Positions 1-64,000 of a stretch of DNA of 64,000 nucleotides are shown piece by piece. Each line of letters begins with the position of its first letter. The first letter of the stretch is position 1. The position numbers and the translations under genes are program-made. This DNA is from Ampullaceana balthica (Eukaryota > Mollusca > Gastropoda > Lymnaeidae), in assembly GCA_944989445.1 (NCBI GenBank), contig CALYLW010000123.1, positions 958,501 to 1,022,500 on the forward strand, written 5' to 3'. Below the pieces are notes generated by a model that saw only the letters and a program-made list of their open reading frames with translations, made no database searches and had not been told where the DNA came from.

Positions 1-498
1 AAAACTGAATTAAAATGAACAGGATTTTGAAGTTGACCTCTTGCACCGAATGAGCCCTTAATGTCATTCTCCCCCTATAATAGCTATATACAACGTAGTT
101 AAGCGTTAGATAATAAGAAAATAACTGGATTTTGACCAAACTTAGTATATAAAAACATAAGAGCCTATATTACTATAGTGCACTAAACTCCTAATGTCCA
201 TTCCCTCGGAGCTGGGGGCCCCAAATGTCTTTTTACTGAATTTTAATAATTGTATTCCCTTTTCAATTTTACACGATATTGAGGAATATAGCTTGAGTAC
301 AATGGCAGTAAAAAAACGATATTTACACTCATTTTGGGGACGGGGCCCTTAATATCGTTTGCTATGAAACTTTGAATTTTTTTCCACTCTTCCGCGAAGG
401 TTTCTGCATAATTGTTTTTAAACATAAACACTCATTGGTTTCTTTAAATTTATTCATTTTGACTGAGATCGTTGCATAGCACGACGGGTCTGATAGTT
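1..498 (+). mobile_element. Helitron 3' fragment (monomeric-repeat family)
   Basis: This is the plus-strand counterpart of the element at 35244-37555. The reversed monomer (stretches near 'cctaatgtcc' and 'gagctgggggcc' at 190-222) is followed by a 3' terminus 'gatcgttgca..cacgac.ggtctg' that matches the reverse complement of 35244-35280. The terminal CTAG is degraded to ATAG. The element enters from the left edge of the window, so its 5' end is not seen. No coding capacity is visible. Confidence 0.6.
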
Positions 499-860
499 TT
501 ATATAGTTCGTTAGTTATTCCTGACTGCCTACATTAAGCCTACAAAATTGTATTAGGAAGCTGATGGCTATTTAACACATTGATCATTTAAATATTTAAT
601 GCTTTCATCTGGTCATTTGCTATTAATTTATTGCCTCAGATATAATTTTGAGAGTTTTTCAAAGATTATTTATTTTTTTCAACTTAGACCAAAACAGTAC
701 TCATCTGTCTATTTCATTATGGCACTGCAAGTGATGAATGTAAGACGTAAATCGCTTTTTACAATTATAGTAACATTATTTACTTTACATATTTTGTTAC
801 CGTTTATTAACAACACAATTTCTACTTGTTTTCTTAGAAACATTAAACATGTAAAAAGTA
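499..860. other. AT-rich stretch, nothing recognised
   Basis: No splice-bounded coding segment, repeat family or RNA gene was recognised. The 92-codon open frame at 599-877 has no domain and runs into the adjacent hAT terminus, so I treat it as chance. Confidence 0.5.
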
Positions 861-1585
861 GGGCTGTTAACGATTAATTAAAATTTAATCGTCAAATTTG
901 ATAAATTAACTATTAATTAATCGTTAATTTTGATAAAAGCCAAAAATTAAAATTTATAATGTCATTAACACTTATTAAACGTTTTTGTTGAAAATCTGAA
1001 TAGCACTTGAATGTCTCCTTTATATATCCACTTTTAACCAATTACACAAAAAGACAAGTGTGTTGACATTATTTGGTTCAAGTGATGAATTGGTCTAATT
1101 GACATTATAACCATCCTAGCTGAGCAATCATTCACATGGAACTGAGGTAACTGGTATGCACAAAACTGTCTTGGCAAGGAATGTCATTAATCAGATATCG
1201 GTGTTCATTTAATTGCCATAATTGTAGAGGCTTAATGGAGTCAGGAATTTTCATCTCCATTTTGTAACGCAGTAATTCATCAGAAGAGCTGTCGTCATTT
1301 TCTGTCTCTGAGTCAGGCTCCATTACTGCCATTATCTTAATACGCTTTGCATTTGGTTTGGTAAGTAGGCAAAGTGTTAGAACCATGATAGGCAAACTTT
1401 ATCAACATTTTGAACATTTCCGTCAGTCAATAGTTTAAAACCAAAATGGTCGTGTAATCGTTACGAAATTTAATTATTTATCGGCCGCTATTTTTTATTT
1501 TAGTATTTTTTTCCTTTTAGATTTCCAATATTTTGTAAGTGATTGGTCGATTAATCGTTAAAAATTATATAATCGTAACAAGTTT
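861..1585 (-). mobile_element. Degenerate hAT fragment, copy A (C-terminal transposase remnant)
   Basis: The left end begins GGGCTGTTAACGATTAATTA and recurs at 40169 and, inverted, at 16847. On the minus strand (1395 to about 1030) the frame reads a hAT C-terminal dimerisation region: acidic 'SETENDDSSSDELLRYKMEM', then 'LQLWQLNEHRY', which resembles the hAT P-L-x-W-W-x-x-N-x-x-x-Y-P motif. Frameshifted remains of 'GYIV..TRSSLEPNNVNTLV' follow, and these are intact in copy B. The right end, near 1545-1585, holds the inverted 'gattaatcgtta' motif. Stops and frameshifts make it non-functional. Confidence 0.6.
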
Positions 1586-1628
1586 TTAAAATTTAATATA
1601 TATATATTAAAAAAAAATATATATATAT

Positions 1629-1942
<314 letters not shown>

Positions 1943-3430
1943 AACTCAAGTTTTGACAATATTGTTTAAAGAAATTATGGATTAACGTTATTAAACTATA
2001 GATAAGAAGATCAATTAGAAGATAAGAATATAGACTAAGTGCACTAGCAATTAAACATGATTTGTGCAATGTCACATAGTTGTACAATATTTTCTCATCT
2101 TAGACCTACCTACCTTAGTTAACTATTATACTTGTGAACTATCAAGTGTAAAAATGCTTTACCAGTGAATATTGATTTGTTTTAAAGAATACCAAACAAT
2201 TTTTAAAATAAATGAATTCTTCAATGCGGTGATCATAAAATTCGTATTATTGTCCCTAAGTTATTAATTTAAACCTAAAAATGTAGAAATATAATACTAT
2301 GCTATACAATCCCAAAAAGACTTTAATTCTAGTACCAAGGTTAAATTTACGAAATGATTTAAACTTCCATCAACGTTTATAGCAATTAATATGTACGTCC
2401 AACAATGGAATATTTGACCTAGACATAAACATCTTCCCTCAGTGGTTCTGATATCTACAAAATTGTTACTGACTGACAACTAATGAGTAGGCAGATGTGT
2501 TCTTCAAACTAGTGACAAACTCTTACCTCGAACATTCATCATTGTTTATGTGATTCTAAGACAAAATCAGGTTGATATTTTATTTGTTTTAAAAGTATTT
2601 AAGGAATAAGAAACATATTTGATAAATGTAGTTTATTATTTTCTAAGGGACATTTGTTCGTATTACTCATTGCTTAACGCATTGCAGAATATCTTTACAA
2701 AATTATATCTAACATAATAAATAAATGTTTTCTCTAAAAAGTATCTATTTTGGTATGCTACATTATAAAATTAGCGTATTAACATGTAAATAAATAAAGC
2801 AAGTTTAATTATATGATGTTCCTAAAATCTAGGCAATTAAAAAAACTTTCCAGCAATTAATTAAAAAAAACAAAAAAACTTTTTATGATAAATTTAAATT
2901 CTAAAACGTCAGACTCAGAGTCACATTTTTAGAAACCACTGATGTTTTTCGACTTTTTAAAAAAGACGTATGAGCTTGTTTCGTATTTTCATTCTTCACA
3001 ACAACCGCCTTGATCAATTTCCCGAAGTTAACTACGTCATTTTCTAAATAAGTCGATGCAATGTTTGTTAAAGTAAGTAAAGTTTTTTTTAATTAAATAC
3101 ACATTTATAATCTCAAAGTCTGTTAATGTCAAATTAAGATACCCTAAGTTTAATTAAGTGTTGCGTAATTTCCGGGTGTTGATTCATTTTAAAGTTACTG
3201 TTAATATGTTAGTGCGAAGTCATTAGTATTAGAGAGCTTCAAAGCCTTGCATTGGTTGAAACTTAATTTAAAAATAGCAGCAGCAATCCATTATTTATTT
3301 TGTAGATTCAAATCTGCTGGTTATAATTTTTTTTTACATTTTCTAAAGAGATAAGTATGCATATTTTTCTCACTAATTAAAGTTACAGAAAATAGTATCT
3401 GTATTTTATTTTATTGTAAATGTATTTCCT
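1943..3430. other. Intergenic or intronic AT-rich sequence
   Basis: I see no domain-encoding frame, RNA gene or repeat family in this stretch. Short frames (for example 2297-2479 minus) lack splice context and recognisable motifs. Confidence 0.5.
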
Positions 3431-3434
3431 TATT

Positions 3435-3900
3435 TCAATATATAATTATGTCGGTCTTTACGTCTGTTAGTCCGATAAACCAAACTACCCAATACATCCG
3501 ATCGCAATGAAAATGTGTATGCGTTGAGTAAACTCCCAAAATGGTTACTTTGTAACATATTTTAAAATCATATCTTTAAGGGGCGATGAATCCTAAAGTG
3601 TCATTTCATTTTTAGCTAATATCATTTGAATAAAATTAGTTTTAACGCTAAGCACTTGGTATATTGATGATTCTTAACCAAATAGTGCGCTCGCTTCACA
3701 CAGTTTGGGGTCGTGTTGTCTAAACCATGTTAAGGGGATCCACCAAGTCTACCAAGACCCGAGAAGTTTCTAATGGAAACATTTGGACCAACTTTGATCA
3801 TGAGGCCATGGGTGAAAAGTTGATGGCAAAATGTTATGTGGAATTGAGTTCCTAATGTCCAATTCTTTGGGGCTGAGGGCTGTTATTATTTTTTTCTTAA
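3435..3900. mobile_element. Possible Helitron-like fragment
   Basis: The segment 'gtcggtctttacgtctgtta' and the tail 'gagttcctaatgtccaattc' then 'ggggctgagggc' (3846-3880) resemble the Helitron family at 1-240 and 35244-37555 ('ctcctaatgtcc', 'ggagctgggggcc'). Only the last ~80 bp are convincingly related; termini are not identified. Confidence 0.3.
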
Positions 3901-4430
3901 ACGTTAAAATTTTTATTCTGCATTAAACCGCATTAAGACTACATTTTAAAATATTGTATATTGTATCTATCCTGATCCAGATTGAAATACGCAGGTTTAT
4001 TAAATCTGCATCTTAAATCAAATGAATTTGTAAGCCCTTATTGTAGTTTTTTTTTCTTTTCTAAAATAAAATAAAATGTATTTTATCATCCGATCTTCCG
4101 GAAAATTTGTTGAAATCAAAACCTCAAAAAGTTTAGATATTTTAATATTATGTTAGTAGGGCCTCTTTTTTGACCCAATTTATTACTAAAATGTAAATAA
4201 AAGGTTAAAGAAGACATTCGCTTTCACCAGTTTTTGTATTATATTCATCGTAAAGACTGCTGATCTGTATGACTTGGCAGGTAAATTTGTTATAAATGAT
4301 TTTGTAATTTTTTTTTCTAGAATTCCTTAGTATCTTATGCTTTCGTACATTCATTCCCTGTCAATGCTGTCACGTTTAAAGTCTACATATGTTATGTAGA
4401 GAGAGGATTACCATTCTAAACATGTCTCTA

Positions 4431-4472
4431 TAATATATATATATATATATATATACTTTATTATGTATATAA

Positions 4473-4531
<59 letters not shown>

Positions 4532-4545
4532 TATGTATACATATA
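4431..4545. repeat. (TA)n microsatellite
   Basis: Two TA runs (4431-4455 and 4470-4528) separated by a short TTTATTATG-containing spacer. Tyr-Ile frames across it are repeat artefacts. Confidence 0.95.
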
Positions 4546-4814
4546 TAAATCATCGCCATCATAAGCCCCTACCGTTGCGTTCAGATCAACAGTATCCAAT
4601 CTCCATATTCGTGTTTCTTGAGGGGCGGTCAGTAATTCATTCATCAACAGCCCTGTCCAATCTTTCATGTGGCAACTTTTCCACTATCGAACTCTGCGCC
4701 GGCATTTTTTAACAAATTGTTAGGAAAAGTAGCTGCATTTCAAGTGAAATCTGGAATGTTAAGAGTGATCCGATTTTTCGGATTTGTTTCAAACATTAGC
4801 TGGGATTTATGCTT

Positions 4815-5035
4815 GACTAATCCTGAGCTTTCATTCTCCAAGCTCGTGCAATATCACCTCTCAGATTGAGTCTGAGCATTCATTCTCTCATTTGGTGAAC
4901 TATCACCTATCAGACTGAGCATTTATTCTCCCATTCAGTGAAATATCACCTGTCAGACTGAACATTCATTCTCCCAGTTGGTGATAGGATCACTTGTCAG
5001 ACTGAGCATTCATTCTCCCAGTTGGTCCAAGATCA
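4815..5035. repeat. Minisatellite, about five units of 43-50 bp
   Basis: The motif 'gagcattcattctc' recurs at about 4824, 4874, 4917, 4960 and 5004, with 'tatcacct.tcagactgag' between copies. Spacing is 50, 43, 43 and 44 bp, so the last four units are a regular tandem array. Confidence 0.85.
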
Positions 5036-5638
5036 AAGTTTTGTGTTTTAATAGATTTTGAGTGCTATTTGCCAGCCACTTTAGACCAACTATTGTATGT
5101 ATCTGCTACCAAATTATCAACAAAAATGCGTTTTACCAGGTATGTGCAAAACGAAGATCGACAGTTCGAGATTGTAAATAACGGCGGTCTAAAAAATTCT
5201 TTCTATACAATAACTCTGCAAGTCTTTTTGATTTTATCATAGCTCAATATCCTGAGATTGCCATCATGGCACATAAATTACTACTGTCATTTCTGACATC
5301 CTATCTGTAAAAAATCGAAGTATTCTGGAGTGACAGCAACCAAACAAATATAAAAAAATAATAAAAGAAACTTGATATAAGCAATACATTTTTATGTCAT
5401 TTTATCCTTTACACCAAGATGTTACGTATCTTTGCAGAAAAAACAGCTGAGCTTTTTTGTTTTAATTTTTATGTCCTTGTTTAAAGTGTAAAAATCACTC
5501 TATATTCCTTTTATGATTTGACTGCATTTTATGTTGAAGGCTCGCATCAATACGCTTAAATTAAATTACTAAATCATAGCAATATAAAATATAAACAATC
5601 GTCGTCCAACCCCTTTCTCACCCTCCAAATTCAGTGGG

Positions 5639-5675
5639 CCGCGGTAAAATCATTAAACTTTTACCGGTCCGCGGC
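5639..5675. repeat. GC-rich hairpin in AT-rich surroundings
   Basis: CCGCGGTAAAA is followed after about 9 nt by TTTTACCGGTCCGCGG, giving an inverted repeat with stem arms of 11-14 bp. It lies just before the 'GGGATCAT' repeat field and may be a terminal structure of an unclassified element. Confidence 0.6.
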
Positions 5676-5689
5676 GATATAAAGGAATG

Positions 5690-5965
5690 GGGACCACAGC
5701 TGCAGGGCATCATATCGGAGAAAATGATGCATCAGGAATGGGATCCCATTATGTAACGGAATCATAATAGGGGTATGAAATAATAACGACGTTTGGAATG
5801 ATATGGAAAAGGGATTCTACCAAGAAAGGGATCATCTTATGTAACGGGATATTGTTGACATATAGGTATGTAATTTTATTGGGGAAAGGAATTTACTTCA
5901 CGAATAAGTTCCCATTACGCAACGGGATAATAATGGGGTATACGGCATGCAATATAAAAAAGAGA
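5690..5965 (+). repeat. Degenerate 'GGGATCAT/GTAACGGGAT' repeat field
   Basis: Several diverged units contain 'gggatc..at.atgtaacggga' and 'ataatggggta'. The same units occur inverted at 11490-12480 and a short trace lies at 57440-57550. No coding potential is seen. Confidence 0.6.
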
Positions 5966-5972
5966 CCATTAA

Positions 5973-7644
5973 TCTGATATATAAAGCTCAGTTGGTGTTT
6001 GTATCTTTGTTTGTATGTTTGTATGTTTCACTTTTCGACTTTCTTTTACACAGCCACGGAAAAACCAAATGACGGACGGGAACCAAATTTGGCAGGACGG
6101 TTCCTTTTACCCTGAAGATGGTTTTAAGATAGTTTTTGTAATTTTCCCTTTTGCTCGAATGCCGTAAATTAAATAATTAGAAAATGCAGAGACAAAGAAA
6201 GAAAAAATTAAACCTAATTTGTATATTGAACAATTTTTTGCGGAAGTTCAAATTGCGTTATTTTTTATGAAGTTTTTTTCCCCCAATACTTTATTTTCAG
6301 CGGTGCGCATTCAAAAATATTATAATGTCTAATTACGGTGCACACATTTTTGTGTACGTTTCTTAATTTGAGCTGTGCAGTACAAAAAATTGACATTTTC
6401 TTTACTGGTACTTTCTATATATTATAGACACCTAAACATATTTAATTACAACTGCCACACGATGCATTAGGTTTAATTATTTACACGTTTATTTTAAATT
6501 GCGAATTTGTTTTAATTATTTTCTGTTCCATAACTCGACATTTAATAAAAACCTATTTATGTAATAATTGTGTAAGTATTTTTTTCAAGGCTTCATTTTT
6601 AGCGGTGCGCGTTTAAACTAAATGAAGGGATCCTGAAAACGCTTAATTATTTTGTTTTGCGAATTGAATTTGTTAGGTTCATTCCTTTGTAGTTGGATTG
6701 ACACAGGCAATTTTCAGTAATCTTTGGCGTTTTTGTTTCACATTCGTTTTTTAACTGATATTTTATTTGTTTTGGTTTTTTTAAAAGGTGGAATATAATT
6801 TCTTTATTTCTTAGAAACAAATTCTGTTGTTGGGCCATGAAAGTGACTCAAAAAAGAATTTCATTCCTTTATGATATATACCAATTGCATAAAGCAGTAA
6901 ATTTTAATCGTAAATGTAGACACAATATATAACAATTTAAGTATTATTTCCATGTTAGAACATCTATAAATAGATTACAAAAGTAGAGTTAGTTTTGGTC
7001 CAGTTGTTATTAGCAGACTTTTTATTAAGCCAGAATATTTATAAAACCATTTATTATTATTGTCTAAATAAGGCGCGCACATTTTCTTGAATTCCTTGTA
7101 ATTCGACTGCTTTAGTAGACGCTGTTGCAAGTTGTGTAATAATTACAATTGTTTTACGATGCAGTGTCGAAAATATATATGAGCTTTTCAGTGACGACAG
7201 TGGTAGAGATCTTTTGGAAAAATGTCAACAAAGCAGTTCCCTATTTTTTAATGGATACAAACAAACAAAGATCCAAACACCAAATGAGCTTTATATATTA
7301 GATATGCGTTTAAATTATTTTATTTCAATTTTTCCACTATGCATTGGATTAATATTTTACATGTGTGAATGAAAGTGTAATTTTTTTTCAAGGCTTCATT
7401 TTTAGCCGTGCGCGTTCTAAAATCTTTCATCGCCTGATTACTGTGCGCACATTTTTTTTTCTTAAATATATTTAATTATATTTAGATTTTTTCTTCTTAA
7501 AATGGAATATCTCTGTTTCCCATACGATTTTAACTAATAGATGAATCTGAAGTATAACTTGGCAAATAAAAATTGTAATAACCAGCAAATAATACTGGAA
7601 AAAGGGTCAGCACACTCCCGCTACAAGTGCGGGTATATTTCTAG
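5973..7644 (+). mobile_element. Non-autonomous Helitron with canonical 3' end
   Basis: The 5' end is A^TCTGATATATAAAGC (5973). The 3' end has the hairpin CCCGC-tacaagt-GCGGG (7617-7633), 7 nt, then CTAG (7641-7644) followed by T, as Helitrons require (TC...CTRR inserted between A and T). A second 5' terminus of the same family lies inverted inside it: the reverse complement at 7302 reads TCTAATATATAAAGCTC, also preceded by A. Internal direct repeats ('caaggcttcatttttag.') occur at about 6587 and 7389. There is no Rep/helicase coding, so it is non-autonomous. Confidence 0.8.
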
Positions 7645-8363
7645 TGATATATATATACATATACATACTTTTTTATGTAATATATCAAAGAATAATTTAA
7701 TATTGCCTTCTTAACCCTTCCTGTTCTAAGTGTTCATCACAGCTTTTTTAATTCTGTTGATTAAGATTCAGTAAACAGTTTGCTAGGTACAAAAATTTAC
7801 ATTTGCTAATGCTATTAGTTTAGAGGATATATTTTTCTGTTTTTAATGCTTTTTCTTATGTTAATTATTATTTTATTTTTTCGTCATCACAGATCAAAGC
7901 TTTGCTGATATGTTTATTTTATTATGGCTGTGTCAGTGGTCAAGGTAAACTTCAAAATCTTAGAAAATGTTTATGTATACACTAATAATCAAATATTTTA
8001 TTTGCATATTTTGTCAAAGAGTATTAAGTTGCCTAGCTATGGTAGACGAGGAGGGGTCCATATTCGAGAGTCCAAGCCCTCCGGGCCCCGGGCCCCCAAA
8101 TGCCTACAAATCCCTAGCTACACAACTAAGAGTACTTTAATGTTTGCTTTATATTTTTTTATTAAAAAAACAGAATAATTATGTTCAAAATTACTAATAA
8201 TTAGTTGACATTTCATTCTGCCATTTTTGAAGATTTATCTCAGATTAATCATTTAAAATCGTTATTAATTTTTTTTTAATTGTAAGATTTTGATGTTATA
8301 TCAATTCTTTTTTTCTTTAGCAGTATTTTTTTGTAGTTTAAAAGATTTTCATAGGCGAGCAGT
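7645..8363. other. AT-rich stretch, nothing recognised
   Basis: An 84-codon open frame at 7924-8178 has no recognisable domain. Its 'gccctccgggccccgggccc' part resembles fragments of hAT or Helitron families elsewhere in the window, so it is not called as a gene. Confidence 0.4.
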
Positions 8364-8371
8364 TTCCGCCC

Positions 8372-9987
8372 CAGAGGCGTAACTAGGTTTTTGGCGCACT
8401 TGGGCTAAATTATTTTTGGCGCCCTTGATAAATTGACACGTTTCACCTTTGCGATTTTTTCATTTGTTAGAAAAAATAATTGAATTTCTCTTAATTTTTT
8501 ATTAAAATAATTACGTAGTCTGACATTGACAGTCATACAAAGTGAATATAAAAAATGCTTAAGACAGGAACAATACTAATTTGCCGTTTATTATTTACTA
8601 AATAATACCAAAACAATTGGTGGATAAAACGGGATATTATTGCGTTATAAAGAATACAGCAGTAACGTGTATTATAAATAAAAACAACAGTGTCAGTGTG
8701 TCATACTCATTATCTCATAAATAACAATAGAAGCTCGCAATTAAAGGTAAATTTATTAACACTCCAACGACAACAAATCAGCACTTCCGTTAGCTGTCGT
8801 ATTGGCGTGTTTCTAAAACAGTCGGACCTCTCTAAGTCCAACTCAACGGGGGAAAAATCGAGTAACGGAGTTTTCGAGTTAGGGAAACTGGCTTATAAGC
8901 GCAGATTAATCAAGAACAATGTTGATATTGAAAAGGGGGGACAGCCATAGCGGCTTGAAGGCTTGACAGGAAACAGGGGCGGTAATGTTTCATATGAAAG
9001 AAGCAAACTTGCTTTGACATACCGACACATGCCCGTGAGAGGAGACACCTTCCATCCCCTCCCCCTCTTTACTCCCTCGACAGTGGGATGGGGATAGTAA
9101 GATTTTTCTTTTTAAAAGAAAGACTGTAAAATCGTATTGACATATGTATGATAAGAAGCCCCGCAAAGGCCACATACATAATATAAATATATTATAATTG
9201 TTTCAATGAAATATATTAAGATATTATTAATTATTCACTTTTTCGATATTGAGGATAAAAAGTGAAATACAGTCGGACCTCGCTAAGTCGAACTTTCCTA
9301 AGTCGAAAACCTCCCTATATCGAATTAATTGTTAGGTCCCGGCCTAATTCCATAAAGCTAATGTATTTTAGATCTCCTTAACTCCAAGATTTTTGGCTTT
9401 CAACCTCTATTAATCGAATTTTTCTAAGGCGCTTGGGTTATTATTCTGGTGTGACGTTTCAGAAAACGTGTTCCGTAGAGCCACGTAAATGGGTGTAAAA
9501 TCGTATCTTAGTGCATTCCACGAGGGATTAATTGAACCTTGCAAGTACAAAAAATGACAAAGACAAGAAAAAAGAGTGGTAACAAATTCGCGTCCCTTTG
9601 CTGCATGATGTGACTCTTTTTAAAAAGAAAAATCTTACTCCCCCATCCAACTGTGGAGGAAGTTAAGATGGGGGGGGGAAGGAAGATGTCTCCTCTCGTG
9701 GGCTTGTGTCGGCATGTAAAGCAAGTTGGCTTCCTTTCATATGAAACGTAGACATCGCCTCTCTTTCCTGTGAAGCCTACTAGCCGGTATTTCTGTTCCA
9801 CCCACCTCTCAATATCTACATTGTCCTTGATTGATCGGTGCCAATTACGCCATTTTCCCTAACTCAAAAACTCCGTAAGTCGATTTTTTGGCCAAATTGC
9901 ATTAATTCAAATACAAATTTAAAAATTAGATATTTAGTGGCGCCGTTTTGAGCTGGCGCCCAATGTCAACCCGTTGTTACGCCACTG
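8372..9987. mobile_element. Non-autonomous hAT element with 8-bp target duplication
   Basis: Terminal inverted repeats are CAGAGGCGTAACTAGG (8372) and, inverted at 9987, CAGTGGCGTAACAACGG. Target duplications are TTCCGCCC (8364-8371) and TTCCGACC (9988-9995), 7 of 8 matching. The subterminal TTGGCGC repeats are also inverted (8391 and 9936-9955). The interior is occupied by a palindromic pogo-like insertion. No transposase frame survives. Confidence 0.8.
8819..9890. mobile_element. Palindromic pogo/Tigger-like element nested in hAT
   Basis: CAGTCGGACCTCTCTAAGTC at 8819 and CAGTCGGACCTCGCTAAGTC at 9270 (after TA) are pogo/Tigger-type termini. Long inverted arms pair 8845-8880 ('taacggagttttcgagttag') with 9855-9885, and 8955-9120 with about 9600-9790 (shared 'ggagacaccttcc', 'gtttcatatgaaag', 'tgtcggtatg'). 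The structure looks like a foldback or MITE-like derivative, possibly two elements nested together. Confidence 0.6.
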
Positions 9988-9995
9988 TTCCGACC

Positions 9996-10935
9996 GTCTC
10001 TAGAAAAAGGTTACTTCAAATTTTTTTTTGCCTAGCAATATGTTTAGAAATAATTACATTTGACAGTGTAAATGCGTACAAAAATATTCTTATATCAAAA
10101 TTAAACTTGAAAAATAAACTGGATAAGGATTGGGAAGAGCTATGCACTTTATTAATAAATAAATTTAGGTATATTTTTTTTAAAAAGTTAGGTTTTACTA
10201 GTAATTATAATGATTGCTTAAAGAAGAAAAAAAACTTGAGATTCATAAGTCAAACAAACTCTCAGGAAATCATATTCCTCATTGTTATAAACAGTAATTC
10301 ATTTCATTAATTTTTTTCATTTTTTATTTTTTTGTGTTTTTGTTGAAAAGGATTAACGGATGTAAGCTTTATTATCAAACCTTGTAAATTTTGTTTGAAA
10401 TTTGATTGATGATATATTTGAGTCGTGTATTTATTTTTAAGAATATAACGTAAACTATTATGAACATTTTTAATCAGCAAAGCGCATCGGTGTAGGTGGT
10501 AGATGTTTTTTTTTCAGTTAGCATGTTAATTTATTGAATATTTGGTTGAGGAAGGCAGCGGCAGAAATAATTATACATAACGAGAGTTATGTCTTTCCAA
10601 TATATTTATTTAAATGGCTGCTCTCACCCCAAAAAGAAGAAAGTCACATAACAAGCTATACTCCAGTTATTTTTAAACATGATATATATATTTCAAATGA
10701 ATAAAAGATGAACGATTTAAAACTGCATTTCTTGAATGAAATGTACATCAAATAAATTTAGTGGTTAGCACGTATCATCTTTGTAATGGTAGGTTCCGTG
10801 AATGAAAAGAATCAAATAAAAATCAGTTATTTATCACATATTATAAAATAGTGTTTAAAATTATTGTTTATATAAAATGGCTGTCAATGTTACGTGCTTT
10901 TATACTGTTTGGTTGCAAATTTTATTTATTTTCAG
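9996..10935 (+). other. Upstream flank of the chitin-binding/lectin gene
   Basis: The phase of the first recognised exon requires at least one more coding exon upstream ending in phase 1, presumably with the signal peptide. I could not identify it. A frame through 10003-10310 contains a hydrophobic run (ILLQIFFCLAICLEII-like) but its start Met lies inside the hAT end and it shows no proper donor, so I do not call it. Confidence 0.3.
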
Positions 10936-11066
10936 TTTATAATCCTTGCAAACGAATATATAGGGGCAAAGTTTCAAACCCTAACTCATGTAGCAAGTAT
11001 TTTCAATGTGTTGATAATATGCCAAAAGTTAGGACATGTGAATCAAACATGCATTTTAGTCGAAAG
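10936..11066 (+). CDS. Exon: N-terminal part of a CBM_14 chitin-binding domain
   Basis: After the acceptor 'tttattttcag' the frame reads NPCKRIYRGKVSNPNSCSKY, then FQCVDNMPKVRTC and SNMHFSRK, ending at the donor AAG^gtattt. It holds the first four of the six cysteines of a type-2 chitin-binding domain, including the hallmark SCSKYFQC and the aromatic residues that line the chitin site. Entry phase is 1 and exit phase 0; length is 131 nt. The last two cysteines come from the 61-nt exon at 13570. An exon of identical length and phase occurs on the minus strand at 44573-44703, which supports both calls. Open frames running past the donor are read-through into the intron. Confidence 0.85.
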
Positions 11067-11489
11067 GTATTTTTATTCTCTTTCTTTATTAAAAAATATG
11101 TGAAATATTACACACAAAAAATAAATATTATACGTGTTTGTAAAATAATCTTCCTGTATTTTATGAAAAGCTCCATTTTTTTTAAAAGTTACTTATTTAA
11201 ACATTTGTTGAGAATTCAGTTTTTCCAAATCCAAAAAATATTGAAATCATCACACATATTAACTTTAAAAAAATTTAAATCTCAAATAATTGATATGATA
11301 TTTGAATTATTTAATTTATTTTTTGTTCAAATAATATTAGTTTCAGTTTTTAAAAGGGAATAATCAAAAGCATAATTAAACTAATTTCTCGTGAAGGGTT
11401 AGGTGTATTTAAAAAGGATTGGCATTTACTGTACACATTTTCCTTTTTCTCACTAAATACTTAATTAAATAATAATATTAAAATACTTA
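11067..11489 (+). other. Intron sequence after the first CBM_14 exon
   Basis: AT-rich intron start with nothing recognisable. The intron continues to 13569 and contains the inverted repeat field described next. Confidence 0.6.
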
Positions 11490-12480
11490 ATATAATTAGC
11501 TACTTCCGGGGGTAATTATGAATCAATTTAGTTTTTATCCAACTTTTTAAGAGGGGATCCCGTTTTTTGTCTAACCAAAGTCCCCCATAAGATTCCACAT
11601 TTCTTTGAGATTACATACCCCATTATGATCCAGTTGCGTAATAGTAATTCAATCCCATCAAGGACATAAATCCTCTTCCATACAAAATACATTATTCTGA
11701 TGGGATCACGTAGCTAAGTATTATTCCTTTGTATAAACCGATCCAATTGTTGGTAAATCCCTTTCCCCTATATGATTAAAAATTCATCATTATTTCACAG
11801 TCAATTATAATTCCGTTGCATAGTAGAGTCTGTTAAGTACTTGGTAATTGTGTGACTCACAAAGCTAAATACAACAAGTGAAAACACCATCAGAATAATA
11901 TATCGTTTAATTCAACAAAGAAATCCTTCTACACACAATAATAACAAAGCTCTCCTTGCTATTAACCACAAAACCACACGCTAGCCTATTTCTCCTATTG
12001 ACGTCATATTCCCCCACGCTACGCCACACCAAGATTGTCAATATAATGCGCACCGCGCAACAGTCTAACATTAGCATTCCCAAAGCGGGAAAACCCTATT
12101 AAACTATAATATTTCCCTGACACAGTCCCAATCGGGATATAATCCCTTTTCTGAAGTGATCCTATACATCGATGTTATCACCTATGCAAGTAATATCCTT
12201 TTGCATTATGGAATCAGGTTCTTGGTTCCCCACTATTATCACTTGGCACAATGGAATCAGTTACTTCGTCGAGTCCGTTAAGCCAATTAGATCACGTGCT
12301 TTGACGGGTAACGTACCCCCTTATGATCCTTAAGAGATCCAATTTTTGTCAAATCCCTTCTCACAATCGGATCCCGTATATTCGGTCGATTATTTACCCC
12401 AGTATGATCCTATTGCATTATTGAATCCTATTTCCTTTTGATATCCCATTCTGGTTTCTCTCACATTTTCTCGTTCAATC
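11490..12480 (-). repeat. Degenerate 'ATCC/GTAACGGGATC' repeat field, inverted
   Basis: Repeated motifs 'ccccattatgatcc', 'ttgcattat.gaatc', 'ggtaaatccctttcc' and 'gggatcac' recur every ~80-100 bp, diverged. These are the reverse complement of the 5690-5965 units. The middle (about 11850-12100) is interrupted by unrelated sequence with GC-rich 'cgcaccgcgcaac' that I cannot classify. It lies within the intron of the lectin gene. Confidence 0.6.
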
Positions 12481-13569
12481 CAGATCTATGTCATATTATA
12501 AACTTATGTATCAAACATGGCTAGTTTGCCTTTAACACACAAGAAAGGTTTACTTTTAATCAGAATCTTCATTTGTGTTCAGGTAAAAGCTTGGTCCTTA
12601 TAAATAATAAGAGTATATTACAATCATAATCTAAGGAAAATTGGTCTAAAACCTTAAAACTTGTCCCAGGAAAAAATAATACTATCAACGCAGATCTCTT
12701 AAAAATAAAATTTAGACATTTAAAGATCATTTGAGACATTCTGTCTCATGAGGTTTATAAAACTTTTCATGCAGAAAAACAATAGGATATCAAATTAACC
12801 TGTTATAAATTAGAGACTTAACAGGAAAGAAATAACTGTGTTTTCTAGAATATTTCACATCATTTATTTCATTTGTAATACATGTTGTTTAAAGTTATTT
12901 TAAGGTATTTTTTTGACAAAGTTTTTGTGAGGGAAGTACATATTGGCTCCGAACCACAAATTGAATGAATTCAGTAGTTAAGTTCCATATAGTATTTTAA
13001 ATATTGGCCATAAAGTTATAATTTACCATGTTTGGTCTATATCAGTTTGTACGACAGGTAGCAATAATTAAAATAATATTTATAGAACTTACAAAACAAA
13101 AAGGCACTTTGGACAACGGGCCTTAAATGTGCAAGATGTAGCTAAAAAACCTTGTAGATTTTAATCCTAATCGCGATGGATAAATGTGTCCTATTTGTTA
13201 AAAGTCGTGCACAATCATATGGGAATTAAAAGTATTACAAGTTTGAGAGAAATTATTTTGGGCCCCTAGCACCGAATGAATGGAATTGGGGAGCAATACA
13301 TATTATTTTAAAATGAGATTTCTCTACTTGACTAATTGGATTTCACCGCAGCTAACTTTTTTTTATTCTTTCGTTATACTATTCATTTTATTTGTGTACT
13401 ATTTGTTCGTTGAGGAAGGCTCTTTGCCGAAACGTTCGCTGTTTTGTTACGTCCTGTCGGGCTCACTCATACCCTGTTTATATGTTATACATTTATTTAT
13501 TTAAAAGCCTGGTTGCAGTCTGAAACCCCTCCTCCCATTATTTTGTATTATCTTATATTTTCTCCTCAG
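12481..13569 (+). other. Intron sequence with small element traces
   Basis: A trace of the monomeric Helitron family lies at about 13255-13290 ('gggcccctagcaccgaatga'). 'gaggaaggctctttgccgaa' at about 13411 resembles sequences associated with retroelement tails, but I cannot assign it. The rest is featureless AT-rich intron. Confidence 0.4.
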
Positions 13570-13630
13570 AAAAAACAGTGCATACCAATAAGTGAATCAA
13601 CATGTACCATAACGACCACGACTCAAACCG
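13570..13630 (+). CDS. Exon: C-terminal part of the CBM_14 domain plus Thr-rich start
   Basis: After the acceptor 'tattttctcctcag' the frame reads KKQCIPISESTC then TITTTTQT, ending ACCG^gtatgt. It supplies cysteines five and six of the chitin-binding domain and opens the Thr-rich linker. Entry phase is 0 and exit phase 1, length 61 nt. The minus-strand paralogue at 43831-43891 has the same length, phases and C-x7-C spacing. The intron inside the domain (11067-13569) is about 2.5 kb here against about 0.7 kb in the paralogue. Confidence 0.82.
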
Positions 13631-13737
13631 GTATGTTAAGTTTTTTTTTACATATGTACATGTGTAAATTCATAACATCATCACGAAATTCAACAATCTT
13701 AACTTAAACTAAATCGTATCTGTTACGGACACTCCTT

Positions 13738-13900
13738 TATATATATGTATTTATATATATATATATAAAAATAAATAAATATATATTTATAAATATATAT
13801 ATATATATATTATATTTATATACATATATATATATATATACATATATTATATATATACATAAATAAATAAATATATATATATACATAAATAACATAATAA
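13738..13900. repeat. Impure (TA)n/(TTTA)n microsatellite
   Basis: TA runs mixed with AAATAAAT and ATAC interruptions in the intron between 13630 and 15310. Tyr-Ile-rich minus-strand frames here are repeat artefacts. Confidence 0.92.
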
Positions 13901-14206
13901 TCCATATTTTGTGCCTAGTGCTACCTTTTATTGGAATTTGAAATGTTGATAGTGTGATGGTTTTCCTAGTTGTTAAGACAACACATTTTACATCCGAATG
14001 ACACACGGCAATAATCAGACTTCATGCATACTGAATAAGAAAAATCTTCTTATCCTTATGTCTACGTAAAGATTTGTTGAAAATAAATTCCAGAATAAAA
14101 GAAATATTTTTCAAGCCAACTTAACATGCTTTGATATATTTTTAAAAACTCATTTTACTTTACGTCACATTCTTGGTCCCGCGGAAAAATAAAAGTAAAA
14201 ATATCA

Positions 14207-14440
14207 CCCCCTTCGCGTGATCCTACCGAGCTGAAATTTAGCACATAGACATTTGTTACCTACCAATGCATATTCTCAAAATTTCAGATTGATCCAATGT
14301 ACCGTAATTAAATTAATGAATTTCTATTTTTTCTTTATGTATCTCTATGTAGCATGTACATTTTTGTGCTAGTCTGTAGCGCGGTGCGTATTGTATTGAT
14401 GTTAGCGTATACTTTTAGACTTTTAGTTATGTCTCATATA
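14207..14440 (-). mobile_element. Fragment of the 'GATCGATC' repeat family, inverted
   Basis: 'gagctgaaatttagcaca', 'aatgcatattctcaaaattt' and 'accgtaattaaattaatg' are the reverse complement of modules in the 48500-53700 mosaic ('attaatttaattacggtac', 'caaatttcagcttgatc'). Termini are not resolved. It is intronic. Confidence 0.55.
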
Positions 14441-14496
14441 TAAGGAATTTATAATAAAAAAATTGTTTTTAACGGATTAATTTCCAATTAATTCTT

Positions 14497-14568
<72 letters not shown>

Positions 14569-14570
14569 CG

Positions 14571-14612
<42 letters not shown>
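14497..14612. repeat. (TA)n microsatellite
   Basis: Long TA runs at 14504-14563 and 14580-14610 separated by 'catacgtatatataaa'. Confidence 0.95.
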
Positions 14613-14613
<1 letters not shown>

Positions 14614-15309
14614 AAATATACATATACATATAACCGTGCGTAAAATTGTACAAGAAATTACAAGATTTTTATTTTGAACTACTAAATTTATTTAGAGCGG
14701 TTAATATTTTATTAGGATCTACCACAGATTAAAATATCATTACACACAACGATATTGTAAGAATATATATTTTAATAAGAAAAAATATTGTTAATCAAAG
14801 AACGGATCATAGAATCAAATCTGGTTTAGATATTGAGCATATACTTACACATTAATGAGGTTAAGAATCTAAAAAAGTGTTTGGATACACTTAAAATAAT
14901 GGTAGGTAAGTTTTTATCAGAAAAGAAGAAGACAATTGTAATATTAAAAATATTTAAGGAAAAATTAAATATCTTAATTAAATAGTTCTTAAGTTTTTAA
15001 AATTAAATAGCTCTTTATTTAAATTCAATTAAAAAAAAATTAAATAAGAACATGTTATATTCAACTAGACAAGCATTTTATTCTTTAAAATGTCCTAAAG
15101 TTTATTTATTTTATAATGTATTTTTATGAACCTAGATATAATGTGTTTCATGAATTTAAAAATGAAATAAAATTGTTATATTTAACTTTTTAAAAAAATT
15201 ACCGTACATTAATAAATCTATAACTTAAAAAGAGCAGTTTAAGTTAATAAGATAAAACAAGACAATCTCGTATTAAACCGTCAAAACACACACAAATATA
15301 TCTTTACAG
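14613..15309 (+). other. Intron before the first mini-exon
   Basis: The last ~120 bp ('agagcagtttaagttaataa', 'aatctcgtattaaaccgtc') are the conserved upstream half-unit that precedes every CAATGAC-type mini-exon. The earlier part is unrecognised. Confidence 0.6.
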
Positions 15310-15336
15310 CAATGACTACTGCTAAATCTGTACCTG
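15310..15336 (+). CDS. Mini-exon 1 (27 nt, Thr-rich linker)
   Basis: Acceptor 'atctttacag', donor '^gtaagt'. In phase 1 it reads (G)CA-M-T-T-A-K-S-V-P then G. This is the most diverged copy: GCT (Ala) replaces the third Thr codon, and it ends in G rather than C. It stands alone in an unduplicated block and may represent the oldest unit. Confidence 0.78.
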
Positions 15337-15966
15337 GTAAGTATCCAAATTAGTTTATAAATTTATGTTTACAAAAATGTGTGTTTTGTATTTTTTATTC
15401 AATCAATTTTTAAAAAATAATTAAATTAATCTTAGCAGGTAAAAATTAGCATAATAATTTCATATCTTTTAAGGATCAGTAAATGAAAATTGTGACGAAC
15501 ATAAATAATATAAATTACTGATTTGTATCATCCGTAGGTAAGTTTTTATGAGAAAAACTTAATTAAGTCCAATTAAAGAAAATGTTACTTAAGAACAAAT
15601 TCCACAACTTATATAAATATTTCTTTCTTTATTTTTTAAAAAATACATTAATTCTTTATTTAAGATCATATTTTTTTTAAAGAATGGGAACATTCTTATG
15701 ATTTTAATTTTTATTAAATTAAACAAGCATTTTTATGCTGGAAAATTTCAGGAAGTGTGTTTATTTTTTCGTGTGTTTTTATTTTACTCTTATCATGTTT
15801 TTCCTCATTAAAATGGCAGTGTATGTTAATCTCGTACTAAACTGTAATATATATATATATATGAAGACCTCAACGGAAGAAACGGCTTTAACTTTATAAT
15901 GCATATTAGGATCCCGTTAAGTCACGATTCATTATTTTATTAAATTGGTATACTCACGCTAATTCG

Positions 15967-15968
<2 letters not shown>

Positions 15969-16040
<72 letters not shown>

Positions 16041-16060
16041 ATATAGATATATATATATAT
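15969..16060. repeat. (TA)n with GATATA interruptions
   Basis: Perfect TA run 15969-16022 followed by 'gatatagatatagatata' variants, ending at the hAT copy B boundary. Confidence 0.95.
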
Positions 16061-16061
16061 T

Positions 16062-16850
16062 GAGGCTGCGGAAATTAACGATTAATTTATCAATTAAAAT
16101 TTGTATCAACGATTAATCGACCCACCCCTTATAAATGTACTGGAATTAAAAAAGTAAAATATTTTGGCCGATAAATATAAACTTATTTCTGGACGATTGC
16201 AGGAACATTTTGGTTTTAAACTATTGACTATCGTGAATGTTCAAAATGTTGATAAAGGTTCTCGTGTCCACTGAGAGGAATCTTCTGCCTACCATGCAAT
16301 GTTCCATCTATGTGTAAGCTTTGTTGGTCCGTGTGTAAAGTTATAAAAATCTAGTTTGCAAAGTTGCACAACGTCCATTTTTGTGCAATATATTACAAAA
16401 TTTGCTGCGCGGCGATTATAAATTCTTCCTGGCGTCGGTGAAATATCTGCACAGCCGCGCTGCTTAAAGGTAACATTTCACCATGATTCTAACACTTCGC
16501 TTACATATCACCTGAAAACTAAACATCTACTACAGTATCATAAACTTCAGCTGAGACAATCTGAAGCTATGAACGATTGTTCAGCTCGGCTGGTTATATT
16601 GTGAATAAGACCCGCTCATCACTTGAACCAAATAATGTCAATACACTTGTCTGTTTGTGTTGTTGGTTAAAAAATGTTATATAAAGAAGACATTCCAGTG
16701 TTATTTCGATTTTCGACTATTACGTTTAATAAGCACTACTTATGACACCATAAATTAAAATTTTTGGCTTCAATCGAAATTAACGATTAATTAATTGTTA
16801 ATTTTTCAAAATTTAACGATTAAAATTAAATTTATCGTTAACAGCCCTAA
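16062..16850 (+). mobile_element. Degenerate hAT fragment, copy B, with intact C-terminus
   Basis: Inverted copy of the elements at 861 and 40168: its right end is ...CGTTAACAGCCCTA (16847). On the plus strand an unbroken frame 16586-16684 reads SAGYIVNKTRSSLEPNN, then VNTLVCLCCWLKNVI and a TAA stop. This is the end of the hAT dimerisation domain, where 'SAGYIVNKTRSSL' is highly typical. Upstream parts are frameshifted. It lies in the intron between mini-exons 1 and 2. Confidence 0.75.
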
Positions 16851-16861
16851 TATATTATATA

Positions 16862-17293
16862 TATAATAAAAATGTGTTCGATTAATAGAGAAAAGAATTA
16901 ATCGAATAATCTAATAATTTTGATTAATTATATTTTATAACGCATATATAGTAACCGTTAAGTCGCGATTCATTATTTAGCGAAATCGGTTAAGTCGCCG
17001 TAAGGGTATGGCTCTAAAATTTTGTGACGTAACAAAACAAATTCGTTCTGGTATGCAAGACATAAGTAAGAAAAACCATATTGTTTACGTATGCACGTCT
17101 ATATATTTAATCATAAAACGAGTGAAGCGTAGGCTATGTAAGTAATAAAAAATATATTAATTATTAATAAATTCAAAAATATATAATTAATTTTTTCTAA
17201 AATTTAATCAAACTTTTAATTGATCAAATTAATTTTTTTATCGATTAAGATTTTTAACAATTAATCAATTAATTACTATTTTATTTCCGAGCG

Positions 17294-17298
<5 letters not shown>
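16862..17298. mobile_element. 'TCGATTAAT' MITE-like element, copy 1
   Basis: Diverged relative of 21866-22312 and 30088-30535. Shared interior motifs are 'ttataacgcat', 'ccgttaagtc', 'cgaaatcggttaag' and 'tctggtatgcaaga'. Both ends carry inverted 'tcgattaat' motifs, and the right end reads 'ttatttccgagcgctaat' against 'ttccgaagccctaat' elsewhere. It ends about 80 bp upstream of mini-exon 2, separated by a TA run. Confidence 0.65.
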
Positions 17299-17367
<69 letters not shown>

Positions 17368-17376
17368 TCTTTACAG

Positions 17377-17403
17377 TAACGACTACTACTAAAACTGTTC
17401 CTC
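17377..17403 (+). CDS. Mini-exon 2 (27 nt, Thr-rich linker)
   Basis: Acceptor 'atctctttacag', donor '^gtaagt'. Reads (G)TA-T-T-T-T-K-T-V-P then C. It is the first of a pair: mini-exon 3 follows after a 499-bp intron, and the pair is repeated as mini-exons 4/5 and 6/7. Confidence 0.78.
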
Positions 17404-17902
17404 GTAAGTTTTCACATTATATTATTTATTTCTGTTCAAATAGTATTCGTGTTACGTACAATGTATTTAATCAATTTTTTTAAAAAATGATTTTAATATT
17501 AACAGGTTAAAATAAGAAGCACATTTTCATATCTTTAAGGGATTAACAAATCAAAATGTGAAACAATTAATATCCAACTACTAATCGTTATCAATCGTGT
17601 TTGGAAGATTAGTTTTTATCAGAAAGCCAGAAAACGTGACGTTAACTGAAAAGAATGTAGATGATCACTGAAGAAGTGTTGGGTAAAGTTTTTAGATGCT
17701 TAACATTTCATTTAGTTACATAAACTAAAAATCTACTTAATCCCTTTTCCAGGCAAGTGTCATTGTAAAATATTTAATTTTTTTTAATACCATACTTTTG
17801 TAAATCTATAACTTAAAAAGAGCAGTTTAAGTTAATAAGATAAGACGGAACAATCTCGTACTAAACCGCCAAAACGCACACATCTATATAATATCTTTAC
17901 AG

Positions 17903-17929
17903 CAATGACTACTACTAAATATGTACCTC
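17903..17929 (+). CDS. Mini-exon 3 (27 nt, Thr-rich linker)
   Basis: Acceptor 'atctttacag', donor '^gtaagt'. Reads (C)CA-M-T-T-T-K-Y-V-P then C. It is identical in sequence to mini-exon 5 at 22854, its partner in the 4.95-kb duplication. Confidence 0.8.
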
Positions 17930-18289
17930 GTAAGTATCCAAATGAGTTTATAAATTTATGTTTTTAATAAATTTGTGTTTTGTATTTTTATTAACTAAAT
18001 TTTTATAAAAAAATGATATTAATCTTAGGAAGTAAAAATTAGCATAATAATTTCATATCTTTAAAGGATCAGGAAATCAAAATTGTGACGAAAATAAATA
18101 ATATAAATTACTGATTTTTATCATGAGTGTATGGTAGGTAAGTTTTTATGGGAAAAACATAAATTAAGTCCTATTGAAGAAAATTGTAATTAAGGAGAAA
18201 TTCTATAACTTATATATTAAGACCACAAGGGAAGAAACGGCTATGTGACAATTTTGAAATTTTTTAGTTAACCTCTGTATCTGATAGAG

Positions 18290-20508
18290 CAGTGGTTCCT
18301 AACATTTTGGGGTCCATGCACCCCTTCAGATGCCTAAAAAAGTTCATGCACCCCCTCATGAAACTTGTAGAAAATGCATAATAAACTATGTTTATTTTAG
18401 GAACAAAACAGTTTTGACCATAGCCAACAGGGAATTCAATGAGAGATCTGCTGCTTCTTATGATCAATCAGCGATTTAAATGGAACTGTTTTAATACTGT
18501 TTTGAACAAAGCAACTCTCATGTCATTCTCTGCATTCAACTTATTGCTTGCCTTGGTTTTAATCGTCAAAAGTGTGAAGAATCCTGCTTCACAGAGATAG
18601 GTTGTGGCAAATGGAAGGAGAGTCAGCACTGACCTCTTGGCTAGTTTTGGGTAGGAATATAGCTGGGCGCACCAAAATTCAATCTAGGTATTGCAACTGA
18701 AGGCACTCCTCAGTACTTCTCTGGTTCTCAAATCAATCAGGTCATCTTTACCATGGTCACTGTCATCAATATTGCCAAAGTCACAGAGAAAAGGATTGCG
18801 AATCCAAAGGTCTTTCCTAGAAATTTCTGGACAGAAATACCCATCAAAGGACCTTTGCAATGTTGAAAGGTGCTTAGAAATTTCCCCTTTGATGTTGTAA
18901 AGCAGTGATCCACCAGTGCTTTCTTCTGCAGCAGATATTACAACTTCATCGAAGTGTGGAAAGTTGGCCAAGTTGGACTTTTCTAGTCGTCGTTGGAATA
19001 GTGGCAGTTTGTTAAGGAAGGCTTGTAATCTCTCAGTAACATCCATTACAGTCACAACATGTCGTTGGAGAGATGTGTTCAATTCATTCACGATGGAGAA
19101 GATGTCAGCCAGGTATGCGAGGTAATGAATGAAATTTGGATAGTCAAACTTGTCAGCAAGGTCACTCTCTTTTTATTACAAGAAAATGGCAAGCTCAACT
19201 CTCAGTTCTACTAACTGAGAAAGTATCCGTCCCCTGGACAACCAGCGCACCTCAGTGTGGTAGAGCAAAACTTTATGGTCAAAGCCCACCTCCTGCCAGA
19301 ATAACTTGAAGAGGCAGTGGCTCAAGGCATGTGAGCAGATAAAATTTACAACTTGGCCTGCAGTAGAAAGAACTGACTTCAAGGTTGGAGTTAGAGTTTT
19401 GCATGCGAGGGCCTGATGAGGAAGGATACAGTGTGTAGTTACAATATCTGGAACTTCTTTCTTTACCAGTTCTGAAAATCCATTCTCATTACCGAGCATG
19501 GAGGGATCACCATCTGTGCAAATTGAAGAAATTATTGAAGTCTAGTGAAACTGGTTTTCAGTGAAGAATACCCTGACTAGCTGCAGCACATCAGAAGCTT
19601 TGGTAGTAGCTAGGAGTGGCTTACAAAAGAGAAACTCCTCCTTCAGCAATCCACTGCGAACGCTGAATGCATTATGCTACATCAGTGGAATCATCCAGCT
19701 GCATGCTAAATGGAAGAGGACTGCTTCTCATCTTGATCCAAAATGTCTGCAGCCATGTCATTAATCCTGTAATGAATAGGGTCATTGGACAAAAGGACTT
19801 TCTCAACCTGCTTCCTCTGCTGGTGACCACACACCAGTTCCACCATCTCCAGAGCATCAGGCTTCACCAAAGTTTCTCCAATGATGTGGGGCTTCTTGTT
19901 CTTTGCAATAAGATATGCAACCTTGAATGATGCCTCCAGTGCAGGTTTCTGTGACTAAGAAAATCCAAGCTTCGGCAAGGTACCTGAGGTCAAGAAGCGA
20001 GCTCTATTAGGCTTGAAGACGTCAACACTGTCCATGGAATTGGATGTATGGACTTTCTCCAAGTGCTCTCGGAGTCTAACAGGCTTCATGTTGTCATTGC
20101 ACAGGATTTTTCCACAGAGGAAGGACTGAGGCTTTTGTGTTCCATCTCTCTCTTTATTGAATGAGAATCCAAACTGGAGCAATAAAAGTTTAAGGAAAAA
20201 ATTCCCAATTTTTACATCCGCTGACGTATTTGATGACTAAATTAAATAATTTTTAGAAAATTGTAAAACATGAAATTCCGAGGAACACATAGAGCGAAAC
20301 GTTAATTTTGTGAAAAAGTTTTTCATTAAATTTTCGACATGCGCAGAACGATGGTTTATATTTCAGATTATCAGTTTTTCGTTCTTTTTATTCCCTTCTT
20401 TTTTTCTTCCTCTTTTTCTTTTTTGTATTATCTGAATCGTTCATGCAACCCCTGGAACCTGCTCATGCACTCCTCGGGGGTGCATGCACCACTGGTTAGG
20501 AACCCCTG
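18290..20508 (-). mobile_element. ZBED-type hAT transposon, copy 1 (2.2 kb)
   Basis: Terminal inverted repeats are CAGTGGTTCCTAAC (18290) and, inverted at 20508, CAGGGGTTCCTAACCAG. Flanking target duplications are TGATAGAG (18282-18289) and TGATAAAG (20509-20516), 7 of 8 matching. The subterminal 'catgcacccc' motif is present at both ends. It encodes a broken transposase on the minus strand. It is duplicated with its surroundings at 23241-25461. Confidence 0.92.
18470..20185 (-). pseudogene. Broken ZBED/hAT transposase, copy 1
   Basis: Reading the minus strand from about 20185: a BED-type zinc finger (FLCGKILCND..KPVRLREHLEKVH), an in-frame TAG after 'LPKLGFS', then SQKPALEASFKVAYLIAKNK and HIIGETLVKPDALEM, as in ZBED5/SCAND3-like transposases. 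The catalytic core follows (DGDPSMLG; HCILPHQALACKTL; LLYHTEVRWLSRGR), then a helical region (18684-19091). The dimerisation end reads LPFATTYLCEAGFFTLLTIK. Full-length relatives are one frame of about 600 residues. Here at least four stops or frameshifts break it, for instance near 19530, 19170 and 18680. No host function is indicated; it is an intronic fossil of the lectin gene. Confidence 0.88.
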
Positions 20509-20740
20509 TGATAAAGGATAAAAAATTGAATGCTCTGAATTAGGTTTAATGAAAAAACTATGTCCCTGACCCTATTAAAAATTCAAATCTATTTAGTAAA
20601 TTTCTAAGAAATCTGTATAATTTTGAACTTTTAAACTTGAATATCTCAAAAGCACAAAAATGTGACATAGCCGTTTCCTCCCTTGAGCTCTTCATATAAA
20701 TGTATATATATATATATTATATATATATATATATTATTAA

Positions 20741-21187
20741 ACAATATAATTTGCAATTGTCACGCAAGTAGTGTCTGTCAGTCCTGACGCAACTAATTTT
20801 AGAAAGCAGGGAAAACCAAATTACTCTACCGAAGCATCAAAAGCTGTGCAAATTAAATATGCGCTGTAAAAAATATTATATGACGTCATTGTTTTCGGTA
20901 ATATTTTAATTTTGGAAAAGGGATCAATGTAAAAAGAGGATTTGATGATGGTTAATTATAAAATCAAAAACAAAGTGGGCGCCGTAGTCACCCTGCATGC
21001 AACCCGTATTATAAAATACTTTGTGTACATTTCAGAAAGTTTAATATATCGTATTTATCAAACAAGGACAAGTTAGTTAGGCTTTTGAAAAAGGTCGGCG
21101 CCGTAGGCGCCCTAATAAAAAGTGCATTTTTAAAAAAAAATAAATTTCAGCTGAAAATTTCCGTCTTTTTTTACGGGTGTATGCTAG
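20741..21187 (+). mobile_element. Helitron, first unit of a head-to-tail dimer (copy 1)
   Basis: Starts near 'aatataatttgcaattgtca' and ends with a 'ttccgtc..tttacggg' hairpin region followed by CTAG (21184-21187) and T. Internal 'ggcgccgtaggcgcc' is near-palindromic. The next unit begins immediately. No coding sequence. Confidence 0.7.
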
Positions 21188-21621
21188 TAAACTATATAAT
21201 TTGCAATTGTCACGCAAGTAGTGTCTGTCTGTCAGTCCTGACGCTACGAATTTTAGAATGCAGGGAAAACCAAATTACTACACCAATGCATCAAAAGGTG
21301 TGCAAATTAAAGATGCAATTTAAAAAAATATTATATGACGTCATTGTTTTCGCTCATATTTTAATTTTGGAAAATGGATCAATGTAAATAGAGGATTTGA
21401 TGATGGTTAATTATAAAATTAAAAAACAAAAAACCCCTATTATAAAATACTTTGTGTACAATTCAGAAAGTTAAAAATTTCTTATTTATTAAACAAGGAC
21501 AAGTTAGTTGGGCTTTTGAAAATGGTGGGTGCCGTAGGCGCCTTTAAAAAAAGTGCATTTTTTAAAAAAATAAATAGATTTCAGTGAAAAACTTCCGTCA
21601 TTTTTGACAGGTGTACACTAG
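21188..21621 (+). mobile_element. Helitron, second unit of the dimer (copy 1)
   Basis: Repeats the first unit ('tatataatttgcaattgtca', 'caagtagtgtctgtc', 'ttggaaaatggatcaatgta') and ends TTCCGTCATTTTTGACAGG..CTAG (21618-21621) followed by T. The pair is repeated at 25700-26581 in the duplicated block. Confidence 0.7.
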
Positions 21622-21865
21622 TATATAGATATATATATATCTTTATTTATTTTATTTTAAAAAAGTAATTCTTTATTTAAAATCATATTTTTTAAAGAAT
21701 GTACACAGTTTATATTAAATGAAACAAGCCTTTTTATGCTTGAAAATTTCTGTAAGTGTATTTTTATCTTTCGTTGTCTTTTGATTTTACTCTTATCAAA
21801 ATGTTTTTCATCATTAAATGGGTTTATGTTTATGTTAATTTATATATTAATATATATATATACAT

Positions 21866-22312
21866 AAGGCTGGTAGTGAATAAAATTTTTTCGATTAATA
21901 GAGAAAAAATGTATTCGATTCATCTATTAATTTTGATATAATTATATTTTATAACGCATATTTGGTACCCGTTAAGTCAAAATTCATTATTTAGCGAAAT
22001 CGGTTAAGTCGCGGTAATTGCCTGGCTCAAAAATTATGTGACGTAACACAACTAATTCCTTCTGGTATGCAAGATATAAGGAAGAAAAAAAAATTTGTTT
22101 AGGTTTGCAAGTCTATATAAATAATCATAAAATGAGTGAAACGTATGTAGGTCATAAAAATATATAAATTATTAATAAATTCAAAAAGACAATATAAAAA
22201 ATGTTTTCTTAATTTTAATCAAACTTTAATCTACTCAAATTCATTTCAATCGATTAAGTTTGTAACGACTAATCTATTTATTAATACTTAATTTCCGAAG
22301 CCCTAATTTATA
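21866..22312. mobile_element. 'TCGATTAAT' MITE-like element, copy 2
   Basis: Left end 'aaggctggtagtgaataaaa', right end 'aatttccgaagccctaa'; read inward from the right this is TTAGGGCTTCGG. Inverted 'tcgattaa' motifs lie near both ends. It is nearly identical to 30088-30535 and abuts the TA tract and acceptor of mini-exon 4. Confidence 0.7.
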
Positions 22313-22329
22313 TATATATATCTTTACAG

Positions 22330-22356
22330 CAACGACAACTACTAAATCTGTTCCTC
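22330..22356 (+). CDS. Mini-exon 4 (27 nt, Thr-rich linker)
   Basis: Acceptor 'atctttacag', donor '^gtaagt'. Reads (C)CA-T-T-T-T-K-S-V-P then C. It corresponds to mini-exon 2 by position in the block but is identical in sequence to mini-exon 6. Confidence 0.8.
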
Positions 22357-22853
22357 GTAAGTTTTCATATGATATTATATATTTATGTTTCCATTGTTTT
22401 CATGTTTCGTACATTGTATTAACTCAATTTTTTTAAAAATGATTTTAATATTAACAGGTTAAAATAAGAAGCACATTTTCCTATCTTTAGGGATTAAAAA
22501 ATAAAAAATGTGTAACAATTAATATCAAAATACTGATCGTTATAAGGCGTGTTTGGTAGATTAGTTTTTATCAGAAAGCCAGAAAACGTAACGTTAACTG
22601 AAAAGGAAGTAGATGATCACTGAAGAAGTGTTGGGTAAAGTTTTTAGATGCTTAACATTTCATTTAGTTACATAAACTAACAATCGACTTAATCCCTTTT
22701 CCAGGCAAGTGTCATTGTAAAATATTTAATTTTTTTTAATACCATACTTTTGTAAATCTATAACTTAAAAAAGCAGTTTAAGTTAATAAGATAAGACGGA
22801 ACAATCTCGTACTAAACCGCCAAAACGCACACATCTATATAATATCTGTACAG

Positions 22854-22880
22854 CAATGACTACTACTAAATATGTACCTC
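22854..22880 (+). CDS. Mini-exon 5 (27 nt, Thr-rich linker)
   Basis: Acceptor 'atctgtacag', donor '^gtaagt'. Identical to mini-exon 3, reading (C)CA-M-T-T-T-K-Y-V-P then C. The intron from mini-exon 4 is 497 bp. The polypyrimidine tract has one T-to-G change relative to the other copies. Confidence 0.8.
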
Positions 22881-23240
22881 GTAAGTATCCAAATGAGTTT
22901 ATAAATTTATGTTTTTAATAAATTTGTGTTTTGTATTTTTATTAACTAAATTTTTATAAAAAAATGATATTAATCTTAGGAAGTAAAAATTAGCATAATA
23001 ATTTCATATCTTTAAAGGATCAGGAAATCAAAATTGTGACGAAAATAAATAATATAAATTACTGATTTTTATCATGAGTGTATGGTAGGTAAGTTTTTAT
23101 GGGAAAAACATAAATTAAGTCCTATTGAAGAAAATTGTAATTAAGGAGAAATTCTATAACTTATATATTAAGACCACAAGGGAAGAAACGGCTATGTGAC
23201 AATTTTGAAATATTTAAGTTAACCTCTGTATCTGATAGAG

Positions 23241-25461
23241 CAGTGGTTCCTAACATTTTGGGGTCCATGCACCCCTTCAGATGCCTAAAAAAGTTCATGC
23301 ACCCCCTCATGAAACTTGTAGAAAATGCATAATAAACTATGTTTATTTTAGGAACAAAACAGTTTTGACCATAGCCAACAGGGAATTCAGTGAGACGTCT
23401 GCTGCTTCTTATGATCAATCAGCGATTTAAATGGAACTGTTTTAATATTGTTTTAATACTGTTTGAACAAAGCAACTCTCATGTCATTCTCTGCATTCAA
23501 CTTATTGCTTGCCTTGGTTTTAATCGTCAAAAGTGTGAAGAATCCTGCTTTACAGAGATAGGTTGTGGCAAATGGAAGGAGAGTCAGTACTGCCCTCTTG
23601 GCTAGTTTTGGTTAGGAATATAGGTGGGCGCACCAAAATTCAATCAAGGTATTGCAACGGAAGGCACTCCTCAGTTCTTCTCTGGTTCTCAAATCAATCA
23701 GGTCATCTTTAGCAAGGTCACTGTCATCAATATTGCCAAAGTCACAGAGAAAAGGATTGCGAATCCAAAAGTCTTTCCTAGAAATTTCTGGACAGAAATA
23801 CCCATCAAAGGACCTTTGCAATGTTGAAAGGTGCTTAGAAATTTCCCCTTGATGTTGTAAAGCAGTGATCCACCAGTGCTTTCTTCTGCAGCAGATATTA
23901 CAACTTCATCCAAGTGTGGAAAGTTGGCCAAGTTGGACTGTTCTAGTCGTCGTTGGAATAGTGGCAGTTTGTTAAGGAAGGCTTGTAATCTCTCAGTAGC
24001 ATCCATTACAGTCACAGCATGTCGTTGGAGAGATGTGTTCAACTCATTCAAGATGGTGAAGATGTCAGCCAGGTATGCCAGGTAATGAATGAAATTTGGA
24101 CAGTCAAACTTGTCAGCAAGGTCACTCTCTTTTTCTTACAAGAAAATGGCAAGCTCAACTCTCAGTTCTACTAACTGAGAAAGTATCCGTCCCCTGGACA
24201 ACCAGGGCACCTCAGTGTGGTAGAGCAAAACTTTATGATCAAAGCCCACCTCCTGCCAGAATAACTTGAAGAGGCAGTGGCTCAAGGCATGTGAGCAGAT
24301 AAAATTTACAACTGGTAGAAAGAAATGACTTCAAGGTTGGAGTTAGAGTTTTGCATGCGAGGGCCTGACGAGGAAGGATACAGTGTGTAGTTACAATATC
24401 TGGAACTTCTTTCTTTACCAGTTCTTAAAATCCATTCTTATTACCGAGCATGGAGGGAACACCATCTGTGCAAATTGAAGAAATTCTTGAAGTCTAGTGA
24501 AACTGGTTTTCAGTGAAGAATACCCTGACTAGCTGCAGCACATCAGCAGCTTTGGTAGTAGCTAGGAGTGGCTTACAAAAGAGAAATTCCTCCTTCAGCA
24601 ATCCACTGTGAAAGCTGAATGCATTATGCTACATCAGTGGAATCATCCAGCTGCATGCTAAATGGAAGAGGACTGCTTCTCATCTTGATCCAGAATGTCT
24701 GCAGCCATGTCATTAATCCTGTAATGAATAGTGTCATTGGACAAAAGGACTTTCTCAACCTGCTTCCTCTGCTGGTGACCACACACCAGTTCCACCATCT
24801 CCAGAGCATCAGGCTTCACCAAAGTTTCTCCACTGATGTGGGGCTTCTTGTTCTTTTCAATAAGATATGCAACCTTGAATGATGCCTCCAGTGCAGGTTT
24901 CTGTGACTAAGAAAATCCAAGCTTCGGCAAGGTACCTGAGGTCAAGAAGCGAGCTCTATTAGGCTTGAAGACGTCAACACTGTCCATGGAATTGGATGTA
25001 TGGACTTTCTCCAAGTGCTCTCGGAGTCTAACAGGCTTCATGTTGTCATTGCACAGGATTTTTCCACAGAGGAAGAACTGAGACTTTTGTGTTCCATCTC
25101 TCTCTGTATTGAATGAGAATCCAAACTGGAGCAATAAAAGTTTAAGGAAAAAAATCCCAACGTTTACATCCGCTGACGTATTTGATGAATAAATTTAAAA
25201 AATTTTAGAAAATTGTAAAACATGAAATTCCGAGGAACACATAGAGCGAACCGTTAATTTTGTGAAAAAGTTTTTCATTAAATTTTCGACATGCGCAGAA
25301 CGATGGTTTACATTTCAGATTATCAGTTTTTCGTTCTTTTTATTCCCTTCTTTTTTTCTTCCTCTTTTTATATTTTTAATTATCTGAATCGTTCATGCAA
25401 CCCCTGGAACCTGCTCATGCACCCCTTTGGGGTGCCTGCATCCACTGGTTAGGAACCCCTG
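23241..25461 (-). mobile_element. ZBED-type hAT transposon, copy 2
   Basis: Same termini as copy 1, with a perfect 8-bp target duplication TGATAGAG at 23233-23240 and 25462-25469. The perfect repeat here and the 7/8 repeat in copy 1, at homologous positions, show one insertion that was later copied by segmental duplication, with one later substitution. Confidence 0.92.
23420..25137 (-). pseudogene. Broken ZBED/hAT transposase, copy 2
   Basis: Same layout as copy 1: BED finger at 25134-24907 (FLCGKILCND..REHLEKVH), TAG after LGFS, catalytic core and helical region. It shares most disabling stops with copy 1 and adds its own lesions, for example a 10-bp deletion around 24312 and a frameshift near 23850 that breaks the 'NIKGEISKHLSTLQRSF' stretch. 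The element was therefore probably dead before duplication. Confidence 0.87.
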
Positions 25462-25643
25462 TGATAGAGGATAAAAAATTGAATTCTCTGAATTAGATTT
25501 AATGAAAAAACTATGTCCCTGACCCTATTAAAAATTCAAATCTATTTAGTAAATTTCTAAGAAATATGTATAATTTTGAACTTTTAAACTTGAATATCTC
25601 AAAAGCACAAAAATGTGACATAGCCGTTTCTTCCCTTGAGCTC

Positions 25644-25648
<5 letters not shown>

Positions 25649-25693
<45 letters not shown>

Positions 25694-25699
25694 TATTAA
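25649..25699. repeat. (TA)n microsatellite
   Basis: TA tract between the short TIR element and the second Helitron dimer; longer than the homologous tract at 20703-20735. Confidence 0.95.
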
Positions 25700-26146
25700 A
25701 CAATATAATTTGCAATTGTCACGCAAGTAGTGTCTGTCAGTCCTGATGCAACTAATTTTAGAAAGCAGGGAAAACCTAATTACTCTACCAAAGCATCAAA
25801 AGCTGTGCAAATTAAATATGCGCTGTAAAAAATATTATATAACGTCATTTTTTCGGTAATATTTTAATTTTGGAAAAGGGATCAATGTAAAAAGAGGATT
25901 TGATGATGGTTAATTATAAAATCAAAAACAAAGGGGGCGCCGTAGTCACCCTGTATGCAACCCCTATTATAAAATACTTTGTGTACATTTCAGAAATTTT
26001 AATATATCGTATTTATCAAACAAGGACAAGTTAGTTAGGCTTTAAAAAAAGGTCGGCGCCGCAGGCGCCCTAATAAAAAGTGCATTTTTAAAAAAATAAT
26101 TAAATTTCAGCTGAAAACTTCCGTCTTTTTTACGGGTGTACGCTAG
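25700..26146 (+). mobile_element. Helitron, first unit of the dimer (copy 2)
   Basis: Duplicate of 20741-21187; ends with CTAG at 26143-26146 followed by T. Confidence 0.7.
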
Positions 26147-26581
26147 TAAACTATATAATTTGCAATTGTCACGCAAGTAGTGTCTGACTGTCAGTCCTGA
26201 CGCTACGAATTTTAGAATGCAGGGAAAACCAACTTACTACACCAATGCATCAAAAGGTGTGCAAATTAAAGATGCGATTAAAAAAAATATTATATGATGT
26301 CATTGTTTTCGCTCATATTTTAATTTTGGAAAATGGATCAATGTAAAAAGAGGATTTGATGATGGTTAATTTTTAAAATAAAAAAAACAAAAAACCCCTA
26401 TTATAAAATACTTTGTGTACATTTCAGAAAGTTAAAAATTTCTTATTTATCAAACAAGGACAAGTATGTTGGGCTTTTGAAAAAGGTGGGTGCCGTAGGC
26501 GCCTTAAAAAAAAGTGCATTTTTTTAAAAATAAATAGATTTCAGCGAAAAACTTCCGTCATTTTTGACAGGTGTACACTAG
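26147..26581 (+). mobile_element. Helitron, second unit of the dimer (copy 2)
   Basis: Duplicate of 21188-21621; ends with CTAG at 26578-26581 followed by T. An open frame from 26413 that runs into the TA tract is not a gene. Confidence 0.7.
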
Positions 26582-26809
26582 TATATAGATATATATATAT
26601 CTTTATTTATTTTTTAAAAAAAAATAATTCTTTATTTAAAATCATATTTTTTAAAGAATGTACACAGTTTATATTAAATGAAACAAGCCTTTTTATGCAT
26701 GAAAATTTCTGTAAGTGTATTTATCTTTCGTTGTCTTTTTATTTTACTCTTATCATAATGTTTTTCATCATTAAAAGGGTTTATGTTTATGTTAATTTCG
26801 TACTAAATC

Positions 26810-26814
<5 letters not shown>

Positions 26815-26873
<59 letters not shown>
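26815..26873. repeat. (TA)n microsatellite
   Basis: Perfect TA tract at the end of duplication copy 2; the next transposon is inserted in it. Confidence 0.95.
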
Positions 26874-26877
<4 letters not shown>

Positions 26878-26939
26878 GGCGTCACTAGGGTTGGTGTCAC
26901 CCGGAGCGGTAGCTCATGGTGTCACCCCTTCAAGACTGA

Positions 26940-27325
26940 AGGGGCCATCCATAAATGACGTCACGCAAGGTTTCCGATTTTCACCCCACCCTCCCCCAGC
27001 GTCATACTTTGTCACAAAAGCTTAGACCCCACCCCTTTTTTACGATATGACGTCACAAAGCTTTGTCACCCCTCCCCCAAGCCGTATTTTCTCAATAAAA
27101 GTTAGCATGTTGCAAATTATTTTTTGTCATTTAAATATGTATTTAGGGTAAGTCTGCACTGTAATATCGTAACACGCGTGAAGTCATTGAAAACGTAATT
27201 AAATAAATGGTAAGCAATCAAATATTTAAGTGGAACTTTTATTTAAAGTTTCGCGTTTTTGATGTGACGTCACATTTCTTAAACACCCCCCTCCTCGTAC
27301 CACATCGTCACAGATGCGTAAACCC
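26940..27325. mobile_element. 'CCATCCATAAATGACGTCAC' MITE
   Basis: The left terminus GGGGCCATCCATAAATGACG and repeated internal 'gacgtcac' and 'ctttgtcaccc' motifs match, in inverted arrangement, the element at 55688-56128. The right end is apparently truncated by the hAT that starts at 27326. Confidence 0.55.
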
Positions 27326-29235
27326 CTATGGCGGATTAAAAGGGGGGGTGCTTAACGGGCTAAAGCCCCCAATAATTTACGGGCCCCCAAACTTTTTATG
27401 AATTATAGTGTATAATAAAGATGCACAGCCATTATGTTTGTACGAATCCCTGAAAATGCATTGGACAGTCATACGGCAATGCTGCAAATGAGTAGGAAGT
27501 ATAACGGAAACCAGGCTATTCTTCGTGAGAAGTGCATTGTAGCTCATTATGTTCCGTGCACAGCTCATTCCTTTAATTTGGTTGGGAAAATTGCAGCAGG
27601 TTGTCCTACTTCGGTCAGATTTTTTTGTCTTCTGCAAAATCTTTATACCCGACTTGTTGCATCTACTCATCGTTGACAGGTACTTCAAAAACATATGAAA
27701 TTGATACATGCTAACAAAGCCTTGTCTGACACAAGATGGTCAGCCTGACATTATGCTGTAAGGTCTGTTAATAGCTCATACAATGAGAATATCGCAGCAC
27801 TAGAAGAATTAGCAACGAATGAAAATCAGCCACGTGACTGCCGACTTGAAGAAGAAGGATTTCTAAAGGAAATTGAACAACTGGAAGTCGCTATTTTACT
27901 TGAAATTTGGGAAACAATTTTAGAAAGGAAGTCTCTCATTGAGTTTGTTAAAAAATAGCATTCTTAATTTTGTTCCTATGAAGACAAAGGAAAGGAAAAG
28001 TCTGTGGTAAAAACAGTGTAAACAATCTTCATTACTATCAAACAAAAAAGAAAGCGTCAGTTTGATAAAGGGACATCAACAAAAAAGCATTCTCCTGGAG
28101 AAAAAAAATATTTAAGATTGAGGTATTTCTGGTAATCATTGACAAACTTTCTTAAGCCCTACAACATTGGTTAGGTGCATATAAATACATCCATGAGAAA
28201 TTTGGCTTTCTTACAAACCTAACTGAGCTCAGCACTTTCGCCACCCGATGGGCAGCAGCCACGTTAATGGAAGAACATTCAAGTGATTTCGAAGAAGGGG
28301 TCGGGTAAATCCGAAGCAACCGTTTCGTCCCCCTCAATTTCCTAGCAACGCCATCGAGCGGTGCCGGTTTAGGGCCAGGAGCGCTTGTACGGATTAGCAA
28401 AAAGTGCCGCGAAGAACGCATTGGACGCCAGCTCTGAGGAAACCTTCCAGTGGGGGTTCCACCCTATGTAGGTATTTGATGATCACCCGGTCTGCGGCGG
28501 TCCTAACCATGGAGACCGGAGTGCTTTGCCGGGATGGCGCCAAAGTGGTAGCGGGTCGTAGTAGGAAAGTCCACCACCTCCTTGTGAGGGCAACTTAGTG
28601 GAGGCATCTTCGACTGTATGTCCTGGATGCCCAGGTGGCCGCTTCAGAAGCGACCGGTTTTGGGGTGAGGTTCCTCAGCTGTTACGTCCCTTTGGTGGCC
28701 AGATGGCTAAGGGGGTCTTCCGGGAAGACCCATAAAGAGCACTAGGCTCGGGGCTTTCTAATTTTCTTCCACATGTAGGTTCATGCGTGATTTCGAAGAC
28801 TGCTTACCTTCAGAATTAGTCCAATTTTCAGAACACTTAAAAAAGTTATTGTCCAGCCCCAGGCTCAGGGTTAGGAAAAGGAATTAGCACAAAGCGAAAC
28901 TCAAAAAAACTTGCACAGAGCTAAAAATGTTGCTGCTTTTGAATGAGCTATATTTCACACAGTCCTTTACAAATGTACACATCGCACTTCGCATCTATCT
29001 TTCAATGATGACATCAAACTGCAGCTGAGAGCAATCCTTTTCAAAGTTGAAAAGAATATATAATGAGAATTTGCATGGGACGAAAAAGGCTGAATATGCT
29101 CTCTCTAATGAGCATTGAAAAGGAACTTATAAGCTTACTCAGCTTTATTGACTTGATTGAAAACGTCACCATTTGGAAAATTCGCAAACGAAAGTTGTTG
29201 GTTGAAATAATAATCATACATATTTTTCAATAATT
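27326..29235 (+). pseudogene. ZMYM/DUF4371-type hAT transposase remnant, copy 1
   Basis: The left end CTATGGCGGATTAAAAGG matches the element at 32275. The plus strand carries fragments of a ZMYM1-like transposase: 'HYVPCTAHSFNLVGKIAAG' (about 27545-27600), 'LHANKALSDTRWSA' (27700-27750), 'LEELATNE', and a C-terminus 'RLNMLSLMSIEKELISLLSF' then 'DLIENVTIWKIRKRK' (29080-29195), the hAT dimerisation motif. It is broken by stops and by the insertion at 28296-28786, and the right terminus is missing. Confidence 0.78.
28296..28786 (+). mobile_element. 491-bp retroposed insertion with 13-bp target duplication
   Basis: GC-rich segment flanked by GTGATTTCGAAGA at 28283-28295 and 28787-28799. The related hAT copy at 33779-33800 has a single uninterrupted 'caagtgatttcgaagactgc', i.e. 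the empty site. A 13-bp duplication is typical of target-primed retroposition. The 3' end is '...tttcttccacatgtagg', not poly-A. A minus-strand relative lies at 56379-56667. It is either the 3' end of a non-LTR element or a SINE; I see no clear polymerase III boxes. Confidence 0.82.
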
Positions 29236-29400
29236 TTTGTTATTTCAAATAGAGAAAAGAATTCGTTACCTCATGAATTTTTTTTAAATACGGAATAACG
29301 CGTAATACTATTCTTTAACTTTAAGGGGACGCGTTCGTAAGCACTAAACAGCGTAAGTCGGGAAGGGACCGTCGTAACCGGAGGACTACCTGTATATAAA
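29236..29400 (-). mobile_element. Pogo/Tigger-like terminus
   Basis: Read on the minus strand from 29393 this begins CAGGTAGTCCTCCGGTTACG, bordered by TA, a typical pogo/Tigger-type end. The partner terminus was not found, so this is a fragment. Confidence 0.45.
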
Positions 29401-29436
29401 CATGCATATCTATGCTTTCACGCCTTTAATAAATAA

Positions 29437-29437
<1 letters not shown>

Positions 29438-29492
<55 letters not shown>
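29438..29492. repeat. (TA)n microsatellite
   Basis: TA tract following AAATAAATAAAT within the nest. Confidence 0.95.
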
Positions 29493-29501
<9 letters not shown>

Positions 29502-29939
29502 TCAAAGACATTAAAATCATAATTTTCCTCAAGAAAAACATCAACAAAGAAAACCCATCATTTGATTTTTTTTCTTTGGGTGGGAATCGTTCATGGCTTT
29601 ATATCTTTTAAAACAGAAGACACTGCCTCTTTCATTCCAGCTGTTTTTTAAAGATCTCTCTGCTGCGACTATTTCTTTTCTTTTTTCCTAATTTGTTTTA
29701 ATGTTGTTCGTGTGTTGGGACTGTTTTATTATTGCAAGTTAACTGATATTTTTTAATAAGAATTTTCACGTTTCACGTATTTCATTGTATTTCTTAATTT
29801 CTTTCTAGATTAAAAAATGTGTCATCTTTTGTTTTCTGACATAAAATCGTACACAGTAAAATTTTAGGCTCCGGTGTCAACCCCTGATGGGTGTCACCCG
29901 GGGCGGCCCGCCCCCCCGCCCCCCCTAGTGACGCCACTG

Positions 29940-30053
29940 TATATATATATATATATATAATTATATATACATATTTATATGAAGTCCTCAAAGGAAGAAA
30001 CGAAATCAGTTTACTCGCGTTATTCCATGATATATATATATATTTAATATATT

Positions 30054-30086
<33 letters not shown>

Positions 30087-30087
30087 C
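29940..30087. repeat. TA-rich tracts with short-element end
   Basis: TA runs at 29940-29960 and 30031-30082 flank 'gaagtcctcaaaggaagaaa', a single end of the short TIR family that carries the ZBED-type hATs at 18215 and 23166. Confidence 0.75.
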
Positions 30088-30535
30088 ATAAGGCTGGTAG
30101 TGTAGTGAATAAAAAATTGTTCGATTAATCGAGAAAAAATGTATTCGATTCATCTATTAATTTTGATTAATTATATTTTATAACGCATATTTAGTACCCG
30201 TTAAGTCAAAATTCATTATTTAGCGAAATCGGTAAAGTCGCGGTAATTGCCTGGCTCAAAAATTATATGACGTAACACAACAAATTCCTTCTGGTATGCA
30301 AGATATAAGGAAGAAAAAAAAATTGTTTAGGTTTGCAAGTCTATATAAATAATCATAAAATGAGTGAAACGTATGTAGGTCATAAAAATATATAAATTAT
30401 TAATAAATTGAAAAAGACAATATAAAAAATGTTTTCTTAATTTTAATCAAACTTTAATCTACTCAAATTCATTTCAATCGATTAAGTTTGTAACGACTAA
30501 TCTATTTATTAATAGTTAATTTCCGAAGCCCTAAT
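30088..30535. mobile_element. 'TCGATTAAT' MITE-like element, copy 3
   Basis: Near-identical to 21866-22312, including 'tctggtatgcaagatataag' and the right end 'tttccgaagccctaa'. It again ends just before the TA tract and acceptor of a mini-exon (6). Confidence 0.7.
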
Positions 30536-30555
30536 TTATATATATATCTTTACAG

Positions 30556-30582
30556 CAACGACAACTACTAAATCTGTTCCTC
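30556..30582 (+). CDS. Mini-exon 6 (27 nt, Thr-rich linker)
   Basis: Acceptor 'atctttacag', donor '^gtaagt'. Identical to mini-exon 4: (C)CA-T-T-T-T-K-S-V-P then C. Confidence 0.8.
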
Positions 30583-31084
30583 GTAAGTTTTCATATGATA
30601 TTATATATTTATGTTCCCATTGTTTTGGTGTTTCGTACATTGTATTAACTCAATTTAAAAAAAAATGATTTTAATATTAACAGGTTAAAATAAGAAGCAC
30701 ATTTTCCTATCTTTAGGGATTAAAAAATAAAAAATGTGTAACAATTAATATCAAACTGCTGATCGTTATCAGGTGTGTTTGGTAGATTAGTTTTTATCAG
30801 AATGCCAGAAAACGTAACACTAACTATAAAGAATGTAGATGATCACTGGAGAAGTGTTGGGTAAAGTGTTGAGATGCTTAACATGTCATTTAGTTACATA
30901 AACTAACAATCGACTTAAATCCTTTCCCAAGCAAGTATCATTGTAAAATATTTAATTTTTTTTTAAATACCGTACTTTTGTAAATATATAAATAAAAATA
31001 GAAGTTTAAGTTAATAAGATAAGACAAGACAGCCTCGTATTAAACCGTCTAAACGCACACATAATATATTTAATATATTTACAG

Positions 31085-31111
31085 CAATGACTACTACTAA
31101 ATCTGTACCTC
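31085..31111 (+). CDS. Mini-exon 7 (27 nt, Thr-rich linker)
   Basis: Acceptor 'atatttacag', donor '^gtaagt'. Reads (C)CA-M-T-T-T-K-S-V-P then C, which joins AA of the lectin exon to make CAA (Gln). The intron from mini-exon 6 is 502 bp, matching the 499 and 497 bp of the other pairs. Confidence 0.8.
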
Positions 31112-31616
31112 GTAAGTATCCAAATGAGTTTTATAAATTTATGTTTACAATAAATTTGCGTTGTGTATTTTTTATTCAATCAATTTTTAAAAAAATGAAA
31201 TTAATCTGAGGAGGTAAAAATTAGCATCATAATTTCATATCTTTAAAGGATCAGCAAATGAAAAATGTGACGTAAAATAAAATAACATAAATTACTGATT
31301 TTTATCATAAGTGTATGGTAGGTAAGTTTTTATGGGAAAAAATATAATTTAAGTCCTATTGAAGAAAATGGTACTTAAAGAAAAATTCTTATAACTTATA
31401 AAAATATGTCTTTATTAATTTTTTTTTAAAATACATTAATTCTTTTTTTAAAATCATATATTTTAAAAAGAATTTGAACAGTTTATATTAAAATAAACAA
31501 TCCTTTTAATGCTTTAAAATTTCAGTATGTATTTTCGTTGTCTTTTTATTTTACTTTTATCATAATGTTTTTCATTATTAAAAAGGTAGTTTATGTTAAT
31601 GTCGTACTAAACCTTA

Positions 31617-31731
31617 ATATATATAATAAATATATATACATATTTATCTGAAGTCCTCAAAGCAAGAAACAAAATCTGTTTACTCGCGTTTTTCGCGATA
31701 TTTATATATATATTAATAAATATATATATAT

Positions 31732-31781
<50 letters not shown>

Positions 31782-31782
31782 T
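31617..31782. repeat. (TA)n tracts
   Basis: Several TA runs around another 'gaagtcctcaaagcaagaaa' short-element end (31651). Confidence 0.9.
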
Positions 31783-31960
31783 AGGGCTGGTACTGAATAA
31801 AAAAAGTGTTCGATCAATCGGGAAAAATTAATCGTCTAATCGATTAATTTCGATTAATTATATTTTATAACGCAAATTTCCAGGCCAGTGTCATTGTAAA
31901 ATATTTAAATTATTAATAAAAAAAACTTAAATTCAAATTTTTTAAGAGACTAGAAAAAAG
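31783..31960. mobile_element. Truncated 'TCGATTAAT' element fused to intron sequence
   Basis: The left end 'tagggctggtactgaataaa' runs to 'ttataacgca', then jumps directly to 'aatttccaggccagtgtcat', which belongs to the middle of the intron after mini-exons 2, 4 and 6. The rest of the element, the acceptor and one mini-exon are absent. Confidence 0.65.
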
Positions 31961-32211
31961 CATGTTCATTATATTGGCAAAATGAATTGCGGGTTTGCGT
32001 TTTGCAGTGTCCTGTTCTAAAATAAGAAGACAACTGTTTAAAAATATATTTTTTTTAAAATACTTAATTTAATTTTCTAACGAATTGATTATAAAATTTA
32101 GCGAAAGAAAACAAAAACATAAAAATTACATTTCTAAGTGCATCAAAAATATACTTTTTAATTATCACGATTTAGAAAAAGAAGTAGAAAGAAATATCGT
32201 AACAAGTCGAA

Positions 32212-32213
32212 TG

Positions 32214-32274
<61 letters not shown>
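32212..32274. repeat. (TA)n microsatellite
   Basis: TA tract whose last 8 bp (TATATATG) are the target duplication of the next hAT. Confidence 0.95.
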
Positions 32275-32275
<1 letters not shown>

Positions 32276-34409
32276 TACGGCGGATTAAAAAAGGGGGGGG
32301 CTGAACGGGCTAAAGCCAGGGCCCCCGATGATTTAGGGGCCCCCAAAATTATTATTTATTTTAATTAAAGGTGGAGAAATGTGTGCATGAAGCCTTGAAA
32401 ATATAAATAAATTAATAAAATCGCATCTACTTATCAAGATAAAATGTCGAAGAGAGTGAAATACCAGAAATCGTCATCATTTGTAATAATATCTAGGGAA
32501 ACCTAGCTTTAGAAAAACAATCGACTTCTATTTAGTTTGGAAAACTTACGACAAAAAACCGTGACATATTAGAGCATAATTCAATAATCGAATTTTTAAC
32601 CAACTTCCAAGTTAGTACACTGTTCACGAGTTTCGACGCTCCGACCTACAGACAGACTGCAGTAAGAATCAATAATTTGATATTCGAATAAATATGTAAT
32701 TAAATACTAGTAACTTATATACTCGACTTTGTTGGGACATTATCTAGGGGAAAATGTTGATGGGTGGGTGGGGTTCCGCTTACGAGAGGGTCATATTTGA
32801 TTTCTGTATGTACATTAAATATCGTTCGGTGTCCCTAATTAACCTGAATTACATGTTGCGTTCCGTTATTAGCTAAATACCATTCATTCCTGATGAGTGA
32901 TTCATCAAGTTAATACCAATTAAGTCCCATACTGGATCAGGAATTGCCCAAATTATTTTTAATATTTTGGAAGAAATTGACATTTATATTCAAGATTGCC
33001 GTGGACAGTCATACGACGAAGCTGCAAGTATAAGTTGGAAGTAAAACTGGGTCCAAACTATCCTTCGTGAGAGGTGCAGTGTTGCTCATTATATCGCGTC
33101 CACAGCTCATTTCCTCAATTTGGTTTGGAAAAGTGCAGCAGAAGGTTGTCCTGCTGCAACCAGATTTTTTAAATTTTTTATTTACTTATTTTTTCATTCT
33201 GCACAATTTTTATACCTGGCTTGTTGCATCTATTCATCGTTGGCAGGGTCTTCAAAAGCAATCAAAAAGTTTACATGTTAACAAAGCCTTGTCTGACACA
33301 AGATGGTCAGCCCGACATGATGCTTTAAGATATGTTAATAAATAATACCATGAGAATTTTACTTGAAATTTGGGACACAATTTTAAAATGATTTCAGAAA
33401 ATGAATGCATCCCTTCAAGATACATTTGTTGAAATATCTTCTTGAGTTTCTTAAAAGACAGCGTTCTGAATTTGATTTCTATGAAGAAAAGGGAAAGGAT
33501 ATGTTCGTGGAGAAAGAGTATAAACTATCTTCAATGTGATGAAAGAAGGAGCAAGTGCCATCTTGATGAAGAGACATCAGCCGAAACAGTATTTTCTCCG
33601 ATACAAAAATTCAAGGTTGAGGTATTTCTGGTATTCATTGACAAACTTTCTCCAGCCCTACAACATCAATTAGATGCTTATAAAGGCATCCATAAGAAAT
33701 GTGGCTTTCTTACAAACCTTACGTAGCTCAGCAATGATGTCATCCGAGGGGCAGAACACAAGTTAATGGAAGAATATTCAAGTGATTTCGAAGACTGCTT
33801 TCCTTCAGAATAAGTCTAATTTTTATAACTCTTCAAAAAGTTTATTGTCCAGCCCTACGGTCAGGAAAAGGAAATAGCACAATGTGAAACTCAAAATACA
33901 TGCACAGAGCTAAATATGTTGCTGTTTTTAAATGAGCTAAATTTTGCACAGTCCTTTCCAAATTTGCACATTTCACTTCGTTGATGACATAAAAGAGCAG
34001 CTGAGAGCGATCATTTTGAAAGTTAAAAAAAAATATTATGAAATTAGAAGTTGCATAGGACAACAAAGACTGAGTCAGCACTCTCTCTAATGAGCATTGA
34101 AAGGGAAATCGTAAGCTCACTTAATTTTACTGACTTGATTAAAAATCTCGCCGTGAGAAAAGTTCGCAAACGAAGGTTCTAAAGATTGAAATAAATAATA
34201 ATAAATATTTTAATGAAGTTGGATTCGTGTAACTTTATATTAATTTAATTGACTTCTATTGACTTTCTTGTCTTATTACACCCAGCATTACAAGTTACAC
34301 AGTCTTATATTAGACTGCTAGTGATCATTTTATTTAAAATTACCCTGCCTGGACAGGGCCCCAGTTTGAATTGCAGCCAGGGGCCCCGAGCAGTCTTAAT
34401 CCGACCCTG
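32275..34409 (+). mobile_element. ZMYM/DUF4371-type hAT element, copy 2, complete ends
   Basis: The left end CTACGGCGGATTAAAAAAGG and the right end (inverted) CAGGGTCGGATTAAGACTG form imperfect terminal repeats with subterminal GGGCCCC runs. Target duplications TATATATG lie at 32267-32274 and 34410-34417, 8 of 8. Length is 2135 bp. It encodes a degraded transposase on the plus strand. Confidence 0.9.
32980..34185 (+). pseudogene. ZMYM/DUF4371-type hAT transposase remnant, copy 2
   Basis: Fragments read in order: 'CRGQSYDEAAS' (33000), 'HYIASTAHFLNLVWKSAA' (33090-33140), 'LHVNKALSDTRWSARHDALR' (33265-33335), an acidic helical region (33440-33725) with 'VEVFLVFIDKLSPALQHQLD', and the dimerisation end 'LMSIERE..SLNFTDLIKNL' (34090-34150). 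Relatives are single frames of roughly 600-800 residues with Gly-Gln-x-Tyr-Asp near the catalytic Asp. Here stops and frameshifts occur every 100-300 bp. Alignment with copy 1 is good along its length except for the 491-bp insertion there. Confidence 0.8.
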
Positions 34410-34431
34410 TATATATGGTAACCGTCCATCT

Positions 34432-34700
34432 TCATGGGAAGACGGACTGTGTACTCCTGTTCCTCTTCCCCCTACCCTTTCCCCTGACCATTCTCTCTTC
34501 GTTCAAAGCTATGAGGGATGCTTTCGCGACATGAATGCCCTTACTCACTTTAGCCCGCCAGGAGGTGTGCTCCTCGGCAATGGTCTCCTGCGTTTTATGG
34601 TCTATCTGTGACAGTGACAGGTCTTTCTTGCAGACGTCCTCAAAGTGGAAGCAGGGGCGACATCTTTTTCCCATACCAGTTGCCAGTTCACCGTAAAGCT
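34432..34700 (-). pseudogene. LINE C-terminal fragment (sense part of a 5'-inverted insertion)
   Basis: On the minus strand from 34707 the frame reads 'LYGELATGMGKRCRP', 'FHFEDVCKKDLSLSQID' and 'EEHTSWRAKVSKG'. The pattern G-x-R-P-x-x-(R/H)-(F/Y)-x-D-V-C-K-(R/K)-D-L is the conserved tail that follows the reverse transcriptase in a widespread non-LTR family. The adjoining plus-strand piece carries the sequence that should directly precede it. Confidence 0.72.
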
Positions 34701-35230
34701 CCAACATTTGGTCAATATGTTCTCAGAGGAATGCAAGGAATTCGGTTTATCGATATGCCTCAAAAAGACCAACATTATGAGACAAGGCACCTTCCAGCAA
34801 TCTCCATTGATGGAAACACCTTGGATGTCGTCGATGATTTCACCTACATTGGTAGTAAAATCACAAGCACACTCTCCCGGGATAAGGAAATAAGAACAAG
34901 AATCGGCAAGGCAGCATCATTAATTGCTAGGCTGAATGAAAGAGAGTGGAACAATACGCAGCTCACAGATAGGACGAAAATCACTGTGTACCAGGCCTGC
35001 GTGCTCAGCACACTCCTCTATGGCAGCGAGTGCTGGACGACTTACGCAAAGGAAACAACAGCTTCCACTTACGATGCTTGCGTAGGATTCTACGCATCAA
35101 CTGGCAGGACAAGATCACCAATGTCGAGGTACTCAGAAGGAGCCATATGCTGAGTATGCACTCAATACTGAGTGAGCGGCGCCTGCGGTGATTGGGTAAT
35201 TTCCGCAGGATGAGCACGGAGCGCATTCAT
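34690..35230 (+). pseudogene. LINE reverse-transcriptase C-terminal half (inverted part)
   Basis: Plus-strand frames (one frameshift near 34790) read 'ECKEFGLSICLKKTNIM', then 'LDVVDDFTYIGSKITS', 'RTRIGKAASLIARLNE', 'VYQACVLSTLLYGSECWTTY', and after another frameshift 'LRRILRINWQDKITN', 'RRLRWLGNFRRMSTERIHK'. These are the thumb and connection motifs C-terminal to the catalytic region of a non-LTR reverse transcriptase. The YADD catalytic motif lies upstream and is not included. The Helitron at 35244 interrupts the right side. Confidence 0.8.
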
Positions 35231-35243
35231 AAATATATATATA

Positions 35244-37555
35244 CTAGCAGACCAGTCGTGCGTTGCAACGATCTCAGTAAAAAGTAATACATATAGTTAA
35301 AAAAGGAATTAGTTTAAGGGTCATCGGACACATAAGTTTAACATATGAAATCTGTTCCTTTCAATCAATTTCATAACAAATATATAAATAGTTTTATCTA
35401 TATTTCCCAATATCGTGTAAAATTGAATGGGGAATACAATTTTAAAAGTTTAGTATATAAAAAAACACATTTATGGCCCCCAATCCCGAGAAAATCGACA
35501 TTATGAATTCAGTGCCCTATAGTAATTTAATATAGGCGCTTAAGTTTTTAAATAAGGAGTTTGGTCAAAATGCAGTTAATTTCTCATTATCTAACACTTA
35601 AACTATTTTTATATAGCTAATATGAGAAAAAATACATTAAGAGGCCCCCTGGCCCATTCAGTTCAAGATGTACATTTTGAAAACCTGTTCATTTAAATTC
35701 AGTTTCATCATTGATATATTTCTAAAGTTCATTAAAAACTGAGTAGGAGATAATATCTTAGAGTATACAAAAAAAAAGACATTTTGGGCCCCCGACCCAT
35801 TCGATCTAAGATGTAAATTTCAAAATGCTGTTCATTTTAATTATGTTCCATCATTGATATATTTCGCAAGATCGTTAAAAATAGAATGATTAATAATATC
35901 TCAAACATATACGAAAAAAGACATTTGGTGCCTCAAGGCCTGAACGATTGAACATTAGACGTGCAGTGCCCTTTTTTATTTTTATATGGGCTTCCAAGTT
36001 TTTATATACAAAATTTGATTAAGATCCATTCATTTACTCAGTAGCTATCACATAAACCATTTTATATAGCTCACATAAGCAAAAAACGACATTAAGGGCC
36101 CCATGGCCCAATTAGTGCAAGATGTAAAGTTCAAAACACCTGTTTATTTCAATAATTTTCATAGCGGATATATCTCTCGATATGAATCTAGATCTTTAAA
36201 ACTTGAATGGGGAATAAAGCCTTAAACGTTTATGAAAAAGATATTTTGGGCACCCAGCCCCGACGAAATCGACATTAGGAAATTAGTGCATATAGTATTT
36301 CGATATTGGCTACCAAGTTGTTATATACAAAGTTTGGTTAAAATCCATCAATTTACCTAATAGCTAACGCTTAAAGTAATATTTATATAGCTCATATAAG
36401 AAAAAAGGCTATAAAGGACATGTATACATACATTCATACTTTCATTTATATATATATAGATATAAGGAAAAAATACACTAAGGGTGCCCAGGCCCATTCG
36501 GTTCAAAATGTACATTTTTAAAACCTGTTTATTTAAATTCAGGTTCATCATGGATATATTTCTCAAGATCGTTAAAATAAAATGGCAAATAATATCTCAA
36601 ACATATTCGAAAAAAGACATTTTGGGCCCCCAGCCCTGAACGATTGAATATTAGACGTGCAGTGCCCTTTGTTATTTTAAAATGGGCTACGCCGTTTTTA
36701 TATATACAAAGTTTGGTTAAGATCCATTCATTTACTTAGCTATCACATAAACTAATTTTTATATAGCTCATATAAGCAAAAAAATGACATTAAGGGCCCC
36801 AGGGCCCAATTAGTGCAAGATGTAAAGTTCAAAATACCTGTTTGTTTCAATCAATTTCATAGCGGATATATTTCTATATATTTATCTGGATCTTGAATAC
36901 TTAAATGGGGAATACAATCTTAAACGATTATTTAAAAAAGACATTTTTGGCCCCCGGCCCCAAAGAAATGGGCATTAGGAAATTAGTGCTCTATAATATT
37001 TCAATATTGGCTACCAAGTTGTTATATACAAAGTTTCGTTAAGATCCATCAGTTTACCTAATAGCTAACGTTTAAAGTAATTTTTATACAGCTCATATAA
37101 TAAAAAAATCATATTATGGGCCCCCGGCGCCCCATGAGTGTTAAAAATTGCAAACAAAGTTGCCAGTTACCATCCCAGGAGCATACTCAAAAGTTTCCAT
37201 AAGTTTCATATCGATCAGATGAATGGTTTAGTCGGCTATAAAGGACATACATACATACATACATACATACATACATACATACATACATACATACATACAT
37301 ACATACATACATACATACATACATACATACATACATACATACATACATACATACATACATACATACATACACACATACACACATACATACATACATACAT
37401 ACATACATACATACATACATACATACATACATACATACATACATACATACATACATACATACATACATACATACATACATACATACATACATACAAAAAT
37501 ACATACATACATACATACATACATACATACATACTTTGATTTTTATATATATAGA
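35244..37555 (-). mobile_element. Helitron built of ~320-450-bp monomers (2.3 kb)
   Basis: Read on the minus strand: 5' end TCTATATATATAAAAATCAA (37555), an ACAT-type microsatellite, then monomers, and a 3' end with the palindrome CGTTGCAACG, 'cacgactggtctg', CTAG (35244) and T. The motif 'gacattag..a..agtgc' recurs at about 35497, 35950, 36271, 36648 and 36970. The pairs 35950/36648 and 36271/36970 are both ~699 bp apart, so a two-monomer block was duplicated. No protein coding. The base before the 5' TC is T rather than the expected A. Confidence 0.75.
37245..37534. repeat. (ACAT)n microsatellite, about 290 bp
   Basis: Tetranucleotide run with interruptions at about 37371-37383 (ACAC) and 37496 (AAAA), located next to the 5' end of the Helitron. 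His-Thr-Tyr-Ile and Met-Tyr-Val-Cys frames are artefacts. Confidence 0.98.
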
Positions 37556-38332
37556 AGATGTTCACGTTTTTTGGTATCGTAATTGTAATGAACATCATTT
37601 AGGAAATATTGCAATATTTTAGGGAAACGTAAACAAAAATTATTCTTGAAAGAAATATGATTAAGCGTAAGGAAACAAATTCAAGCGCAATAGGTACATT
37701 TTATTAGATAGCCAGAAAACACTTACGTAAGATACAAAAATAAAGAAATTCAAAACTACGCAACGTCTTTCAAATTGGAAATACACAGTAAAGAGAAAAC
37801 AAATCCAAACAAGCAATATATTAAAGTAAAAATCATTTTGAAAGTGTATCATCAAAAGGTTATACTTATGAATCTGCAAACAGACGTATAACTTGTTTAT
37901 ACACTTATTATATAACGATTTATTGTCCTAGCTAGTGTCCTACTCATAAATTAAAGTGTTATTTTACCTCTTATTTATCGATTTTCCCCAGTTTGGGTGC
38001 AAAAACTTTTTTGTTACATTGAAAAAAATATTTAGTTCCAGTCTACCTTGAAACACTACCATTTTCAGCAAAGAGTGCACACGACTTACCGAAATTATTA
38101 CTTAATGTACTTGTCACATTGTTGAAAATTTAAATGAAAATAATCAGTAAGCGCCGCACATTTTACAAATAAATCAATTTGAAATCCTGAAACATAATTA
38201 CTTGATAAGTATATACCATTTGTACAAAAGGAGTTAATTATTATACACAATGTATTTAAATATAAATGAGTAAATATTAAAACTTCATGGTTTGTGACTA
38301 ATCACATGTAAAAAATAATGATTTTAAAATAG
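37556..38332 (+). other. Intron immediately upstream of the lectin exon
   Basis: No repeat or extra mini-exon was recognised. A short 'cattttcag' acceptor-like site at about 38069 is not followed by a phase-compatible exon with a donor. Confidence 0.5.
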
Positions 38333-38754
38333 AATGCATCCCCGATGAGAAATATGTGAGCAAATTTAACACATATGAATATTCGGGCAAGACGTACTAT
38401 CTGTCAAGAATCCACTACTCTTCTGATGACGAAGCAAGTGCCATTTGTTGGAAAATGTGTGGATATTTGGCCGAAATAGATGATAGAGTGGAAAACGACA
38501 TTTTCGCACATATATGGAGAGTTGACAGCAGCTTTGGCGTTCTAGTAGGAGGAACGGACAAGGATGAGAACGATTTTTGGACTTCTGAAAGAACTGGGGA
38601 GATTATACCATGAGTAAATTGGTGCGGTGGATTTTACCACGATGAAAATAAGAGACACTGCTTGTACTATATGAAGAACGAGATATGCGTCATTCACCTA
38701 CCTTGTTCTAAAACTTATAATCGGTTTCGATTTTTATGTGAAACATTTCCATAA
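38333..38754 (+). CDS. Terminal exon: C-type lectin domain with in-frame TGA
   Basis: After the acceptor 'attttaaaatag' (phase 1) the frame reads CIPDEKYVSKF, YEYSGKTYYLSR, 'DDEASAICWKMCGYLAEIDD', 'FGVLVGGTDKDENDFWTSE', 'GEIIP', then TGA (38611-38613), and continues in the same frame 'VNWCGGFYHDENKRHC', 'ICVIHLPCSKTYNRFRFLC', ETFP, TAA (38752-38754). The CTLD signature is clear: A-x-x-x-C-W-x-x-C-G-x-L-A, W in the core, NW-x-GG, and the final C-x8-C. The EPN/QPD and WND calcium-site motifs are not conserved, so sugar binding is doubtful. Restoring one base would leave about 140 codons; TGA may replace Trp TGG. It is a null allele, pseudogene or base-call error. Confidence 0.85.
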
Positions 38755-40167
38755 ATCAGTGCGTTGATTGAAGGTGATTTTTAGTTTGAAGGCATTTCTT
38801 CTAAAACATTTCTTCTGCATTTACATTATATTGGTACTATTAAAGAAAATTTCCATCTTCCTATGTATATTTTTTTTCTAAATATGCACCACTTAAACAA
38901 AAATATAAGAAAATCGAATGAGAGGAATTTTATCTCTAAGTAATTCTATGTCGATTTCATCTTTGAATGTCTTTGTTGTGATTTTAAACCAAAAATTTTA
39001 TGTTTGGAGTTTGGACATGATTTTAAAGCATTCTGTTATGGTCCTTGCCTTGTTGTCAGTCATAAAATTCAATTATTAAAAATTATTATATATATATATA
39101 TTAAACATACGAATCTAAATTAACTGTTACATCTAAATATTTTTAAAAATGCAATGTTGGTTCCTAAGAATATAAAAGAAAACGAAGTATTCAAAAAGCG
39201 ATTATTAAAAAAAACATTTTTCTTTTTAGGCTCAGCTTTCTTTTATTTATTAGTCATTGATTTCTTTCATATTTTGCATATTAAGATATACATTTAAAGC
39301 ATGAGTTAATCAAGTCAACTATATTTGAAACAATCATAATTAAAACTCTGTGGAATTGAAGTTTCTGATTACATCATTAACTAAGTAAACAGTGACTATC
39401 TATATACTACCATTTTACTGGAGAATAAAATGATGTCTAATCAATTAAATTTGAAAAGAATAAACAATAGCAAGATATTACTCAAACTTGTTACTATTTA
39501 TTACTGTATGATATTACTATAAAAAATAATTCTTTTTTACAGTTCAAAATCAAACTAATAATTATAAGTTATAATGTGTTAAATGTTAAAAGCTTGAAAA
39601 AAATTATAATTGGATCATTTCTTATCAAGACAGAAATATGGCACATTTCTTATGGGGTTAAAAATTAGAGGGAACCAATTCGCCACAAAAAGTAAGCTCA
39701 GAAGGCTTTTCCACAATTAAAAATTTTTAATAATGTAATGCTATATATCTACCACAGCGCTGATTTTTATATTTATAAAATTCATTTAGCCAACACTTAT
39801 AAAAAAATGTCGTATTACTTTCGACTGTGTGTCATTTGTTTATTACTAATTAAAAATAAATTCTTACACGTTAATTAATTTAATTATCTACAGACTCTAT
39901 TGTAAAAAATAGTGTATGTTATCAATATGCACTAAATGTATCACGTAATAATTTTTTTAAAGTTTTAACAAAATACTAGGCGTTATATACTTTTGTACCT
40001 TTTCAATATTTTGTTCTAAGGATAATCAAGAGGAACTATAAGATATGAACAAAATAATTGCATATTAAACACTAAATGAGTCGAAAATTTAACATATAAG
40101 TCTTGGAAGTGTATCTATCAGTTACTTTTAAAATGTTTTATACACATTAAATTGATAGGTTTTATTT
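38755..40167. other. 3' flank of the lectin gene
   Basis: AT-rich. AATAAA-like signals occur (for example 'gagaataaaat' near 39420), but none can be tied to the gene without transcripts. No coding segment recognised. Confidence 0.4.
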
Positions 40168-40848
40168 AGGGCTGTTAACTATTAATTTAAATTTAATCGT
40201 TAACATTTGAAAAATTAACGATTAATTAATCGTTAATTTCGATTAAAGCCATACATTAACATTTATGATTTCTTAAGTAACACTTATTAAATGTTCCTGT
40301 TGAAAATCTAAAGAGCACTGGACTGTCTCCTTTACATGTCATCTTTTAACCAACTACGCAAAAAGACAAGTGTGTTGACATTATTTGGTTCAAGTGATGA
40401 GCGGGTCTCATTGACAATATAACCAGCCGAGCTGAACAATCATTCACATGGAACTGATGTAACTGGTATGCACAAAACGGTCTTGGCAAGTAATGATATT
40501 ATCGGATATCGGTGTTCATTAAGTTTCCACCATTGTAGAGTGTTAATGGGTTCAGGATCTTTCATCTCCATTTTGTAACGCAGTTATTCATCAGAAGAGC
40601 TGTCGTCATTACTGCCATTAGCTTAATTGTGATTTTCATTTGGTTTGATAAGTAAGCAAGGTGTTCGAACCATGGTAGGCCAACTCTATCAAAATTTTGA
40701 ACATTCCCTCAGTAAGTAGTTTAAAACCACAATGTTCGTATAATCGTCTTATAAGTGATGGATCGATTAATCGGTAAAAATATTTTAAACCGTAAAAATT
40801 GTTAACGTTTAATCAATAAATTAATCGTTAATTTCCGCTGCTTAGTTG
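40168..40848 (-). mobile_element. Degenerate hAT fragment, copy C
   Basis: Left end TAGGGCTGTTAACTATTAAT; collinear with copy A, sharing 'aagacaagtgtgttgacatt', 'gaacaatcattcacatggaa' and 'catctccattttgtaacgca'. The minus strand keeps only shattered remains of the dimerisation region. The right end near 40800 has 'aatcaataaattaatcgtta'. Confidence 0.6.
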
Positions 40849-41984
40849 TATTATTATTCTTATGCCATAAAGTGTAATCAATATAAAATTACCTCTTTTC
40901 ACAGTTATAAGCATTATTATTTATCTCTTATATAACTGAGCAAGTTATAATTCGTTATTTGGTTAGTGGGTGGATTGATGAATCTAGACACATTTTAAAA
41001 TAATAATTGATAGAAAATTATAGAAAAAATGTATGAAATTAAATTTCTGCTTTCCACTAAGTATCAACTTTTGTACGAAAGGATCCCTAATGTTTATTTG
41101 TTGTTTTTTTTTACATTAATAAATTTTGAAACATTGGATAACAGGTAGGTGAATTGATATAAACTAAAATTTGATCACAATAAACTGATTGGTTAATGTC
41201 CAATATCTAACGCTTCTTGTTCTTTTAATCTTGTCTTTTTCACAAATTAAATTTTAGAAACTTCATCAATCTTGGCACTTATGTTTTATCATGCTCCAGT
41301 TTAAAATCTAGGACTGTTAAAAGTGACAAAATTTATCAAAAACTCTAATTATCACCTAAAGTTTCACACCAATTAAAATGCCATATGAATACGCTATACA
41401 ATAAACTATTTGAACATTTTCCCCGGAACGAAGTTATACAATGCCTTGCATGTGAGCAATCTTCTCTATCTACCCCATGGTGAGGACATATTTTGACATT
41501 TGTAGTTGGCTTAATTCTGAAAAATAACTGGCTATCGTATCAGACTAATTCGAGTAGATTGGTATATCAACAGTTTTGGTAAAATACACGCTTCCTTTTA
41601 CACGGAATGCATTGGAGTCTGTATCACATATAGCATTATGTTACGTAACTGAATTCGATAATTCCATGATATTCATACATAATTGCGAGTTAAAGTCTGG
41701 TATTCAAGTCAAAAGTAAAAATATGAACTCAAATATAAATAGTGTACAATATTGTAACTCTTTGTTTAATGCAAATATTACTATTTGATATCCAAGCAAT
41801 ATGTTTTATATATCAATTGTTGGTATTCCAATGGAAAAACCCGACGAGTCTGAAATCATTGCAATTCCTTTGGAGTTGCTTTACATAACAATATTTTCAG
41901 GATTATTTAATTATTTTTATTAATTGCAAACAGAAACATTGTGATCAGTGCTAGCCATGTTTGCTTGACACTGTGGCAGAAACG
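40849..41984. other. Intergenic, nothing recognised
   Basis: Scanned both strands for further chitin-binding, lectin or mini-exon sequence and found none. The 70-codon frame at 41576-41788 has no motif. Confidence 0.4.
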
Positions 41985-42125
41985 ATCGCCTGTAAGTGCA
42001 AATATAACTTAACGAGCAATGGAATACTACACTTGCGATGAATGGTACCACGCAACATGCATGACTGTGAGCACACTAAACTACATATCATTAGAAAATT
42101 AAAGACGCATCTGGGGATTGCATGA
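41985..42125 (+). pseudogene. PHD-finger-like remnant, probably retroelement-derived
   Basis: The plus strand reads 'AMEYYTCDEWYHATCM' then 'TVSTLNYISLEN', the C-D-x-W-Y-H-x-x-C core of a PHD finger like those found in first open frames of some non-LTR elements. Upstream zinc ligands (C-K-C) appear in another frame and a TAA follows, so it is broken. Only about 45 codons are recognisable. Confidence 0.4.
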
Positions 42126-42887
42126 CGTCTGAGTAACTCAAATCAGTTCACGTTTGTTTTATTACTATAAACTGAGAACCAATAACTCTTAATGTGTCTG
42201 GATAATTGAATGGCTCAGTCAACCGCAGCGTTGAGTAAACTTAAATACGTCTGATAAACGAGAATATATGTAGCCGATTAATGCAGTCTCTGGTGACATC
42301 TTTTTGTTCGGATGGAAAGCCTGGAAACTCACAGCGTACCTTTAAAGAAAGATAAGTTCCCTAGAAAAGGAATGTTTCCGAAAGATATTTATAATCTCAT
42401 ACATAAAGTATATAAAGTACGAAGTTTTCCGCGATAGAATAGCTATCATCATCTGTCCATATGAGGACTTTCTCACTTGATCAAGAAAAAAACATAGAAG
42501 GTTGCAAGGACAAGTTGCAAGATCCGCAAGTCTTGCAAAGACCATAATGCAATTCACATTCCTGAGAGGTAGAATAAGAGGCACGAAAAAATAAAGCAAT
42601 AGGAGGATGGCATACAAATGAAGAACCTGTCGTTCTTTGACATGAAAAATGGCGTCAAGTAACGGACAGTCTGCAAATGCGTCCCATCGGAAATAAAAAA
42701 AGCTCTTGACGCCGCCGGATATTGTTTTCGTTTAAAAATAAAATAATAAATTACTTAACAAACACTTTTTTTTACAAATAAAGCTACAAATCAAGTATTT
42801 CATTTTTATTAATTTTTAAAATCATGTTAAAAACAATGAAGTTTAAATTGAGAAAGTCGCTAATGCTAGCGGGGATGTATGGTCTTT
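42126..42887. other. Unassigned stretch
   Basis: Minus-strand open frame 42617-42342 is hydrophobic but lacks a signal-peptide start in gene context. No repeat recognised. The inverted pair 'ggcgtcaag'/'cttgacgcc' (42651-42659, 42704-42712) is a short hairpin. Confidence 0.35.
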
Positions 42888-42968
42888 CTAGAACTGAAAG
42901 TCAGAAGATGATTTAATTTTGCTATTACCGCTTTCAGCATTATCTGACCACACAACACATTGGTCATA
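42888..42968 (-). CDS. Candidate terminal mini-exon, minus strand
   Basis: After a good acceptor (minus: 'ctatttcag') a 27-codon phase-0 frame reads YDQCVVWSDNAESGN, then SKIKSSSDFQF and TAG. It lies downstream of the minus-strand chitin-binding exons and has protein-like composition. The exit phase of the 43831 exon (1) would not splice into it in this frame, so it may belong elsewhere or be chance. Confidence 0.22.
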   Translation of the reverse strand, partial: YDQCVVWSDNAESGNSKIKSSSDFQF

Positions 42969-43830
42969 CTGAAATAGAAAATCACATTTTTTAATTAAAA
43001 AAAATTACTATATAAAAGGAAATTTTAAAAATTTCGTAAAATGTTAAATATTATTTTGTAAAAATTGTTTTTCTTATTGCAATTCAATTCCATATAGTAT
43101 ATTTAGAATAAGCCGCTCATCAGCGAAGCTAAGTACTCAAATAACTTTGAAATTTAATTGAAAAACATTTATCAAAAGAAATTATTGCTCTTAAACTAAT
43201 GAGTTGGTACTTATGAAGTATTAAACGTCTCGTTGTGTAGAACAGGTCTTTGTAAGCTTGAAATTTTATTATTGAGATTTAAATCGTGTATCCAATTTTC
43301 TTTTTGCGTGTTTAAATTAAAACGGTAAAAATGTATTGTCTGGGTTTTTTTAAGCTAAAAAATTTAATAAAAATAACATTCATGTTACAGATAATGTGTG
43401 AACTTTGTAATTTTAGCAATCATTTCATACTTTGCCTAAAACCACCACGCACTCTATTAATTGCCTGGATTTCACACATTGTCGGTAACATCCTTAATAA
43501 ATTAATTAACTCAGATTCTTTGCTCAAAATTAAATTAAAAATATTGTATTTATTTATAAAGTTTACATTGGTCAATTGGCTATACGGCTAATAAATTCAG
43601 AAATTAGGATCGAAAAGCGATAAGTATTTACATTGTTAAAAATATGGAGCCACATTGTCCTCTACCATTTTATTTATAAATTTTCTTCCCCACCCATCAA
43701 CAATAATTACGTTCATTTAAATTCAGCTATTTCCCTTTCCCGATCAATCAAAATATCGTATCCACGACGTTAAAACTAGTGAATTCAAAGCCAGTTGACA
43801 ATAATCTGACAACGAAAAGTAGATTTTTAC

Positions 43831-43891
43831 CTCATTCTTTCTCATCTTTTATCTCACAATCTGATATACTTATGTCCACACATTTTTTAGT
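43831..43891 (-). CDS. Second gene, exon: C-terminal part of a CBM_14 domain
   Basis: On the minus strand, after 'gattcttgtttcag', phase 0 reads TKKCVDISISDC then EIKDEKE and TGA, followed by G^gtaaaa. Length (61 nt to the donor), phases and C-x7-C spacing match the plus-strand exon at 13570-13630. The TGA occupies codon 20, the last whole codon of the exon. Either the protein ends here as a short chitin-binding peptide, or the copy is disabled by a nonsense change. No mini-exons or lectin exon were found downstream on this strand. Confidence 0.72.
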
Positions 43892-44572
43892 CTGAAACAA
43901 GAATCAACATAAAAAGTAAAACATTGTCATGTATTTTGTGTATATTTAAAAATATATAAATTTTAAAAAATATCCTTATGCAAAATACATCTCAGTGTCT
44001 CTGAGAATTCAAAATGAGATGTGTGAAAATTTCAAAAGCAGTGGTATCATTTTTTTTATTGTGAGATAAAATATGAACACATCTGAGTCGTGTATAAGTG
44101 AAAACACGATATAATTGTTCAATATAAAAAATATAACATTTTAATTTATGTAAAATTAATAGCAGGAATAAAACGCATTTGTAAATTTTGACTTCATAAT
44201 TTCATATTCCTATTTTATGGGGCGCATTTACTTAGAATTTTTACGACATTTTATATGAGGGTTCAAACATGTTTTAAGGCAAAAATGTGGTTTAAAAATA
44301 TAGAGCCCTACTGAAATGCCAGTGAAAGGTACTTGCTTTTTTTTAACCTTAGTTTTATTTTCACATGAACCAATTGAAATTATATTCATTTAAACGGAAA
44401 TAAGGTCGTCAGAGATAACCTATAGTTATTTATTTCTATCAGAAATGGTTAAGTTCAGGGCATATTTTAAAATAATGAAAGCTTAGAGGAATATCAGTTG
44501 TAAATTGTAATGAAATCCAAAATAAATGCAAGTTGATATATTTATATGAACATGTAATGAATTTTCTTTTAC
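43892..44572 (-). other. Intron of the second chitin-binding gene
   Basis: 681 bp of AT-rich sequence between donor ACG^gtaaaa (44572) and acceptor tttcag (43892). No transposon is recognised, in contrast to the homologous 2.5-kb intron of the first gene. Confidence 0.65.
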
Positions 44573-44703
44573 CGTTGGACTCAAATGTCTCCCCTCCTTG
44601 CATGACCTTTCCTTAGGTTTGTAATTAGTGCACTGATAATATTTGCTACAAGACGTTGGGTGTGGTAGTCTACCAAGACTTGTAGTTCGACAAGGATTAG
44701 TCT
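44573..44703 (-). CDS. Second gene, exon: N-terminal part of a CBM_14 domain
   Basis: On the minus strand, after 'ctctaatttcag', phase 1 reads TNPCRTTSLGRLPHP, then TSCSKYYQCTNYKPKERSC and EGRHLSPT, ending ACG^gtaaaa in phase 0. It is 131 nt long, exactly like 10936-11066, with the same four cysteines and the TSCSKYYQC hallmark. The protein is clearly diverged from the first gene while the exon geometry is unchanged, so this is an old paralogue. An upstream signal-peptide exon is expected beyond the CTAT repeat but was not identified. Confidence 0.8.
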
Positions 44704-44851
44704 CTGAAATTAGAGTATTTTAAATAACTTATTTATTTTTACATACATATGAACTGCTCATTATATAATTGAAAATGTTTCCGAATCATAGAATATTTTA
44801 ATTTATTTGAAAACAAAAATATAGCTAAAATATGTAACATATTTAGTTGTG

Positions 44852-45912
<1,061 letters not shown>

Positions 45913-46577
45913 CTATATATCTAGCTAGATAGCTTTCAAGATATCAATGTAACTGTTCTATTCTAGAGAAATTTATGTAAAACTTAAAACTAATACATTA
46001 AAATGTTTTAAAAATTATCCGTACTGATTTCCTGTTATTAATTTTTTAAAATCTTTTTTATCTTTAAATATCTACTTTTTTGTAACAGATCAATTTTCCT
46101 TAGCGTAAAGATCATGTAAACCCTATAAATATTATTTTATTATACCATATATTTAAGTAAATGGCAAACAGATGGACATATTGTTGGGCGTACAGAGAAC
46201 GGGGTTAGTGCTGTATGCGTACGTTTCTAAAAAGATTGATCGATCTCACAGACTTAGCGCATGCATCCATCATCATTTAGATTGATATCTATTGGGATTT
46301 TAAAGTTTATAGCAAGCACCGTTTTTTGGCCGCAGCACACTTCAATTTTGTTTCATAATGGGCAATATTACATTAATGTATGTATTTAAAATCGACATAC
46401 CCTTTATTTGGGAACCGGTGGCTCAAAATGGAGCTTTTCCTTTATGTGAGCTGTATAAAAATTAGTTTTAACCAAGAAGGAAATCCCATTAAGCAATTTA
46501 ATGGTACTTGTGGCGTAGAAGATGGGATCTGTAATGCAGTCCCGAGTTCGCCGGGTATATAAACTAGTAACATGAAT
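45913..46577. other. Unassigned stretch
   Basis: A 60-codon plus-strand frame (46380-46562) reads 'EGNPIKQFNGTCGVEDGIC' and has no recognised domain. It may be a degraded part of the non-LTR element found at 46955. No splice-bounded exon was supported. Confidence 0.35.
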
Positions 46578-46940
46578 ATTATATATATATAATTCACCAG
46601 AACAAGTAGTGTGCAAATAAGCATGACAAAGGACCCTCACTGGGGCCGAACGATCACAGTTGGCAAGCGAAGGTGGTCGAGAGGGGGGCATGTCTCGAGA
46701 CCAACAATGCTTCTTGAGTTCACTTTCGTTGTTACTTCACAGAATAATATGCATTTTGTACTGCAGTGGTTATTAAATCCGCCTAACACGCGGAAGTTCC
46801 TGGGTTCAAGCAACAGCTGAAATATTTTTTAAAATATTTTTTTTTAAAAGGATTATATTTTGTGTCCGTTCTTCCCACCGTTTCTTTGCACTATCTATGA
46901 GCAAGTCTGCGGCGTATGCTACGCCGCAGGTCGTATCTAG
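46578..46940 (+). mobile_element. Helitron-like element with tRNA-Val-like cassette, copy 1
   Basis: The 3' end has the hairpin TGCGGCGT-atgct-ACGCCGCA (46908-46929), then 'ggtcgtat', CTAG (46937-46940) and T, which is canonical for Helitrons. The 5' end is in the AT run before 'ataattcaccag'. The interior shares 'gaccctc.ctgggg.cgaacgatca' and the tRNA-like block with 62867-63404. No protein coding. Confidence 0.72.
46757..46816 (+). repeat. tRNA-Val-like block inside the Helitron
   Basis: 'actgcagtggttat', 'ccgcctaacacgcgg' and 'tgggttcaagc' follow tRNA-Val order: box A (TAGTGGTTAT-like), an anticodon arm with CAC in the loop, and box B (GGTTCAAGC). The acceptor stem is not complementary, so it is not a functional tRNA gene. 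Confidence 0.65.
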
Positions 46941-46954
46941 TTATTATATAATTT

Positions 46955-47770
46955 AGTCATTTTCTTAGAAAACACGAGAGAAGGAACTTCAGGATATGGT
47001 GCACTCATCCCATACCCGATAGGCGGGCCACCAAATGAGGTAATTTCGGGACCCTCTGGAACTATTGCATCTAAATACATTGCAGAATTTGTAGCTAAAC
47101 AAAGGGCCCTAAAAATTGTGCGCAAAGCACTGCAGGGTTTGGAACTTGTTGGATCTGACACTGTATGTTTTCACACTCGAGTTCAGCTTTAGAAGTCCTG
47201 CAAGTGAGGAAAGTAGAACACACTTTGTTGACGCCTTTTTAGATGAAGTGGCAAATCTCAAAAGAATCGGGAGTAATATAACAGTGCAGTGGATCCCAAA
47301 CCCCGTGAATATTAAAGGGAACGAAAAAGCAGACTCCCTGGCAAATTTTGGGGCGGCCTAACCCCAACCAGAAGTCCGGTCACTTATCTGGAGGCAAAGA
47401 CCTGGCTAACTGACCACTTCAGGAACAAGTTGTATCAGGAGTGGGCTGGTTATATGACTAAAAGGGGGTATTCGCTAACATGCCTAAGCCAAGTCAATCA
47501 GACCAGTGGTGGAGTTTGAGTCGCAAAGACCAGAGTTTAGTGTTTCAAATGTGAAGAGAGAATCGCCCAACCAACTCATATTTCAACAGGCCAGACCATA
47601 ACAGGGAGTTGAACTACCGTCATTGCAGTCCAGCCTCTGAAACAGTAATACACTAGTTAAATTCGTGTCCAACGCAAGACATTGCTGGAGAGGTTAGGGG
47701 ACAAAAGAGTCCCACGTGAAGACAATCTTATTTGAAATTGCACAGAAGATTGAGCAGGTTGCCCACGTAT
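46955..47770 (+). pseudogene. Non-LTR retrotransposon RNase H and tail, degraded
   Basis: In frame: 'GTSGYGALIPYP', 'EVISGPSGTIASKYIAEFVA', 'RALKIVRKAL' (RNase H core with the Ala-Glu helix), a frameshift at about 47175, 'HFVDAFLDEVANLKRI', then 'VQWIPNPVNIKGNEKADSLA', the conserved C-terminal W-I-P-x-H-x-x-I-x-G-N-E-x-A-D motif with His changed to Pro. Further broken frames extend to about 47770 ('FKCERRIAQPTHIS'). This matches jockey/I-type elements that carry an RNase H domain. The Helitron ends 15 bp upstream. Confidence 0.8.
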
Positions 47771-47799
47771 TAGCCAATGCCTTGAGAGATTAGTCTCGG

Positions 47800-48480
47800 T
47801 TAAAAAGAATAAATAAAGGTAAAAAAATGATTTTTTAAAACAACGTTTTTATAAGTGGTGTTTGGTATAAAAATTAAAGATTTCTAATATATAAGGCAAA
47901 TGGGAGATCTATAAGGGAGAGAATGAGTGAACCGCATATGTTAAACCTCATAAGCGCCCGCCCCACGTTTTTAGTCATATTAAATCGAAGTACTTGAACT
48001 TATAAGTTTTAAATTATTTTCTTCTTTTTAATCCACTTGTAAAAACGTGGTTTTTAAAAATCATTTTTTTACCTTTATTTATTTTATTCTTTTTACCACG
48101 TTTTTATTAACTCGGTTTTGTTCCTGTTCAAAACTCAATTTTTCAAATCTGCCAACTTAAAATTGAACCACTTTGGATGGTCCTAGAGATCTGAAAATTT
48201 TACCACAGATAGGTTTTGAATGACCAAGCATTGTGTCAGAATTTCAGATCGATCGAATGTATCTTTCTTAAATTATTGAACTTTTTAGTTTATCTATATT
48301 TTATTATATATTTGCTTTCGTGTCTGTCTGTCCGCAATTTTTTGCCCGTTGATTTTAAAAATATTTTTTTACCTCTATTTATTTTAACAAACCCCTCATC
48401 AGCGCCCGCCCAACGTTTAATAACAAAGCGATGAGGTCACGGGGTGAACTCGCCACGTGAAATTAAACTACTGCAGGCGG
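47800..48480. repeat. 'AAACGTGG' repeat modules
   Basis: Inverted and direct copies of 'aaaaacgtggtttttaaaaa' and 'tacctctatttattttat' occur here (48033-48090, 48360-48420) and again at 52240-52720 and 52970-53380, mixed with 'catattaaatcgaagtactt'. They form a mosaic of one interspersed family with unresolved ends. Confidence 0.6.
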
Positions 48481-48499
48481 ATACAGATGCTTGAATAAA

Positions 48500-49440
48500 G
48501 ATAAACTAAGAAATCCATTAATTTAATTACGGTACATTCGATCGATCCAATTTTGATATAAGGCATTGTCATCCAAGATCTATCTGTGGTGAGATTTTGA
48601 GATCTCTTGGACCATCAGAAGTGGTTTAAGTTTACGTTGGCGGATTTGAAAAATTGTGGACAGACAAACAAACAAATCACAGGAACGAAAGCGAGTTAAT
48701 AAAACGTGGTTAATAAAAAAGTGTTTTGTTTTACGTAAGTTTTATTGAAATTAGGATTTTTTTACAATCTCTCATATTTAACAAAAGCATAATGGATTTT
48801 AATCATTTAGATTCATTATTCTAAATTAAAATAAACATTATAAATGAAAATACTTAATATTATTTTAATTGCGTTTCTTTCTAAAAATACAAAATTAAGT
48901 TTCTTACTTTGTCCAATAGCTAATCCAATGCAGTTGATCATAAGCAGCAGCAATGCAGACGTCAGCTTTAAAAGAATTGTTTTATCCAAAAAATAAATGT
49001 TTGTGTAATTGTTCTAAGCATTTGTTTACACAGCGATACCTTTTTCTGACTTAATTATTATATAAACTAAAAATCACACAGAACCTCAATTTTTCCTGAT
49101 TAAAACTTGTTCGTTAATTTGTACGTAAATTAAAAAGAGCGTGAATTTCATTCAGTTTTTGTGTGGAATTTCTGATTGATCCAATTTACTGAAGATTTCA
49201 AACAGATGAGAATAATTACTTTTTAACGATACCTAAATTTAAAAGTGTAAACGCTGATTTGCTAGCGCTAATACTAATAGTTCTTAAAGCTCTGAATTAA
49301 GGGAATTTATTATTTTTGTTTGTTTTAGGATTAACCAAATCTTCCAAAAATATTATTTAACTGTTCGAAACCTGTGAATATGTACAGCGATCGATTGAAT
49401 GTGAAACAATTAACTGTTTTGTTGAAACAATTCGAATTGT
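48500..49440. other. Repeat-module edge then unassigned sequence
   Basis: 48510-48700 carries the 'attaatttaattacggtaca ttcgatcgatcc' module with 'ccatcagaagtggttta'. From 48720 to 49440 nothing is recognised. Confidence 0.45.
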
Positions 49441-49469
49441 TACACATAGGGCCTAATTATCAGCAAATT

Positions 49470-49790
49470 GAAGACAAGAAACTTCAGGATATGGTGAGCT
49501 AATACTATACCAAAATTCAGAGCGACACATTAAACTTTTGGGACCCTGTGGGACAATGGCATCTACTAAGATTAGGATCTCGAAGCTTTACACAGGGTAA
49601 TGGGAAAAAGTAGTTTGCACAATACACTTTCGCGGTCAATGCTTTGAAGTTTTATGTCTATTTCTTGGACTAGATAAGATCTTAATTGTTTTAACTAAAA
49701 AGTAACCTAGCACCTTCTTCATTGACGCCATCTAAGATGCGATTGGTACACTCAAAAGGCCCGGTATTATTATGACAGTACAATGTACAT
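49470..49790 (+). pseudogene. Second, heavily decayed RNase H fragment
   Basis: 'aagaaacttcaggatatggt' through 'gggaccctgtgggacaatgg' and 'catctacta' align with 46965-47065. Later 'ttgacgcc' and 'acactcaaaa' match the equivalent of 47229-47265. No frame survives. Confidence 0.5.
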
Positions 49791-49828
49791 CCCTTTGCGT
49801 TAATTTATTAAGGTCAAAAGCAATATAA

Positions 49829-51048
49829 AAATAAAACAAACCCGTAAAAACAAAGTTTTTGACTATAAATCCCTTATATATGAGACATAACTAACAGTAT
49901 TGATTATTTTCAAACGCTACAAACATTGACAGACTGACACCGAGTGATGTCCCTTGTCTTTAATAAATGGAGGTGGGACGTGAGGGGGTGTCGGCACGAC
50001 GGTCGGCGTCAACTCAAACTCACGTGGAAGTGGAAGAAAAAAACAATAACAAACCGTGAATTTGAATTACATACCTCATATAAGGATAAACTAAAAATGC
50101 ATTAATTTAATTACGGTACGTTCGATCGATCTGAAATTTTGATACGATGCATTGTTAGGTTAGACGGGTCCGTGTGCCAAATTTCAGCTTGATCCGATCA
50201 CGGGAAGTGGGTCATTTTCGACTTTTGTTTTTCCGCCCGCCCGCCCAGCCCATGAGATGACGACAGAGACGGCCGCGAAGTTAATATAAGGGATTTAATA
50301 AAAATGCATTAATTTAATTACGGTACGTTCGATCGATCTGAAATTTTGATACTATGCATTGTTAGGTTAGACGGGTCCGTGTACCAAATTTCAGCTTGAT
50401 CTGATCACGGGAAGTGGGTCATTTTCGACTTTTGTTTTTACGCCCGCCCGCCGAGCCCATGAGATGACGACAGAGACGGCCGCGAAGTTAATATAAGGGA
50501 TTTAATAATAAAACAAACCCGTAAAAACAAAGTTTTTGACTATAAATCCCTTATATATGAGACAGAACTTAAAGTATTTACAAATATCTACAGACTGAAT
50601 CTGTCTTTACTCCCCTTTGCTTTTAACCCAAAAAGGGTGGGGTGGGGGTGGGAGAGGGGAAAGGTCTTGTCACCGATCGCTGGGGAAAGTTCACCGTGAA
50701 ACGCCAAATGTAAACAAAAGCACGCCGCTTTACCTGGTTTAAGCACGAGACGTATTCACACCGGTGGCTGGCCTGAAGTCAAGTGACCCGTAAAATGTAA
50801 ACGATAGTGACCTCTACATTTAGTTTATATAGATAAACTAAAAATGCATTAATTTAATTACGGTACGTTTGATCGATCTGAAATTTTGATACGATGCATT
50901 GTTAGGTCAGACGGGTCAGTGTGCCAAATTTCAGTTCGATCGGATCATGGGAAGTGGGTCATTTTCGACTTCTGTTTTTCCGCCCGCCCGCCGAGCCCAA
51001 GATAGAGAGAGAGAGAGACGGCCGCGAAGTTAATATAAGGGATTTAAA
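49829..51048 (+). repeat. Array of ~207-bp repeat units with intervening direct repeats
   Basis: Units starting near 'aaaatgcattaatttaatta' and ending 'gacggccgcgaagttaatat' occur at about 50085-50291, 50292-50498 (offset 207 bp, nearly identical) and 50832-51048. A separate ~55-bp block ('gtttttgactataaatccct') flanks them at 49835-49890 and 50510-50565. The GC-rich 'cgcccgcccgcc' core is striking against the AT background. Confidence 0.8.
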
Positions 51049-51221
51049 AAGATTCAGTGCAAAAAATAAACAAGGCTGCTAATAACAAACCAGACCACAA
51101 TATCGGGGTGTCAAGGATGTCCGATTTTCATTTGTTATTTATTGTGAACTACTTGCAGTGTTCAAGGGTCGCGTTTTTTATTTGTCCGTGTGTAAGGGTG
51201 TTTAAAAGAATAAAATAATTT

Positions 51222-51668
51222 TTATAAAACTTTTTTAAAAAGGATACGCTTTTATTTACATATAGAAAGGGCACTATAAAGAAGAAAATAACAATTTTCT
51301 ATGATTACAGGTGAAATCGGTGAACCTATCTACTGCACATAAAAGCTTGGGGCGCCCATTACAAATCATTTCTCATTGCAACTATTATTCGAAGTATAAA
51401 TAAATATTTCTAATTAATATGATAGTAGCATTTATATGATCAAAGTTGTGAAACTTTTAATGTTTATTAATATTCATACACATTTGTATTTATGTTTCGC
51501 AGCCGTGAACACGATAGAGAGTTGTGATGAGCGCCCCACGCTTTTATGTGCAGTAGATAGGTTCACCGAATACACCTATAATCATAGAAAACTTTTATGT
51601 TCTTCTTTTTAGTGCACTTTCTATATGTAAATAAAATAGTGTCCTTTTAAAAAAAAGTTTTTTTTAAA
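51222..51668. repeat. Long inverted repeat (arms about 140 bp, loop about 170 bp)
   Basis: Left arm 51222-51356 ('gggcactataaagaagaaaa', 'cctatctactgcacataaaa') is mirrored by right arm 51529-51668 ('tttatgtgcagtagataggt', 'cttctttttagtgcac'). Arms differ at roughly one site in ten by eye. It looks like a foldback or MITE-type element; no flanking duplication was resolved. Confidence 0.85.
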
Positions 51669-53700
51669 TTATTTTATTTTCTACTTTTAAGTATCAACAT
51701 TTTTTAATTGATTTTTTGAATTTATCAATTCAATTTAATTAGTTAAACTTCATTGTCAATAAATTAAATGTGATAGTGGTAAAATGAAAGATTATTAATT
51801 ACGAATTTATGTATTAAAAAAACACATTTTCCCAAACTGAAAATTAAACCTCGTACCCCACTGTCGGCAATCGATCACCCTAATATTTAGGCCAGCAAGA
51901 CTTGATGATTATAGTACTTTTTAAAGTTATAATAAAAACTCTTTACCACCCACATCTGACGTGAACTGATTAATTGGATCTCTCTAGGGTGAATTGAGGC
52001 ATTGTTCATTGATGCGAGTGATACTATTTTATATAGACAAAAACTAAAAACTAAAAGTGCATTAATTTAATTACGATACATTCGATCGATCTGAAATTAT
52101 GATAAAATGCATTTTCATCCACGATCTAGATGTGGTAAAAGATTGAGATATCTAGGACCATCAGAAGTGGTGTAATTTTACGTTACAAGATTTGAAGGAA
52201 GGATGGATACAACATACAAACAGTATGACTTAAATAAAAGCGTGTAATAAATAGAAGTAAAAAAAAGATTTTTAAAAACCACGTTTTTATAAGCGGACTA
52301 AAAAGAAGAAAATAATTTAAAACTTATAAGTTCAAGTACTTTGATTTAATATGACTAAAAACGTGGGGCGGGCGCTTATGAGGGTTAACATATGCGGCTC
52401 ACTCATACTCTCACTTATAGATCTCTCTTTTGCCTTCTAAATTAGAAATCTTTAATTTTTATACCAAACACCCACTCCATGTTTTTAGTCATATTAAATC
52501 GAAGTACTTGACCTAATAAGTTTTAAATTATTTTCTTCTTTTTAGTCCGCTTCTAAAAACGTGGTAACAATCTTTTTTTTACTTCTATTTATTTTATTCT
52601 TTTTAGTCCACTTATAACAACCTGGTTTTTAAATATATTTTTTACCTCTATTTATTTTACTAAACACCTCACAAGCTCCCGGCCAACGTTTTAAAAACAT
52701 TGTGATGTGGTCACGGGGCGAACTCACGGATGTCAACAAAAGCAGACGGTACAGATGCTTTTATATAGACTATAGATAAACTTAAAAGTTCAATAATTTA
52801 ATAACGATACATTTGATCGATCTGAAATTTTGATACAATGCATTGTAATCCAAGATCTATCTGTGGTAAAATTTTCAGATCTCTAGGACCATCAGAAGTG
52901 GTTCAATTTTACGTTGGCAGATTTGAAAAAATCTTGGACAAACAATGCCCAACGAAAGCGAGTTAATAAAAACGTGGTAATAAAACGTGGTTAAATAAAT
53001 AGAAGTAAAAAAATGATTTTTAAAAACCACGTTTTTATTAGCGGACTAAAAAGAAGAAAATAATTTAAAACGTATAAGTTCAAGTCTTTTGATTTAATAT
53101 GACTAAAAACGTAGGGCGGGCTGTCATGAAGTTTTACATATGCAGTTTACTCATTCTCTCACCTATAGATCTCTCTTTTGACATCTAAATTTTAAATCTT
53201 TAATTTTTATACCAAACACCCGCCAAACGTTTTTAGTCATTTTAAACGAAAGTACTTGAACTTATAAGTTTTAAATTATTTTCTTCTTTTTAGTTCACTT
53301 CTAAAAAAGTTGTTTTTAAAAATCTTTTTTTACCTCTATTTATTTTATTCTTTTTAGTCTAAGTGTAAAATCATAGAGTATATAGAATTTTTTAAATTCT
53401 TTATTAATTATTAAACGTGACTTAACCCCCCTTGCTGTTAAACATGGGAATATGGTAATCAATGGCTGGGGTGGACTCGGTGGCACGTGAATGTCAATAA
53501 TAGCAGACTGATACAAATGCTATATAGAAATAAAGTACAATTAAATTAATTTAATTACGCTACATTCGATCCATCTGAAATTTTTATACAATACATTGTC
53601 ATTAAAGATCTATCTGTGGTAAAATTTTGATATCTCAAGGAGCAGTAGGTGTGGTTTAATTTTACGCTGACAAATAAGGTAATAAAAACGTGGTAAAAAT
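51669..53700. repeat. Mosaic of 'GATCGATC' and 'AAACGTGG' modules
   Basis: 'gatctgaaatt.tgata' followed by 'gatctatctgtggtaaaatt' and 'accatcagaagtggt' occurs at about 52080, 52815 and 53565. The 'aaacgtgg'/'ccacgttttt' module with 'acttataagttttaaattat' recurs in both orientations at 52255-52720 and 52975-53400. Several copies share the same order, so larger elements probably existed. Confidence 0.65.
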
Positions 53701-55092
53701 GAGAACCAACCAAATGGTTGCCCAACCAAATAAATTTTCAAAGTTAAGATCACGTCAGCAGTTCGAGAAGTCTGTTTTTATGAAATTTAAAACACCATTT
53801 GACTTCATGCCCCACGTTAGACTTAACCGGAGATCCTAGGGCTGTGAGTGAGTGCTAGGATCCGAAAATTTTGTATGACAATAACAACAGAAGGCGAATG
53901 TTTTCCAGATGTTAGCCTTACCTTTTAAAAGTTAATAGTATGCTTTCGAGACGACAAATGAGATAATATTAGTATTTTGAACTCAAAATAGGGATCTTTT
54001 TATTATTATTCATTTCGTTTTTAGTATGGTATTATCTTTTCATTGTTTGCTCAGTTCAACAGCATCAAATGAAAACAGAAATATTACAAATAAATTCTAC
54101 TCGCATTCTTTATCGACTTACCCCGATATTCATTTTATTGAAATTTTTGAATGAAGCCGCACGTAAAAAAATGATGGGGTAACTGATTTTATACACACCA
54201 GACTTATACAGTAGTCCAAAAAAGCATTTTATAAGTCACTTTTAGACAATTGTTCCAAAATATTTGAAGATGCGGTGCAAAATTTTAATATTGTAAATTC
54301 ATTTAAAGTTTTAAAAGGTATATATGGATAAAGTAATTATTTCATTAATCTTCATATTAAAATCATTTGCAATAATCTTTTTTTTTACAGTTATTTTTAA
54401 TTATTTTTTTTAAAAATTTTATAACAGTAATATTTGATTTCAAATATAATCGTCATATAGAAGTCACGGAATTAAAGTTTGAGAAGCACTGGATATATCT
54501 GGGGAAATAATTTGATTTTAAATGGTCGTATTACTGCTTCGCTCGTAAGATGACTTTTCATGATAGCTAGATGATTGAATTTCATTATAAGTGTCTGTCA
54601 AGTGTCCTAAAATAATACAGGAGATAATTAGATACCTACTTTAAAAATATGTTCCGATATCATAACTTATCAAAGCGACATTTAAACTGTGATTTGAAAT
54701 GACCAATTACATTTTTTGTAAATTTGGTTTTATATATAGTTCCATTGTCAGGGCCTAACGTTAATAGTAAGTTGTGAAAAGAAGTTTTTATCTGCTAAAT
54801 TAATATTGATTCAAAAAATGAATTAATACATCCGACTGCACAATTTATTTAGTTTACTTTGTTCTTCTGAATTTGTAAAAGAAGCAAATGCGTTTTATTA
54901 TTAATTCATTATAATACTTTTTGTCATAAATAGCGGCACATTTCAATGAACCGTTTAAATTTGGTCCGTTGAAATAAAAACGATACTAAATTAACGAAAA
55001 ATACATTTCTTTCAACGTTTTGTTATCATTATCTTTTAAAAGTTAAATTTGTCAATGTGTGCAAAAATTATTATATGTAAATGTACTTAGGA
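53701..55092. other. Unassigned AT-rich stretch with a small hairpin
   Basis: GATCCTAG (53832) and CTAGGATC (53855) form a hairpin with a 15-nt loop. No coding or repeat family otherwise recognised. Confidence 0.4.
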
Positions 55093-56264
55093 CAGTGGAA
55101 CCTCGGTATACGTTCTAAGTCGATTCCAGACCGTCGGGCGTATAACAAAATGTTCACCAAAGAAATATAAAAAATCATATTGTTATTTAAATAATTATAC
55201 ATTTATTGACGAGGTTGTATAAAATAATTTAAATACTACTTAATACTAAAATACACAAATATGGAGAACTTAAAAAAATGTGTTTTCTGTTTTCCTGTTA
55301 TCCAGATCAATAGCAATTTTTGAACATGCCCTTATGTTCGTGATCATTTTTTTATAATCAAATTCAACCAACTTGCCCATTTAATAGAGTCTTTGTTTTG
55401 GATAATCATTTAGATATCATCATTCTTGGCATGCTTCAATTAAGTCCCTGACAAGCACGCCAATTTCATATTGTATAAGCCTTTTGTTTTCAACTCCATA
55501 GTGATCCTAACCATTTTTTTTTCGTTGCTTGGCTCCTGTCAATAACTTTTTTAGAACTAATGATAAAAAAATCACTGTTTAAAAAGTACAAATAAAATCA
55601 CGTGACAATTTAGAGTTATGCGCGAAGGTAGCAACTGCCATACTCACATTCTTGAGTATGGCGCTGTGTGCTGTAACTATGTGTCTTTTGTCTCTGTAAA
55701 TGACTTCACGCCCCTAGGGGGAATGGGGGTCACACATTTGTGATGATATTTGATGAGGGGAGGGTGTGTTTTTTTTTAATAATAATTTTTTTTTAAGAAC
55801 TGTGACGTCACATCAAAGCGCACAACTTTAAATAAAAGTTCTAATTAACTATTTTAGCGCTTACAATTTATTTAATTACGTTTTAAATTGTTTCACGCGT
55901 TTTACGATTTTAGAGTTCCGCCTTACACTTAAATAAATACAAGAAGTAAATGAAAATAAAGTGATTTGAAATATGCTAACTTTCTAATAAGAAAGATGGC
56001 TTCAATGGTGGGTGGGGGTAAGGAGGCGAAACTTTGTGACGTCATGTTGGAGGGGGGATAACTGTTTTTGATGACGTGTGACGGGGGGGATAGTACAAAA
56101 TCGCGCAACGTAATTTATAGACGACACTTTACAAGTTTAAGCAAACGAGTCATATTTCAAAAAAGAGGTCGTATGTCGTATGCCAAGCACAATGTTTCGC
56201 GTCCAAAAATGACGTAGAGCAAGTTGTACTTATACCAAATCAGACGTATATCGAGGTTTCAATG
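55093..56264. mobile_element. Pogo/Tigger-like element containing a MITE
   Basis: The left end CAGTGGAACCTCGGTATACG and the right end (inverted) CATTGAAACCTCGATATACG match as terminal repeats, with further pairing of 'cgtccaaaaatgacg'-type sequence inside. No transposase is visible; the remnant interior is AT-rich and interrupted by the element at 55688. Confidence 0.65.
55688..56128. mobile_element. 'GACGTCAC' MITE nested in the pogo-like element
   Basis: The right end, read inward, is GTGTCGTCTATAAATTACGT and the left is 'tgtctctgtaaatgacttca', imperfect inverted ends. Internal 'tgtgacgtcacatcaaagcg' and 'aaactttgtgacgtcatgtt' mirror 26940-27325. Confidence 0.6.
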
Positions 56265-56378
56265 AATATTTACAGAATATTTTAGAACTTGTTTTGGCCA
56301 CTAACACAAAATAACAATTCTTTATGATAATAAACTTCAAGTGTCTATCACTATCACTTTACGACTATCACTGTTGAT

Positions 56379-56667
56379 CCTACATGTGGAAGAAAATCAG
56401 AAGCCCCGAGCCTAGTGCTCTTCGTGGGTCTTCCTGGAAGACCCTCCCAGCTATCTGGCCCCCTCCCCCAGAAAAGGACGTTGACAGCTGGGAACGGAGC
56501 GGTCGCTTCTGAAGCGGCCACCTGGGCATCTAAGACAGAAAGTCTAGGATGCCTCCCACTAAGTTGACCTCACAAGGAGGGGTGGAATTGCCTTACTACG
56601 ATCCGCTACCACTTCGGCGCCACCCCGGCAAAGCATACGAGTCTCAATGGTTAGGATCACTAAAACA
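56379..56667 (-). mobile_element. Retroposed GC-rich element, minus-strand relative of 28296-28786
   Basis: On the minus strand it ends '...ttttcttccacatgtagg', as does the plus-strand copy. Shared blocks include 'gccgcttcagaagcgaccg', 'gaagacccacgaagagcact' and 'gccgaagtggtagcggat'. It is 5'-truncated relative to the other copy; no obvious target duplication found. Confidence 0.7.
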
Positions 56668-58060
56668 GGTGATTTAAGAGATTTATAGATATTACATTTG
56701 TATCGAATAACTGGTTGGACACTACATATCTATTACTTCGGAATTTTAATTTAAGTTTGAAAAGGCAACTCCTAACTCTGCAAAACGTATATATGTTTTA
56801 AAAAATAAAAAAATATTTTAAATTAAAACGTTTATTTGAAGCCGTGGCAAATTGTAAAATGTAACTGCTTTATTTATTTAATTAAATTATAAACATATTC
56901 ATTTCACAATTTTCAATCGCTTATTGCCTCATAAGGTGTTGATACAGGTCTTTAAAACGTTTTTATTCATTTCACATTAAGTGATAATCGATTACTGAGA
57001 TTAAACTTCAACTGTGCCGTTTTTCTTACTTATCGTAGGTTAAGTTGTATGAATTGCATTTCTTAAGGACCCCATCTTCTATCGAGGTTAACAACTTGTT
57101 AAATTTAGAAAAAAAATTGAATAATAATCTCGATAAAATTCACCTTATACGCATTGTTGTCTGAGCTTCACAGAATGAAAAAAATATTTATTTTAAATAT
57201 TTTTTTAAGTACTAAAACAATCTAAAAGGAGTGTTTGTGTTCGTATGTTTTTGATGAAATTTTGTGTGTTTTTTGTTGTTATTGATTCTTTCATAAAAAC
57301 GACATGTAATGGGATCAAACAGGTAATTGAAGGTAAATGAAATGCACAACGAACGGTATCTCATCTTATTCTCTAATTGGATCCAATTAAATTAAATGCT
57401 ACAAGGATTTGTAGCCAACCACTGAAATAGACTTAGCTAAGAAAAGGGATCATACCTGGGAGAGGGATTTAATCAAGAACGGAATACCGTTACCAAAGGA
57501 TCTTGCACGGGTGTAAGGTACTTTGATGAATGTGATCATAGGATGCATATACAGTTTCAAATCAATTTCCATATTTTAAGACACTTCGATAAAAATATTA
57601 GTCTAAAAATGTACTGAAAATTTAACATTTACAAATTCTTTTTCATAAACATTTCTTTCATAAGCAAATACGCACTTTTAGTCAGGGCACTCTAACATCT
57701 CAGATTTTGAGAACGATTATAACATGATTATTAAAATAAAACATTTTTAAAATTATGTTTACCGGATAATAAGTTATTGTATTATTTTTTAAAAGCATAT
57801 TAAAAAGTAAAACAATGGCTGAATTGTCTATCTTTTAATTTGGATAACATTTATTTTTGAAGTGCCACTACGTTAGATTAACAAAAATAGATTTCTAGAT
57901 TTTCTGTTTTCTAATTGTAAACTTAAAAACTCGAGTTATGACTAGCAATTTTAATATGGTGTTTACATTACAGACACTAATTCTGTACAGAAAATGTTGT
58001 GTTCAAACTTCTTTATTTTACATACTTTAAGCAGAACGTTAAGTCTTAGTTCTTCTGTTT
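56668..58060. other. Unassigned AT-rich stretch
   Basis: A trace of the 'gggatcat' repeat family lies at 57440-57550. No coding segment or RNA gene recognised. Confidence 0.4.
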
Positions 58061-58062
58061 GG

Positions 58063-58212
58063 CTAATAAGGCAGCCCTTAAGGCCGTCTCTATTAACCCA
58101 ATTTAATGCCCAGTACCTAGCATAGCTGCCTTCACAGAGATTCGATCCTGCGACTCTCGGATCACTAGCAGGACTGTAATGCCGCTGGACTACCGGAGTA
58201 TTAATTCTGTTA
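58063..58212 (-). repeat. tRNA-derived SINE-like sequence
   Basis: On the minus strand: 'actccggtagtccagcggca' (box A-like), then 'gagagtcgcaggatcgaatc' (box B-like GGATCGAATC), about 40 bp apart, followed by a non-tRNA body 'gaaggcagctatgctaggta' and 'ggcattaaattggg'. Spacing and motifs suit a polymerase III promoter in a SINE. No stable acceptor stem, so not a tRNA gene. Confidence 0.6.
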
Positions 58213-59637
58213 AGGAGACTTCATTAAATTGCTGTCGTTGGTTAATCACAATCGATTAATCTAAATTTCTTGCACACATATATTTCCCCTCCTCGGCATG
58301 CTACATCTAGAAACGTGAATTTATTTAAAAGGAGAAAGCTGTTTATTTCTTAAAGAAAATATAATTATGCATTTGTAAGTCACGAGCCATAAGTCCCACA
58401 CTTTGAACAAGTTTTAAAAGCAGCTATTTGCACTATTAACGTCTTTTCCCAAAATTTACGCTAAGGCCACTCTAGAATGATAGAGGTCTTTCATCAGCTA
58501 TTACAAAAGGGTAGTGAAAAAAAATTAAGATTCATTGAAACTGACAATTCCCGAACGTTTAAATATAACATTTTAACGACACAAAAAATAGAATGATCAC
58601 ACATTTAAAAATAAATGACATGTTGAAGAGAATACGTTACACCCTTTATTTCTTAGTTGTACATAAACATTTTATAAAACACATTTTCAGAAAGAAATTT
58701 ATTGAAAAATTAAAACTAATAATCAATCTTTATTTATAAAAACCCATTACAAAAATGCAATAGCTGAATATAATATAATAATCCAAATATTACCCATATA
58801 ATAAAAAAGGTAAAATAAAAATGAAGTAAATTAAGACAACACAAATTTTGTTTCTTCTACACGTAAACGATATTTCATAATAGTAAAACAAATAAATACA
58901 ATTTTTTAAAAATACATGACTATAAAAATTGCAATTTAAAAAAAAACAAAAAAAAACGTGTCAGTAAGATTAGAGAATCCGGATACCTCCTGTTATATTC
59001 TAGTGGTGTTATGGCTCATTGACCATTTTTAAAAAAAAATTGATTTTAAAATACATTTCTTCGGGTGAGAAATATTTGTGTTAAAAATAAAACCTTATTT
59101 AAATTTCATGTTTTGATGCATATTTGTTTTTCAAAGTAAAAATTCGTTACTTATCTTAAATTTTATTTACTCATTACTTAACAGTTTGTTTCTTTGATTG
59201 AAGATAACAGCGCAGAGATACAAAGTATTTCTTTGACAGAAGGGGCTAACAAAAATATGTGGGCATATAAGCTCCGTAAAATAATGTTTAGCAAAACTGT
59301 TATTTGCCAATTTTAGAGCAAGAACAAAATCATTATTAGTTATCATTGTGAATATTCATCCAACAGCGACGGATATTTTCTCAAAAAATAATTTGTAAAG
59401 AAAAAAAAAGTATTGCTTGATTTACATGTACTCTTAAATTATTCCTGTTTATAGTGCATAAGCAAACTGTTCATATCATATCAACATTCATAATTATTTT
59501 TTTTTAAATTAATAATTGAGATACATTCACTTTCAATAGAATTACTCAAGAAATGAATAATATGTTTTGTAAAAAAATAATTCTACCTTTCATTAAATAA
59601 AAGACAACCCAACAATGTCTTCGAAAACAGTTATACA
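58213..59637. other. Unassigned AT-rich stretch
   Basis: No coding segment, repeat family or RNA gene recognised on either strand. Confidence 0.45.
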
Positions 59638-59755
59638 GTGGTACCTCAAAATACGAAATTAATCCATTCCGAAGTTGTTTTCGTGTCTTGGATATTGTGT
59701 ATCTCGAACAAAAATGTACATGTAAAATATTTAATCCGTTCCAAGTCATACAGAA
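59638..59755 (+). mobile_element. Pogo/Tigger-like terminus
   Basis: Begins CAGTGGTACCTCAAAATACG after TA and continues with 'ttaatccattccgaag', typical of pogo/Tigger ends. 'atttaatccgttccaagtca' at 59730 resembles the inner repeat. The opposite terminus was not found. Confidence 0.5.
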
Positions 59756-60546
59756 ACAAGACTACAAAAAAAGAAAATATCATGGTAAACTATAAAAACA
59801 CAAAGTAGGATTCTTCACTCCTTAAAAGTACACATTATAAAACAAATAAAATATAAATAATATATTTTTATTCTACCTTTGAAAATCAACATAAGTAATT
59901 TAAGGTAAGACATAGATTTGGAATAGATTTCTAACAAATTCAATAGAAGAACATTATGGAGGTGTCAAAAACACGGTCTAAAACCGAAACTAATATAGGA
60001 AAATACAGCTGTGTAAAAATTCGAATGCAAGTAATTACAATTTATAAAATACCCTTATGTTTTTAGCACTGTTGAAGTGTTTAGATACATTATATATGGC
60101 ATGCTTGTTGATATATTGCACAGGCATTTCTTTAACAGATCCTTATTGCAACGCACTATCTCGTGTACTTAAATTTTATAGTATTCCTAGCTAAGAATTG
60201 CATTTGTTTTATTTTGAATTGTGAAAGCTAAACTATCTTTCTTTCAATTGTTTTAAGAAGAAATGTGATGTATGCTTTAATAATTTCAGAACAAGGATAT
60301 CAAATGTAGCCTTTTGTAAAAACGTGGGATTTAATAGAAAAAAGTGAAATCTGAAAAGCGTAATTCTAAGCCATCTATCCGTCCGAATATAAAAAAAAAT
60401 TGGATATTTTAGAAAACCTGGCAAGCGTTAGGGCAGCAATGAAAATATACCAGTTTTAGAATCACTTGGCGGACCATGCGATTGTTGGAATACACATTTC
60501 TTATGAATTTAGATCTCAGTTCTCATAACAAGTTCTCTTGAAAAAC
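59756..60546. other. Unassigned AT-rich stretch
   Basis: No feature recognised. The 63-codon minus frame at 60233-60424 has no motif or splice context. Confidence 0.4.
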
Positions 60547-60705
60547 ATGTCCGGTCATTACTTCAATGCGATAGACAGATGGTGTTTTAAATTAGCTGTA
60601 AATTACTGTAAGGCATTACCAAAGAATACAAAATGGTATCATATTGCTAGTGCCCGTAACGAATCTTGGTATAGTAAATACGATTTGTATGAAAATTGTA
60701 TCTGA
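60547..60705 (+). CDS. Small ORF of 52 codons, Trp/Cys/Tyr-rich, unknown
   Basis: ATG to TGA frame reading MSGHYFNAIDRWCFKLAVN, then YCKALPKNTKWYHIASARNE and SWYSKYDLYENCI. Three Trp and three Cys in 52 residues is unusual for chance translation of AT-rich DNA. It has no signal peptide and a stop lies just upstream in frame, so it would need to be a single exon or a decayed exon. The family is not recognised; a fragment of a cysteine-rich secreted domain is conceivable. Confidence 0.25.
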   Translation: MSGHYFNAIDRWCFKLAVNYCKALPKNTKWYHIASARNESWYSKYDLYENCI

Positions 60706-61340
60706 AAAATCTGAATTGTATTTCCTGGTACAACAACATACGGGGAAAATGAGACTTCCAGGATTTTCCTACTCATGTGTATATGGTAATTAATTATGTA
60801 TCAAGATCACTGTCATAAATACGCGAGTTTAATACCGAAGTTCGTTTTTTACCACATCTATAGTTTGTTTCATTGTTCCCTTTAATAAGTATCATTTTAT
60901 TATTATAACTTTGCATTTATTGCTTTATTAACTTAAATCTTTTGGCTTTTTGCAAGATTCATCGCAGTTTAAAGGGGAATCTAAACACAATAATAATTAA
61001 AATGTTTATTTCATGAAGCACACTACTAGTTTATATGGCAACTTCTTCTACAGATTTTACTGAATTATACCCACATATTTCTGGTGATAACTATGCATAC
61101 ACAATCACGTGTAAAATTAATTATTTTTATGTTAGCTTAAACAAGAGAATTGATTCAAATAGTCTTAATGTAATTATTTTTTTTAAGTATCCATATCTGA
61201 ATTATTGCAATCACGAATGAAAAAACAAACAAACTTATAATAGAATTATGCATTAAATTGTTATCAATTCATGTTGTCATTGAACACAAAATATGATTCT
61301 ATGGCAATAGTATCAGTTAGAAGTAAAATTTTGTTTAAAA
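60706..61340. other. Unassigned AT-rich stretch
   Basis: Downstream flank of the minus-strand terminal exon. The 61-codon frame at 61035-61220 is not supported by motifs. Confidence 0.4.
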
Positions 61341-61490
61341 ATTGATAATGTAAGCTAATTCTTTGGTTTGTTTTTAAAATTGATGACATAAACTAATTCT
61401 TTGGTTTCTTTTTAAAATTGATAATAAAAAACTAATTATTCGGTTTCTTTTTAAAATTGATAATATAAACTAATTCTTTGGTTTCTTTTT
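61341..61490. repeat. Tandem repeat, four units of about 38-39 bp, overlapping a stop codon
   Basis: Units of 'attgataatataaactaatt' then 'ctttggtttctttttaaa' recur four times. The unit at the high-coordinate end contains the last codons (Lys-Pro-Lys-Asn-stop) of the exon at 61470-61736, so coding end and 3' sequence were duplicated together. Confidence 0.88.
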
Positions 61491-61736
61491 ATCTGATTCC
61501 TTTGATGGTTCGCTGCTACTGGCTATTAGCGCAGCAGCAGCAGCAGCCAAGCCAAAAGCGGCTGCACCAGCTAGAAACCAGCCTGATACGCTGCTGTTGC
61601 TTGACTCGGTCGTTTGAAATTCTTGCTGTTCACCTCTCTTATAAAGCTGAAGAGCGTGAAAAACTTCTTGTGTGTCAACCATCTCTTTCTGCTGACGAAT
61701 ATTTTGTCGATAATTATATGGTCTACCTTGCAGTTG
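61470..61736 (-). CDS. Terminal exon with Ala-rich membrane segment and basic tail
   Basis: After the acceptor 'ttttttcgtttcag' (minus) the phase-0 frame has 88 codons then TAG. Residues 1-50 are polar and Gln/Arg-rich (QLQGRPYNYRQNIRQQKEM; VFHALQLYKRGEQQEF). Residues about 52-72 form a hydrophobic Ala-rich stretch (starts WFLAGAAAFGL), and the end is polar and basic (SKESDKKKPKN). This suggests a membrane-anchored protein with a short C-terminal tail. GC content is clearly above the surroundings, supporting real coding. Upstream exons were not found within the window and I do not recognise the family. The plus-strand frame over the same interval is a shadow. Confidence 0.6.
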   Translation of the reverse strand, partial: QLQGRPYNYRQNIRQQKEMVDTQEVFHALQLYKRGEQQEFQTTESSNSSVSGWFLAGAAAFGLAAAAAALIASSSEPSKESDKKKPKN

Positions 61737-61750
61737 CTGAAACGAAAAAA

Positions 61751-62866
61751 GCATGAAAAATATACTTTACATTTATAACATTGAAACAATAACAACCAAA
61801 AACAAAAACAAAACCAACAAAGAACAGAATTAAATCAGGCAATTTATTAAACTTTAGTAACTATCATAAAGGGTTTGTTAGCAGATAATTTTTAAGTATA
61901 TCTTAATTATTTAAGATACTCCTTCTTTTCTGAAGATTATTACGTACTCCTTAAACTCAAATTTCCATGATAAAAATACCCCAACCCCCACACAAATTAA
62001 AGTATTTATCCTTTTCAAAAACATGTACACACTCAAAGAAGTAGGTTTTCTTTCTTTTTATTTAGATGTTAAACCAAATAAGCTGCTATTAACAAGTAAA
62101 TACATTTTTATTTGTGTACGGTCCAAGAATTACTCTTTGCGTTCGAGTTATTCCCAAAAGAGGTAAGAAATAAAAAAGGTTTTAAAAATAAATATTGAAT
62201 TTCACAAAATCTTAGACTGGTCAATAATTAATTGGTTGAAAATCAAAGCTTATTTTGACTTCCTAAAGTCTATTTCACTTTTCTCGCTAAGAAATTAATG
62301 ATTTATCACGATTTTTAGTTCATGTGTAATAAACTTTTTTTAAAAATATAAAAAATCAACGTTTGATAGTTAGCGCGTCCGTTATGGCTTTACTACGTCG
62401 AGAAATTGATATAGTCAAAATGATTGATTTGATGAAGTGACTGATATACTTGCAGACTTGGAAATCAAGAATCTTACAGGATAAATTGGAGTTAGAAAAA
62501 GTTGTGACCTAACGTTGTTAAACTTTTCACCATGTGAACTTCAATTAATTTCATGTTTCCTCTAGTCACCGTTATTCTATAGACACTTTTTAAAAAAGAA
62601 GGCTACGATTTGATGGGTAGGGGGGAAGAGTAAGGACACAATGATTTACCACTCCACGTTACTCCAACCCAAGCTAAGCGACTGTTAGACCAAAACTACA
62701 AGTAAAAATAATTAAGCCTATGCCCTTTTTAAAAATGCGTCACTTTAAAAAAGATCATTATTTATTTTAATAAATTTAAAATGGCTCGATATTTATTTTT
62801 AAAATATTAAGGTTATTATTGAATTTAAAAAAAATACCCATTTACATTTTCGCAACTAAAAGATCA
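61751..62866 (-). other. Presumed intron or upstream flank
   Basis: No further exon of the 61470-61736 gene was recognised. Otherwise AT-rich without identified repeats. Confidence 0.4.
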
Positions 62867-63404
62867 TCTGTATATATAATTCACTAAAGCGAGTATGTGC
62901 AACTAAGCATGACGAATGACCCTCGCTGGGGTCGACCAATCAGTTTATGGTTCGGCAAGCGGAGGTGGTGGAGAGAGGGCAACAATGGTTCTTGCGTTAA
63001 CTTGCGTTGTTCCTTCACAGAATAACATGTGATTCGTGCTGTAGTGGTTATCACGTCCACCTTTCACGCGGAAGGTGCAGGGTTCATGCCCCAGTGATAA
63101 CATTCTGTTCATTTTTAAAAAGCTGTGTTTGTGCCCGTTCTTCCCCCCTTTTATTGCGAATATGGCTGACCCTCGCTAGGGTCGGCCAATCACAGTTTAT
63201 GGTTGGAAAATTAGGGTGGTGAAGGTAGATAACCGCTGTACGAATGTATGGAGACCAACGATGCGTCGGTTTTTCTCAGTACTGACGTTCACTCGCGTTG
63301 TTTTGATTTCTTCGTGCTGTAGTTTGTGTCCGTTCTTTTCCCTCTTTCTTTGCACTCTCCTTGAGCAAGACTGTGGCGAATGCTAAGAAGCAGGGCGTAT
63401 CAAG
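62867..63404 (+). mobile_element. Helitron-like element with tRNA-Val-like cassette, copy 2
   Basis: 5' end A^TCTGTATATATAATTCAC (62867). The 3' region 'gcaagactgtggcgaatgct' through 'cagggcgtatcaag' is a decayed version of copy 1's hairpin and CTAG. The segment 'tgaccctcgct.gggtcg.ccaatca' occurs twice (62908 and 63168), so part of the interior is tandemly duplicated. Confidence 0.7.
63036..63095 (+). repeat. tRNA-Val-like block inside the Helitron
   Basis: 'gctgtagtggttatcacgtc' (D arm and box A), 'cacctttcacgcggaaggt' (anticodon-arm region with CAC) and 'agggttcatgcccc' (box B and T arm) follow tRNA-Val closely. The 5' and 3' acceptor strands do not pair, so it is a relic. It aligns with 46757-46816. 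Confidence 0.7.
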
Positions 63405-63945
63405 TCTGATTCTAATTTGACAAATCTTAAGCTATTCATTTCTTCATTTCATTTTATTCATTTTAACTATTCTAGGTCACTTGTGGATAGAACAACATAT
63501 TTTGTATATGATTTCTTGCACGGATCTCATATGAGCATCAATAACTTTATTTTGAATCCGAAAATTGGTCGTTCAATTTAATTGACACACTAGAACATAC
63601 TCAATAGCGAATACAGTTATTTACTAATTAAAACGAAATAGTGTTTCTTTAGTTTAGAAACATAATTTAGTTTCGTTTCACATAATTAACCTTCTGAAAA
63701 CAAAATGTTTAGTATATATATAAAATGGAGCCCTTTTGCGGTAAAGTAACAATAAGTTTATCGCAAACTTTCATTCTTGTATGATGGCGAAAATCACAAA
63801 GTACCATACAATCGAATACTTTTGTAGAGTAGGAATATATATAGCTAATCTAGAAATGTACATTTTTGTATTTGTGTATTCATACTCCAATTGTTTATTG
63901 TGGCATGATTTTCAGCTCTTAAATCACAGCTAATTAATTTGCTTG
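63405..63945. other. Unassigned AT-rich stretch
   Basis: No coding segment or repeat recognised before the candidate promoter. Confidence 0.4.
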
Positions 63946-63952
63946 GAAGCCT

Positions 63953-63990
63953 TATAAAGCAGGTACTTCCAAACATATCTTCTTCAACAC
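63953..63990 (+). promoter_or_regulatory. Candidate TATA-type promoter at the window edge
   Basis: TATAAAG at 63953 in a comparatively GC-richer context ('ggaagccttataaagcaggt') is followed 30-33 bp later by a pyrimidine-rich 'cttcttcaacac', which fits an initiator (C-A at 63985-63986). If real, the transcript runs rightward out of the window. No reading frame can be checked. Confidence 0.3.
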
Positions 63991-64000
63991 AGATAAGAAC

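Follow-up and report, generated by a model that had tools for sequence, protein, structure and literature searches.

Duplicated 27-nt candidate in-frame mini-exons in a predicted CBM_14/C-type lectin gene of Ampullaceana balthica whose own copy is probably truncated

Introduction

The 64,000-nt stretch of DNA that we analyzed (the window) contains a gene, W, whose predicted product has a CBM_14 domain and a C-type lectin domain (CTLD) connected by a threonine-rich linker. Seven short segments of equal length lie between the exons for the two domains. Are these segments in-frame exons that make up the linker, and does this gene still encode a lectin? We think it fairly probable that W carries duplicated 27-nt units, each of which would add nine linker residues without a frameshift, and that a TGA codon truncates this copy.

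The predicted exons of W

The predicted exons and the duplication units around them are listed in Table 1. Joined together, exons 1 and 2 match CBM_14 (PF01607) at positions 5-53 of 53 with 36.0 bits (cut-off 22.1), so the reported split of this domain into 131 and 61 nt holds up. The counterpart of exon 2 is 61 nt in one neighboring paralogue (P2) and 58 nt in another (P1). We did not find a signal-peptide exon or start codon that was common to these genes; P2 has one candidate that is not shared. A search of 5.8 billion protein sequences returned 2394 candidates, none of them at E ≤ 0.001, so the protein has no named relative at this threshold. Nine further frames from the window, most of which are repeat-like, had no Pfam hits at E ≤ 0.01. 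We also found haemocyanin beta-sandwich domains and an open frame that resembles reflectin, features that by themselves would suggest a cephalopod. The exon status of the segments in W rests on their sequence and on comparison to paralogues.

Table 1. Predicted exons of W and duplication units, in window coordinates
Feature	Position	Strand	Length	Remarks
Predicted exon 1, first part of CBM_14	10936..11066	+	131 nt	phase 1 to 0; 131-nt counterpart in P1 and P2
Predicted exon 2, end of CBM_14 and start of Thr-rich linker	13570..13630	+	61 nt	phase 0 to 1
Mini-exon A1	15310..15336	+	27 nt	MTTAKSVP
Mini-exon B1	17377..17403	+	27 nt	TTTTKTVP
Mini-exon A2	17903..17929	+	27 nt	MTTTKYVP
Mini-exon B2	22330..22356	+	27 nt	TTTTKSVP
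Mini-exon A3	22854..22880	+	27 nt	MTTTKYVP
Mini-exon B3	30556..30582	+	27 nt	TTTTKSVP
Mini-exon A4	31085..31111	+	27 nt	MTTTKSVP
CTLD exon with in-frame TGA at 38611-38613	38333..38754	+		phase-1 acceptor, CTLD reading frame
Partial duplication unit U0 (A1 only)	15178..16052	+		77% to 30948-31781
Duplication unit U1 (B1, A2)	16865..21866	+		inserted element at about 18215-21628
Duplication unit U2 (B2, A3), mosaic	21882..26829	+		U3-like left of about 22548; U1-like to the right, including the inserted element
Duplication unit U3 (B3, A4)	30066..31880	+		without the inserted element

All seven mini-exons are 27 nt, are preceded by ACAG and followed by GTAAGT, and are open in phase 1-1, as the initial annotation had described. 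The + strand of the window has seven such segments (ACAG-N27-GTAAGT, open in phase 1-1) and the - strand has none; the chance expectation is a mean of 0.05 per strand (from 200 first-order Markov windows). The nine-residue unit was first given as close to P-(M/T)-T-T-T-K-(S/Y)-V-P, and we find (P/A/V)-(M/T)-T-T-(T/A)-K-(S/Y/T)-V-P.

The mini-exons fall into two types, A and B, within a duplicated array. We rejected the idea that the seven equal lengths are independent facts, as the copies arose by duplication: they are equally long because of descent, with both types spread locally. The seven are homologous, share the same phase, and have a length that is a multiple of three, so the claim that they can be gained or lost without a frameshift stands. 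The sequence data supports the view that these segments behave like in-frame cassette exons.

Candidate mini-exons in neighboring paralogues

We searched the 1.097 Gb genome for the mini-exon motif and obtained 11 matches, all on one contig, on one strand, and within three adjacent paralogues (seven in W, three in P2, and one in P1). The reversed pattern, which served as the control, had 0 matches. P1 has five further mini-exons that are more diverged or longer than its match; one mini-exon in P1 is 33 nt and is of the A type with two extra ACT codons. The predicted numbers of mini-exons are 7 in W, 6 in P1, and 3 in P2, and the scan that we used for these genes did not identify any in two other paralogues (R680 and R1190). 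It had been suggested that linker length can vary by genomic copy number, and across neighboring paralogues, at the level of gene models, this part of the suggestion agrees with our data.

The joined predicted exons of P1 and P2 contain no stop ahead of the end of the CTLD. Both proteins pass the Pfam cut-offs for CBM_14 (41.5 bits for P1 and 36.9 bits for P2) and for Lectin_C (36.6 and 25.9 bits). With their uninterrupted CTLDs, P1 and P2 are likely to be the working forms, and the mini-exon architecture itself is probably functional in these neighbors.

The 27-nt segments might instead be duplicated intron DNA that looks like exons by chance around a short threonine-rich frame, but we consider this improbable. 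Copies of the same type within the window do fit that explanation: in A-A and B-B comparisons, the exon did not change less than the intron (all p > 0.1), and we rejected a claim of constraint from these copies. Between genes, however, the exon and its splice sites were more alike than the flanks in all 81 pairs, with p < 0.05 in 70 of them and p ≥ 0.05 in the other 11 (for example, P2c-W2 with p = 1). If we set aside the statistics for pairs with P1f, where an insertion took the place of the flank, then 60 of 71 pairs have p < 0.05. P1, P2, and W7 have A mini-exons that agree at 27/27 aligned sites and at 10/10 splice sites, while their flanks are 84-87% identical (exon-versus-flank p of 0.005-0.016). 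(This conservation is seen in A-B and between-gene pairs; these have a common history and do not count as independent tests.)

A scan with no splice-site or frame requirement (181.5 kb, both strands, ≤7 mismatches) also argues against chance. It found 15 copies in the three genes; 14 are 27 nt long and one is 33 nt long. All 15 have AG before them, GT after them, and an open phase-1 frame, with 0 decayed copies. The sole length change among the copies is +6 nt, or two codons. The sixth mini-exon of P1 (868157, 10 mismatches) was detected only by scans that required splice sites. Finally, other family members have single threonine-rich candidates of 30 and 42 nt in phase 1-1, from a scan that selects for such candidates.

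Growth of the array by local duplication

We propose that the A and B mini-exons are older duplicates of each other and that a unit pairing one B with one A mini-exon, about 1.6 kb long, was multiplied via unequal crossing-over inside introns. As each mini-exon is in phase 1-1 and is a multiple of three, gain or loss would leave CBM_14 and the CTLD in frame, and linker length would be free to change between gene copies.

One unit appears to record such an event. Left of 22547/22548, U2 matches U3 at 95/106 informative sites, and right of this point it matches U1 at 57/61 informative sites; the single breakpoint falls between the B and A mini-exons of U2. The left half of U2 differs from U3 by about 3% (666/688 sites are alike), and across the inserted element the ungapped blocks of U2 show 3-4% divergence from U1. 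From a mosaic with one breakpoint, we infer an unequal crossover that added 18 codons in frame.

Could the U1/U2 duplication or the TGA be an assembly artefact, arising from an error or from two haplotypes that were merged? A misjoin could also produce U3-like and U1-like halves that meet at one point, and some other contigs (C1445/C1628) resemble duplicate haplotypes. However, the divergence of U2 from both U1 and U3 is above random base error, P1 and P2 carry mini-exons independently of U2, and the genome-wide pattern search did not find a second copy of the locus, so an artefact seems very unlikely.

An in-frame stop in the CTLD exon

W had been described as a chitin-binding lectin gene, but it is not a clean one: the TGA at 38611-38613, 92 codons past the first cysteine codon, interrupts the CTLD. 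The statement that all phases are compatible from CBM_14 to the CTLD is right about the phase-1 acceptor and the CTLD frame but overlooked this stop. With X in place of the stop, the W domain scores 17.9 bits against Lectin_C (PF00059), under the cut-off of 22.6. Although this copy fails that score, the exon is clearly homologous to CTLDs, given its similarity to the paralogue L022 (45% identity, E = 1e-36), which scores 45.3 on Lectin_C. Searching the PDB with the CTLD sequence gave 3 weak matches, the best of which was mannose-binding protein C (E = 0.03).

The CTLD of W retains 12/12 family-invariant residues, including the disulphide cysteines. (We counted a residue as invariant if ≥90% of 27 relatives without a stop share it; among these relatives, L038/L039 and L046/L049 are near-identical pairs.) This fits a very recent stop, and it also fits a CTLD that is still in use. 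On the W branch, there were 4, 6, and 8 changes at codon positions 1, 2, and 3 (p = 0.22, from the homologous part of L023). We found three CTLD exons of the W subtype on the contig, namely W, a relic at 941.9 kb, and L023, and all three are broken. W is likely to be a truncated lectin or a young pseudogene.

It is unlikely, in our view, that W is instead a functional lectin whose transcripts skip or include mini-exons and so differ in linker length. The phases, the lengths in multiples of three, and the good splice sites would make skipping frame-neutral, and the retained invariant residues also favor this reading. But the in-frame TGA and the broken state of all three exons of this subtype that we found on the contig argue against it, and the seven mini-exons have identical consensus splice sites, with no sign of regulated skipping.

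It is also most unlikely that the TGA is corrected in RNA, with A-to-I editing converting UGA to a tryptophan codon and yielding a full-length protein. Such recoding is common in coleoid cephalopods. The closest relative of the W CTLD, L023 (78% DNA identity over 384 columns), has TGG at the stop codon, and a G-to-A change that is restored by editing would fit the harm-permitting model of RNA editing, as outlined in PMC6881472. However, L023 is itself broken, and 28 of the 29 other aligned family CTLDs have tyrosine (22) or phenylalanine (6) rather than tryptophan (1) at this position. The A that would be edited has a 5' G, which is a poor context for ADAR. It is unpaired in 5/5 predicted folds of 121-601 nt, and the window between 10 and 60 kb does not hold any long inverted copy of the site (the best has 31/61). 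A literature search on the stop-codon editing idea found no match.

Discussion

We prefer the reading with which we began, that W has in-frame duplicated linker units and a probable truncation. Judging from the domain families, the product would be a secreted bivalent carbohydrate binder, with CBM_14 binding chitin, the CTLD binding a glycan, and a stiff and probably O-glycosylated linker as the spacer between them. W itself has probably become either a pseudogene of recent origin or a lectin that is cut short.

The nearest known kind of system is linker-length change through duplicated in-frame exons, as in the IgG3 hinge, titin PEVK, and schistosome micro-exon genes. As summarized in PMC8674132, IGHG3 has 2 to 5 hinge exons that give 32 to 77 residues, with 15 per step. 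There too, a spacer between modules is built from duplicated short in-frame exons whose number sets its length; but IgG3 is a vertebrate immunoglobulin whose repetitive element spans about 200 bp and whose variation was measured between human alleles, whereas in W the units are 27 nt and lie within repeats that span about 1.6 kb or more, and the variation that we see is between paralogues only. Titin PEVK also has many short repeat exons that were multiplied by local duplication, and mobile elements contributed as well (PMC6469411, in outline). It differs from W in being a muscle spring with over 100 exons in human, where alternative splicing has been demonstrated and alters spring length; W is known from genomic sequence. 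Schistosome micro-exon genes, as summarized in PMC10526429, encode secreted proteins (as we presume for W) with short exons of 6-81 bp that are separated by long introns and mostly have lengths divisible by three. That summary describes no CBM_14 or CTLD and few shared motifs, while in W, near-identical units sit between two known domains.

Among molluscs, bivalves have large and diversified CTLD families, and the part of that study's abstract that we covered does not mention linker arrays of mini-exons (PMC10140915). In the titles and opening abstract lines of the papers that our searches on octopus and cephalopod lectins returned, we did not find the CBM_14-mini-exon-CTLD architecture, which does not prove its absence.

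A bolder idea is that the array acts as a length dial: unequal crossing-over in introns would keep gaining and losing nine-residue cassettes, and linker length would then differ between paralogues, between alleles, and between splice forms. We regard this as possible but rather doubtful. If it is true, then the reach of an immune or matrix lectin would be diversified with its binding domains untouched.

Gene finders easily miss 27-nt exons that are scattered across 28 kb. If the mini-exons are used, then these gene models form a compact natural series of 0, 3, 6, and 7 units with constant domain order, and the likely crossover behind one step can still be read in an intron. This would make it possible to test how spacer exons evolve and how spacer length affects a bivalent invertebrate lectin.

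Predicted linker exons in three neighboring genes

The initial annotation proposed that the gene W contains seven 27-nt mini-exons, each with an ACAG acceptor, a GTAAGT donor, and an open frame in phase 1-1, and all seven segments are present as described. On both strands of the window, these are the only ACAG-N27-GTAAGT segments that are open in phase 1-1. (In 200 first-order Markov windows, the mean for a single strand is 0.05.) The two exons that were said to encode a split chitin-binding domain (CBM_14, PF01607) score 36.0 bits against that family when joined.

Coordinates of W, its paralogs P1 and P2, and the duplicated units. Positions are within the window (C123:958501-1022500) unless contig C123 is indicated.
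Feature	Coordinates	Remarks
W exon 1	10936-11066	131 nt; CBM_14 with exon 2
W exon 2	13570-13630	61 nt; CBM_14 with exon 1
Type A mini-exons (A1-A4)	15310, 17903, 22854, 31085	
Type B mini-exons (B1-B3)	17377, 22330, 30556	
W last exon	38333-38754	phase-1 acceptor; CTLD reading frame
U0	15178-16052	partial unit
U1	16865-21866	with inserted element of roughly 3.4 kb
U2	21882-26829	with same inserted element as U1
U3	30066-31880	without inserted element
Inserted repeat	18215-21628 (U1), 23167-26588 (U2)	absent from U3
P1	C123:865.7-890.4 kb	
P2	C123:903.2-935.9 kb	
W	C123:969.4-997.3 kb	
P2 3' CTLD exon, L008	C123:935501-935914	open; subtype differs from L009
P2 3' CTLD exon, L009	C123:941902-942282	broken relative of W CTLD

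The hemocyanin beta-sandwich family PF14830, which is not known outside mollusks, has 35 matches in this genome and none in any of 14 control genomes, and one open frame is 46% identical over 70 residues to a query designed after reflectins; the animal is therefore a likely mollusk and probably a coleoid cephalopod. We searched the assembly (1.097 Gb) for the mini-exon with its splice borders, allowing up to 3 mismatches. All 11 matches are on the + strand of C123 and are confined to three successive genes, P1, P2, and W; the reversed pattern, as a control, had 0 matches. In a separate scan of C123 genes for short symmetric threonine-rich exons, W has seven, P2 three, and P1 six; five of those in P1 are 27 nt long, and the sixth is a 33-nt type A with two additional ACT codons. 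The scan found none in R680 or R1190, two further genes on this contig. It also listed two overlapping P2 candidates, 60 and 84 nt long, at 934.8 kb, which we judged to be due to chance.

Because these scans presuppose splice sites, we ran a further one over both strands of 181.5 kb with no splice or frame requirement, accepting segments within 7 mismatches of any of three consensus types. This identified 15 copies, every one of them flanked by AG and GT and open in phase 1. (The scan missed the P1 segment at 868157, which is too diverged for this threshold.) The joined predictions for P1 (258 residues) and P2 (229 residues) are free of stops up to the end of the C-type lectin domain (CTLD, PF00059), and Pfam identifies both CBM_14 and CTLD in each. 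The CTLD loci L031 and L043 have single phase 1-1 linker candidates (30 and 42 nt), and two more, in L027 and L033, seem to be less threonine-rich.

On the - strand, another fragment of a CBM_14 gene (44573-44703 and 43831-43891) is likewise split into 131 + 61 nt. An in-frame TGA lies in its exon 2, one base ahead of the donor, the fragment adjoins an (AGAT)n array of ~1 kb (about 44850-45980), and we found no - strand CTLD between 861 and 1042 kb of C123. Many CBM_14 matches in the genome stop at profile position 38-42, which suggests that many family members may share this exon split.

Conservation of the mini-exons

Among the copies in the window, those of the same type (A-A, B-B) showed no difference between exon and intron; A-B pairs and between-gene pairs did differ between exon and flank. 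All 81 between-gene pairs are more similar in the exon and its splice sites than in the flanks, and for 70 of them p < 0.05 (60 of 71 without P1f, whose flank was replaced by an insertion). Because the pairs have a common history, neither these p values nor those given next are independent. The type A mini-exons of P1, P2, and W7 (the seventh in W) do not differ at any of the 27 exon sites aligned or at the 10 splice sites, and their flanks are 84-87% identical (p = 0.0054, 0.016, and 0.0054). W6 and W7 agree at 34/37 exon and splice positions versus 104/164 flanking positions (p = 0.0004), and P2c and W2 show almost no exon-flank difference (p = 1). P1a is the most diverged mini-exon. Many changes within the exons alter residues; the threonine-rich character, the length in codons, and the splice sites are retained.

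Duplication of the mini-exons

There are three B-A pairs, with a spacing of 524-529 nt, and A1 is unpaired. The pairs are contained in a repeated unit of ~1.6 kb. The neighborhoods of A and B are homologous (~73-76% identical across ~270 nt), so the two types derive from an old duplication. We considered whether the equal length of the seven could be a coincidence, but they are copies with homologous flanks, which rules this out. U1 and U2 adjoin head to tail. Four - strand frames of their inserted repeat had no Pfam match at E <= 0.01.

We aligned U1, U2, and U3 across the part surrounding the mini-exons and examined the 167 sites that distinguish U1 from U3 and at which U2 is like one of them. 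U2 is a mosaic: left of 22547/22548, in the intron that separates B2 from A3, it agrees with U3 at 95/106 sites, and right of this point it agrees with U1 at 57/61 sites. (Fisher p is about 2e-28, which is descriptive, given the linkage among sites and a breakpoint selected for its fit.) We infer that U2 arose by unequal crossover. U3 of one chromatid would have recombined with U1 of the other, giving U1, then a unit with U3 on the left and U1 on the right, then U3. This would gain one B and one A mini-exon, or 18 codons, with the frame unchanged. A misjoin in the assembly might also yield a mosaic, but this is less likely because the copies have diverged by about 3-4%.

Lectin domains of W and its relatives

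W's last exon does have a CTLD frame from its phase-1 acceptor, as proposed, but an in-frame TGA (38611-38613) interrupts it; the proposed exon had extended beyond this stop to the TAA at 38752-38754. A (CATA)n array (about 37245-37535) lies upstream. Genome-wide, there are at least 150 matches to CBM_14 and at least 123 to CTLD (150 of 172 CTLD candidates scored), with clusters on C123 (12 CTLDs), C367, C50, and others. We aligned the 30 CTLDs that had been extracted as loci, including W. At the TGA column, the other 29 have Tyr (22), Phe (6), or Trp (1). The Trp is from L023 (C123:809.3 kb), which is W's closest relative (78% identical to W in DNA across 384 columns) and is broken by three stops. 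W retains all 12 columns that are conserved in at least 90% of the 27 stop-free relatives, which indicates that it was constrained during most of its history and that the stop is likely recent. L023 deviates at 5 of the 12, two of them within a part replaced by other DNA. On the W branch after its divergence from L023, we counted 4, 6, and 8 changes at codon positions 1, 2, and 3 (p = 0.22). Because no predicted exon follows the one with the TGA, a transcript would likely encode a truncated protein that lacks the second half of the CTLD. In a cephalopod, recoding of the TGA by RNA editing would be possible, but predicted folds leave the site unpaired and the base neighboring it is a poor context for ADAR.

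W and P2 are 87.7% identical around exon 1 (over 1.6 kb) and ~80-84% identical around the mini-exons; their CTLDs have only 28% protein identity and share no DNA match as long as 80 nt. A broken relic downstream of P2's open CTLD matches the W CTLD (71% DNA identity), so the ancestor may have carried two alternative 3' CTLD exons, with different ones retained. All three W-subtype CTLDs found on C123 (W, the P2 relic, and L023) are broken.

Discussion

In the IgG3 hinge (PMC8674132), titin PEVK (PMC6469411), and schistosome micro-exon genes (PMC10526429), the length or composition of part of the protein depends on short in-frame exons, a principle that the W linker seems to share. A mini-exon linker in a CBM_14-CTLD lectin was not found in the titles and abstract openings of the papers that our literature searches listed.

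Our results are best read as a CBM_14-linker-CTLD gene family, one cluster of which grew its linker from nine-residue cassette exons. Growth in the cluster of W, P1, and P2 would have proceeded via unequal crossing-over. Among five gene models, W has the longest linker and a damaged CTLD. Mini-exon skipping in the predicted transcripts is possible. Given its domain families, a working protein would be secreted and would bridge chitin and a glycan.
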